A stretch of 64,000 nt of DNA, taken from contig JAFFJZ010000108.1 in NCBI GenBank assembly GCA_018340375.1, positions 1 through 64,000 on the forward strand, given 5' to 3'. The stretch is from Gonatopus flavifemur. Lineage: Eukaryota; Arthropoda; Insecta; Hymenoptera; Dryinidae. A model generated the notes under the pieces. The model was not told where the DNA came from. It was given only the letters and a program-made list of their open reading frames with translations, and ran no database searches. Numbering within the stretch: the first letter of the stretch is position 1; every line of letters starts with the position of its first letter. The position numbers and the translations under genes are program-made. Of the stretch, positions 1-64,000 are shown in pieces.

Positions 1-354
1 CACAAAATTTCGTATTTTATGCATATATCGTGCACACTTAATTCTTATTTTTGTTAATATGTTGCTCGTTCCATTAGTCAGCTTATTGTGTGAATTTCTC
101 CGAACGACTGGGTTTTGCACGCGATTTTTAGTAAATGTACTCCGAATACATTGGTTCATTCACTCGTCGTTACATATTGTTTCCACGAGGTCTATCCTAT
201 TTGTTGATCCTTATACATATCTCGTGTACTCATGTATGATAAGACACTCTTCGTGTGTGCGTGTGTGTTTACCTCGGTACAGTGGATCTCATACTTGCTG
301 TTTATTGGAATTCAAAAATTTTTGTATTATCATATAAATCATATAAACTTAAAA
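1..354. other. Probable LINE 5' region
   Basis: No convincing gene. The reading frame open from 232 only becomes LINE-like at the ATG at 355. The stretch lies directly upstream of LINE ORF1 and is probably its 5' leader, but nothing in the sequence proves where the LINE begins. Confidence 0.4.
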
Positions 355-529
355 ATGCCTGAAAAAGTGTGTAAAGGATGTTCCAGAGTTGTGGATAAAC
401 CGGTATCTTGTGCTTCATGCAGTGTTATATCTCATCCTGGTTCGTCGTGTTTAGCGAGAAGCTACCATCCATGGCATAATGGAGTACTGATTGATTGCAA
501 GGGGCCTCTTCCGTCTTCTGATACTTCTG
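355..529 (+). pseudogene. LINE ORF1, N-terminal part (interrupted)
   Basis: This is the start of a non-LTR retrotransposon ORF1 nucleic-acid-binding protein. It opens at the ATG at 355, giving MPEKVCKGCSRVV, with a Cys-x2-Cys, Cys-x2-Cys, His-Pro, Cys pattern in the first ~35 codons. This resembles the cysteine-rich finger at the start of many insect CR1/Jockey-type ORF1 proteins. The frame is cut at 529 by the insertion that begins CACTGTTAAAAATTT at 530. If 530-42324 and one TG are removed, codon 529 joins 42327-42328 as GTT and the frame runs on into the ORF1 part at 42327. The finger assignment is by motif only; the LINE clade is inferred from ORF2 downstream. Confidence 0.7.
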
Positions 530-3500
530 CACTGTTAAAAATTTCTGCATGAATTTTAATGTAAATCTACCGGAAGTTTTTTTCAAGTACGTAACTGAAA
601 ATTCATGTACAGGTTCCACAAATTTCAAGTCTACATACATTAAATTTAATGTACATGGATTTGAAATTTAATGTATGAATAAATGAAATTTGTATATGAA
701 TTTTCATTCGCGTTCCAGAAAAAAACTTCCAGTAAATTTTCTTTGAAACTCATTAAGGACCTTCAAGCGACCCTGGTAGAAATTTTCTCTAGTACTTTGA
801 GAGGCACTAATAAGTTTACCCATATTACTTGTGAGGCACTCATAGGGAAAACTTACGAGTAATTTAGTAGAATGTGACGCTTCACTCAACCAAATTCTAG
901 TCATCAAAACTAGCGAGGCACTCAGTAGTAACTGACCAGGAACTTGTAAAAAACTAACGCCAAATTTATGACAGCAATTATATGCCAGTAAAGATGTGAA
1001 ATTATAATAATACATCAACAATAATTATTCAGTAAAATATTTATGCTTTCCCTGCTTCAAATAAACGATTGATTCTGACCAAATCTGATTGAATGAATAG
1101 TACGTACTTTGGAGCATCAATATTTGACGATTGAGCCTCAATCAGAATTGGTCAGATTTAATCAGAACCAATAGACATGCTTTGATGAATGGTACTGAAT
1201 CAGGGACATACAGGTGAAACAAGGGACACTTCTTCACAGAGAAATGGGGGAAAAAACGTAATCAGATCGAATGAGGTTTGAACATATTCAAGTTTCTGGA
1301 TTCAATAGTCATTTAAACATTTCGATTTTCGCATGATATTTGATAGGATTCAATGATCGGTTCACTTATTGCGATCCAATCAGAATCAAATGGTGGATTG
1401 GAAATAGAAAAATCGGAGATTATATTGATTGGGAATTGATACGGAAATCAACGGATGGACGAATGGGGATGAACCAGCATTTGCCCAGTAATGTTGAAAC
1501 GCAATAGACAATGAGATTGAATAGGAGAAAGAACAATATAAACGGGAAATGGTGGCAATGAGAAATGAATGAGATTGAATCAGAACATTGTGCAGTCGAT
1601 ATCCCGATTGAATACAATTGGATTTATTGAGCATGCCAACGAATCAACCAATATAAATACTTGAGAATCAATCGGTAAATGTACGGAGTTGAGGAATCGC
1701 AATGAATAGGAATTGGAACGTTGTGAGCGAATTTGATTCGTTGAAAGTTTTTCCAGTTAAAAATATTGTCAAAGGGCTGTACATTCGGAATCAGATTCAT
1801 TTGGAGAATAGCTGATTCGATTCTACAGTATTCAGTGATTCATCATACGATTGAGACTCAAAAACTCACTGTAATACTGATATGCAATTTTTCATTTCTT
1901 CAAGATAGATTCAACTGAGGTTGAAAATATTCACCCAGTCGGAGTCAATGAGAGTTTTGCTAATTCTAAATCTCTCTGAGCGAGTGAGATTCCATCAGGA
2001 ATGGGCTCTGTTTCTCAATTGGTTTCGATATGATAATGAACGATTGAATGCTATAATATTCAATGAATTGCACAATTGACCGCATCGGATTCGATAGGGA
2101 TGTAGCCGATTCAAAATCTATAGGCAACTGGAATTCTATCAGAAATAGGCGCTACTACTCAATCGGATTTGATAAGAACATGACCAATAGCGTTCTATAG
2201 TATTCAATGATTTACATTACGATACGGGATGGAAATCACGCTCAGCCGCTGATATACAAGGTGCACTTCTGCAACTGAGTTGTACACAGGAATCGCCTCA
2301 TTTGCCCAGTCGGATTCAATGAGCTTTCAGTCAATTTGAAACATCTGGAACCGAGTGGACCTTTATCAGTGTAGGATCTACTACTCAATCGGATTCGATA
2401 GTGGTATGACCGTTGACATTCTATCGTATTCTTTGAGCCGCATCACGGTATGAAATGCAAATCACACTGACACGCTAATATACGAGGTACACTATTCTGA
2501 GTGTTTCGCGAACAGCAATCTCACGATTGACCCAATGGGATGTAATGAGGGCCGAGCTGATTCTGAACATTTGTAGGCGAATGAAATTTTCCCAGAGATC
2601 GGGTCTACTACTCAATCGGATCCAATAGGAATATGACCGACTGGATTCTATCGTACTCGTCAAGTTATATTAAGATGTGGGATGGGAAGCATACCGAAAC
2701 ACTGATTATGCAAATGGTACTATTCACAATGAGCTATAAAGAGGAATCGCACAACTGACCCCCCGAGTCGAAATTTTGCCCCTACTTTGCTGCTAATAAT
2801 GCTGTTTTCAGTAGGGGGATCAGATAGTAAAGTAGGAGCAGTTTCAATGAGATATTTTCTCCTACTTTGCCCCTACTAGTGGTAGATATTTCCTTTTTCA
2901 CCACTTGTAGGAGCAAAGTAGGTGCAAGATTTATCCTCTACTTTGACCCTACCACTCCTACACGGAGAATACTGCTGCCCGAAAAGATTACTTTTTTTTA
3001 TTTTTTCAGTGAACCAGTAACAGCAAGATTTATAAAATGCATTTTTCCATGAGAATACAAAAGATCACGGGTGCTGTAGAAAACGTAATGGTTAGGATTC
3101 AGATTTTAAACCCGAAATTTTTCTACAGTATTCGTAAGCTTCCGTATTTTCATATAAAAATCCATTTTACAAACCTCTGTTCCTGGTTTACTAAAAAAAT
3201 TTTCAAAAAGTCATATTTTCCAGTGGCATTGTTTCCGTGTATTCAGTCGATTGCAATCTCTGAAGGAACGATTAGTTCATAGTGGTAATAGATATTTTTG
3301 TATATGAGAGAAGGTTTATTCAAATTAATTCAACGATAATATATTGATAATCATTTTCTCCGTCATATTCAAATATGTACATCTACACCATGAATTTATT
3401 TCATATTAAATATAAAAAAGTTTTCTTACCACTTGTATTTATATGCATTTTGATAATCAAGCTTACGTGACAGTGCCAGTCAATAAAAAAGAACTTGAGT

Positions 3501-3573
3501 AATTTGATAAGTTTGTTTTTGATTTCCTCTTACCCAAGTAGAAATCTGACAAGGCATTGTCTAGTCAATATGA

Positions 3574-3813
3574 CCCTGGTGAAAATAAAGCGTGCATTTG
3601 GAGCCTCACATAGGAGTGTTATTACTGTCACATGAGAGTGTATTAAGAGTCAATTGGCGCAGTTGAGCGTGGATCGAGCGTGGAGAAAAGCATTCATGCA
3701 CGCTGTACTCACGCTTATATTGAAGTAAGCGTGCATTGAACACGTATATTGGCCAGAATCACGTTATTGGTACGCTGTTTGAACTTTATGTGCACGCCGT
3801 TTTTTCGCCAGGG
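3574..3813. mobile_element. 240-bp CCCTGGTG-ended MITE
   Basis: The ends are CCCTGGTGAAAATAAAGCGT and the complement of ACGCCGTTTTTTCGCCAGGG. GA lies on both sides (3572-3573, 3814-3815). The body repeats GCGTG / CACGC words. A close copy lies at 46142-46378. Confidence 0.9.
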
Positions 3814-4610
3814 GAGGCCCCTGTAGGGATTTCATAGGGAACTTCTAGTTGAGATAAACTAGCAAGTTACTCACCGGTTACTTACAATATATATTAGACA
3901 AGTGAAACTCTCAAAAAACTATGGAGGATTTTTATAAGTATATCTAGACTGTTACTACACTTGTAAGCCTCGTCAGAAATCATTGAGGCCCTTTCAAGAT
4001 TTATTTGCCAGAAGATGGCAGTGTAATCTATGAGCCTGTGTGAAAATTGCAGTTCGGTTGACAGATGTAAGGTTAAATTTATGTGATCAAAAAATGGATG
4101 AATTATTTTTGTGAAATGTGTGGTGGTTATTTCTTGAATAATGTGTATCAAAAAATCTGTTAGTAAGTGCGAAATGAATTAGTAAATCAGTCATAGCTGT
4201 TGTAACATGTCAAAAAATCGTAATTTGCTGATGTGGTGGAAATGAATTCTATTCGAATACACGACAATATCAACAACAACAATATCAATATCAATCAATA
4301 TCAATATTGATTTACATCAATATTCCTCGGAAAAAAAAACTCACATTAAATTTCTCAAAACTCACATTTCTCAAAAAACTCACATTAATTTTGTAATAAT
4401 ATGAGTCACGAAGAACTCATTTGATCAAAAATATTTCAACCGAATGTTTAGAATGAATTTCAAAAAGCTTGAATTATTTACTTTGTAACGTGCACTGAAA
4501 TTTTCCAAATTTCTTGCCCCTGAAAACATTTTTTCTCCATTACTCCCTTGCAATCAATAAGATAGTCAGACAGGACCTACTACTTACAGAGATCCGTACG
4601 CATATGACTA

Positions 4611-4814
4611 ATGAGCGAGAAACCTGTGAGTAACCCTCACCTTCTCGACGCCCTCAACATCGATACAATAGTATCCTTCTCTTCCGACCCAAACCTGTTA
4701 AGAAATATAGTTCTCCGCCTTACCAACCTCTCAATGCAACCAAGAAGAAACGAAGAAAATGTGCTACGTGAGAGATATTCGGTAAGACGAATCCTCGATG
4801 AGTTATCATTGTAA
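4611..4814 (+). CDS. Small ORF in LTR-like insert, function unknown
   Basis: An intact 67-codon frame from ATG, beginning MSEKPVSNPHLLDALNIDT. Codon choice is richer in C and G than the surrounding AT-rich DNA (ctc gac gcc ctc aac atc), which suggests real coding sequence. Leu-rich and Arg-rich helical stretches are likely (positions 30-65). I recognise no family. A GTGAGT donor-like site at 4624 could instead end a first exon after a few codons. It may be an accessory protein or exon of the element, or a captured host exon. Confidence 0.35.
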   Translation: MSEKPVSNPHLLDALNIDTIVSFSSDPNLLRNIVLRLTNLSMQPRRNEENVLRERYSVRRILDELSL

Positions 4815-6275
4815 ACAATGGCCGAATCATAAACAACCCCGCATTCCGTAGACGAGTAACTCTACTCTTGTCGCCAAGTCAAATTATTTTCATATTTCGA
4901 ATGCAAGCCTCAGTAGCAGTTTTCATCGACAACTGAATAAAATGAATGATTCCTTTCATATTTATTCCAACTTTCAGGTGGACATCATAGTAGTTATAAG
5001 GAACACTCTCTTATCTTCTCATACCGCACAACTAATTCCAAAGTATTCCAAAAGAATTCATAATGTATTCACATCATGCCATAGAATTCCGAAAATTAAA
5101 TACTGAATGAAAACCTGTCCTTCACGAATTCCCCATGGAAAATAATAGAAATTACCATTTGTTATTCGATACAATCGATTATTCCTTCCATGCATCAAAG
5201 ACCGTTCGTATAAGTGCATTCTTGTTGCACATAATGGACTAAATATTTTCAAAATTCAGAGCACGTAAAATGACAACTACACCATTGGATAGAATAGAAA
5301 GATTTCGGTGAACGATGAAATTATCGTGAAATGATTTTATTTCTCTCCCCTAGATAGACTAATAGTTGGTAAGAAACATTTTCATTAATGAATGAACAAA
5401 GTATTGATGGAAATCAAAACTCTCGTTTTGATCAAATTTTAATTTGTAAACTTCGTTCATTCCTCATAAATACCTGTAAGACAAAAAATTTTCAAGTAAT
5501 GTATATAAGTCAAGTACACGAACGCTCGACGCAGAGCAACGCTAGACATCGAGAGTTGGGTGCAAGATAAAAAAATCAGATGATTTCGAAGATGATTAAG
5601 TTCATGATTCAACACCTCGACAGCTTCTAGTCCAGTGATTTCAAGTCCTCATTGGTGCGGACAAGAACATTTCCCACCAAGAGACCCTTGACCAATCATT
5701 GTCTTAGAAGGAAGCTCGAACCCTTTAAATACGGCGAGTTTCTGCTAATGAATTAACAATATTTCTTTGCCTCGCGACAACGCATATTATATTCACTGTT
5801 ACTACCGCTGATTCTTCAAACTTCTTTTCCTTCAACCTACTGAACCGGGAACACACGTTTAACCCGTGTGTCACCTAACATCATATTTTTTTGAAAAGAA
5901 AAGAACATAGTCCTTTTCAGGACTATTCGAAATTATAAATATTTTCAAAAATTCAACTCTGCGGTCCTGAGTTACGAAAACCAGGTCCACAAGTAGAAAG
6001 CGCAATCCGCCCATAACGAGATTAGTTTCTTTGAGAAACTCTGGGGAAAAAGGAACCTTGTTTCCTTTTTTCTGTTTTCTTCTTTTTTCTTCTCACCAGT
6101 GTTTTTGTGTTTTTTTTTGTGCGTGCTCTTATCCTTCCTTGTGAAAAGTGATTTTTTTTTGTAATGGAAAGAATTCAATGGAAACCACCTTCCCTTTTTC
6201 TCTTTTATTAGAATTTTCTTTCAAAATCATCGCAATTCAACTCGAGTCAACTTCAAGGTTTTTTTTGGTTTTTTA

Positions 6276-6541
6276 TAGTGAGGGACCGGGTGAACAAAAG
6301 GATAACTCAAATTAAAAGATTAATTCGTAGCATTCATCAGCGCATCGCGGAACGGGATGAAAAGGCAGACCGCGGTGATCTTCCCCCTCCGGGACCCAAA
6401 CTAAGAATTTTTCTGAGAAACGGGGCGCGAGATGATAAAAATCTCGTTCGTTATACAAGAGAGTTAGAAAACTTAAACTTATTTCTAGCATCTCTTGACA
6501 TTAGAGGCGAACTTTTCGCTCCTAAAGAAAATTGGGATTAA
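6276..6541 (+). CDS. Possible terminal exon or small ORF, function unknown
   Basis: The frame runs from about 6276 to a TAA at 6539-6541 (about 87 codons). It is preceded by a long pyrimidine tract ending ...ttttttatag, a good 3' splice acceptor, so this could be the last exon of a spliced gene rather than a protein starting at the GTG. The N-terminal half is basic and helical (KRITQIKRLIRSIHQRIAER), followed by a Pro-Gly linker (DLPPPGPK) and a second helical half ending KENWD. Base use is more GC-rich than the neighbours. I do not recognise the family. The small frame at 4611 lies on the same strand 1.5 kb upstream. Confidence 0.35.
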
Positions 6542-6807
6542 CAACCCAGTATTCTACAATCACATCTCCATGAATTCTCCCACAACTCATTCCAAACACT
6601 AATTACTATCCCAACCTTCTACTTCTGTCAGCATTAGTGCTCGTCGTACAAGGATTCTTTTGAGTAGAGATTTCCTATCCAAACTCTTTTTCCTTATTTC
6701 CCTTCGATCGCAATGAAGCTAACTGAGTGATCCTCTTTCCCCTCCTTCTTTCCCCATACTCGACTACATGCGTAAATTTTCATGTATTCCAGGAGGACGG
6801 ATATCTC

Positions 6808-6890
6808 TCTCTTTCTATTCATATATCTCTCTCTTTCTATTCATATAGCTCTCTCTTTCTATTCATATATCTCTCTCTTTCTCTACGATA
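6808..6890. repeat. ~23-bp CT-rich minisatellite
   Basis: Four tandem copies of a unit like ATATCTCTCTCTTTCTATTC, just upstream of the 137-bp MITE in the LTR-like insert. Confidence 0.8.
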
Positions 6891-6949
6891 CTTCCTATTC
6901 TTCAATCTTTCTCTTTTACTCCCGTGTTTAAAGGGTATATACATATGTT

Positions 6950-7086
6950 CCCGTACAACACGCGGACATTTCTCCGTCGCCTCCACGTCGCTTCTCCGTT
7001 CTTTCCACCTTGTATCCACATCTCCCTTTCTTCCACCTCGCCTCCACGGAGATGCGACGTGGACATCGGTGGATGTGCTGTGTGGG
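6950..7086. mobile_element. 137-bp CCCNNACARCAC-ended MITE
   Basis: The ends are CCCGTACAACACGCGG and the complement of ATGTGCTGTGTGGG. TT lies on both sides (6948-6949, 7087-7088). The body is made of CTCCGTCGCCTCCACG-like words. It is the innermost layer of the nest. Confidence 0.85.
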
Positions 7087-7658
7087 TTCCAACACCTGAA
7101 AGAGCGGGAATTAAAGAGTTTGAATCTAATATAAGGTCATTCACACGATAGGAAGAATAATCACTTACAACTACCGAGTAACCCTCGGAGTACAAGCTGA
7201 TTGCGCTCCCCGAAGAAAGCCACGATTTCCTTTGTAGGATGAGATGTTCTTTCCCTAGATCATTAATTTTCATTGGGTAACCCCCAAAGAAATATATTGG
7301 TCAATCAAAAATTATAAACCAACTTTCGATGTCCTAGAATATTTTCTTCTCATTACATGAACATTAGTTAAATGATTTAATTAAATATTTTATAGAACAT
7401 CATACGATTATACTTCCTAGCACCCTAAACATTATAAATTAACAAACTTTCCATTCTTTTTTCTCTTTTTGGAATAAACAAATTGTAATTTTAACATACA
7501 TGAAACGATTTTCATTGAAAAACATCCTACCCTGGTCCTTGTATGGGTCAATCCTATCTAAAGCGGGGTGATCAAAGGGGTTGTCAAACTTGATTTGGCA
7601 ATTCCTTGAAATAATCGTGCGTTATTGAGAAGTTCACGGACTTTTGACGTAACAACTT

Positions 7659-8612
7659 GAAGCGCGTTGGATGATTTTACTCTTTAAATTGAAGAGTATT
7701 CTTGAAGTTGAAATTTTCAAATTTGAGAAAAAAGCCTTATGTTCTGAGTTGAATTTATTGTTAGGGTGATGATAAACTTGTAGGAAGAGTTTGAAAGTTG
7801 GGTGGGATCTATATTGATCAGGAAAGTCCAAATCGTGTGGCAAAAGTTAGAAAATCTGTCAACTTGGCTCACGGCACATGGATATTCTATCAGCTTTCCT
7901 TCACTAAACGAAATGTAGGCAGGAGAAATGTATCAAAATTTAGTAAAATCAAGTTGGTACAGAGCAAGAGAGGACATATATATTCATTGGATTTTATTGG
8001 TCATTATAGAAATGTTGATAAATAAGGAAAGGCTATGTATGACTCAATTTATCGTCTCTCAATATTTTTGTTCCAATAATGTTGTATCATGTTCCTCCAA
8101 ATAAATGTTATTATATTTATGAAACAGGTTCAATACACATGTTTCCTCAACCTACTAGTGAAAAGATACAAAGATGCACACAATACAAGATCATTGAAAC
8201 AAAAATATTGAGAGACGATAAATTGAGTCATACACAGCCTTTACTTATTTATCAACATTTTTATAATAACCAATAAAATTCAATGAATATATCTGTCCTC
8301 TCTCACTCTGTACCAACTTGATTTCACTAAATCCTGATACATTTCTCCTGCCTAGATTTCGTTTAGTGAAGAAAAGCTGATAGAATACCCACGTGCCGTA
8401 AGCTAAGTTGACAGATTTTCTCACTTTTGCCACACGATTTGGACTTTCCTGATCAATATAGATTCCACCTGACTCTCAAACTCTCCCCACAAGTTTATCA
8501 TCACCCTAACAACGGATTCAACTCAGAAAATAAGGCTTTTTCCTCAAATTTGAAAATTTCAACATGAAGAGTACTTCTCAATTTGAAAAGTAAAACCATC
8601 CGTCAAGCCGCA
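7659..8612. repeat. Internal palindrome of P copy A
   Basis: 7659-8038 is the reverse complement of about 8226-8612, with a loop of ~190 bp that itself folds. The same structure occurs at 39537-40485 and 50190-51155. A frame reading ...SPNRVAKVRKSVNLA... stays open in 7798-8025, on the other arm (8245-8433, minus) and in copy C (50324-50557). In copy B it is in phase but has a stop. Confidence 0.8.
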
Positions 8613-9060
8613 AGTGAATAATCCAAGTTTTTTGCAATCCATTTTTAACATTCTTCTGACATATTTTTGATCAAATAAGTTCTTCATGACTCATATTTAT
8701 TACAAAATTAATATGATCTCTGAGTTTTTGCCTAGAAGTACTGATGTAAGTATTTGAAGAAAATTTATTTTCACTGCATCAACAAATTACGATTTTTTGG
8801 CATGTTACAACAGCTATGACTGATTTACTAATTCATTTTGCAATTACTAACAGATTTTTGATACACATTATTCAAGAAATAACCACCACATATTTCACAA
8901 AAATAATTCATCCATTTTTTGATCTCATAAATTTAACCTCACATCTGTCAACCGAACTGCAATTTTCACACAGGCTCATAGATTATTATATTCAACCGAC
9001 GGATGATTGAATCGGATAAACACGTCACTTTAATTGATCTTTTCTATTGCATCGCGTAGG

Positions 9061-9155
9061 TACCGGTTCAGCTTAGGTCGTTAGGGCGCTAGGATGGTAG
9101 ATCGTGCAACATTAGGTAGGAATTGGTTTAGGTAGGTTCGATTCTCTCCGAGGTT
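9061..9155 (+). other. tRNA-like Pol III box module in P copy A
   Basis: An A-box-like AGCTTAGGTCG (about 9070) and a B-box-like GGTTCGATTC (9135-9144) lie ~60 bp apart. The spacing is longer than in most tRNAs and no cloverleaf forms, so this is a SINE-like or decayed tRNA-derived segment, not a tRNA gene. The same module is in copy C (51600-51695) and on the minus strand in copy B (27698-27795). Confidence 0.5.
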
Positions 9156-10315
9156 TCCAATATTCTCTCCATCGCATTGAGCACGAAGTGAACGTTGGTG
9201 GTAATCTGCAAGTGTCTCCTCTGAAACATGATTTTTGCTCAGAATTCAATTTTTTATTTTCAAAAACATTTTGGGCCAAAGCATGCATATTTTACTGGAT
9301 AATCATTGTTGATGTATCATTATAACTTTACAATTTTTTTTGGCATATAATTGCTGTCAAAAACTTGTTGGTAATTGCTAGTATTTAGAGAGTAACTAAA
9401 TAGTAACTGACCAGTATCTTGTGAATTCCACTAGCAAGTGCCTCATAACACACAGCGTTACATTACGAATAAGTACCTGGTGAGTTTTCCTCAAAAGGCC
9501 CTCGTCAGGAGTATAGAAAAACTCACGAGGCACTAGCCATTGACTAGGCGTAATTTCTACTTGGGTATAATTCAAGTCGGGTATTCTATTCTTTATACAC
9601 CTACATAAAACATTCAGTTGAAAACAAATCTGATGGATATTCATTTGGGTAAAGACAAATTTGACTTGATTCTAAAAAACAAAATTTTTTTTGATTCTAT
9701 AAAATAAATATTTATTTTAATGAAATGAATGTTTAATTTGAATCAAGTAATAATTATTAGATTCGTATGTGAATAAGAATCTATTTGTTTGATGGATATA
9801 ATTTTGATTTAATTGAGAAAATGCGCTCTATGTGATATTATTATTATTATTCGGAAAATCCAACATGTAGGAGCATTAGGTTCTATGTAGGAGCAGTAGA
9901 TTGTGGAGTAGAAAAATAGAATCAAAAAATATTCGAAGCGGAGAAGTAGGACCAAGTAGTTTCTATAGTGTGAAAATAGGGGCAATTTTACTGATTGGAT
10001 CGACAAAGCAGGGGCAAAATTTCGACTCAGGTAGAATCAAAAATATTCGGAGCGGGCAAGTAGGAGCAAGTAGTTTCTGTAGCGTGGAAGGAGGAGCAAT
10101 TTCAGTGACTGGATTGACAAAGCAGGGGCAAAATTTCGACTCCGGCCAAGTGGATCCAATGGGGGTTCAACCGATCCGAAACATTTGTTTGTGAATCAAA
10201 TTTCTTCAGAGACAGACTCTAGTACGGAACCGGATTCGCTACGGGTACGATGGATTGGATTCTATCGTAGTCAATGAGTCACATGAAGATACACAATTAT
10301 ATCATGCCAAAACAT

Positions 10316-10412
10316 CCCTAACAGCACACTCGGTTGCATTTCCGTAGTCTCCACGTGGATACGATCTATCTCCGTGGAGATCACGGAGATGCGACGGAGT
10401 GTGCTGTTAGGG
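10316..10412. mobile_element. 97-bp CCCTAACAGCACAC MITE
   Basis: The ends are CCCTAACAGCACAC and the complement of GTGTGCTGTTAGGG. AT lies on both sides (10314-10315, 10413-10414). The body repeats CTCCGTGG / CCACGGAG words. It sits in the 226-bp array; removing it restores the unit spacing. Confidence 0.9.
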
Positions 10413-10568
10413 ATGGTTTTGCAAATTACACTATTCAAAATGAGTTGTAAAAAGAAATCGCACAACTGACCCAATTGGATCCAATGGGCAATTAGCCGAT
10501 TCACAACATCTGTTTGCGAATAAAATTTCATCAAAGATAGACTGTACTACTCAATCGGATTCGATATA

Positions 10569-11746
10569 CCCAAACAGACACGAAGATATCTTTTGGAATT
10601 CTAAAAGATATCTTCCAAAAGTACAAGAAGTCTTGAAGAATTTTCTAAAAGATATCTTTTCGTATTCGAAAAGATGTCTTATGCAACATGAATAGATTTC
10701 TTAAAGATGTCTTGGAGACTTCTCCAAGATATCTTTAAGAAGAAATTAAGAAATCTAAAAGAGTTCTTCAAGATTTCTCAAAGATGTCTTGCAAAATTCA
10801 TAAAAATGTCTTGGAAGAAGCTTGAATTTATTCACGAAAAAAAATCGAACCCCTTCTTGTTCCTTCTCCTCCCTCCCCCCATATTTGTATTTGTCGCTCT
10901 CGCACTCCTATGAAGTTGACTTTATCTCAACCCTTAAGGTTGCGGGAATCGAACCCGCGCATCCTACGATGTACTTACGCTTCAGTGACCTGAGCTATAG
11001 AGACAGTTCGGTTTTGATGCTTATGATTGTCAATATAACACAGTGGAATCGTGTCAGTGGTGTACATTTTCAGAGGAGAAGTGATCTTTTGAAAAAACTG
11101 TTATTATATAAACAAATGTCAGATAAGTTGGTCGTGGATACCAAAGATTCTTCCTAAATTATTTCTATCCCAACGTTATTGAAGAATAACTTATTAATGA
11201 GTTTGAATGAGAATTTTTTTGAATTTACTTGAAGGCTGTACATAAAATTGAGCGTGAAAAGTTCAGTAATTTGTAAAATATTTGTGTCTTGAAGATTCGT
11301 TAATTCCAGCGCGGGTATTAAAAGGTTACAAAATCGTAATTTTCGCACAATTTAAAATCTCTTGGCATGTTTATAGATTTTTCAAGCTTTCAATTTGTGA
11401 CCGAATTTATCACATGTGTAATTCGATTATAATTAAAGGCACATTCCGAGTGTTATTCATGTCAATTCATATGATCAGGTATTCATAACCTAAACCTGCT
11501 GACAATCTATCTTCTTAAACATATTTTGTCGAAGTCTTCCAGGAAAATATCTTTCAAACGCTTCTCAAAGATATCTTTAAGATATCTTGCATGGTCGTCT
11601 TGGAGATGGTTTGAATCGAGACATCTTTTAGAAATCTTTCACAAGATGTCTTTCCAACACTTCTGAAAGATATCTTCAAGAACGTTCTTGAAGATCTCTC
11701 AAATAGTATTCTTTTAGATATCTTCAAGAACTGCGTGCTGTGTGGG
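10569..11746. mobile_element. 1.18 kb CCCANACAG-ended element with AAGATATCTT arrays
   Basis: The ends are CCCAAACAGACACG and the complement of GCGTGCTGTGTGGG. TA lies on both sides (10567-10568, 11747-11748). Both subterminal ~230-bp zones are arrays of the palindromic word AAGATATCTT and variants. The middle (10840-11500) contains a tRNA-like segment and otherwise no gene that I can support. Confidence 0.85.
10938..11004 (-). other. tRNA-like segment (decayed tRNA or SINE head)
   Basis: On the minus strand, an A-box-like TAGCTCAGGTC is followed by a perfect T-arm GCGGGTTCGATTCCCGC. The D-stem is mismatched and the acceptor stem does not pair, so it is not a working tRNA. Confidence 0.55.
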
Positions 11747-12241
11747 TAGAGACATGACCAATTGGATTCTATAGTCTTCTATAGTTCACTGGTTCATATC
11801 ACGATAGAGGATGGGAATCATACTGAGATGCCGATATACAAGGTATACTATTGCAACTGAGTTGTAAACAGGAATCGCCCAATTGACTCAATCGGATTCA
11901 ATGGAGGGTTAGTCGACTCAGAAAATCTGCAGACGAATGAAATTCTATTGAAGAGAGGTTCTACTACTCAATCGAATCCGATCATGGTATAGCCGATTGG
12001 ATTGCATCTTATTCAATGAGTCATATCAATATACGAAATCTAAACCACACTGAACACCCTGAAAAGTATTATATACCTTCTGATCAAAAAGTACTCGGAA
12101 TTCACTATTCAAACAAACCGCGCTTGAGATATTGTCGGAATCTTTTGTTTTCCATCTTATTTCATCTGTTATTTAGCGCTCAAATGTCTGTTTGTGCCTC
12201 ATTCGTCAGAAGTTAGTGCGTGTTGCCTTGTAAACGAGTCA

Positions 12242-12566
12242 CCCTTGTAAAATGATTCATATATGGCCCATATATAAACTGTATTCGATTCATATATGGT
12301 CATATATAAATCATATCTAATTCATATATGTGGCATATATGACCATATAAAATTCTCAATATCGTTCAATCCATATAATGACCAAACATGACCCATATAT
12401 ACGATACATAACGCCATATATGAAATGTATATGGCCCATATATGAATGTCTGAAATCATATATGGCCCATATATGAATTATATAGGGGTCATATATGAAT
12501 CTGTGAAATCATATATGTACCATGTGTGGTCATATATGCCGCATATATGATTCATTTTTACAAGGG
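12242..12566. mobile_element. 325-bp CCCTTGTAAAA MITE made of CATATATG palindromes
   Basis: The ends are CCCTTGTAAAATGATTCAT and the complement of ATGATTCATTTTTACAAGGG. CA lies on both sides (12240-12241, 12567-12568). The interior repeats the perfect palindrome CATATATG and GGCCCATATATG about fifteen times. It is inserted in the leader of the mariner. Confidence 0.9.
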
Positions 12567-12596
12567 CAGTGTTTGTTGTGGTCTGCGAATTTCGCA

Positions 12597-13208
12597 ATGT
12601 CGAATTTGGTTGAGCAAAGAGTTTGTCTAAAATTTTGTGTTTTTAACAAAATTTCATGTGCGGAAGCGTTGGAGATGTTAACAGAAACCTACGGGGACTC
12701 GATGTCGAAAACACAAGCGTACGAGTGGTACAAAGAGTTCAAAGCAGGTCGTATTGTGGTTGATGATTTGCCTCGTTCCGGTCGTCCATCCACCAGTGTC
12801 ACTGACGGAAATATTGATAAAATTAAAGAAATCGTCCTCGCAAATCGTCGTCTGAGCATTAGGGAAATAGCATTCGATCTTGGTGTCTCGTTCGGATCGG
12901 TGCAGAACGTTATGCACAATATTTTGACCATGAGACGAGTTGAAGCACGGCTTGTGCCGAGAGTGTTGGATTTGTTGCAGAAACAGCATGGCACTGATGT
13001 AGCTGAACAAATGCTCTCTTTGGGCCAAAATGTTATCGAAGGCATCATCACCGGTGACGAAACATGGGTCTATGAATATGATATCGAAACCAACCAACAA
13101 TCATCGGAATGGCGCTTTTCAGACGAGTCAAAACCTAAAAACCACGACAGAGTCGATTTAAAATCAAGGTTTTGTTGACTGTTTTCTTTGATTGCCGTGG
13201 TGTGGTCC
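12597..13208 (+). pseudogene. mariner transposase, N-terminal part (split by E)
   Basis: The frame from the ATG at 12597 encodes the paired helix-turn-helix DNA-binding region of a Tc1/mariner transposase (TQAYEWYKEF, DLPRSGRPST, then the RRLSIREIA second HTH) and reaches GDETWVYEYD, the first catalytic Asp of the D,D34D triad. A one-base deletion in an A-run near 13137 shifts the frame before FFDCRGVV, and the gene is cut at 13206-13208 by element E. The next residues, HSEFLPPGQTVNKEYY, are on the minus strand at 17962-18036 because of an inversion. The second Asp and the C-terminus are missing. Confidence 0.9.
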
Positions 13209-13259
13209 CCCGGGTTAAAATTTTTAAATCGCTGGAATGAAAATATACGGTACTGTTAC

Positions 13260-13580
13260 GGATGTGTTGCGGGCGCATCTGTACTGAACCCGCAATAATA
13301 CTGTAAGCACCCGCACCACGCCCATAACAGTCCCGTATACGCCTGCACCACATCTGCAACACTCCTGCACACGAAAATGATTACGCCCGCACCACGTTTG
13401 CACCAAGGCCGTTTGGCGAACCGTATACCCGCAACACGATTGCACCATAGCTGCACTAAACCCGCAAACAGTGAATGACGATGGACGATAAATCTCGGAA
13501 CGTGTTCGCACCAAGACCGCACCAAGCCCAGAACATGCATGCAATAGAGCTGTACCAGGTCCGCACCAGACCCGTAAATG
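13260..13580. repeat. 11-bp subterminal repeats of E
   Basis: Quasi-tandem units near the consensus ACNCCNGCAMC (for example ACCCGCACCACGCCC, CCTGCACCACATCTGC). The same units occur near the other end of E (about 16925-17145) and mirrored in copy 2 (18045-18270, 21600-21935). Such arrays are typical of transposase-binding regions. Confidence 0.7.
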
Positions 13581-14617
13581 TCGAAATTACTGTTGCAATG
13601 CGTGCTTAAGGGCCCTCGAGCACAGTAGAACTGTGAATGTGTAGGTACACACATATTGCACATAGGTATAGTTGAAGCGAGGAAAACTTTGCTCCAAACT
13701 TTTGTGCAAAATAGCAATTGATGTGAAATTTAAAAAATATTTCACCATAGTGCTTATTTGGGATTGCGCCATAAATATAGATGTAGCGGTGAAATCACTT
13801 TCCATTCTCTGTAAAAAATTCGTGAATACGCGAGACGATTTGACATTTCATCGTCACCATGTTGATATTGAAAATATCTTAAGATGCAAGTGGCAGCTGC
13901 GTTTCAAAGTAAACATTTGATTATTTTTTATTATATTCAAAATTTCAAGGTTTTCGAAATAATCAATCGATTGATGGAATTTTTCAATATTGCACGTGAT
14001 TTATCGTAATAGAACTTATATGTATATACAAATGAAACTATTCCGCATGGAAAAATTACATTACACTTCTCATGAACCCTTCATAAATGTGATTGAATTG
14101 AGATCGATTAGTTTGGTTATTATCCCGCATAAGATTTGATCGACAAAATTTTTATTCATGTATAAAGAAAGAGGACCATTTATTTAGAGAAAGAACGATC
14201 TTTGATTATGATGAACGAATTGTACGTGTAACGGTCAATTACCGATACATCGTTTTGATTATAATTCTACGTACGTTTATGTTAAAATTTTATGTCATTC
14301 AAAAAAGTATAGTTCACGAGAAATATGACATAATTTTGATACTGAAATGTATTTTATGATAAGTAATGTCAATTATATACGTTACAACACTTTTACAACA
14401 TATTTTGTTTCACAGTGTGAACTTTTGAAGAGCTTTATAATCATGGAAAAAAACTTTGATATTCTGACCATAGAAAGAATGTTTAGGTTTCTCCAAAACG
14501 CAACCTCCAACTTTATTTCACGATATTTCCAAATTTAACATGGCGGTGACGAAATGTCAAATCGTCTGACGTATGTACGAAATTTTCTTTATATATATGA
14601 ATCGAGAATGATTCCAC

Positions 14618-14772
14618 CAAGGGCGTATCCAGAATTTTTTTTTGGAAGGGGCCTATGTTAAGGATGTATCTCTATATATACGAAATATATAGATATATAA
14701 AACACGAAAAAATGCTGGATTTGGGGGGGGGGGGTCCGGACCCCTTGGACCCCTCCCCTGGATACGCCCTTG
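14618..14772. mobile_element. hAT-type MITE in E copy 1
   Basis: The ends are CAAGGGCGTATCCAG and the complement of CTGGATACGCCCTTG. The 8-bp duplication GATTCCAC / GATCCCAC (14610-14617, 14773-14780) has one mismatch. The body has a G-run and a matching C-rich half. It is shared with E copy 2, so it was present before the copies separated. Confidence 0.85.
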
Positions 14773-16415
14773 GATCCCACCGCTGGATTCATATTCAAGG
14801 CGTACTTCCAGGCACTATGGTGTAATATTTTTCAAATTTCATCTCAATTGCTATTTTGCGCCAAACGTTTGTGCGGAATAGTAATTGATACGAAAAAATA
14901 TTATACCACTGTGCTTACCTGGGATTGCCCAGTGTTTACCCGCACTGAGAAGAATTCATCATTAAAAATTACTGGTTTTTGTCAGTAGACGAGGGATATA
15001 CTTGACATGTGATTACAAATTGATGGGGAATATCAGTAATTTTTTATAGCGTTATTTTAATCGAAAAAAAAATTTTATCCTCACCGGCATCGAACATCAT
15101 TGTTCGTGATCACAAACCTGGCTTATTTCCCCGAAGCCACGCAACAATCTTGAAAATGGGATGGTTTTCAATTCATATCAGTGTCATCAATTAAGAATTT
15201 TCGTTTACAACTTGTATGATAAAAGATAACTGTTTTTCAACATGAATTCTCATCTCTCTCTGGTTTTAATTTTCAAACTTCGGAGCATGAAAAATTACTG
15301 TTTTTCTCATCAATTTGTGATCTCAAGCCAGGTATATAAAATCGTTATGTCAAGTATATCCCCCGACTAATGGGAAAACCAGTATTTTTTGATAATGAAT
15401 ATCTCTCAGTGTGGGCTGTACCTCTATTTCCTGTAAAAAATTCGTAAATACGTGAGACGATTTGACAGTTCGCCGTCGCCGTGTTGCTTTTGAGAATATC
15501 GCAAAATGCAGTTAAAAGCGACGTTTTGGAGTAAGTATTTTTTTTATTACCATGTTCAGAATAACAAAACAATTTTTTTCAATCGTGAATTTTCTACAAT
15601 TTCACCCCATAATGTGCTGTGAAAGTGATAATGTATATCGTTGTTTTTATTCCGCATAAACAAATATTCCAGTGTAAAAATTGCGTTGCATTTCCCGTGG
15701 ACTATGCATGTGTGTATGAAATCAATATTTTACATAACCGTATGTAGAATAATGTGGAGAAAACGATGTATCGGTAATTGACCGTTACACGTACAATTCG
15801 TTCATCATAATCAAAGATCGTTCTTTCTCTAAACAAATGGTCCTCTTTTTTTATAAATGAATAAAAATTTTGTCGAGCAAATTTTATGCGGGATGATAAC
15901 CAAACTAATCGATCTCAATTCAATCACATTTGTGAAGGGTTCATGGGAAGTGTAATGTAATTTTTCCATGCGGAATAGTTTCATTTGTATATACATATAA
16001 GTTCTATTACGATAAATCACGTGCAATATTGAAAAATTCCATCAATCGATTGATTATTCCGAAAACCTCGAAATTTTGAATATAATAAAAAATAATCGAA
16101 TGGTTACTTTGAAACGCAGCTGCCAGTTGCATCCCAAGATATTTTCGGAATCAACATGGCGACGACGAAACGCAAATCATCTCGCGTATTCACGAATTTT
16201 TTATAGGTAATGGAGAGTGATTTTACTGCTAGATTTATGTTCACGGCGCAATCCCCGGTAAGCACTATGGTAAAATATTTTTTAAATTTCACATCAATTT
16301 CTATTTCACACAAACGTTTGGCGCAGAGTTTTTCTCGCTCAGACTATACCTATATTCTGTAAAACCAATATAAATTTTGGGAAAAATAATTTGTGTCATA
16401 CACACAGCGTTGTTT

Positions 16416-16715
16416 CACTCAGAGAAAAAAAGTTGCTGAAACAGCAAACCTCGAAGATTTGCTTTGCTGATATGGCAAAACTTGTTGCTGAATTAGCAAA
16501 TAATTTGCTATCACAGCAAAAATCTTGCTCTTTTAACAAGCGTTTGCCATTCAGCGATCCAGAATTGTAGATATACGGACAGCTAGGAAATTTTGCTGAA
16601 TTAGCAAATATTTTGCTAAAATAGCAGAATTTTTGCTGTAACAGCAACCGTTTTGCTGATTTGGCAAAGTAGATTTCTCATAATCGCTTTTTCAGCCAGA
16701 ATTCTTCTCTGCGTG
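16416..16715. mobile_element. 300-bp CACTCAGAG MITE of TTGCTG/CAGCAA hairpins
   Basis: The ends are CACTCAGAGAAAAAAAG and the complement of TTCTTCTCTGCGTG. TT lies on both sides (16414-16415, 16716-16717). The empty site in E copy 2 ('cgttgtttgggttcc', about 18475-18490 on the other strand) proves the insertion. The interior is a run of about fifteen mini-hairpins of the form TTGCTGAATTAGCAAA. Confidence 0.9.
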
Positions 16716-17158
16716 TTGGGTTCCTTTGAATATGTATGCGTTCGAAAGCAGTAACACGCCGAATTTTTGTATGAGGAAGATTTCTCTTACAACTTTTACG
16801 TTTGAGCCTTAGAAAGTTTTTATTTCGCTTTATTCTTATTCTGAAATTTCACTAATTGCAAAATTATTAGAGATTCAGAAAAATTGTACTGATTTAATGG
16901 AGATGAGAAAAAAGCCTCTTGCGATATGCTTGCACCACGTCTATATAGTTTCAGAACAGGAAAAACGTACATACCTGTTGCGGGCGTGGTGCGGACATAT
17001 ATATGCGTACGGGTCTGGTGCGGGTATGTTATGGGCGCTTTGATTTTGAACCAAGAATCTTACGAATTTTTGGTTCTGTTGCGGGAGTGTTACGGGCGTG
17101 AATATAAGTGCGGGACCAGTGCAGACGTGTTGCAGGAGTTTTCATTTTTACTCGGGCA

Positions 17159-17370
17159 TCCCAATAGGATTTAATAGGTGTTTCGCTGATCCATTGGGGA
17201 GTTCCAATGAGCAAGTGGCTGGTTAATTTAGACCAAATTGAATTGGAATCCATGAGTGGATTCACAGGGCAACGCAGGGCCTCTCGAACAGATCCAGTAC
17301 GTTTTTTAATGATTCGGATCGGGATTAACAACCAAGATCCCACAAACGTTTCGCTGCGATTTGAATGGTG
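17159..17370 (-). repeat. 372-bp satellite fragment, reversed
   Basis: The reverse complement of the satellite seen forward from 21990. It touches the inner end of E copy 1. Read with 21988-21989 it gives '...attgggaTG | E | TGactatg', the insertion site of the second E copy before the inversion. Confidence 0.85.
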
Positions 17371-17610
17371 GTACGACGGAGAAGCAGCGTGGAGGCAATG
17401 GAGAAATGTCCGCACAAAAACACGGCCTGGAAATTCCTGTTACTTCTACGCTGCCTGTTCGTCGTACCACGCGTTATCCACTGCTCCCTTTCTTCTCCCT
17501 TTATTCCACGGAGAAGCCACGTGATTCATCGGTGACTGTGGCGTTTGGGTGATGACACTCCTTTTATATTACTTCGCGGAGCCAATGGACGTGTAATCAA
17601 ATTTTCAATG
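17371..17610. other. Unassigned segment in inverted block
   Basis: 17371-17545 has GGAGAAG/CCACGGAG-type words and a right end resembling the CCCAAACGCCAC class, so it may be a decayed MITE. I see no gene. 17546-17610 shows nothing recognisable. Confidence 0.3.
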
Positions 17611-17618
17611 TTCCGCAG

Positions 17619-17784
17619 CAGAGCTGCCAGGTGGGCATTGCCGTTCAGGGGAATAGTACCCCTACTATCGTTCATATACATATTCTCACCACCACTCGGA
17701 ACCTTTACACACATGTAACTTACATACACGAGACGATAGTAGGGTACACTTCCGCTCTGCGGGAATACCCATCTGGCAGCTCTG
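17619..17784. mobile_element. 166-bp hAT-type MITE
   Basis: The ends are CAGAGCTGCCAGGTGGG and the complement of CCCATCTGGCAGCTCTG. It is flanked by a perfect 8-bp duplication TTCCGCAG (17611-17618, 17785-17792), as expected for hAT elements. Confidence 0.9.
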
Positions 17785-17792
17785 TTCCGCAG

Positions 17793-17961
17793 TAACTTCC
17801 ATTGGAAACTCAGTATGTTCCTCGGGCAAAATGATCACATAGTAAATTCAACTATTTCTTTCCATGCTAGAAAGCACAGAAGATCCACAACCATCGATTC
17901 GATTATCGATTCAATGAAATCATAACATATCTGCATGTTGATGGTAATAAATCACTTACGT
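17793..17961. other. Spacer without recognised feature
   Basis: On the minus strand it follows the point where mariner similarity ends (after RLRENV). No gene or repeat recognised. Confidence 0.3.
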
Positions 17962-18036
17962 TTTCCCTCAAACGCTTCAATACGCTCACGTAATATTCCT
18001 TATTCACTGTCTGACCTGGTGGGAGAAATTCGGAGT
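17962..18036 (-). pseudogene. mariner transposase, internal part (inverted)
   Basis: On the minus strand it encodes HSEFLPPGQTVNKEYYVSVL and continues KRLRENV, the segment that follows FFDCRGVV in mariner transposases. It directly continues 12597-13208: V-V from gtg-gtc and H from cac, once one CC of the E target duplication is removed. Similarity stops after RLRENV, so the second catalytic Asp region is absent. Confidence 0.9.
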
Positions 18037-18529
18037 GGCCTGAGTAAAAATGAAAACTGCTGCAACACGTCTGCACTAGTCCCGCACTTATATTCACGCC
18101 CGTAACACTCCCGCAACAGATCCAAAAATTCGTGAGATTCTTGGTTCAAAATCAAAGCGCCCATAACATACCCGCACCAGACCTGTACGCATATATATGT
18201 CCGCACCACGCCCGCAACAGGTATGTACGTTTTTCCTGTTCTGAAACTATATAGACGTGGTACAAGCATATCGCAAGAGGCTTTTTTCTCATCTCCATTA
18301 AATCAGTAAAATTTTTCTGAATCTCTAATAATTTTGCAATTAGTGAAATTTCAGAATAAGAATAAAGCGAAATAAAAACTTTCTAAGGCTCAAACGTAAA
18401 AGTTGTAAGAGAAATCTTCCTCATACAAAAATTCGGTGTGTTACTGCTTTCGAACGCGTGCATATTCAAAGGAACCCAAACAACGCCGTGTGTATGACAC
18501 AAATTATTTTTCCCAAAATTTATATTGGT

Positions 18530-18845
18530 TTTCCTCTTACATCCATTACGCAAAGAGTAGGAGTTGTAATTTGGTATGAAACATTCCGACAAACTTTGAA
18601 CGTGAGGACCCAGTCATTGCATGGTGTTATAGTGTATGGAGCAGTGAAATCATAATATCGCTGTATGCATACCTTTCTCAATCAATGAAGATGGTATGTA
18701 TAAAGTGATATTTTGATTTTATTGCTTTATTTTCGAATAATTTGTCAGAAAATATTTGGCTCGGGTTGCATCGTCGGGATTGCTGAGTATCCCCTTAAGG
18801 GCTTTCGAACGTGATAGAACTATAAATATGTAGGTACACAAATAC
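18530..18845. other. Segment of E present only in copy 2
   Basis: Copy 1 joins directly across this stretch (near 16358). It may be a deletion in copy 1 or an insertion here; no clear terminal repeats or target duplication seen. No gene recognised. Confidence 0.55.
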
Positions 18846-20426
18846 AGAATATAGGTATAGTCTGAGCGAGAAAAACTTTGCGCCAAACGTTTGTGTGAAA
18901 TAGAAATTGATGTGAAATTTAAAAAATATTTTACCATAGTGCTTACCGGGGATTGCGCCGTGAACATAAATCTAGCAGTAAAATCACTCTCCATTACCTA
19001 TAAAAAATTCGTGAATACGCGAGATGATTTGCGTTTCGTCGTCGCCATGTTGATTCCGAAAATATCTTGGGATGCAACTGGCAGCTGCGTTTCAAAGTAA
19101 CCATTCGATTATTTTTTATTATATTCAAAATTTCGAGGTTTTCGGAATAATCAATCGATTGATGGAATTTTTCAATATTGCACGTGATTTATCGTAATAG
19201 AACTTATATGTATATACAAATGAAACTATTCCGCATGGAAAAATTACATTACACTTCCATGAACCCTTCACAAATGTGATTGAATTGAGATCGATTAGTT
19301 TGGTTATCATCCCGCATAAAATTTGCTCGACAAAATTTTTATTCATTTATAAAAAGAGGACCATTTGTTTAGAGAAAGAACGATCTTTGATTATGATGAA
19401 CGAATTGTACGTGTAACGGTCAATTACCGATACATCGTTTTCCACATTATTCTACATACGGTTATGTAAAATATTGATTTCATACACACATGCATAGTCC
19501 ACGGGAAATGCAACGCAATTTTTACACTGGAATATTTGTTTATGCGGAATAAAAACAACGATATACATTATCACTTTCACAGCACATTATGGGGTGAAAT
19601 TGTAGAAAATTCACGATTGAAAAAAATTGTTTTTGTTATTCTGAACATGGTAATAAAAAAAATACTTACTCCAAAACGTCGCTTTTAACTGCATTTTGCG
19701 ATATTCTCAAAAGCAACACGGCGACGGCGAACTGTCAAATCGTCTCACGTATTTACGAATTTTTTACAGGAAATAGAGGTACAGCCCACACTGAGAGATA
19801 TTCATTATCAAAAAATACTGGTTTTCCCATTAGTCGGGGGATATACTTGACATAACGATTTTATATACCTGGCTTGAGATCACAAATTGATGAGAAAAAA
19901 CAGTAATTTTTCATGCTCCGAAGTTTGAAAATTAAAACCAGAGAGAGATGAGAATTCATGTTGAAAAACAGTTATCTTTTATCATACAAGTTGTAAACGA
20001 AAATTCTTAATTGATGACACTGATATGAATTGAAAACCATCCCATTTTCAAGATTGTTGCGTGGCTTCGGGGAAATAAGCCAGGTTTGTGATCACGAACA
20101 ATGATGTTCGATGCCGGTGAGGATAAAATTTTTTTTTCGATTAAAATAACGCTATAAAAAATTACTGATATTCCCCATCAATTTGTAATCACATGTCAAG
20201 TATATCCCTCGTCTACTGACAAAACCAGTAATTTTAATGATGAATTCTTCTCAGTGCGGGTAAACACTGGGCAATCCCAGGTAAGCACAGTGGTATAATA
20301 TTTTTTCGTATCAATTACTATTCCGCACAAACGTTTGGCGCAAAATAGCAATTGAGATGAAATTTGAAAAATATTACACCATAGTGCCTGGAAGTACGCC
20401 TTGAATATGAATCCAGCGGTGGGATC

Positions 20427-20579
20427 CAAGGGCGTATCCAGGGGAGGGGTCCAAGGGGTCCGGACCCCCCCCCCAAATCCAGCATTTTTTCGTGTTTTAT
20501 ATATCTATATATTTCGTATATATAGAGATACATCCTTAACATAGGCCCCTTCCAAAAAAAAATTCTGGATACGCCCTTG
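20427..20579. mobile_element. hAT-type MITE in E copy 2
   Basis: Mirror copy of 14618-14772, with CAAGGGCGTATCCAG ends and flanks GTGGGATC / GTGGAATC. Confidence 0.85.
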
Positions 20580-22470
20580 GTGGAATCATTCTCGATTCAT
20601 ATATATAAAGAAAATTTCGTACATACGTCAGACGATTTGACATTTCGTCACCGCCATGTTAAATTTGGGAATATCGTGAAATAAAGTTGGAGGTTGCGTT
20701 TTGGAGAAACCTAAACATTCTTTCTATGGTCAGAATATCAAAGTTTTTTTCCATGATTATAAAGCTCTTCAAAAGTTCACACTGTGAAACAAAATATGTT
20801 GTAAAAGTGTTGTAACGTATATAATTGACATTACTTATCATAAAATACATTTCAGTATCAAAATTATGTCATATTTCTCGTGAACTATACTTTTTTGAAT
20901 GACATAAAATTTTAACATAAACGTACGTAGAATTATAATCAAAACGATGTATCGGTAATTGACCGTTACACGTACAATTCGTTCATCATAATCAAAGATC
21001 GTTCTTTCTCTAAATAAATGGTCCTCTTTCTTTATACATGAATAAAAATTTTGTCGATCAAATCTTATGCGGGATAATAACCAAACTAATCGATCTCAAT
21101 TCAATCACATTTATGAAGGGTTCATGAGAAGTGTAATGTAATTTTTCCATGCGGAATAGTTTCATTTGTATATACATATAAGTTCTATTACGATAAATCA
21201 CGTGCAATATTGAAAAATTCCATCAATCGATTGATTATTTCGAAAACCTTGAAATTTTGAATATAATAAAAATAATAAAATGTTTACTTTGAAACGCAGC
21301 TGCCACTTGCATCTTAAGATATTTTCAATATCAACATGGTGACGATGAAATGTCAAATCGTCTCGCGTATTCACGAATTTTTTACAGAGAATGGAAAGTG
21401 ATTTCACCGCTACATCTATATTTATGGCGCAATCCCAAATAAGCACTATGGTGAAATATTTTTTAAATTTCACATCAATTGCTATTTTGCACAAAAGTTT
21501 GGAGCAAAGTTTTCCTCGCTTCAACTATACCTATGTGCTATATGTGTGTACCCACACATTCACAGTTCTACTGTGCTCGAGGGCCCTTAAGCACGCATTG
21601 CAACAGTAATTTCGACATTTACGGGTCTGGTGCGGACCTGGTACAGCTCTATTGCATGCATGTTCTGGGCTTGGTGCGGTCTTGGTGCGAACACGTTCCG
21701 GGATTTATCGTCCATCGTCATTCACTGTGTGCGGGTTTAGTGCAGCTATGGTGCAATCGTGTTGCGGGTGTACGGTTCGCCAAACGGCCTTGGTGCAAAC
21801 GTGGTGCGGGCGTAATCATTTTCGTGTGCAGGAGTGTTGCAGATGTGGTGCAGGCGTATACGGGACTGTTATGGGCGTGGTGCGGGTGCTTACAGTATTA
21901 TTGCGGGTTCAGTACAGATGCGCCCGCAACACATCCGTAACGGTACCGTATATTTTCATTTCAGCGATTTAAAAATTTTAACTCGGGTGACTATGTGAAT
22001 ATCACTGACCATCCAACCCAAAACCATGTAACAACTCACATCGATTCTCATTGAGCTCTTTCGTCATCACACAAATTCAGTATGTGATATTTTACCATTC
22101 AAATGCAGATGGAGTCTCATTCATCGAATCATTGAATGCCTCATTGAACCCATTCAAATCGCAGCAGAACGTTTGTGGGATCTTGTTTGTTAATCACGAT
22201 CCGAATCATGAAAACACCTGTAGGATCCGATTGAGAGGCCCTGCGTTGCCCTGTGAATCCGCTCATCGATTCCAATCCAATTTGGTCTAAATTAACCGGC
22301 CACTTGCTGATTGGAACTCCTCAATGAATCAGCGAAACACCTATTGAATCCTATTGGGATGACTATGTCAATATCACTGACCGTCAAACCCAAAACCATG
22401 TAACAACTCACATTGATTCTCATTGAGCTCTTTCGTCATTACACAGATTCAGTATGTGATATCCCTGGTT

Positions 22471-23297
22471 CACGGTGTAAGAAGAATAGGTGATTGAACT
22501 TCGTCGAATTGCAGTGGTGGGGATGTGATTATTTGATCCGGTTGACAGTTCTCATTCTCAGATGTCGTTGATGTAGGACAAAGGTTTTGCAAACAGTAAT
22601 GGCGGCATGTTTATATATATTGATAACCTCAACCATTCTAAATATTTTGCTTCTCTATCATCTAATAAGAAATGTGATTCCTTATTGCATATATATGCGT
22701 CAATATATTAAAACATTCAACCAATAAGATATCACAAAACAAAATGAAGAGAAGAAAAAATTATCTAAGTTAGTTAATACATGAAAATTATAAATTGAAT
22801 TCGAAGTTGGAAGGTTTCTTTAAAATGTATTTCAAAATGAATATGGAGGAATTCAAATCTAATGGAATATACAAAAATTTAATGCTTAAGAATTAAAAAT
22901 ACGGATTATGCACTGCAGAAACAAAGCGTGAATACTCATTTTGCAATGTTTCTTTATTCTATTCAAGAATTATTTGAATAAACCATTCGACAGCACGTTC
23001 ACAAAAATATTCTTTCTTACACATTGTGCAATAATGTACACAAGATTAGAAGATTTGGAAAATTTTTTGAAATATAACTTCCATAGTGGTTCAGATCTGA
23101 ATGAATACAATTTTGAATTTATTATTAAATTAAAAACTTCTGAAACAGTTTGGGTTATGTTTGTGTATGGGGGTAGCCATTTTTGTTTACATTTACCTAC
23201 CAGTGATGGTACCGCTATGTCTGGCGGAATGAATAAACCGGATGAAATAATCACACCGCTGAATTGAAGTTGCATCACCTATTCTTCTTACACCGTG
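22471..23297. mobile_element. Element X, 827 bp, 8-bp duplication
   Basis: The ends are CACGGTGTAAGAAGAATAGG and its complement. It is flanked by CCCTGGTT on both sides (22463-22470, 23298-23305). The 8-bp duplication and CACGG start fit a hAT- or P-type non-autonomous element. The 108-codon frame at 22941-23267 matches nothing I know. G copy 2 lacks X, confirming insertion. Confidence 0.8.
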
Positions 23298-23986
23298 CCC
23301 TGGTTAAAAGGTCCAATAGAAATCGATAGAAACCGATTCAAAATTAATCGCAATGAATAGGGTCAATCGGAGAGGCTCAACTACCGATTCAAAATGAATG
23401 GAAATCAATTGGAACGTGGTATATATAGGATTGAATCGAGAATTTATCGATAGAAAAATATTTGTTTTATTGGAATTAATATGACTTTCAGTGATCAATC
23501 GGTTTGTATGAGAGATATCTGATTGGGAGTTTGACAATTTCTCCATCTCATGAGGCGAATGATTTTTATCGGAAATTTCCATGACCTAAAGCTATTGAAA
23601 CCGATCGTAAATGTTACGTAATGGGAAATTTAATCGGTTTCTATGAAGAATGTCCAATTCGATTAGAGTTCGTACAGATTTGATCGGTCTGTAGGTTTTA
23701 ATCGGATTATTCCACTATCCGAATTCATGGGAATAATAGGACCATTTACGGATCTGAAAATTGAATAGGATTGAATGAGAAACATCCAATTCGAATTCAG
23801 AATTCCTTTCAGCGGATTAAATCATCGGTTTTATCAGAATTTTCGGTGATTTCGGTCTATCGAAACCAATGGGAAAATTGTAAAAAATTCAAGACTTACT
23901 GGGTTTCTATCCAGAATATCCAATTCGATTTGAGTTTGTTTATTTTATTGGTCAATAGGTTTCAATTGGATTATTCGATCATCCCA

Positions 23987-24247
23987 CACTGAAAAAAAAG
24001 GTGGGTACAGACAACGGTGATATAGTTGATTCAACAGTAGAATACGATTGGATATATCCAACTGAATCTGAATGTTGCCTCAACTACATACACTGTTGAC
24101 TCAACTACATGCAGTTGAATCAACCATCATGGTGTCAAGTCAACGATTATACTGTCAATCTGACCGTATATTCGTTGACTTGACTATGATATTCAGTTAC
24201 CCTAACAACAAAATATAATTGATTTTCGATGGATTTTTTTAATAGTG
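23987..24247. mobile_element. 261-bp CACTGAAAAAA MITE in G copy 1
   Basis: The ends are CACTGAAAAAAAAGG and the complement of TTTTTTTAATAGTG. CA lies on both sides (23985-23986, 24248-24249). The body is made of TTGACT / AGTCAA and GTTGATTCAACAG words. Also present in G copy 2 (53391-53651). Confidence 0.85.
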
Positions 24248-24889
24248 CAATTTATGGGAAATGGAAGGAATATTTACGGGATTGGATATTCAATAGCAAT
24301 GAATGAGAAATGTCCAATTCAATTTTAGACTTTATTCCACCGCATTAGCCCTGGTTAAAAAATCCGATAAGATCCGATAGAAACCGATTCAGAATGAATC
24401 GGACTGCATAGGATCAATCGGAACAGTTCAATCACCGATTCAAAATCAATAAGAGGTTATCGGAATCTTTTTTCTGTAGGCTTCAATCAGGGATTCACCA
24501 ATTAAAAAATCTGCATTTTATGGGAATTAATCAGACTTCACATAATCTATTGGTCTGTATGAGAGATACCTGATTGGATGATTGAAATTTTCTCCATTCC
24601 ATCAGGCAAACGGTTTCTATCGGAAGTTTCCACAATTTCAATCTATTGGAACTAATGGGAAAATTTGTGAAATTGGATGATGAATGGGTTTTAATTGGAT
24701 TATTCCAACATTCAAATTTATTGGAAATAATGGGCAAGTTTACAGATTCTAAAGTCCTATAGGTATGTACCGGCAATAACCGATTCAGTTTTGAAATTTC
24801 TTTCATTCCATCAGATCATTGGTTTTTATCAGAATCCCTGGTGACCTCGATGTATTGGAACTAATGGGAAAGTTGCTGGAATAGGAAAC

Positions 24890-26330
24890 TATAATCATAG
24901 AATACCAAGAGAATTCAATTGGAAAATATTTCATTGGTATCAATCGGAATTTTTATCAGTGATGGAATATCCATTGGATCCCATTGAAAAATATGTTACT
25001 GGTACCAATTATAATTGTAATGATTAATAAAATGCTGATTAAATCGAATCAAAAAATATTGTGCCCGTGCGAATTGGAATTTTTATTATTGATAAAATAC
25101 CTATCGGATGCCATTGAAAAATATTTGACTGGTATCAATTAGAATCTTCATGATTAATAACATACCGATTGAATCCAATTGGAAAATATTGTATTGGCAT
25201 CAATCGGAATTTGCATTGGTCATAAAATACCAAGTGAATACAATTACACAATATTTCATTGATATCAATCGGAATAATTATTATTGATGGAATATCAATC
25301 GGATCCCATTGAAAAATATTTGACTGGTATCGATTAAAATTTTCATGATTAACGAAATACCGATTCAATCCAATTGAAAAATATTTTATTGGTATCCATC
25401 GGAATTTTTTATCAACCATAAAATACCCATTGAATTCTATTGAAAAATATTTCACTGATATCAATTAGAATTTCAATGATCAATCAAATACCTATTTAAT
25501 TAAATAAGAAACATTTTATTAACATCAATTGGAATTTTTATTATTGATAAAATACCAATTGGATCCCATTGAAAAACGTTTTACTGGCATCAATTAGAAT
25601 TTTCATGATTGATAAAACTCCGAATGAACCAAATTGAAAAATATTGTATTGGTATCAACCGGAATTTTTACTATTGATAAAATGTCAATTGGATCCTATT
25701 GAAAAATATTTGACTGGTATCAAATAAAATTTTCATGATTAATAAAATACCGATTCAATCCAATTAAACAATATTTTATTGGTATTAATCGGAATTTTTT
25801 ATCAACCATAAAATACCCATTGAATCCAATTAGAAAATATTTTCTCAGTATCATTTGAAATTTTGTGATTAATGAAATACCCATTGAATTCCATTGAAAA
25901 ATATTTCGCTGATATCAATTAAAATTCCAATAATCAATAAAATCTCAATTTAATCAAATGAAAAATATTTTCTTGGTATCAATAGGAATTCTTATCATTG
26001 ATAAAATACCTATTGGATGCCATTGAAGAATATTTGACTGGTATCAGTTAGAATCTTCACAATTAATAACATACCGATTCAATCCAATTGAAAAATATTG
26101 TATTGGCGTCAATCGGAATTTTCATTGATCATAAAATACCAAGTGAATCCAATTACACAATATTTCATCGATATCAATCGGAATTCTTATTATTGATAAA
26201 ATACCTATTGGATCCCATTGGAAAATATTTGACTCGTATGAATTAGAATTTTCATAATTGATAAAATACCGATTGAATCCAATTGGAAAATATTTTCTTG
26301 GTCTCCATTGGGATTTTTATTATCAATGAA
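24890..26330. repeat. 65-bp tandem repeat array in G copy 1
   Basis: The word GAAAAATATT recurs at 25116, 25181, 25246, 25311 and 25376, exactly 65 bp apart. Units combine TTGGTATCAATCGGAATT and GATAAAATACC. About 22 units. Confidence 0.85.
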
Positions 26331-26410
26331 CTCCCATGCTCTCATTAAGAACGATACAATCCCTCATATGTCCAATGGACTATTACCAATTGAATCTTAT
26401 TACTATAGGC

Positions 26411-26549
26411 CACCCATCCCTGACATAAGACAGTCATTTAGTTCACATTGATAGGAAGCGAACCACGGCATCGAGCGAGCGGGGGATCCAGATCGATCTT
26501 CTAGGTTAAGCAACGACAACTGCGGTACAAGGTGGATGGGTGATCACCA
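26411..26549 (+). other. 5S rRNA-like segment in G copy 1
   Basis: Contains GGTTAAGCAACG and GGTGGATGGGTGATCACC, which match the internal control region of 5S rRNA (GTTAAGCAACGTC ... TTGGATGGGTGACCGCC). It is absent from G copy 2 (junction near 55546). The 5' part is not 5S-like, so this is a 5S-derived SINE head or a decayed pseudogene. Confidence 0.55.
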
Positions 26550-27697
26550 TGTTAATAACACATAAATGATCGTTTGAATTTATTTCAGCAATAACTTGTC
26601 ATACGTAATGATTGAATAAATGATGTATGTGTTTGTTTAATTGATATAAAATGCGCGTATATAATGTATATAAACCGTTCGTTGGTTGGGTTAACAACCA
26701 ATAAAATCCAATAAGACAATCCCGATGCAGGAATCAATTCATTCCGGTAAATTGTTTTTATCGGATTTAATCGGATTTTTTCACCAGGGAAAATGCCGAT
26801 TAAATCCAGGTAAAAATTATTTTATTGGTATCAATGGGAAATTTCCGATGCAGAAACTCAATCCATTCCGATGAAATGTTTTTTTATCGGGTCCAATCGG
26901 ATTGTTTAACCAGGGATTTTACCATTCAAATGCAGATGGAGTCTCATTCATCGAATCATTGAATGCCTCATTGAACTCATTCAAATCGCAGCAAAAAGTT
27001 CGTGGGATCTTGTTTGTGAATCCCGATCCGAATCATGAAAAAACCTGTAGGATCCGATTGAGAGGCCCTTTGTTGCCCTGTGAATCCGCTCATCGATTCC
27101 AATTCAATTTGGTCTAAATTAACCGGCCACTCGCTCATTGGAACTCCTTAATGAATCGGCAAGATACCTAACGAATTCTATTGAGATGACGATATTAATA
27201 TCACCGACCATGAATCCCAAACCCATGTGCCAACGCGGATTCATTCTCATTAAGTTCATTCGTTATCACCCAGATTCAGTACATGATACCCAACTGTCAA
27301 AATGCTGATACAATCTCATTGAATAAGATTCTCAAATGCCTGAATCGATTGTGATTCAGTGTAATCGAAGCTTATCGTTCTCATACACATTGGAGCCTAT
27401 TCAATCCATCAGTCATACTCGCTTCTTTTCCTATTCATGAATAAGACAGCCCATGGCAGTGATCCGATTGGATGCAATCAGCATTTCGACTGCACAATGT
27501 TCTGATTCATTCCGATTAGTCGATTGATCAATAGTATTTGGTCGGAATCAATCGTTTTCTTTAACCGGGGTTGGCCAAAATTGTCTTTAAAAATAAAGAA
27601 CTGAATTTTAAGAACAAAACATGTTTCGGATGAGAACACTTGCAGATTGACGACCACGTTGTTTACTACGTTCTCATGTCATGGAGAGAAAATTGGA

Positions 27698-27795
27698 ACC
27701 CTCGAAGAGAATCGAAGCCCCTAAACCAATCCCTACCTGATGTTGCGCGATCTACTATCCTAACGCCCTAACGACCTAAGCTAAACCGGTAACTA
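27698..27795 (-). other. tRNA-like module of P copy B
   Basis: Minus-strand copy of the 9061-9155 module, with a B-box changed to GCTTCGATTC. Confidence 0.45.
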
Positions 27796-28619
27796 CGTGA
27801 TTTATTAGAAAAGATCAATGTAAATGACGTGGATATCTGATTCAATCCATCGGTCGAGTATAATAATCTATTAACCTACACTGTAAAAAAAAATTCTGGT
27901 ATTTTTACAACGCTCAACGTAGGTAATCAAGTTACCTACTGTGACTGTAGGTATATTACACAAAATAGTGATTATTCCATTTCCTTGTTCATAAAGCAAA
28001 CTTATATTGTATCATTACTCATGTATACGAAATCACAACCTTCAAAAGTGAAATTACATTATCTTTTAATTTTCCAATTTTTGGGTAGATTTCCAAATGA
28101 GAGTAACATTCCGTTGAAAATGTAAATATTCCATTAGGATGACTGATTTTGATAACACTTGAGTTTATTACATCACAAAGCACATTTCATAAAAACCGAC
28201 TTAAAATTATAATCTTTGAAAGTAGAATCTCAATATTCTGTGATTTTGTGAAGTCAGGTTAGGTTTACCATTCATATTGGATTCATGATGAAAAATGCAT
28301 GAATAATACTCGGATAAGGAAACTTACTGAACGCGGGATTTTTGAAATTCTTCACAATATATATATACAGCTGGTACCCTGGCAAACATTATATCCGAAT
28401 TTTGCATATTTCTACAAAATTTCTTGTAATACTCATAATTTAAAATTCTTGAGGAAAATTCAAATTCAAAGAAAAAATATGAGATTGTGCTCATATTTTC
28501 TCTCTGGATTGGGATTTTCTGAGAGATTATAAACAATTCTTATAAGTTATGTGTTACCAAAAATTGGGCAAAAATATGTAGAATTCTGACATCATTTCGA
28601 CCAGGATAATTATTTGTTT

Positions 28620-30560
28620 TCTTTATTTTTAATTTTTAATAAAAACGAACTCACTGAATAAAACATGCACAAATCTTCTAAGGTTTTACCTGAAATTTTC
28701 ATAATCATTAATATTCTTTTATAGGTAATGTTGATTACTTCAAAGTGAGAAATATTCACTCTCAATTTTATTAGTTATTACAATCGTACATCCTTTAAAA
28801 GTAAAGTGAAAGTTAACAAAGTAAAACATCCTTGGGTCTTGTTGCATTATGAGGATTGATAGTATTCTGTATATTATTATATATTTCTATCAAAATTCAA
28901 CTATATTATATTTAATCGGAAGATTAGATATCCTAATCTTTCGAAAAAATAATTTTGGTTTTTCACACTTACTGATTTGCTACATTGTACTGTCATTGTG
29001 AAAAGCTATTGTTAATCATTTGTCACTCTGAATTTTGAATATAAACGAACTCATTGAACGAATCACGTACAAATCTTCTGTATTCTTATCTGAAATTTTC
29101 ATAATCGTTAACATTTTTCATAGACGATGTTAATTAAATTAAAGTAAGAAATATTCACTCTCGACTTTGTTAGTTATCACACACATCTTTTATAAATCAA
29201 GTGAAAATTAACACCTTTCGGTCTCTTTCAATTATGGAACCTGATAACATGCTTTATATTATTATCATATAATATATATATTTTTGTCAAAATTCACTCA
29301 TATTATATTTAGTTGAGAGTTATATTTCCTAATCTCCTGAATAAAGACACTTGGTTTCCGACAGCTACTCATTTGCTGCATCGTAAAATATCACTTTCAA
29401 AATATTGATAATCAATAATACTTATTATAAATAACGTGAATTATATAAAAGTGAGAAATATTTCCTCTCGACTTAGTTATCACAAACATCCTTTATAAAG
29501 TAGAAATTCATAAAGTACAATATCCTTTGGTTTCGTTCAATTATCAAAATTGATTGTTATCCTTTATAGTATTCGTATGTGTTATATGTTTTTGTCAGAA
29601 TGTAATTATATGATATCTAGTCGAGAGTTGTATTTCCTAATCTCCTAAACAAAGACAGAATTTGGTTTGTGACAGCTCCTCATTTGCTGCATCGTAAAAT
29701 ATCACTTTTAAAAATATTGATAATCAATAATACTTATTATAAATAATGTGAATTATATAAAAGTGAGAAATATTTTCTCTCAACTTAGTTATCACAAACA
29801 TCCTTTATAAATAAAGTAAAAATTAACATCTTCTGGTCTCTTTTAATCACAAAACTTGATAGCATTCTTTATATTGCTATCATGTAATACATATTTTTGT
29901 CAATATGTACACGTATTATATTCAGTCGAGAGTTACATTTCCTAATCTCCTAAATAAAGGAAAAATTTGGTTTGTGACAGCTCCTCATTTGCTGCATCGT
30001 AAAATATTACTTTCAAAAATATTGATAATCAATAATACTTATTATAAATAACGTTCATCACACAAGAGTGAGAAGTATTCTTTCTCGACTTACCCTGCTT
30101 TAAAAATCCGATTTATACCTATTACTCGTCAATCAGTTTGAATCAGATTTTTGTCCGAGGATGTTCATATTTGATCATATTCAAATCTAATCGGTTTGAA
30201 TAGGACCAAATTGGAAATGATCACCAAATGAGATAACATCAGAAAATTAGGATTGATACGATCCGCATTTTCTGATTATATCCCATTGAGTAAAAATTTC
30301 TATTTCGGCCCTATTCAAACCGATTATGTTTGAATGAGATCGAATAGGAAAATTCTCAGACCAAAATCTGATTCAATCTGATTGACGAGTATAGTCAGTT
30401 TAAATCAGGTTAAATCGGATTTTTAAAGCAGAGTAGTTATCACAAACATCCTTTATAGAGTAAAATTTCATAAAGTACAATATCCTTTGGTTTTGTTCAA
30501 TCATGAAAATTGATTGTTATTGATATAATATTTAACAAAATATTAGAATAAATTGGCCAT
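28620..30560. repeat. ~309-bp tandem repeats inside the CMC element
   Basis: AAGTGAGAAATATT-type words followed by AGTTATCACAAACATCC recur near 28746, 29141, 29450, 29760 and 30067 (most spacings 308-310). The last unit is split by the MITE at 30093-30433. 27990-28620 and 30560-31170 show no gene. Confidence 0.7.
30093..30433. mobile_element. 341-bp CCCTGCTTTAAAAATCC MITE
   Basis: The ends are CCCTGCTTTAAAAATCCG and the complement of CGGATTTTTAAAGCAGAG. TA lies on both sides (30091-30092, 30434-30435). The empty site 'cgacttagttatcac' is visible in neighbouring repeat units. The body repeats AATCGGTTTGAAT / ATTCAAACCGATT words. Confidence 0.9.
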
Positions 30561-31171
30561 CCAAGATACATAAATGAATATGTAAAGTATTTTGTCCTGT
30601 AATAAATTTATATCATGCATTAATCCGATAAATCAATTTTCTTCCGTTTCAAATGATTGTCGCTGTAATATTTAATGCTTTGATGTTGAATTCCCCGTTA
30701 TAAAGACAGAAACTTTGTAAGATGCTCATTGTAGCAAACGCAAGGTTGGTGCATACAAAATACTAAGCTACGTACGCTACGAATACACAAGTTCTTCAAT
30801 ATTCGAAATCTGAATCTCATCATGGTAACATGTATGCCATATTTGAGATATATGATAATTTATCTTTTTTATAATTATTCAACAATGGATGCCTTGCAAG
30901 AAGAGTCAAATGAGAATGGTTGAGTGAGGAAAATGCAGATTCAAACAGCGAAATTATAAATCATTTTGTAAAGTTTTTAATTATAATGAATTGCTTTCAA
31001 TGAACCCTTTGCTCACTTCATCATTTTCAATCGGTTTGTGAACAAGGTATATCAGGTTCGTTCGTTCTTTCTACGTGCCTCAAGTTGCTCCAAATTGTAT
31101 CACACCAATTAATTTGTTTTTATGGCTGGAAGTAGCGAATCTGAAATACTTGATATGAATTAGGGTAACTC

Positions 31172-31397
31172 CACTTACAGAAAGGATTTCTTGAAATAAG
31201 AAAATTTTTCTTGCCGCTGGGACAAAACTCATTTTTCTCTTGAACCTAGAAAATTTTACTTAAATCAAGAAAAGTTCGTTTTCATTTCAAAAGAAATTTT
31301 TTTAATCCAAGTAAAATTTTCTAGGCTCAAGAAAAAATGAGTTTTGTCTCAGCGGCAAGAAAAATTTTCCTGTTTCAAGCAATCCTTTCTGTGAGTG
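31172..31397. mobile_element. 226-bp CACTNACAGAAAGG hairpin MITE
   Basis: The ends are CACTTACAGAAAGGATT and the complement of AATCCTTTCTGTGAGTG. Nearly the whole element is one hairpin of AAGAAAATTTTTCTTG words. A close copy is 58641-58849. The flanking dinucleotides are TC and TT, so the duplication is not clean here. Confidence 0.8.
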
Positions 31398-31598
31398 TTG
31401 AGACGCGCTAAGCGAACCCACCTGCTAATTCCATCATTGTTTCAATAAAATTACCTTCAATATAAATGTGACGTTGAATCGTATTCGATACGTAAGAAAG
31501 CAATGTGTTCGAGAATGTTTGAAGGACATTTGTGAACAATGATTGAACTTTTATGGAATGACTTGGTACATTTCGCACTGTTGAGATGAAACAAAGTT

Positions 31599-31706
31599 CC
31601 CATACAGCACACCGGTTCAGAAAGAGTTCATCAAGAGTTCAAACGTGGTACGAAGAATTCATTATGAATTTTTGAGAATTCTTTTTGAACTTCTGTGCTG
31701 TATGGG
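31599..31706. mobile_element. 108-bp CCCATACAGCAC MITE
   Basis: The ends are CCCATACAGCACACC and the complement of CTGTGCTGTATGGG. TT lies on both sides (31597-31598, 31707-31708). The body repeats AGAGTTCA / GAATTCTT words. 31710-32200 shows no gene. Confidence 0.9.
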
Positions 31707-32217
31707 TTTGCTTCGTATCAGATGGAATTGAGAGCACTCAATCATAAGAGAAAAAGCGGATAAAACTTGTTGTCAACTTTTTTTATAAATTACGCGATAA
31801 ACTTACATCAAAAAAAGGTTATAATTAAGTGCATATCTCTAAATATGAATTGTACTGTATGAATTTGGATTCCCTCATAGGATTGAGAAACAAAATTATG
31901 AAACATTTTTGATAGTTGGAGATTGTTACTTTTAAATTGCTCTTATACTCACCAGGAAATCAGTAAAAGACTGAAACTAATACTTAGAGTATGATCCTGG
32001 TCGTCGATATCATTATTATACACTGAGAATTTCCGTTGCAATGCCATAATTTATAAAAAAAAGTTGGCTCGCTTTTTCTTGTGCTTGATTCCCTTGATAT
32101 CAAGTAAGACATGTACAAAGTATTCGTTGCAAAGATCTTTACATATGTGCTTTTGAAAACATTATCTATTACTCACGTATACATATCAAATTCGGGTATC
32201 CAGCTGGTGCTATTATA

Positions 32218-33728
32218 TCATTTCCGTTTACCGAGGGCTATAAACATAAATGGCACATTAAAATCTCGTAGAATTTTGAAAAATAAATTAATACTTACGG
32301 GATATATTTTTATCAAAAGATCAGATTGTTCTTTAAAATGCCTCTGAATAATATTAAGAGCTTGCAACTCCTTTTCAACTCCATCCATTGGACCCATGGG
32401 AGCACATAACTTAGTCATCTCTCCAAATTTTAAGATTATCGGAGTTTTACTTTCCAATTTCGGTCCCAAATCTGAGATGTTGCGCGTAGTCAATTTGTTG
32501 AAATGCCATAGCAAACAAAGTTTGCTTAGTAAACATGGCCACGTTGTCAAAATATCGGACACTTTCGGGATGTCTTGAAGATTATTTAAATATAGTCTTT
32601 GTGCTGGGAAAGTCACTTCCAATGCCTGATGAACTTCTCTTGAAGTATTTTCATTTAAAACTTCCGGAAATTTATTGTATTTAAATATTGGGTACATTGA
32701 ATGATATTTTGTTGCGGTGCGCCATTTGCATCAGGTTGCCAATTGGGACAACTTGCTCGAAGTGTTTTGATAATTTTCGATATTTCAAAGGTTTATTTAA
32801 TTGATGCGAAAGCGACTTTCGATTGTGAGAACGATGGAGGTAATTATTCCTCTCTTGCAATTTTTTTGCAATGGTATGATAACCACAGTCTAATCTGCTA
32901 CCATCTTCATTTCGATCTTCAAATGTGTTTGGATAAGCCTCTATTAATTGCTTACCAACAGTTCTGAAAGCTTTTAGCGGTATATGTACGTCATGAAACC
33001 GCATATCTTCAATTATTGTATGGACAATCGAATTGATGATCGATCCATCTCTTGAATTGTTTTCCAATTCTCTAAGGATTGTTCCATTGAACAATTCTCG
33101 TGGAACTTTATATTCTTCCCACGATTTGAAATTATCGACTTTTTTTTCAAAATTTTCGAGATTGAATTTTCATCTTGTTGTCCCGTTTCACTTCCAATTT
33201 CGCTTCCATTTGTAACTCTGTTTTCATTGTTCCGCCCTTCATTTTCGCTTTCATCCAATGTTGGACATGCTTGATCTGCGGATTCTTCAAAGATGAAGTT
33301 GAAGGTTGAGGTTGATTAACGGTAGCTGCCGGCAAAACGTTTGCGTTTTGGATTGATGTTCCTGGTAAAATATTTTGATTTTGAAATGATGTTTCTGACA
33401 TGCGGTTTGTATGTTGATCTGCCGTTTGTGACAGAATATCAAAAGGTTGAACAGAGTTGTCCGACAAGACTTCAACATTCTGCCATGTTTTAATGTCAAA
33501 CCATGCTTCATTTTCTTGGAGGATCATAAACACATCTTTAATATAGTGTAGTAATGCGTCGTCATTATTTATTGCCGTCCCATCTTCTTCCAAAACTAAT
33601 TTGATACCGTTGATATTCCATTCTTTATTGGTCTCGTCTATAACATTCTGAATTAGGTTTGATGTTTCTTTTACGACGATTGCTGCTTTCTTCTCTCTAT
33701 TGCAGGACCAAATTTTAAAAATGTTCAT
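32218..33728 (-). pseudogene. CIDE-N domain companion gene of the CMC element
   Basis: Read from 33728 downward. The first ~70 residues match the CIDE-N/CAD fold (FKIWSCNREKKAAIV, then LVLEEDGTAI and FMILQENE), the domain of DFF40/DFF45 and CIDE proteins. A low-complexity linker follows. The C-terminal region has conserved-looking blocks (GYHTIAKKLQERNNYL, TFPAQRLYL, TTWPCL) that resemble a protein type often seen in fish as 'SAMD3-like' (recognised from memory, not by search). The frame changes near 33250, 33090 and 32690, so it is decayed or mis-assembled. The ATG at 33728 sits directly after a splice-acceptor-like tttccacag, so an upstream exon is possible. It ends near 32218. Confidence 0.7.
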
Positions 33729-34176
33729 CTGTGGAAATACGAGACATGTATGAAAAGAATAACAGCAATAAAAATTTTTAATATGAATAATTCTATCTCG
33801 TTAAGAAAACTTGAATATTTCATAATATTCTTCCTAGTAAAAGGGAAATGTGTGTTTTATTTCACAATATGCATGTTTCAGATGACTATAACATTACATA
33901 TTATCATGTATTCACTTTTATAGTCTATATTGGCATTTGTATTTATACCAATCATGCATTGGAATGTGAATTTACCTTATATATCTATGATACTCACTTA
34001 TAATTCAGTATCCGTATCAAATGGTACGTATTTTGGTAAATACACCGTGACGGAAGCAATTTCCACTTTTGGGAATGGGTCTGGGGATAGCAATGCCGCA
34101 TAAGGAACAAATGAAATATTTTCTGTTTCTAACTGTCTCTCATACGTTTCATATACTCCCACGTGTGAGTTAAACA
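33729..34176. other. Intergenic/possible intron
   Basis: Between the two minus-strand genes. It may hold the intron and 5' exon of the CIDE-N gene. No supported frame. Confidence 0.4.
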
Positions 34177-36731
34177 TTAATTCTTTTCGATTCCAATAAA
34201 ACCAATATTAGTGAAATCTTCATTGATAATAATAAGTTGGACTTTGCATATGATTAAGGTATCAAATTCAGTTTTGCCAAAGCAAATATTCATATTTTTT
34301 TTGTACTGCACTCCTAAATATTTAACATTATCAGAGATATATTTTACACCTTTTCCATCAGTAGCAAAAGCATTTTCAATCAAGTAATTTATATGTGCAC
34401 TATACATATTTGCTTCATATTTTGTACAAGTTTTATATTCGGCCACAATTTCATTTTTATACGGAATATGGCTTTGCATTAATTCATGTCTCTCAGCCAG
34501 ACTTTGAGTCACGTTTTTAAAGTTTGGAATATGTTTAATCATTTTTTTAAAATATTGGTGTTTATTTTCAAAACGTAACGTCCAAACATGCTTTAAAGGG
34601 CCAAAATGTACTATTAAAGCTGGATAGTGTTTCAAATACTCGTGTTTGGGTCGCAAAGGAACATCAGGAAAACATTGCACTCTCAAACGGAGAAAAGCTT
34701 CTATTTCTGTTTGTAAAAGCAACTTGACGAATTGACAAAGCTGGGGCACATATTATGGCACATATCTCCCTCAAATGTAATACCATTTGCCACACAGGAT
34801 CTTCAAAATTCTTCACAACATCTGCAACTGCTGCAGGAAGTAATAATATCAACTGTCTGATGTGGCTTGCTGTGCCGGTTAATTTTACAATTCTGCAATA
34901 CTACTGGAGGAATGCACATTTTTACTTCGCCAAAGAATTTGATATTATTCAACCGAAAATTAAGCAGACCGAGCTTAAACCACTTATTTTTAATAAAATA
35001 CCGAATGGCAAGTAATACATCATATGAAGCAATGCCTTCAAACACATCGTGAGCTAAACATGGAGGTAAGCCAGGTGAAGCCACATGATAATGTTTTAAT
35101 GAATTGAGAATAGAATTATATTTGATACCCTTGACTGATTGTCCATTCCTCTTTGCTTCATCTACACATTCGTTGTAATGATCCACAGTTCTCCACTGAT
35201 GATAACTTAGAATAGATGTGTGAAATTCGTTCCGACTGACCTCACAATATCGGCAGAAATAGGGTACACGACTAAAATTTTCATTGAAACCTCCAATTTG
35301 ATGACTCCCTAAGTTATCACAAACCATAACTAATAGAGTTCCTAAAAAAGTGATATTTCCATTCGGACTTGGAATCGAAATACCAACAGTTTCTAATTCT
35401 TTCAGATCTGGAATTAGTCTATTACAAACTTTAGCCCACCCAAATTTGGAAATCAAGTTTTCTTTACATAGTAATACTAATTTTATATTATCAGTATTTG
35501 ATCTGAATTCTGGAGGAATATTACCTAAAGTCATATAGATCCCAACAATTTTGAATTTTTTTTTCGCGGCCCCGAGAGGATTACAAACCTCAAAAGCGTC
35601 TTGAAACAAAATTATTTGTAACGCATTCTTATGATTTTTAAAAAATTCATTATTTTTGAAAACAGTTCCATCTTTGATATAAAAAAAACCGTTCGTATGC
35701 TGGGAGGGTTTGGGTTTTTGACAATAATTGAAAATATTTTGATCATTCAGCATCATTGTCAAAGTTTGTAATATTGGAACATAGCTATAGCGGTGGCCGG
35801 AATCCAAATTATTTTCATCAAAAATTATTTCTTCAACTGGAAGACATACATTAAAATTATTCAAATAATACCCTCTTCTACGGTATGGAGTACTCGAAAT
35901 ACCTTTATTTTCATAAACGTTATCAAAATTTTGAAAGTTATCAGCGAATATTCCTTGGACTAATTTTTTGTTTTCATCTGTTAAGGTACTCCCTTCAAGT
36001 GAAGATAAAAAATTATTTCGACAAATGTTGAAAGCAGTAAAGATTTTGTTGATAATTTCTTGATGGATAGATTCATTAGTGAAGTGTTTTGTGCTTAAAT
36101 TTAAATGCATGAGAGCCAAGGTTTGTGTGGCGTCTAAAGTGGAACTATTTCCTGATCTTTTACAAATACTACTAATCATAGCAGTGTCAGTTTCGCTTAT
36201 AAAATTATCGTATATTGGAACTTGAAATATTTCCTCATTATTTTCCACGCATTGTAAGGGTTCATTGCAAACCGTTTCACAAGGAACATCAGGTTCAAAA
36301 TTTTCCATTGGTTCGATACATATTTCATCATTACTAGCGGGTTGATGCTTTCTAAACATATGAACGGTGTAGCTATTTTTATTGAAAAACATCCTTCCGT
36401 TACGTGAACAATTTTGAATTGGACATTTAACAGGAATATTTTTCAAATGATTTTTCATGTGCTTATGCAGATGAGTTATGTTGAAACAATGAAAATTACA
36501 TTCCGCAACATTACAATTATATTTGGTAGATTGCATTTGTTGATTTTTGTTGTGGTGTAAATAAATATGCCGTCTGAATTTCAAATAAGTGTTGAATTCC
36601 CTGTTACAATCACGATACAAACACGGTATTTGTAAATTTTCTAAATCCGTATGTACTCTTTGGTGCTTATTATATAAGTCAATAGTTTGAAATGCAGTAC
36701 AACATATTCGACAGGAGATATGAGGAGACAT
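34177..36731 (-). pseudogene. C2H2 zinc-finger CMC-type transposase
   Basis: Starts at the ATG at 36731 (MSPHISCRICCTAF). About residues 7-155 hold four Cys2-His2 fingers, for example CRICCTAF...H-x4-H and CLYRDCNREF...HIYLHH. The later core has FQDAFEVCNPLG, LVMVCDNLGSH and LAHDVFEGIASYD, spaced like the Transposase_21-type (CACTA TnpD) catalytic region: QDxFE, an Asp-containing CDNLG and HDxFEG, plus a CRYCEVSR zinc knuckle. The C-terminal part continues with CAPALS and FPDVPLRPKHEYLKHYPAL, FENKHQYFKK. Two one-base frameshifts, near 34860 and 34711, break the otherwise intact frame; the stop is at 34177. In two conserved positions the family's usual acidic residue differs (QDA instead of QDD). 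Confidence 0.75.
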
Positions 36732-39366
36732 TTCTATTGTTTTAGAACCAAAAAAAAGATGGAAGGAGTCTAATGAATGATTTGGAAAGAATTTCAGTCA
36801 GCAGGATGACGAGTAACTTCTCATGTATCCACTTATTTCATCCAGATCCATGCTTTTCCACTGCAATTGGAATTTTTGTCCTTTTCATTCGAACATAATA
36901 AAATATTTCATGTTTGGGATATCTATATTGAGGAAGAAATACTTTGAACAATGAAATATTTAGTTGAACAATTGCAATTCAATACTCACAGGACTTCAAT
37001 AAATAAATCAAATCAATCAAATCGAATTATAATTTACTAAATCAAAGAAATATTCATTCAATAAAACAAATCTTCAATACAGAATCAAATTTTCTGTGCA
37101 ATCAATTTGATATTCAATTATATTCATTCAACATATATTCATTTCAATCAATTTAATATCGACGTGGTACTGTTCAACTAAACAATCCGTTGATGCAAGT
37201 AATTTCTAATTCAGTCTCATTTTCGAATTACAGTATTTAATGGAATATTTGCAAACAATTTGAATGAAGAGTTTTATACATCATGTCAATTATTCAATGA
37301 GATCAGGGTAATATAGAAACGTGGTGTCGATTCTAATATTTTTCATCAACAAATAATATTGACTGATATTCTACATTTAGAGAGCCTTTAGAAGCAGCCA
37401 TTTTTCTATGAAAGATATTCATTTGAATGTTACCCATTAATTGTATTCATATTATAGCTTTGTTCAAGTTAGCTACATAGTTTTATACTTGAGGGGTGTC
37501 GTAGCAAAACCAACAATATACAATTTTAACGATTTTTAATTTTATGAGTCATATTTACCCTTCAAGGTGAGTTTTATTTAATTTCAAATGAAAATGGGTT
37601 ACCTTATAGGACTACATTCCCAATTATCATGCAATTACTAGATGGGTGAAGAATTGTTAACAATATGGAACAGTTTTTTGTTGATACTGAAGAGGTTTTA
37701 GAAATGGAGATTGTTGGTTTTGCTATGACACCCCTCACTTCCTTAACAAAGTGTGAAAAATGCAGGTTTTGATTAATTAATATTTCTGGTCTTCTATAGG
37801 GTATAAAGTAATGTATTTAGTACAAACAAAGCCATTGACTGTTTATTTGGTTTTTCAATTTTGTAGAGCTTTTAGAATGATTTGTAATATGTTTTGAATA
37901 CGTACCATTACCTGCACTCCTTATGTGATATGATTAGCGCAATCAAGTTCAAACCCATCAAAGTCGTCTAAAAGATTTGCCGCAGATCCTATGGGACACG
38001 ACATAATTTTATATTTATTGCCGATTCAAACAGATAAAACATCAAGCTTCACATACAATCCAGTATAAAGCCTACAGCCTACAGCTGTGTGTCATTGTTG
38101 AACAATTTCAATAAAAATCAATAGGGTGAACTATTCAGTAGATGAACGACTCACAAAACTTGTAATTATTAAAAATTTCTGCCATATTGAAATTATTTGA
38201 TTGTTTTCACAATAGAAGTAACCTCTTACAAGAACCATCGATTTATTTGAATTTAGCAGAAATTTTTAGTAGTTACTTTTTTTATGAATCGTTCATCTAC
38301 TGGTCATCGTTCATCTACTGGATAGTTCACACTATTGATTTTTATTGAAATTGTTCAACAATGATACACACAAATATTACAAATTGGAATTTAGATGTAT
38401 AAGCATGTTTTTCGCTTTTTTTACACTATCAGCAAAGTATAGTCATACAATATTTCATTTCAATTATTTTTCATGCCTGTTGCTGGAAATATATATTTCT
38501 TTGATTCGTTTGAGATTCTCATTCGTTTTTCACTCAATTAATTTAACAAAATAATGACAGAAACACCGTTCAATTACATTGGAGACTCCAGATATGAACG
38601 CGTGCTTCGAGATTTTCATAACCAACAAAATTCAAATTTGTGGTATCCATGTGTTTTCAATAAATTCATTCAGATTAAAAACTTACTTCGATTAAATCCA
38701 TTTAGATGAATAATTTATTTCAAATTAATTGAATAATACTTACTTCCAGTGCTTTCAAAAGGTTTCAATTTAATGTTCACGAGCTCTTCTTTTCACATTT
38801 GAAGGCATCGAGTGGCGGCAGGGAAAGAACGAAATTCGAGATTGCTAACTTATTCAAACTTTCATCGTATTTCCATTAAATTAGATTTTTTCTACCGTTT
38901 CTCGGAAAAATACAAAATGAAAATGACATTTTCATAGTCATGAATGTAATTTTACAAAAAAATGGAATATTTCAATAGCATTGTATATTAACCATAAAAT
39001 TCGTTCAACTACCAAATTTTTTGTATAATTACATTGTCAAAGAAATCTTTTCAATGATAATGTAAAATCTCCCTTTTTGATGTAAGACTTTACAGTGAAG
39101 GTGATTTCACAATAATCGGGGATTTGGTTACCTTAAACGTAGGTAACTTTCTTACCAACGACAAGTGTAACGTTTTTACAGTCCTTAGGGGTGGATTCAC
39201 ATTGCATGAGTGAAATTGATATGTTCCTAATAGGAAATGTACCATCCGAGTGTCGTTTCACAATTTTAAGGTTGGATTTTGCATACGTTCAACATAACAT
39301 TGTTACAATATTAATTCTGTAATTTTACAGTTTCAATACGTAAATTTATTTTTGACTTTTTACAGT
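36732..39366. other. Right non-coding part of the CMC element
   Basis: AT-rich with no frame that looks coding. Contains an inner CACTGTAAAG / CTTTACAGTG end near 39080 and GTAGGTAA words, so a second nested or solo terminus is possible. 38110-38350 includes a hairpin of GATGAACGATTCA-type words. Confidence 0.4.
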
Positions 39367-39536
39367 GTATGTGAAAATTGCAATTCGGTTGACAGATGTG
39401 AGGTTAAGTTTATGTGATAAAAAACAATGAATGAATTATTTTTGTGAAATGTGTGGTCGTTATTGTTTAATTATTATGTATTAAAAATCTTTTCAAGCGA
39501 AAGTTTAAAATAAATTTCCAGAAACTTGGATTATTC

Positions 39537-40485
39537 ACATAAAGCTCGTTGGATGGTTTTACTCTTGAAGAGTACTGTCAAAGTTGACATTTGCAAATTG
39601 GAGAAAAAAGTCTTATTTTCTGTCTTGAATTTGTTATTAGAGTGGTGATAAACTTGCAGAAAGAATTTGAAGGTTGGGTGAAATCCATATTGATCAGGAA
39701 AGTCGAAACCGTATTGCAAAACTTGGAAAATCTGTTAACGTAGCTGACAATACTGGGGTATCGAGTCAGCTTTTCCTTACTACATGAAATCTAGGCAGGA
39801 GAAATGTATCAAAATTCAGTGAATTCAAGTTGGTGTTGAGTGAGAGAAGACAGAAATATTCATTGGATTTTATTGGTTACTATAAAAATGTCAACAAATA
39901 AGGAAAGGCTAAGTAGGACTGACTGTATCATCTTTTAATATATTTGTTGCAATAATGTTGTATCATGCTGCTACGGATGAATGTTATTATATTTGTGAAA
40001 CAGGTTCAATACACTTGTTTCTTCAACTTATTAGTAAGAAAATACAAAAATGTCCACAATACAAAATTATTGAAACAAAAATAATGAAAGATGATACAGT
40101 GAGTCCTACATAGCCTTTCCTTATTTGTCAACATTTTTATAATAACCAATAAAATCCAATGAATATTTCTATCCTCTCTTACTTGACACCAACTTGAATT
40201 CACTGAATTTCGATACATTTCTCCTGCCTAGATTTCATGTAGTAAGGAAAAGCTGACTCAATACCCCAGTATTCTCAGCTACGTTAACAGATTTTCCAAG
40301 TTTTGCAATACGGTTTTGACTTTCCTGATCAATATAGATTCCACCCAACCTTCAAACTCTTCCTACCAGTTTGTCACTACTCTAATAACAAATTCAAAAC
40401 AGAAAATAAGACTTTTTTCCCCAATTTGCAAATGTCAACTTTGACACCACTCTTCAAGAGTAAAACCATCCAACGAGCTTTATGT
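39537..40485. repeat. Internal palindrome of P copy B
   Basis: 39537-39925 pairs with 40098-40485. The orthologous frame of the other P copies is in phase but carries a stop. Confidence 0.8.
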
Positions 40486-41350
40486 GAATAATCCAAGTTT
40501 CTGGAAATTTATTTTAAACATTCGCTTAAAATAGTTTTGATTAAATGAGTTCTTCATGACTCATATTACTACAAAAATGATTTGATCTCTGAGCTTTTCT
40601 GAGAAATATTGATGTAAGTATTTGAATAAAACTCATCCTCACTGCATCAACAAATTATGATTTTTCACATATTACAACAGCTATGACTGATTCAATAATT
40701 CATGTTGCACTGAATAATAGATTTTTAATACATATTAATTAAGAACCAACGTTCACATTTCACGAAAATAATTAATTTTTATTTTTCAATTCAAAGAAGT
40801 CAACCTCATATCCGTAAACTATATTTCAATTCTAAAATACAAACAGATTTGTTACATTTTCTTTCTCATTTATATCACCTGTAATTATATGTAAAATTAA
40901 TGGAAAAACTGTTCAGCTGTTTAAAAATCTTTATGAAATACGTGCTGTATGGGTACTGACATTTCCGATATCAAGTGTGAACAATATTTCATTCATTTTA
41001 GAATTGAAAAGTTCATTCTTCTCCATTTTATATATATTTTAGTAAGCACTTGTATAATTATTAGAGATGGTTTTACTCCACATTATCAATTAGTTCAACT
41101 TATTACATACTAATAAGTAGCTCACTAGTTGTGACCAACCAACGCTAGTTGGATTCAACTTATCAGTAATTGACCAGTACCTCGCTAGTTTTTTGTGCTC
41201 AGTTTTTCCTCTCTAGCGCCTCATCAGTCATAGGAAAAAATTTGTGAAATTTCTACCAGGGTTAAGGACCTTCGAGCGACAGACGAAATATATGATATTT
41301 TTCGCATCCTTCTTTTATAAAATATGTAAGAATGACAAATTTCAAATATG

Positions 41351-41616
41351 CACGGAGAAAAAGGTATCTTAAAAAGTACCATAATTTATGGATTTACTGC
41401 GCTGGTCTAACTGAGTCTAAATATTTACCTGAAAAAACCTCTAAAAGTACCATAATGTCTTGGAGTTTTATTAGGAAGGTACAATACTTATTTCAACAAG
41501 TCCAAGAAATTATGGTACTTTTAGAGATTCATGCAAGTGAACATTCCGACTCAGGTCAGACCAGCGTTGAAAATCCATAAATTATGGTATTTTTCAAGAT
41601 ATCTGTTTTCTCAGTG
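41351..41616. mobile_element. 266-bp CACGGAGAAAA MITE
   Basis: The ends are CACGGAGAAAAAGGTATCTT and the complement of AAGATATCTGTTTTCTCAGTG. TG lies on both sides (41349-41350, 41617-41618). The body repeats AAAAGTACCATAAT and its complement. Confidence 0.85.
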
Positions 41617-41873
41617 TGTGATAATAAAATACATGCATGGGATTGCGCACTGTGAATGCAAATTCTCATTCCATATTGGTTCTGAAATATAGGAAGCCAA
41701 ATTTTCTGAATGATAACCTTCAATCGTAAGAATTTTCCATCGATCCCATAATGTTTCAGAACCACTATGAAATTAAAATCCTCAATCCCAAGCATGTATT
41801 TTATCATCGTATTCATGAAATTTTATTTCTCACGTGGTTCACGAAAATATTTCGCGCAAAATTTCGTACCATT

Positions 41874-41981
41874 CCCCAACAGAACCTCAAATTTGTGTAC
41901 GTCCAGGAAACGCCCAAATACGTTTCTCGGACGTCCTTCGGAGGTTTCCTGGACGTACACAAATTTTAGGTTCTGTTGGGG
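41874..41981. mobile_element. 108-bp CCCCAACAGAACCT hairpin MITE
   Basis: The ends are CCCCAACAGAACCTC and the complement of AGGTTCTGTTGGGG. TT lies on both sides (41872-41873, 41982-41983). The arms form an almost perfect ~45-bp stem with ACGTCCAGGAAAC. Confidence 0.9.
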
Positions 41982-42326
41982 TTCACTGTCGTTCAAGCAC
42001 TCTCAACGACAAGACTCGTAGAGTGTAACCTTATGCGATTGAGAATCATAATTTCAAAATTTATAATCACCAAAAGATTATAATTATTCAATTTATTCAC
42101 TCAATTTCAAACATTATTGATGGTGATGTTATTTTCTCAAATCTCTATCGATTTAGCCCAAGTCAATTTTTAATGTACTGATACTTGAAATTGTAATTCA
42201 ATTCCACATGATTTGAAAATTAATGTAATAATACTTGAATATCATTTCATGTACCTTCAAGTTGAAATTTCATGTACACTGGTACATTAAGAGTGCATTA
42301 AAATTCAAGAAATTTTTAACAGTGTG

Positions 42327-42964
42327 TTGATCTTGAAAAATTTGGTGGCGTGTTGGATCAGTCAGATTTGTTATCGGAAATTCGGAGCATCGTTGATTCT
42401 GCTTGTTCAAAACTCAGCAACCAGCTCAACGCGTTTGAAATCAAATTAAATTCTTTATCCAACACTGGCGGAATTATCCACGAGATTATCCACCTTGGAA
42501 TCGTCTGCTCCTTCTTCTTCACAAGGTTTTTACAATGAAGAAGATTTGATAGATGAGCTAAATGAACGACATCGAAGAGCATGTAATATTTTACTCTTCA
42601 ACGTTGAAGAATCTTCGAGGAATGGGTCTCTGATCATGTTATAGTTACTGATCTTCTTTAAAAAATCAGACCTGATACTTACGACAATGTGCAGATTCGC
42701 CGTATCGGTAAGAAGAAGGACGCTTCTAAAACTCGTCCGATCTGTGTCACATTTGCATCACGGACCATACCCATTGGGATTCTTCGTAACAAATCGTTGT
42801 ACAATGGTTCAATTAGAATATCGCAAGATCGTACCTTGAAGCAACGGAATCATCTGTCGAACTTACGCGAAGAGTTGAAGAATCTGAATGACCCTTCAAG
42901 GACTATTCGCTATTTCAATGGGATACCTGAGATAGTTCCTGCTCACCAAAGAAAAAACGCTTAA
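42327..42964 (+). pseudogene. LINE ORF1, remaining part
   Basis: Continues the frame from 529: VDLEKFGGVLDQSDLLSEI, a predicted coiled coil (KLSNQLNAFEIKLNSL), then a frame disruption near 42480-42540 and a region reading DELNERHRRACNILLFNVEE and, from 42689, QIRRIGKKK...TRPICVTF...DRTLKQRNHLSNLREEL. The last blocks are the typical C-terminal half of ORF1p in CR1/Jockey-like insect LINEs (RPI.VTF, D.T..QR..L..LR.EL). The stop TAA at 42962-42964 overlaps ORF2, whose frame is open from 42931. Confidence 0.8.
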
Positions 42965-44762
42965 TCGACCCTTTGGTGTATTATCAGAATGTTCGTGGCT
43001 TGAGAACTAAACTTGATCGACTTCATTGCTCTGTTGCTATATCAGATCCATGTTATGATATTATTATCTTATCTGAAACCTGGCTGCGCGAGGATATTCT
43101 ATCTTCTGAAATTGGTTTACATGGCTATGCAGTTTATCGTATGGATAGAAACAGACTCACCAGTCAATTTTCGCGGGGAGGTGGTGTCTTAATCGCCGTT
43201 AAGGATACCCATCGGAGCTGTGTCGTCTCATCCTCTTATTCCAAAATTGAACATCTTTACGTTGAAGTTTATTTTGGTTCTTTGTCGTTGTTGTTTGGGG
43301 CTGTCTACATTCCACCTGCTTCGGATTCTTCAATATACTTGGACCATTGTACAAGCGTTGGCGAAATCCTCCTCAAGGAGAACTTCAACTCCTTATACTT
43401 GTACGGGGATTACAATTTACCTCATATTTCCTGGAGCAATATTGATTCCAAATTAACTTTCTCAGTGTTACCTTGTTCGACTCTCAATGAAATGACTTCT
43501 GCGCAATATGTTCTCAAATATTTCAATGAATTAAATTTTTTTCAACTTAATACGTTCAGAAATTCTCATGGTAACATACTTGATCTCATTTTTTCTGATA
43601 ACGATCGTATTGATGTCAATATTGCTCTGGATTCTTTTCTCGCGTGTGACAACTTTCATCCTGCTTTTGTATCTAAGCTCAACCTACGTGAAAGTGTTTT
43701 ACTGGTCCCCAATAGAATCATCAAATATAATTTTAATAAGGCGAATTACAGTGTAATTTGTGGATATTTAGGTTCTATCAACTGGGACGATGAATTGCGT
43801 AATCTTAATGTAATTGAAGCTGTTGATTTTTTGTATCTTCATTTATATAATGCAGTTGATTCATTTGTACCCAAGTATGTATTAAGGAATAGTTCTTATC
43901 CAAAATGGTTTTCTTCGGAATTAATTGAACTTATTCGTCAAAAGAAAATTGCTCACAGTAGTTACAAAGAGTCAAATTGCTTTGAAGATTGCTTAATCTT
44001 CAGTCACTTGCGAGCTCAATGTAAAGTTTTGACTCGCCAATGTTACTTGTCTCATCTTCATTATGTTCAAGGGTCCATTCCTACAAATGTCAAAAGCTCT
44101 TGGAACTTTGTTAATAGTAAGCGGAATCAGAACGGTATACCCCTGGTGATGCATTTAGACGGTACTATTGGCAATACTGGTATTGCTGTTTCGAACTTAT
44201 TTGCATCTTATTTCAGATCAGTTTATCAAAATTATCCCGTTGTTCCTTGTAATTTACCAGAATCTACTCTCAATGTCAATCTTTCCGATTTATCCATCAA
44301 TATCGGTGAAGTGTTCAATAAAATCTCATCCTTGGAAAATCTTCCGGTCCTGGTGATGATGGTATTCCTCCTAATTTTCTGAAATCTTGCAAGTTTGTCA
44401 TTTCTCGGCCTTTGTGGTTGATCTTCAACAATTTTTTATCCTCTGAAATATTTCCTTCTCAATGGAAATCCAGCTTAATTACTCCTATCTTCAAATCTGG
44501 GGACCGTTCTGACCTGAGAAACTATAGACCAATTAGTATCATGAATGTTATGCCGAAAATTGTTGAAGATATAGTTACTGATAAAATAACACCACTGTTT
44601 TCTGATATAATTTCTGATTTCTAGCATGGCTTTACTTCTGGAAAATCTACCGTAACTAACTTGTCTATTTTTTCTCATGTCGTGTCCTCTGCGCTTGATC
44701 AAAATGCCTAAGTTGATACTATTTATACAGACTTCTCAAAGGCTTTTGACAGAGTTGATCAT
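42931..44762 (+). pseudogene. LINE ORF2: endonuclease and truncated reverse transcriptase
   Basis: The apurinic-type endonuclease is intact in one frame to 44382: QNVRGLRTKLD, SETWL, GYAVYRMDRN, RGGGVLIAV, YGDYNLPHISW, LDLIFSD and a degenerate final motif (CDNFHP). A frameshift near 44335 leads to the reverse-transcriptase domain: FPSQWKSSLITPIFKSGD, LRNYRPISIMN, a TAG at 44622-44624, HGFTSGKST, a TAA at 44709-44711, and motif A YTDFSKAFDRVDH ending exactly at 44762. The catalytic YxDD and thumb are missing because another insert starts at 44763. The motifs fit a CR1/Jockey-type LINE. No ATG lies near the start; ORF2 overlaps ORF1 and may use reinitiation. Confidence 0.9.
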
Positions 44763-45740
44763 CCCTGTTGAAAAAAACCAATCGATTCCAATGGTTTCCG
44801 ATAGGACATGGTTTATCATTGGAAAATGATGTGTATTTGTCACAGCAACTCCATATGGATACCAATGGAAGGTCAACTTTCTGAAATACGAAGAGCGTAT
44901 TAAAATGTATCGGAATCTGTTGGTATTCCCCCAAAGGTCATCTGATTTAGCGTGTTCGAATTGGATTCCATGTGGAATGATGAATGATAAATGTTCCTGA
45001 ATGGAATTCATTTGGAGATACCAATCTGAATACTTTGATATATTTTCGTATGGGTATTCATTGTATTTTATACGGAAGACCAAATGAACAAGTTTTATCA
45101 ATGGAATTCATCTGGAATGACAGAAGTGGGTTATTTCATAAACGTTTGTATTGGGATTCATTGGATTCTATCGGAAATACAGGAAACGTGTGTTTTCAAC
45201 GGAATCCATTTGGAAATACCGAAGTTTGGACCCTCAGGAATTGAATTTTTTTGAATTTAAGGAACACATTGGAACCTACACAGTAAAAACAATTCCGTCA
45301 TTGTGTAAAAAAGAAGTACGTGTCAAAATTCAAGTGTTGAATATTTAACACTTTTGTGTGTTTATTTAACACACTGATCAAATGCTGTTCGATTGATTCA
45401 TTTTCAACTCATTAAAATGTTATTCGAGTTCAAATTAATACTTTATAAGTGTCACTCTGAAATCAACACACGTTGAGTGTGAAGAAAAATGGTTAACATT
45501 CGCTTGTGTGTTGAATTTGACGAAAAATTGTTTACTGTGTATTGGAAATTCCCAACCGCCATTCGATGTAACAGTTTTGAATTGGATCCTATGTGGAAAC
45601 GCAAAACAAAATGTTTCCGATGGAATCCGTTTAGACATATCATACTAACTCATCCATTTTTGTATTGGTACTTATCGGATTGTTCCACATGCAACCAATA
45701 TTGGAAACAAATAGTTTTTCCTCATGGTATTTAAGGGGTC
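44763..45740. mobile_element. CCCTGTTGAAAAAAACC-ended word-repeat element
   Basis: Begins CCCTGTTGAAAAAAACC right after AT (44761-44762) in LINE motif A. The body repeats GGAATCCATTTGGAAATACC-like words. I could not find a matching ACAGGG-AT right end, so it may be truncated or its end may lie beyond the window. Confidence 0.55.
45279..45539. mobile_element. 261-bp CACAGTAAAAAC MITE
   Basis: The ends are CACAGTAAAAACAATTCC and the complement of AAAATTGTTTACTGTG. TA lies on both sides (45277-45278, 45540-45541). The body repeats AACACAC / GTGTGTT words. The termini resemble those of the CMC element (CACTGTAAAAA). Confidence 0.85.
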
Positions 45741-45769
45741 TTTCTGATACAGGCCTCCAAGAAAAAATC

Positions 45770-46615
45770 TTTGTTCTCAAACATTTGTTTCTTATAGAAA
45801 AAATTGAGACACCGTTCGAAAATTTGTAGGTACATTTATTAAACATTCAATCTTACAAGAATATTTTCTTCAGATTCAAACAAATTTTCTTTTCCTTCAC
45901 ACTAATTTAAACAATAAAAAACTAAAAATGACGGTGAGTGATTTGGGACGACTGGATGATCTGAAAAAGGAAATAAAAAGGCAAATTATTCCTTATTGAA
46001 GTGGCTATCGCATGAACTAGGATCTTTTCGATTGGCCAAAAATTCTCCGATTTCTATCCGATTTTCCACCCTCAAAAATACATTTTTTCGAAGAATGGCC
46101 GCCATTTTGTTATTCTTCAATGAAAAAATATCCTAGTTCATCCCTGGTGAAAATGAAGCGTGCATTTGGAACGTCGTATAGGAGTGTTATTACCGTCACA
46201 TGAGAGTGTATTAAGAATCAATTGGCGCAGTTGAGCGTGGATCGAGCGTGAAGAAAGCGTTCATGCACGCTGTACTCACGCTTATATTGAAGTAAGCGTG
46301 CATTGAACGTATATTGGCCAGAATCACGTTATTGGTACGCTGTTTGAACTTTATGTGCACGCCGTTTTTTCGCCAGCGATGCGATAGCCACTTCAACAAG
46401 GAATAATTTGCAATGTTTTTTTCCTTTTTCAGATCATCCGGTCGTCCCAAATCACTCCCACCGTCATTTTTCAGGGGTTTTTTGTTTAAACTAGTAGGAC
46501 GATGAAAAAATTTGTTTGAATCTGAGAGAAACATCTTTTGTAATATTTAATGTTCAGTAAACATACCTATAAATTTTCAAAACGATATCTCAATTGTTTC
46601 TATGCGATAAAAATG
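45770..46615. repeat. Long hairpin with a MITE in its loop
   Basis: Left arm (about 45770-46140, including AATGACGGTGAGTGATTTGG) pairs with the right arm (about 46379-46615, CCAAATCACTCCCACCGTCA). The loop holds the MITE 46142-46378. Confidence 0.75.
46142..46378. mobile_element. CCCTGGTG MITE, second copy
   Basis: Near-identical to 3574-3813; the right end is CGCCAGCG (consensus CGCCAGGG). AT lies on both sides (46140-46141, 46379-46380). Confidence 0.85.
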
Positions 46616-47426
46616 TGTGAAGAAAATATTTTTCTGTAAATCTTAACCAGACAAACCCTTAATCAAATAATACACCCCGAAGAAAAAGGTTGTAGAAAAC
46701 TGATCAAAGAACTGTAATCATACCTTTTTGATATCCCAAATAGACAATCCGATTTCTATTAGATATCTGAAGATGACTGAAAATTTTGTAAGATATCTCA
46801 AAATTTTTTCTGAAAGAGATCTCTACGATATCTTAAAGATATCGTACGCAACACTATTGTCACGTCCAGAGATATTCAAAGAATATTCCTTTCAATGACA
46901 ATGGCAAGAATTAATATAGAATATTAACACCTTAAAATATAAGTTCCCCTATTTTGTGTCATGAACAAGGATGGGGAGAAACAGAACAATTGGAGGAGGA
47001 AAGTTGAATAAAAACATTGAACTTATAAAAATATAAGATTCATTACAATGAAGATTCGAATAATTCTACATGAAACAATTCTCTTACAGCTAACTAATAA
47101 CTTTAAATCAGAATCAGAGATTTCAACATACTTTTGTCATATTCTACTCTTTGTTCTACATCAGTCATATTTCAATTGTATACATATATCGACCTCATCT
47201 TTAACATTGGGATTATTGGCTCTTTCAATTCAAACTTACAAGAAAAATGATTTTATTACATATTTTGGGATCTAAATTATTTCGAAACAACTTTGTTTCT
47301 CTGACTTTGATACAATCCTTTAAAAGCTCAATTTCAGCTCTTAATTCATTCATATTCCATTAATAGAATACATACATTGTCTTGTTTGGTGTTACTTTAA
47401 CTGATATAGTCTCTAATTAACAGTTG

Positions 47427-47660
47427 CGAGATTCCAGCCAACTGAATTTCCCACAACTACCAATTTTTGACGTTCAAACAATTACTCGTGTGATTCCAGC
47501 CAACTGAATTTCCCACGAATAATCATGATGAATTAAATTTGGAATTACCAATTAATATGTGAGATTCCAGCCAACTGAATTTCCCACACAATTAATCAGT
47601 GATATAGACTCAATTGACATCTGAGAAATTCTAGCCAACTAGATTTTCTAAGTAGTCGAT
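47427..47660. repeat. Spaced 27-bp repeat
   Basis: Four copies of GATTCCAGCCAACTGAATTT followed by CCCAC, spaced roughly 60-70 bp, the last one diverged (ATTCTAGCCAACTAGATTTT). The spacers differ. Confidence 0.75.
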
Positions 47661-47815
47661 TTTCGTCACTATGGGGTTGAATTTAAAAGACAATGTATTT
47701 GAATATGAGATGAAACAAAGTTGCTCTATACACAAATTGAAATGTAATTATTACGATTTCTTCATCAGTCAAATTTTCACTTACAAAGAAAAATCCAAAA
47801 TATGGCACAATAATC

Positions 47816-47950
47816 CTTGGAAAGAACACAAAATATTTCAAACACCTTGAAAAGAACACAAAATATTTCAAACACCTTGAAAAGGAACACAAAATATTTC
47901 AAACACCTTGAAAAAGAACACGAAATATTTCAAACACCTTGAAAAAGAAT
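47816..47950. repeat. 31-bp minisatellite
   Basis: Between four and five tandem units containing ACACAAAATATTTCAAACAC and CTTGAAAA. It opens frames on the minus strand that are not coding. Confidence 0.85.
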
Positions 47951-48618
47951 TTAACAGAAGACTTGAAACACTTTGAAGTTGTAGTAAAGAAGAACGTTGA
48001 ACACGAATACTTGAAGATGATGTGTAAGAACTGGAGCAGATGCGATTACTGCGAATACTAACTTTTGGGCCCAAAACATGGGTTTTTATATGGTCAGTCT
48101 CGACCATGGAGAGACTTGTTTTGGTCACTTAGAAAAATGCACTTTGCTCCATAGATAATGAGTTCATGCACTGCCCTTATGACGCATCACAAGTACATGG
48201 TGTTACGCGACGATGTCTTATCTATCACGTGAAGTTTAGTTGAAAGTTAGAACTATGACTCAAAATTATCAAAGGAAAGTATCTATAAGAAAGATATTGA
48301 TTGAATGTTCTTCAAGTTTTCTTAATATTGAATGATGCGAGAAGAGTTTTGAATTCAATTTACGAGAATGGTAATTGAATCATATGCAATTATTAGAAGA
48401 GTGCTCAATCAATAATTAAGTAATTAAAATTATACAATTTATATATTAAAACACAAAAATACATGTATGGAAAAAGACGATTCCGTCACACTATTATATA
48501 TGTTTTTGATATCTGAAAAGGATCTTTCAGGAGCTTCTTTAAGATATCTTAATCAGGTCTTATGGGAGAGCAAAATTAGAAATCCGAAAAATGATATATT
48601 TCAGAAGTCATACAAATC

Positions 48619-48812
48619 CCCTGGTGGTAATGTATATCACAATTTTTCATAATTCTCATGAAAGTCATAATTCTGTATATTTCGTCATTTGTTACAAATT
48701 CGAGGAGGAAATATTAGATTTTTCTCACCGAATTTGTAATTCATGAGGAAATATGAAAAATTGTCACTTTATGAGAAATTATGGAAAATCATGAGATCAA
48801 CCTCCGCCAGGG
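48619..48812. mobile_element. 194-bp CCCTGGTGG MITE
   Basis: The ends are CCCTGGTGGTAATG and the complement of CAACCTCCGCCAGGG. The body repeats CATAATTCTCATGA / AATTATG words. Flanking dinucleotides do not match. Confidence 0.6.
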
Positions 48813-49017
48813 AATCGATACATGAATTCGATGAAGATGTTTCGAGGAGAACACAGCATGGTACAAATTCATGTATTCAGGTTCATAAATTCATTTTTGT
48901 AATAGTTCAAGATATTCAAGAAGTGCAATTGCGCCTTTAAATAGGATAAAATCTCATCGAGTAACTGCATGATATTTTGTTGGTTTATATATGTAAACGA
49001 CAGTAAAGATCAGGGTT

Positions 49018-49250
49018 CCCTGGTTAAAAAATCCAATAGGATCCGATAAAAACGATTCAAAATAATCGGAATGAATAGGGTCAATCGGAGAGGCTCAGCT
49101 ACCGATTCAAAATGAGTAGGAATAGGAATTTCCGACCTCATTTCAAAATGTATAAGTTTAATTGATCAATGGGTTTCAGTTGAATCATCCCAACATTCGA
49201 ATCTATCGAGAATAATCGGGAAGTTTACAGATCCTAATATCCTACATGAG
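49018..49250. mobile_element. Fragment of element G
   Basis: Begins CCCTGGTTAAAAAATCC and follows the left part of G (compare 23298 and 52701), ending in 'gatcctaatatcctac'. 49250-49396 holds a T-run and GGTTGAATCAAT words but nothing I can name. Confidence 0.7.
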
Positions 49251-49604
49251 AAGAAGAGATTAGTTGAAACAAGTAGTTACCTTGTAGGCGCATATGGACC
49301 CATTTTTTTTTTTGGTTAGGACAACAATTTTATTCATTGATTTGACTAATTTGAAGAACTGGTTGAATCAATAAAAAATTGGTTATTCTAACCGGTTACT
49401 TACAATATATATTAGACAAGTGAAACTCTCAAAAACTATGGAGGATTTTTATAAGTATATCTAGACTGTTACTACACTTTGTACGCCTCGCCAGAAATCA
49501 TTGAGGCTCCTTTCAAGATTTATTTGCCAGAAGAAGGCAGTGTAATCATGAGCCTGTGGTGAAAATTGCAGACGTGTCTGACAGATGATGAGTGTTAAAT
49601 TTAT

Positions 49605-49793
49605 CCCTGGTGAAAATCGAATGTCAGATTATGTCAGATTTAGTGTGATCTGACATAATATGACATATTGTTCCAAAAAACTGGTCAGTTTTCGTCAGAA
49701 TCCGACACCTTCTGATCAAAATAGGCCATATGTCACAATCTGACCGGTTTTTGGAACAAATGTCAGAATCCTGACATCTGATTTCCACCAGGG
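49605..49793. mobile_element. 189-bp CCCTGGTG MITE of GTCAGATT words
   Basis: The ends are CCCTGGTGAAAATCGAATGTC and the complement of ATCTGATTTCCACCAGGG. AT lies on both sides (49603-49604, 49794-49795). The body is an array of GTCAGATT / AATCTGAC in both directions. Confidence 0.9.
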
Positions 49794-51599
49794 ATGTGAT
49801 CAAAAAATGGATGAATTATTTTTGTGAAATGTGTGGTGGTTATTTCTTGAATAATGTGTATCAAAAAATCTGTTAGTAAGTGCAAAATGAATTAGTAAAT
49901 CAGTCATAGCTGTTGTAACATGTCAAAAAATCGTAATTTGCTGATGTGGTGAAAATGAATCCCATCCAAATACACGACCATATCAACAACAACAATATCA
50001 ATATCAATCAATATCAATATTGATTTACATCAATATTCTTTGGAAAAAAACTCACATTAAATTTCAAAACTCACATTTCTCAAGAAACTCACATTAATTT
50101 TGTAATAATATGAGTCACGAAGAACTCATTTGATCAAAAATATTTCAAGCGAATGTTTAGAATGAATTTCAAAAAGCTTGAATTATTTACTTGAAGCGCG
50201 TTGGATGATTTTACTCTTCGAATTGAAGAGTATTCTTGGAGTTGAAATTTTCAAATTTGAGAAAAAAGCCTTATGTTCTGAGTTGAATTTGTTGTTAGGT
50301 GACGATAAACTTGTAGAAAGAGTTTGAAAGTTGGGTGGATCTATATTGATCAGGAAAGTCCAAATCGTGTGGCAAAAGTTAGAAAATCTGTCAACTTAGC
50401 TCACGGCACATGGATATTCTATCAGCTTTTCTTCACTAAACGAAATCTAGGCAGGAGAAATGTATACAAATTCACTAAAATCAAGTTGGTACAGAGTAAG
50501 AGAGGACAGATATATTCATTGAATTTTATTGGTTATTATAAAAATGTTGATAAATAAGGAAAGGCTATAGAAGATCCAATGTGTCGTCTTTTAATATTTT
50601 TGTTCCAATAATGTTGTATCATGTTCCTCCAAATAAATGTTATTATATTTATGAAACAGGTTCAATACACATGTTTCCTCAACCTACTAGTGAAAAGATA
50701 CAAAAATTCACACAATACAAAATCATTGAAACAAAAATATTGAGAGAGATAAATTGAGTCATACATTGAGTCATGAGCCTTTACTTATTTATCAACATTT
50801 TCATAATAACCAATAAAATTCAATGAATATATCTGTCCTCTCTTACTCTGTACCAACTTGATTTTACTAAATTTTGATACATTTCTCCTACCTAGATTTC
50901 GTTTAGTGAAAAAAAGCTGATAGAATACCCACGTGCCGTAAGCTAAGTTGACAGATTTTCAACTTTTGCCACACGATTTGGGCTTTCCTGATCAATATAG
51001 ATTCCACCTGACATTCAAACTCTTCCCACAAGTTTATCATCACCCTAACAACGGATTCAACTCAGAAAATAAGGCTTTTTCCTCAAATTTGAAAATTTCA
51101 ACATGAAGAGTACTCCTCAATTTGAAAAGTAAAACCATCCGTCGAGCTGCAAGTGAATATTCCAAGGTTTTTGCAATTCATTTTGAACATTCTTTTGACA
51201 TATTTTTGATCAAATGAGTTCTTCATGACTCATATTTATTACAAAATCAATATGATCTCTGAGTTTCTGCCTAGAAGTACTGATGTAAGTATTTGAAGAA
51301 AATTCATTTTCACTGCATCAACAAATTACGATTTTTTGACATGTTACAACAGCTATGACTGATTTACTAATTCATCTTGCACTTACTAACAGATTTTTTG
51401 ATACACATTATTCAAGAAATAAACTCACACATTTCACAAAAATAATTCATCCATTTTTTGATCACATAAATTTAACCTCACATCTGTCAACCGAACTGCA
51501 ATTTTCACACAGGCTCATAGATTATTATATTCAACCGACGGATGATTGAATCGGATGAACACGTCACTTGAAATGATCTTTTCTATTGCATCGCGTAGG

Positions 51600-51695
51600 T
51601 ACCGGTTTAGCTTAGGTCGTTAGGCGTTAGGATAGTAAATCGCGCAACATTAGGTAGGAAATTGGTTTAGGTAGGTTCGATTCTCCCCGAGGTTT
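51600..51695 (+). other. tRNA-like module of P copy C
   Basis: Copy of 9061-9155, with B-box GGTTCGATTC at about 51674. Confidence 0.5.
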
Positions 51696-52081
51696 CCAAT
51701 ATTCTCTCCATCGCATTGAGCGCAAAAGTGAACGTTGATGGTAATCTGCAAGTGTCTCTTCTGAAACATGATTTTGGCTCAGAATTCAATTTTTTATTTT
51801 CAAAAACATTTTGGGCCAAAGCATGCATATTTTACCGAATAATCATTGTTGATGTATTATTATAACTTCACAATTTTTTTGGCATATAATTGCTGTCAAA
51901 ACTTGTTGGTAATTGACTAGTATTTAGAGAGTAACTAAATAGTAACTGACCAGTATCTAGTGAATTCCACTAGCAAGTGCCTCATAACACACAGCGTTAC
52001 ATTACGAATAATTACCTGGTGAGTTTTCCTCAAAAGGACCTCGTCAGGAGTAAAAACTCACGAGGCACTAGCCATTGACTA

Positions 52082-52203
52082 GGTTCATGTTCCAAAATCT
52101 ACTCGTACCTGGGGTATCGGCTTTTCTGTTTTCCTGATGGATCGAAAAGAGTTACACTGATACTCTAGAGTACGAGGGCAAGGTTTTGGAACATGAGCCA
52201 GGC
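52082..52203. mobile_element. Hairpin MITE with TTCATGTTCCAAAA ends
   Basis: The ends are TTCATGTTCCAAAATC and the complement of TTTTGGAACATGAGCC. It lies between 'gactagg' and 'aggcg', where P copy A has 'gactaggcg', giving a 3-bp AGG duplication or a shorter one. Confidence 0.7.
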
Positions 52204-53390
52204 GTAATTTCTACTTAGGAATGTCGCCTTACGGTCGTTTCCTCGTTTCCAATCCAAAATGAACTCTTTCCGATTACTTTCCGTGATTGTCATCCATGCG
52301 CGTGATTTACATATTCATAGGACATTCAGTAAGCAGCTGATTCAATTGGAAATTGTAACAATATGAAAACCATCGGGGAACCTAGAACTTATACGAAAGT
52401 CGTCGGTTGGTCGTTCCATAGTCGCTTTATATGTCCGCACTTGATTTGCGAATAATTAACCCTGAAGTGAATCTTCCAATAGGATTATGATGCGGTTACA
52501 GCCTTTCCTCAGTAAGATATAAACCACAAATTGTAAACGAGATCGCGATCAGATCAAAAAACGAAATCACCAGTGAATTTCCGAAAAAGTCACCCTTTGG
52601 TCGTTTCAAGGTCGCTTTACGATCGTTTATCGTTTCCAATCCAAAATGAACTCTTTCCGATTACTTCCCCGTGATTGTCATCCATGCGCGTGATTTACAT
52701 CCCTGGTTAAAAGGTCAAATAGAAACTGATAAAACCGATTCAAAATTAATCGGAATGAATAGGGTCAATTGGAGAGGCTCAACTACCGATTCAAGATGAA
52801 TAGGAATTAATTGGAACGTGGTACATATAGGATTGAATCGAGGATTTACCGATAGAAAAATATTTGTTTTATTGGAATTAATATGACTTTCAGTGATCAA
52901 TCGGTTTGTATGAGAGATATCTGATTGAGAATATGAAAATTTCTCCATTTCATGAGGCAAATGGTTTTTATCGGAAATTTCCATGACCTAAAGCTATTGG
53001 AACCGATCGTAAATGTTACGTAATGGGAAATTTAATCGGTTTCTATGAAGAATGTCCAATTCGATTAGAGTTCGTACAGATTTGATCGGTCTGTAGGTTT
53101 TAATCGGATTATTCCACTATCCGAATTCATGGGGAATAATAGGACCATTTACGGATCTGAAAATTGAATAGGATTGAATGAGAAATATCCAATTCGAATT
53201 CAGAATTCCTTTCAGCGGATTAAATTATCGGTTTTTATCAGAATTTTCGGTGATTTCGGTCTATCGGAACCAATGGGAAAATTGTAAAACATTCAAGACT
53301 TACTGGGTTTCTATCCAGAATATCCAATTCGATTTGAGTTTGTTTATTTTATTGGTCAATAGGTTTCAATTGGATTATTCGATCATCCCA

Positions 53391-53651
53391 CACTGAAAAA
53401 AAAGGTGAGTACAGACAACGGTGATATAGTTGATTCAACAGTAGAATACGATTTGATACATCCAACTGAATCTGACTGTTGCCTCAACTATATGCACTGC
53501 TGACTCAACTACATGCAGTTGAATCAACCATCATGGTGTCAAGTCAACGATTATACTGTCAATCTGATCATATATTCGTTGACTTGACTATGATATTCAG
53601 TTACCCTAACAACAAAATATAATTGATTTTCGATGAAATTTTTTCAGTGCA
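53391..53651. mobile_element. 261-bp CACTGAAAAAA MITE in G copy 2
   Basis: Orthologous to 23987-24247, flanked by CA on both sides. Confidence 0.85.
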
Positions 53652-54329
53652 ATCTGAGGGAAATAAAAGGAATATTTACGGATTGAATATTCAATCGCAT
53701 TGAATGAGAAATGTCCAATCCAATTTCAGACTTTATTCCACCGCATTAGCCCTGGTTAAACAATCCGATAAGATCCGATAGAAACCGATTCAGAATTAAT
53801 CGGACTGCATAGGATCAATCGGAACAGTTCAATCCCTGATTCAAAATCAATAAGAGTTTATCGGAATCTCTCTTCTATAGGTTTCAATCGGGGATTCACC
53901 AATTAGAAATCTGCATTTTATGGGAATTAATCAAACTTCACATAATCTATTGGTCTGTTGAAGAGATATCTGATTGATGATTGAATTTTCTCCATTCCAT
54001 CAGCAAACGGTTTTTATCGGAAGTTTCCACAATCTCAATCTATTGGAACCAATGGGAAAATTTGTGAAATTGAATGATGAATGGGTTTCTTAAGGGAGAT
54101 TTCTGACTGCATTTGAGGATGTATCGATTTCATTGATCAATGGGTTTTAATTGGATTATTCCAACATTCAAATCTATTGAAAATAATAGGCAAATTTACA
54201 GATTCTAAAGTCCTATAGGTATGTACCGGCAATAACCGATTCAGTTCTGAAATTTCTTTCATTTCATCAAATCATTGGTTTCTATCAGAATCCCTGGTGA
54301 CCTCGATGTATTGGAACTAATGGGAAAGT

Positions 54330-55445
54330 TGCTGGAATAGGGAACTATGATCATAGAATACCAAGAGAATCCAATTAGAAAATGTTTCATTGGTATCAAT
54401 CGGAATTTTTATCAGTGATGGAATATCCATTGATCCCACTGAAAAATATGTTACAGGTACCAATTATAATTGTAATGATTAATAAAATGCCGATTAAATC
54501 AAATTAAAAAATATTGTGTTCGTACGAATTGGAATTTTTATTATTGATAAAATACCTATTGGATGCCATTGAAAAATATTTGACTGGTATCAATTAGAAT
54601 CTTCATGATTAATAACATACCGATTGAATTCAATTGGAAAATATTGTATTGGCATCAATCAGAATTTTCATTGGTCATAAAATACCAAGTGAATGCAATT
54701 ACACAATATTTCATTGATATCAATCGGAATAATTATTATTGATAAAATATCAATTGGATCCCATTGAAAATATTTGACTGGTATCAAGTGAAATTTTCAT
54801 GATCGATGAAATACCGATTCAATCCAATCAAAAAATATTTTATTGGTATCCATCGGAATTTTTTATCAATCATAAAATACCCATTGAATCTAACGAGAAA
54901 ATATTTTCTTGGGATCAATTGGAATTTTTATGATTAATGACATACCCATTGAATTCTATTGAAAATATTTCACTGATATCAATTAGAATTTTAATGATCA
55001 ATAAAATACCTATTTAATCAAATGAAAATATTTTCTTGGTATCAATAGGAATTCTTATTATTGATAAAATACCTATTGGATGCCATTCAAAAATATTTGA
55101 CTGGTATCAATTAGAATCTTCATAATTAATAACATACCGATTCAATCCAATTGAAAAATATTGTATTGGCGTCAATCGGAATTTTCATTGATCATAAAAT
55201 ACCAAGTGAATCCAATTACACAATATTTCATTGATATCAATCGAAATTCTTATTATTGATAAAATACCTATTGGATCCCATTGGAAAATATTTGAGTCGT
55301 ATCAATTAGAATTTTCATAATTGATAAAATACCGATTGAATCCAAATGAAGAAAATTGTATTGATATCAATCGGAATTTTTCATCCATCATAAAATACCG
55401 ATTGAATCAAATTGGAAAATATTCTCTACGTCTTCATTGGGATTT
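54330..55445. repeat. 65-bp tandem repeat array in G copy 2
   Basis: Same unit as 24890-26330, about 17 units, so unit number differs between copies. Confidence 0.8.
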
Positions 55446-57330
55446 TTATTATTAATGAACTCCCATGCTCTCATTAAGACCGATACAATCCCTCATATGT
55501 CCAATGAACTATTACCAATTGAATTTATTACTATAGGACACTCATCCATCACCATGTTAATAAGACATAAATGATCGTTTGAATTTATTTCAGCAATAAT
55601 TCGTCATACGTAATGATTGAATAAATGATATATGTGTTTGTTTAATTGATATAAAATGCGCGTATATAATGTATATAAACCGTTCGTTGGTTGGGTGACC
55701 AACCAATAAAATCCAATAAGAAAATCCCGATGCAGGAATCAATTCGTTCCGATAAATTGTTTTTATCGGATTTAATCGGATTTTTTCACCAGGGAAAATG
55801 TCGATTGAATCCAGTTAAAAATTATTTTATTGGTATCAATGGGGAATTTCCGATGCAGAAACTCAATCCATTCCGATGGAATGTTTTTTTATCGGATTCA
55901 ATCGGATTTCTTAACCAGGGGAAAGACCGATTCACTCCAATTCAAAATTATCTTATTGGTATCAATAGGAAATCTCCGATGCAGAAATCTCAATTCATTC
56001 CGATAAAATTTTTTATCGGATTCAATCGGATTGTTTGACCAGGGATATTCATAGGACATTCAGTAAGCAGCTGATTCAATTGGAAATTGTAACAATATGA
56101 AAAACCATCGGGGAACCTGAAACTTGTACGAAAGTCGTCGGTTGGTCGTTCCATAGTCGCTTTATATGTCCGCACTTGATTTGCGAATAATTAACCCTGA
56201 GGTGAATCTTCCAATAGGATTATGATGCGGTTACAGCCTTTCTGAAGTAAGATATAAACCACAAATTGTAAACGAGATCGCGATCACATCAAAAAACGAA
56301 ATCACCAGTGGATTTCCGAAAAAATCACCCTGTGGTCGTTTTAAGGTCGCTTCACGGTCATTTTCTCGTTTCCAATCCAAAATGAACTCTTTCCGATTAC
56401 TTCCCGTGATTGTTATCCATGCGCGTGATTTACATATTCATAGGACATTCAGTAAGCAGCTGATTCAATTGGAAATTGTAACAATATGAAAAACCATCGG
56501 GAAACCTAAAACTTATACGAAAGTCGTCGGTTGGTCGTTCCATAGTCGCTTCATATGTCCGCACTTGATTTGCGAATAATTAACCCTGAGGTGAATCTTC
56601 CAATGGGATTATGATGCGGTTACAGCTTTTCTGAAGTAAGATATGAACCACAAATTGTCAACAAGATCGCGATCAAATCACAACACGAAAGTATCGGTGG
56701 ATTTCAGAAAAAGTCACCCTTTGTTCGTTCAAGGTCGCTTTACGGTCGTTTTCTCGTTTCCAATCCAAAATGAACTCTTTCCGATTACTTCCCGTGATTG
56801 TTATCCATGCCCGTGATTTACATATTCATAGGACATTCAGTAAGCAGCTGATTCAATCTGAGATTGTAACAATATGAAAAACCATCGAAACCTAAAACTT
56901 ATACGAAAGTCGTCGGTTGGTCGTTCCATAGTCGCTTCATATGTCCGCACTTGATTTGCGAATAATTAACCCTGAGGTGAATCTTCCAATAGGATTATGA
57001 TGCGGTTACAGCCTTCCTGAAGTAGGATATAAACCACAAATTGTCCAGGAGATCGGGATCAAATCCAAAATCGCACGGATCAGTGACTTTCCGACAAAGT
57101 CAGCTTTGGTCGTTTTAAGGTCGCTTTACGGTCGTTTCCTCGTTCCCAATCCAAAATGAACTCTTTATGAGTTTCTCACGGGATTAGTATCCTTCCGTTC
57201 AATTCACATATCAATAGCCCTCTCAGTGAACACATACTCATGCATTCTGAAATAACAATTATATGAAAGACAAATTCATTTGACCTGAACATTATGTGAA
57301 AGTCGTTTGTTAGTCGTTCCAGGGTCGTTT

Positions 57331-57735
57331 CGTCGCAGTGATGCCAGATTCGGCCGACCCACTCAGTTTACCCTCTCCATCGACCCCACGCACACAACGA
57401 AACCTTCATCCATGTGTTCGAAGTCATTCGTTTCACTTCGCGTAGGCTCGGACAAACGAGAGAGAACTAATTATCCGTCGATCTTGTTCTCTCTCGTTGT
57501 CCTACAATCGGCCAACTCCGTGCATGATCGGGAAAAGTTTAAAGCCCATGCGGTCGAATCACAGAAAAGTCTTACTGCTCTTTCTTTGCCAGGCAATGAT
57601 TTTATTATAATCAGTATCGAACTAACTTACGGCGCCCCGGCTGAGAATTGCCTGGGGCCCTTCGATATTTTTTTTTGTTTTTTTTTGTTTGACAATTAAG
57701 AAGCTAGTTCGATGCTGATTATGAAATGAAATTGA
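57331..57735. other. No supported gene; small hairpin
   Basis: 57609-57722 is bounded by AATCAGTATCGAACTA and its near-complement TAGTTCGATGCTGATT, with T-runs between. A 130-codon frame over this stretch (57307-57699) looks non-coding. Confidence 0.4.
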
Positions 57736-57739
57736 TGAT

Positions 57740-58245
57740 ATGCGCTCAGATACTGAGAAGGTATACATATTACGTTTATGAACTACAGTAACTATGTAAA
57801 ATGAGAAATCATGCATAGAATAATAACATATTAATTTCTACAGGAATTAAAAATAGTTTCAACACTATGCACTAATACTAAAAAAAAATTGACTGATATT
57901 TAATTTAATTCAATTGAACATAATTAAATATCTATATTTTGTCATGAATCACATGTATCAATATTTTTATTGGATTCAAAATTTTCATCATAATTGATAT
58001 TGTGATTCATGACAAAATATAGATATTTAATTATATTCGATTGAATTGAATTAAATATCAGTCAATTTTTTTTTAGTATTATTGATTTTTGACGAACAAT
58101 AAATTTTTATGCATAGTATTGAAACTATTTTTAATTCCTGTAGAAATCAATATGTTATTATTCTATGCATGATTTCTCATTTTACATAGTTACTGTAGTT
58201 CATAAACGTAATATGTATACCTTTTCAACATCTGAGCTCATAGCT
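57740..58245. repeat. ~500-bp palindrome
   Basis: Left arm (from about 57740, GAAGGTATACATATTACG) pairs with the right arm (CGTAATATGTATACCTTTTC, to about 58245). The centre is near 57980. The right arm runs into the tRNA-like box. Confidence 0.85.
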
Positions 58246-58300
58246 TAGTGGCAGAGGCAACGGCTTTCGCGCAGGAGCGGCCGGGTTCGATTCTGCTCAA
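58234..58300 (+). other. tRNA-like Pol III boxes at palindrome end
   Basis: A-box TAGCTTAGTGGCAGAGG (58241) and B-box GGGTTCGATTCTG (58283), ~35 bp apart as in tRNA genes. The stems pair poorly and no clear anticodon arm forms. A tRNA-derived SINE head is more likely than a tRNA. 58300-58640 shows no gene. Confidence 0.6.
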
Positions 58301-58640
58301 TTGACTCACTACCTTTGTTTTTGTTTCAAAATCAATCATGAAAAAATTGATTTGTTTCCTCAATGAGAGAGGAACAACCCTAATGAATGCATCAATATTT
58401 TTACTACCATTGCATGTATATTTTGAAAAATCGAAATGAATATTTTTATCATGTGATGATTGTTTTTCTTTCAGAATAGGATTCATGGTATCGTCTACAC
58501 ATATAAATTTATATGTTGTTGGTCGATCAATCTTATTTTCGATTTTGGCTCCCGTAGGTTTTTAGAAATAGAAAGATTTTCATTTCAGGTCGATTTGTAA
58601 ATTGTACACGGAAGAAAATGATGTTGTTGATATTTTGACA

Positions 58641-58849
58641 CACTAACAGAAAGGATCTCTTGAAACAAGAAAATTTTTCTTGCCGCTGTGACAAAACTCA
58701 TTTTTTTCTTGTGCCCAGAAAATCTCTTCTGAAATCAAAACCAATTTTTCTTGATTCAAGTAAAATTTTCTAGGCTCAAGAAAGAAAAATGAGTTTTGTC
58801 CCAGCGGCAAGAAAAATTTTCTCATTTCACGAGAACCTTTCTGTGAGTG
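58641..58849. mobile_element. 209-bp CACTNACAG hairpin MITE
   Basis: The ends are CACTAACAGAAAGGATC and the complement of GAACCTTTCTGTGAGTG. CA lies on both sides (58639-58640, 58850-58851). Copy of the 31172-31397 family. Confidence 0.9.
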
Positions 58850-59484
58850 CAACGAAAAATTACACAGGCCTGCGAAATTTGACTTTTTTTTTCCCCCTCA
58901 AACAATAATATCTTTTTCCGAAGCATTTTGATCCGCTGAATCCGAATCTGGCTGCAGAATTGCTCTATCACGTCAGGTTTTTGAGATATTTCGACCTAAA
59001 AATGTGAAAAAAAACCGGTTTTTCGACATATTTTGGGTTCCGTAAAATCGAAGGGTAATTTTTTTTCTCAAAACCAATACATGCACCTCAAAGTATAAGT
59101 CCTCCTCTTCCAAATGCCGTTGAGTTTGCTCAGATACCTTTTTTTTTCATTGAGATACGACAGTTTGAAAATTGTGTCTCCACCTATTTATTGAGTACAT
59201 GAGCGCACAAATTTAAAATTGTCGTATCTCAATGAAAAAAAAAGATATTTCAGCAAACTCAACGGCATTTGGAAGAGGATGACTGATACTTTGAGGTGCA
59301 TCTATTGGTTTTGTGAAAAAAATTACCTTTCGACTTTACGGAACCTCACATATGCCAAAACAGTGTTTTCCACATTTTAGGTCGGAATATCCCAAATACC
59401 TGACGTGATATAGCAATTCTGGAGCCATATGCGATTCAGCGCACCAAAATGCTTCAGAAAAATGTTGAATGAATGAAGGATTGA

Positions 59485-59590
59485 CTTTGGATTGTATTCT
59501 ATATGAAACATCTTGAGTAGGCCAGGCGCATCACAACGATACGCTAAATTTTTTTCTTGAGCGAAATACGGTAGAAAATGCTTATAGCAT
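59485..59590 (-). pseudogene. Inverted fragment of the same transposase
   Basis: Minus-strand reading HFLPYFAQEKN...DAPGLLKMFHIEYNPK matches the plus-strand region 60484-60600 of the transposase. A ~105-bp piece of its own coding region lies inverted in the 5' end of the element. Confidence 0.75.
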
Positions 59591-59841
59591 ATCACATAAA
59601 TATATATTTATGCAATATGCTACACTATTATAATCGGACGCCTACAAAATTCTCGCGCCGGGCGGTAATATCCTTCGAGCCAGCACTGCTGAGATCGTAG
59701 ATTGTTTGTTGCTATGTTCAGACATTATTCCACTAATTCACTCGGAATGTACTGATTGTTGTTCTAATTTTTTCCTCCGTGTACAAGTATCGAGTGTCCA
59801 GTAATTGTTGTGAATTTCGTGTATTTAAAAAAGTTTCACAA

Positions 59842-61540
59842 ATGGCTTCTCGAAAATGTATCAATGCTCCAGATAACTTCTGCTACATATGTGGAAATTA
59901 TGTAATAAAGAGACAGCAACAAATAATTTCTAAATGTATTGAAGAACTATACGATAGCTATTTCAAAATCAACATAAAAAACCAAGACAAACAATGGGCG
60001 CCTCATAAAGTGTGTTCGACATGTGTACGTGAACTTCGGAAATGGTCAAGAGAGGAAAAACATTGTTTTAGTTTACAGACTCCAATGATTTGGATGGAAC
60101 CGCAAAATCATATCAACGATTGTTACTTCTGCTGTTCAAACATAAAAGGATTTAATTCTAAAAATAAAGCAGCGATAAGTTATCCTGATATTCGTTCTGT
60201 GATTTTACCTACGTATAAAGATCCTGATAGCAAAGAGTTATGCCATCCTGCCCAACCATTTTCATCTGATCCTAGTTTATTTCAAGAGGCTATAATGAAT
60301 ACTTCAGATCCTGACGATGAATATTACGAGTGCAACGAAACACCACCACTGTTTTCTCAAAGTGAATTGAATGATTTGACAAGAGATCTTAATCTTCCGA
60401 AAGATGCTGCGGAATTACTCGGTTCCAGATTGAAAGAAAAAACATGCTGGATCGTACAACGAACTTTTATTGGTATAGAAATAGAGAGAAGGATTTTCTA
60501 CCGTATTTTGCTCAAGAAAAAATTTAGTGTATTGTTGTGATGTGCCTGGCCTACTCAAAATGTTTGATGTAGAATACAATACAAATGAATGTAGAGTTTT
60601 TATAGATTCTAAGAAACTGAGCCTCAAAGTAGTATTGTTACATAATGGTAATAAATTTGCTTCTTTGCCTATTGGACATACTACTCATTTGAAAGAATGT
60701 TATGAAACTTTGGATTTCGTCCTCAAAAAAATAAATTACTCCAATCATAACTGGACTATATGTGGTGATCTCAAAATATTAACTATGTTGCTTGGTCAAC
60801 AAGGAGGGTATACAAAATACCCTGTTTTCTATGTGAATGGGATAGTAGGAATAGAGCACGACATTGGATCCAGAAAGATTGGCCACAGAGAGCATCATTG
60901 AACCCTGGAAGTAAAAATGTTGTACACGAAACACTAGTTGACCGCTCCAAAATTCTGCTACCTCCGCTTCATATCAAATTAGGCATTATGAAGCAATTCG
61001 TAAAGGCATTGCCTAAAGATGGTCTTTGTTTCATATATTTATGTGATAAATTCAAGCATTTATCGGATGCGAAGATAAAAGAAGGCGTTTTTGTTGGTCC
61101 AGACATAAGGAAATTGATGCAAGATCCTGACTTTGAAAAACTATGAATAAAACCGAGAAGCTCGCTTGGAAGTCATTTAAGGAAGTCGTACAACATTTTT
61201 TAGGGAACAGAAAAAGCCCTGATTATGAAAATATAGTCAACAGCATGCTTAACAATTCCAAAACCCTGGGTTGTAATATGAGTATAAAACTCCATTATTT
61301 GCATTCCCATATTGACTTTTTCCCCGAGAATCTTGGTGCTGTCAGTGAAGAGCAAGGGAGAGATTTCATCAAGACCTTAAGGTTATGGAGACCAGATATC
61401 AAGGAAGGTGGGACGTTAGAATGATGGCTGACTATTGCTGGATGTTAAAGAGAGATGAACCGAATCATGAGTACAACAGAAAGAGATCAAACAGAAGTTT
61501 TGAAGAAACTAGAAAAAGATATCATAAGTCCTTTTGATTT
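59842..61540 (+). pseudogene. DDE-type transposase of an unassigned family, frameshifted
   Basis: Starts at the ATG at 59842: MASRKCINAPDNFCYICGNY. Cys pairs (CYICG, CSTCV, CYFCC) in the first 100 residues form a zinc-binding N-terminus. The core includes DVPGLLKMF, VFIDSKKLSLKVVLLHNGN, ICGDLKILTMLLGQQGGYTKYP, then PLHIKLGIMKQFVKA, AWKSFKEVVQHFLGNRKSP and LHSHIDFFPENLGAVSEE. I read the Asp in FIDSKK, the Asp in CGDLK and an acidic residue after HSHIDFFPEN as the likely catalytic triad. The protein type is common in arthropod and cnidarian genomes (from memory). Frame changes near 60530, 60890 and 61140, with stops between, make it non-functional. It ends near 61540 (ADYCWMLKRDEP...). 61540-62150 shows no other gene. 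Confidence 0.8.
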
Positions 61541-62598
61541 ATCTAGTATCTTAGGTCTTGTTTGAAACCAGTGCAGCCCCATGTCTGAATTTTATATAAA
61601 ACGTATATATTTTCGTTCATACAAATTGTTTAAAAACTGTAAATATTCATATCTCACATAAAAATGAATCTCGATGTGCTGTAAAAACTGGCGTTATATT
61701 TTAGTTCCACAATCTGAATACCTGGAAAGGAACCATTATTGTTCGAAGGGAAAATAAAACTTATATTCCGCAGGTCTGTGAATTATCAACCCTTTGGGGA
61801 ACCCATTTTTGAAGGGAAATTTTCCTTGAATATGTGAACATATAAGTTTTGGGTCGCTGAATAAGAATATCATATTAGAAAATTAGAATTTTCATTCCCA
61901 TACATCCTGGCAGCACCCTCAGGAGATCCTAGAAATATTATAATCTTGGGGATATATTTCACAACTTGGAATACTCGTAACTCTGCAAGGAGAAATTGTA
62001 GGTAACCGATTAATAGCTTATCTTGAAGAGTAAGAGTAGTACTGGATGATGCAATTAGAAGAAAAGACTAAAAAAAATTGTGCACTCAGTACATGAATTC
62101 CAAAGTAATCAAAAAACCCATTTTTCGTGGACCTAATCTTAAATATCTTGAAATGCTTACGCGATGGCCCAATCCTGACTCCGGATTTGGATTCTACGCA
62201 GAAAATTACTTCAGAAAAGAGAATTTCATTTGAAGGAGAATTTCATTGTCGATCAGTGTAATAAATGCGAATACTCATTCTGTTGTTGGGACATATTACA
62301 CAACTTAGAATGGTCGTAACTTTGCGAGAAAAAATCGTACATGAACGTTCAATAGCTCATTTTAAACGGGAAGAGTAGTGCAAATTGATGAAGTTGAGAG
62401 AAAAGATCAAAAAAATTTTATGCGTCCTGTACATAACCTCAAAAGTAGCGAAAAACCGCATTTTCGCGTATTTACCCTCAGATATCTCAAAATCCTGACG
62501 TGATAGCCCAATTCTGGCTCCGGATTCGGATTCTACGCAGCAAATTACTTCGGAAAATGGTCACCAGTTCCAAGGGGGAAAAACCTCGCAGGCCTGTG

Positions 62599-63250
62599 TT
62601 ATCTATACCCGTATGAAAATATTTGGCTGAAAAATTTCTGCAAAACCATGATAAATCTTCAAAGAACATCGCATTTTCTCTGAAAAACTTTGACAAACTC
62701 TGAGAATCCCTGAGATTTTTATGAAAAATCTAATAAATTTGGGACATTCTGTACAGACTGTTCTCAGAGTTTTTCAGAAACTTTCCAGAACTTTTCAGAG
62801 TTTTTTCGTTTGTTTGTAGACAAATAGGAACGAAATTCCGCTCTGAAAAAACTCTGAGAAATCGTCAACATTGGTCTGATTATTGAAATATTCTGAAAAC
62901 CTATAAATAAATGTATATGCTGAATTCAAATATCATATGTCAAAAGTGTTTGAAAATTTTCAAATTCTTCTTCAATAGTCAGAAAAATGTTAATAATTTA
63001 TCATCGTTTTGTCAGAAGTTTTTCAGATAGCAATTCCGTCCTCATTTCTCTGAAAAATGAGAATCCTGAAAAATTTCTGAAAGCTCTGAAAAAATTTAGT
63101 ACAGAATGTCCCAAATTTATTAGATTTTCATAAGAATCTCAGAGATTCTCAGAGTTTTTCAGATTTTTGCAGAGAAATTGCGATGTTTTCCAGAGATTAA
63201 TCATGGTTTTGTAGAAATTTTTCTGCGGAATATTTCCATACGGATAGAAG
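62599..63250. repeat. ~650-bp hairpin of CTGAGAATC words
   Basis: Left arm (ATACCCGTATGAAAATATT...) pairs with the right arm (...AATATTTCCATACGGATAG). The inside repeats TCTGAGAATC / CTCAGAGTTTTTCAG. The same words return at 63860-64000, so another copy may start there. Confidence 0.75.
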
Positions 63251-63386
63251 TGATATTTCAGTTGTACAATGGAAATTATTGTTGCATTAGCCGAAATCTA
63301 GCCGTTGCAGCAATATTTTGGCTATCCAAATATTAAACACGCGAAATAGCTACCACAGCTAATTCCTGACTACCATAGCAAATCAT

Positions 63387-63612
63387 CCCTGGTAGAAATG
63401 TTACAAGTTCTTCTCTATGGCCGATGAGGCACTAGAAAAGGAAGAAGTAATTGAGAAAACTAGCAAGGGGCTAGTCAATAACTGGTAAGTTGGATTCAAC
63501 TAGCATTGATTGGGAAAACTAATGAGCTACCCGTCACTATCCACTAATCCAAACTAATTAATAATAAATAGAGTAAAATCTTCTCTAATAATTACAAGTA
63601 TTCACTCCAAGT
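63387..63612. mobile_element. P-type terminal fragment
   Basis: Begins CCCTGGTAGAAATG after AT and is the reverse complement of 41041-41261 (GGTACTGG, CTAGCGAGG and AATAATTACAAGT words), i.e. the end of a P-like element without its partner. 63251-63386 shows no gene. Confidence 0.65.
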
Positions 63613-63614
63613 AT

Positions 63615-63753
63615 CCCTGGTAGAAATAAACTGTCAACGATGCCACGGAGTATCATAAAGATTGAATGCAAATGTACACGAAGAGGAGATTCACGCATTT
63701 TGGAGTGTAAAATTACACTCCTCGCGCGAATGTACATCATATTTTTACCAGGG
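63615..63753. mobile_element. 139-bp CCCTGGTAG MITE
   Basis: The ends are CCCTGGTAGAAATAAAC and the complement of ATATTTTTACCAGGG. AT lies on both sides (63613-63614, 63754-63755). A central inverted pair GAGTGTAAAATTACACTC is present. Confidence 0.9.
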
Positions 63754-63755
63754 AT

Positions 63756-64000
63756 AGATCGAATGGATAGACATGAACGTTTTAATCTTGAAATGAATAA
63801 AATGTTTCCTGTGCTTATTATCAGAAAATACGGTATTTTTTATTGATTCCCTAGTGGAAATATTTCTCTGAGAATTTTTGAGAATCTCTGAAAACTCTCA
63901 AAATTCGAACATTCCTGTAAATCTCTGTAAATTTTTATGGAGTTCAGAATGATTGTTTAAATCTCTGGAAATGTTCTGAGAATCTTTAAAAACTCTCAAA
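63756..64000. other. No gene; start of word-repeat DNA
   Basis: From 63860 the words TCTGAGAATC and AAACTCTCAAA match the 62599-63250 hairpin. Confidence 0.4.

Follow-up and report, generated by a model that had tools for sequence, protein, structure and literature searches.

Nested inserts with common short tips, 2-bp duplications and differing interiors in the genome of Gonatopus flavifemur

The Gonatopus flavifemur window (64,000 nucleotides, positions 1 to 64,000 of contig JAFFJZ010000108.1, the whole stretch analysed here) holds nested jumping genes that have common short ends and a 2-bp scar, with interiors that differ, often by repeated words. A sequence-only reading had described this clan of 2-bp-duplication inserts, and the observation is confirmed. 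It is proposed that the inserts are probably DNA transposons that move by cut and paste and belong to the CACTA/EnSpm (CMC) superfamily, mobilised by a RAG1-like transposase, with words tying families to their helpers. Most of them would be short and non-autonomous, stacked inside one another in many layers; the RAG1-like DDE transposase from elements such as 27879-39367 should cut at short CAC or CCC tips, and insertion with a 2-base stagger would then give the 2-bp duplication.

Tips, duplications and empty sites

All 24 insert starts named in the sequence-only reading are at the correct coordinates, and for every one a right end with a matching duplication was located (Table 1). The 24 duplications are not independent evidence, because the starts had been selected by the reader for duplication; in the right-end search, moreover, the end was free to slide 8 bases and a bonus was awarded to a duplication. 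Tip agreement is only 9 to 11 of the first 16 bases for the elements at 1050, 6950, 10569, 12242, 22463, 23987, 41351, 46142 and 53391, and a clean 2-bp duplication is absent at three further inserts outside the earlier list (771-41261, 31172-31397 and 48619-48812).

Table 1. Inserts and coding features of the window (positions in the window; duplication, the 2-bp target duplication).
Positions	Strand	Feature	Duplication	Remarks
530..42324	.	Outermost element, CACTA/EnSpm type	TG	CACTGTTAAAAATTTC tips, 16/16; host is a LINE ORF; most other elements nested within
1050..27570	.	CCC-tipped 26.5-kb element	TT	tip identity 11/16; 4 gap-free empty sites
2762..10145	.	CCCGAGTCG-tipped element	CC	2 gap-free empty sites among 3 matches; contains further insertions
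3533..9565	.	CCCAAGTAGAAAT-tipped element	TA	empty-site search found none
3574..3813	.	CCCTGGT element	GA	word around TGCACGCT; groups with 46142-46378 in one family
6950..7086	.	CCC-tipped element, ACAGCAC-like class	TT	
10316..10412	.	CCCTAACAGCAC element, 97 bp	AT	
10569..11746	.	CCCAAACAG/CCCACACAGCAC element	TA	words of GATATCTT kind
12242..12566	.	CCCTTGTAAAA element	CA	word CATATATGG; mariner-like ORF (mariner-type HTH domain) directly downstream
16416..16715	.	CACTCAGAGAA element	TT	word TTTGCTAT/AGCAAA; gap-free empty site 18532-18418
22463..26915	.	CCCTGGTT element	AT	gap-free empty site 22031-22149; 65-bp tandem array within (24897-26320); left tip hosts another insert, 22471-23297
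23987..24247	.	CACTGAAAAAA element	CA	right tip weak at 10/16; left end makes it a sister of 53391-53649
27879..39367	-	CACTA/EnSpm transposase-bearing element, 11,489 bp	TA	CACTGTAAAAA tips; subterminal word ACGTAGGTAA/GTTACC; gap-free empty sites
33147..33800	-	ORF with CIDE-N domain		PF02017, E 7.4e-11
34177..34752	-	Downstream transposase piece		H-x4-H and last E
34803..36731	-	Transposase ORF		N-terminal C2H2 zinc fingers; RNase-H-type core with first and second D, C-x2-C
30093..30433	.	CCCTGCTTTAAAA element	TA	word ATCTGATT; gap-free empty sites 29416-29533, 29728-29815; adjoins 305-bp tandem array (29132-30092)
31172..31397	.	CACTTACAG element		flanks TC/TT, without duplication; sister of 58641-58849
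31599..31706	.	CCCATACAGCAC element	TT	
41351..41616	.	CACGGAGAAAA/CACTGAGAAAA element	TG	single arms without word excess
41874..41981	.	CCCCAACAGAAC element	TT	without word excess
45279..45539	.	CACAGTAAAA element	TA	word GTGTTGAA/TTTAACAC in one arm; 96% copies in the inverted arms next to element B of C57
46142..46378	.	CCCTGGT element	AT	gap-free empty site 46028-45954; family of 3574-3813
48619..48812	.	CCCTGGTGG element		without clean 2-bp duplication
49605..49793	.	CCCTGGTG element	AT	word GTCAGATT; gap-free empty sites
52701..56044	.	CCCTGGTT element	AT	gap-free empty sites 52254, 56377, 56765; set among 389-bp tandem units; 65-bp array within
53391..53649	.	CACTGAAAAAA element	CA	word ACTCAACT in one arm
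58641..58849	.	CACTNACAG element	CA	word TTTTCTTG
63615..63753	.	CCCTGGTA element	AT	without word excess

Empty sites were sought in the window and in fetched loci for the 24 starts plus 771, 31172 and 48619. Gap-free sites were found for ten of the 24 (1050, 2762, 6950, 16416, 22463, 27879, 30093, 46142, 49605 and 52701). For these ten elements their existence refutes the reading that the inserts arose by chance in AT-rich repeats and were picked by a reader seeking 2-bp matches; such matches do flank about 15% of arbitrary inverted repeats, yet the empty sites, the genomic copies and the held-out enrichment (below) together make chance a very remote explanation of the whole. The alignments of 10569, 53391 and 63615 were only gapped or poor and that of 23987 weak, and the remaining ten starts gave none in the window and fetched loci; apparent sites of 10316 and 10569, not upheld as gap-free, and the weak or gapped matches of 23987, 53391 and 63615 were left uncounted. 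The 6950 insert is missing from 36 of 40 scored genomic places, present in 3 and represented by one side only in 1, and its join is gap-free in all five fetched copies (5/5). Across the joined flanks of 530-42324 the LINE reading frame is uninterrupted.

Genomic copies bear out the length of the duplication, which is exactly 2 bp in 8/8 copies of the 49605 family (AC, GT, AA, GA, CA, CA, AT, CA) and in 8/8 of the 10316 family, three of the latter sharing their host repeat with the window copy. For the 49605 family 40 of 156 genomic candidates were scored, the majority of them edge to edge, and 36/40 scored copies of the 10316 family align over 1-97. These 16 copies of two families, like the gap-free empty sites, show exactly 2 bp and not the plant-type 3-bp duplication made by soybean Tgm (PMC2613891).

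Inverted repeats of the window and of a held-out 200 kb were scanned by tip trinucleotide with tandem arrays masked, because an unmasked held-out scan, in which CCC came only sixth (24/90, p=2e-4) after TAC, CCA, GTT, GTC and GCG, was dominated by tandem repeats. With masking, CCC had the top 2-bp-duplication rate in both regions when trinucleotides represented by 8 or more cases were compared, at 6/11 in the window and 20/50 in the held-out 200 kb (vs 14.7%, p=1.4e-5), where a 3-bp duplication was found in 2/50. The held-out region has 22 CCC-tipped 2-bp elements, 20 of them within one of its two 100-kb stretches. CAC as a bare trinucleotide showed no 2-bp excess (5/23 in the window, 10/58 held-out). 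Long-range pairing by 2-bp duplications was rejected as swamped by a large palindrome (~13.2-22.0 kb) and segmental copies.

The sequence-only reading is partly supported: common tips and unrelated interiors stand, and interiors made of one word are only a tendency. Under a tip model built from 4 window families, 9/18 families of the held-out region score within the best 5% of CCC sites. When the interiors of 18 window elements were compared, they aligned only within two pairs from the same family and in one further match of 15 bp.

The transposase-bearing element and the CCC class

Element 27879-39367 is a CACTA/EnSpm (CMC) element. The CMC signature is a DDE core in which the second D and the last E enclose C(2)C and H(3-4)H, and the clade has CA-type tips and duplications in the range of 2 to 5 bp (PMC12730594); the window transposase carries this signature, spread over two ORF pieces, and its element has CA-type CACTGTAAAAA tips and a TA duplication. 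A copy on C323 (98% at protein) has the right end with a new flank; its left end was looked for and not found. Pfam Transposase_21 is found in 15/27 aligned proteins and has no match in the window's own transposase. A structure model of the relative P0002, which is 40% identical to the window protein, is RAG1-like, the fold to be expected in this clade, the model being that of the relative and not of the window protein. Both this transposase-core fold, modelled for a relative, and the C-x2-C/H-x4-H signature resemble Transib/RAG1; Transib elements make 5-bp duplications and are not known for word arrays.

The window transposase has at least 73 matches in the 636 Mb genome, some being pieces of one copy, and Transposase_21 has 90, 80 of them above the cut-off; only 2 of these 90 overlap the 73. 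Inspection by eye of 1.5 kb lying upstream of one Transposase_21 locus showed no tip, and the transposase-alignment search of viral contigs gave 39 pattern matches and no relative.

The CCC elements most likely are of the published CCC-tipped animal CACTA type and should use transposases of the same superfamily. Their CCC tips and 2-bp target duplication are found likewise in the animal TRC elements SmTRC1 and its Tribolium and Aedes relatives (PMC1636069) and Hydra EnSpm-4N1_HM/Spongebob (PMC4298943). The tip model places the Tribolium tip among the best 1.7% of CCC sites; for the tips of Aedes (11.8%) and Hydra (16.5%) the rank is without significance. The CCC elements could instead be mere look-alikes from another 2-bp-duplication superfamily, mixed here with CAC-tipped CACTA/EnSpm elements; their tips do differ from CAC tips, the transposase is linked here to CAC tips only, and the two match lists hardly overlap (2/90). 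We consider such a mixture improbable, since the published CCC-tipped, 2-bp TRC elements are CACTA relatives, SmTRC1 carrying Transposase_21 (PMC1636069), since the Tribolium tip ranks so high and since the many Transposase_21 loci of the genome could serve CCC elements. The CCC class differs from the animal TRC elements in two ways: unlike SmTRC1 with its Transposase_21 (PMC1636069), the class has no linked transposase yet, none of the CCC-tipped elements seen in this analysis carrying one; and single elements per species are described in the parts of those papers drawn on (PMC1636069, PMC4298943), whereas here many families with different interiors occur together. When long CCC elements able to code for proteins were sought, one 779-aa ORF between inverted repeats was returned.

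Repeated words within and between families

The earlier claim that each interior consists of one repeated word holds as a tendency with clear cases and fails, clearly in some elements, as a rule. Compared with random genomic segments, a word percentile of 0.9 was reached by 6/16 window and 8/18 held-out elements. A whole-element test, in which 12/18 beat all shuffles, was inflated because the arms of an element are inverted copies of one another; words were then scored again in single arms and by comparison with random genomic segments. Words occur repeatedly in both orientations, within single arms too. We infer that these multi-copy words inside the tips are most likely binding sites linking a family to its own helper, with either the zinc fingers at the transposase N-terminus or a second protein as the putative reader. 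Tips that change little and words that change fast would keep families separate, and a change of word would create them; such an origin of families through replaced words fits the transposase-bearing elements, whose tips are near-constant and of which most pairs show no word sharing above chance, with a direction of change that is presumed.

Three related elements elsewhere (A, B and D) have tips that are almost identical. Ends were read for only four transposase lineages, in one case a single end; the ends of lineage C (C240:965375) and the right end of element D were searched for and not found. Word sharing was scored in ten pairs by exact 9-mers against dinucleotide shuffles, an earlier test with a mononucleotide control having been discarded as unrelated pairs also gave excesses. 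Element B (C57) clearly shares words with the outermost element 530-42324 (0/100 shuffles as high), which also matches the right end of B over 29 bp at 90%; 530-42324, the one CAC-tipped family tested in this way, shares ends and subterminal words with this transposase-bearing element. Element D shares words weakly with 27879-39367 (2/100 shuffles, weak given ten pairs tested). The pairs 27879-39367 with B (5/100) and A with 530-42324 (6/100) are borderline and no match is claimed; element A shares words beyond chance with neither 530-42324 nor 27879-39367, and the same absence is seen in most pairs of transposase-bearing elements. Between the left and right ends of one element, sharing is found in 27879-39367 (1/100 shuffles as high), is weak in A (11/100) and is absent in B (85/100).

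These results also bear on a different origin of the words, which would be side effects of tandem duplication and of fold-back growth in non-autonomous elements and not serve as binding sites, the families diverging by drift. Such an origin would suit the several elements without any word excess, those that are mainly long inverted repeats, the 65-bp tandem arrays in long members and the two transposase-bearing elements with weak or no left/right words. It is nevertheless rather unlikely in view of the recurrence of words in both orientations, single arms included, and of the sharing between B and 530-42324 (0/100) and, weakly, between 27879-39367 and D (2/100).

Fixed tips, family-specific subterminal repeats and a partner protein are already described for plant CACTA elements (PMC2613891), and CACTA families with tips kept and subterminal repeats changed are reported there too, mainly for plants. 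The plant CACTA/En-Spm elements treated there (Spm/En, Tam1, Tgm) resemble the present ones in that their tips are short and conserved, their subterminal repeats are specific to the family and run in both orientations, and they have non-autonomous derivatives; they have a separate DNA-binding protein (TNPA, TNP1), whereas here zinc fingers belonging to the transposase itself are the candidate readers. No report of family-specific words in animal CACTA elements was recognised in the open-access literature searched. The Gonatopus flavifemur genome is a natural test of how CACTA-like elements split into families: with at least 73 transposase and 90 Transposase_21 matches and the CCC elements, the coupling of DNA-reading domain and word is directly measurable, and family splitting is also tied to a RAG1-like enzyme.

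Tentatively, families may speciate by vocabulary, a conserved core reading nearly fixed tips, the fast-changing DNA-reading part and the word altering together, and a new word giving an isolated family with ends and chemistry as before; this is rather unlikely. Nothing points to special change in the zinc fingers, because the region between fingers and core differs more still: among the transposases, divergence is greatest in this intervening region, lower in the fingers and lowest in the catalytic core.

Element boundaries and empty sites

The sequence-only reading had claimed 2-bp duplications at 24 putative element starts in the window; all 24 were confirmed at their coordinates (24/24), each with an inverted tip copy at the right end, weak in several of the elements, and a 2-bp flank duplication. 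Because the starts had been picked for this duplication and the right ends were permitted to slide, independent evidence was sought. After the flanks had been joined at a single dinucleotide copy, a search of the window and of every fetched locus gave a gap-free junction for 10 of the 24 elements (Table); weak or gapped alignments (10569, 23987, 53391 and 63615) were left out of the count, and for ten elements this search gave no empty site. The 6950-7086 insert is absent at 36 of 40 scored genomic places, is present in three contigs (C12, C37 and C52) and retains a single side only at 1 of the 40. Contigs C37 and C52 are near-identical to the window's C12 across the tested parts and are possibly its alternative haplotypes. 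When the flanks of the outermost element, 530-42324, are joined, an open frame of 177 residues results within a LINE ORF.

Copies of two families were collected from the genome (636,049,841 bases, 402 contigs). Most of the 40 scored candidates of the 49605 family (156 at first look) align edge to edge; in the 10316 family (40 scored out of 398), the alignment spans bases 1-97 in 36 of 40, and the remaining four end within two bases. Duplications are exactly 2 bp in 8/8 fetched copies of each family, varied in sequence in the 49605 copies; three of the 10316 copies share the window copy's host repeat and are not independent. The longer duplications named in advance as counter-evidence are absent from these 16 copies. 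The original observation is confirmed.

Table. Window elements with gap-free empty sites, and transposase-bearing relatives elsewhere in the genome
Element	Location	Observation
1050	1050-27570	gap-free empty site
2762	2762-10145	gap-free empty site
6950	6950-7086	gap-free empty site
16416	16416-16715	gap-free empty site
22463	22463-26915	gap-free empty site
27879 (window element)	27879-39367	gap-free empty site
30093	30093-30433	gap-free empty site
46142	46142-46378	gap-free empty site
49605	49605-49793	gap-free empty site
52701	52701-56044	gap-free empty site
A	C345:1797297-1804508	CACTGT tips, TA duplication
B	C57:1639773-1650744	CACTGT tips, TA duplication
D		left tip only read: CACTGTAAAAAATG

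Tips and interiors

A scan of inverted repeats showed an excess of 2-bp duplications for CCC tips and none for the bare trinucleotide CAC. With tandem arrays masked and tip trinucleotides of at least 8 cases ranked by 2-bp duplications, CCC ranks first both in the window (6/11, p=0.0045) and in 200 kb held out from two other contigs, C323 and C392 (20/50 vs 14.7%, p=1.4e-5); held-out CCC cases show 3-bp duplications in 2/50 and none of 4 to 6 bp. CAC as a trinucleotide is not enriched in the same masked scan (5/23 in the window, 10/58 held-out). Unmasked, CCC is first in the window (8/14) and only sixth in the held-out DNA (24/90, p=2e-4). Slightly different overlap collapsing lists 7 CCC elements in the window and 22 in the held-out DNA, where the C323 stretch accounts for 20 and C392 for 2. 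When the four distinct tips of the 7 window elements were used to train a tip model, 9 of 18 held-out families fell within the top 5% of CCC sites; the CCC tips have an A-rich stretch in common at positions 8 to 12.

That interiors are unrelated between families holds among 18 window elements: only 3574/46142 and 31172/58641 align, plus 15 bp between 6950 and 10316. The accompanying claim of one repeated word per element stands in part. When the best word of single arms was compared with random genomic segments, the mean percentile was 0.79 for 16 window elements (p=3.8e-4), of which 6 reached 0.9 or more. For 18 held-out CCC elements it was 0.81 (p=2.7e-4; 8/18 reaching 0.9 or more), the other four of the 22 being excluded as longer than 800 bp. 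Single words are clear in 10569, 12242, 16416 and 31172; by this comparison 41351, 41874 and 63615 carry no word signal.

Transposase-bearing relatives

Of 678 candidates for the transposase of the 11,489-bp window element, 69 were scored and gave 73 genome matches (30 to 100% identity), some being pieces of one copy. Ends were read for four further elements: A, B, D (Table) and a copy in C323, whose protein is 98% identical to the window's. On the right, this copy terminates at the same base as the window element, with a new flank beyond; a left end was looked for and not found. Element B is enclosed by inverted arms of about 1.4 kb, 99.3% identical (G000:C57:1637773-1652150, L031, L032), each carrying one copy of the 45279 element.

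Words were compared as exact 9-mers in subterminal stretches without tips, for ten pairs against 100 dinucleotide shuffles. B and the outermost window element scored 31 (0/100 shuffles as high); the window element and D scored 9 (2/100, weak given ten pairs); for the other eight pairs 5, 6, 22, 43, 51, 59, 60 and 82 of 100 shuffles were as high. Left and right ends share words in the window element (1/100) and the outermost element (0/100), weakly in A (11/100), and not in B by exact 9-mers (85/100). As these comparisons and the tip readings show, tips are nearly constant among the lineages read and words differ between most of them. Identity to the window copy in D, A, B and C, respectively, is 46, 35, 26 and 26% in the zinc fingers; the catalytic core gives 58, 52, 42 and 39%, and the stretch between the two 31, 30, 18 and 20%; since this linker falls below the fingers, there is no special support for the fingers as the changing part.

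We consider it probable that these are CACTA/EnSpm elements with a RAG1-like transposase, in which words tie families to their helpers. On this reading it follows from the duplications, tips and transposase that the enzyme cuts at the element tips and inserts with a 2-base stagger. The words are probably binding sites coupling an element to its own helper, by analogy with the subterminal repeats of plant CACTA elements, which PMC2613891 describes as bound by TNPA. That new families arise through word replacement, as the sequence-only reading proposed, seems rather unlikely, though it is now open to testing in this genome; the linker result and the number of 9-mer pairs slightly lower the probability of both proposals. 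Passages in PMC1636069 and PMC4298943 describe animal CACTA elements with CCC tips and 2-bp duplications, from which, together with 90 Transposase_21 matches in the genome (only 2 overlapping the 73), we infer that the CCC class probably uses transposases of the same superfamily. The Tribolium CCC tip fits our tip model (top 1.7%), and those of Aedes (11.8%) and Hydra (16.5%) only weakly. Shared ends with 2-bp duplications in animal CACTA, and family-specific words in plant CACTA, were already known; the literature searched contained no report of an animal genome in which so many families lie together, nor of words paired with transposase lineages inside one.

Other elements in the window

Several further structures were seen. 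The element at 771-41261 has CCCTGGTAGAAATTT tips (15/16 identical) and, in place of a 2-bp duplication, a flanking 18-bp near-identical direct repeat, TTAAGGACCTTCRAGCGA, with one mismatch by eye; the fetched loci held no further copy of its insertion site. Within the left tip of 22463-26915 lies an 827-bp element (22471-23297; CACGGTGTAAGAAGAA tips, 16/16), probably of another superfamily because an 8-bp direct repeat, CCCTGGTT, flanks it by eye. By eye, 58869-62596 has CACAGGCCTGCGA tips and a possible 3-bp TTA duplication, and encloses ORFs at 59737-61146, of which the first matches zf-AD weakly. A very large near-perfect palindrome with GCACCAC/GTGCGGG-type words spans about 13216-21982, and the 16416 element occupies only one arm. 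Related 65-bp tandem arrays (24897-26320 and 54353-55453), in which the CCCTGGT tip recurs, lie within long CCCTGGTT elements. A mariner-like transposase ORF occupies 12507-13178, with a CATATATGG-word element immediately upstream.
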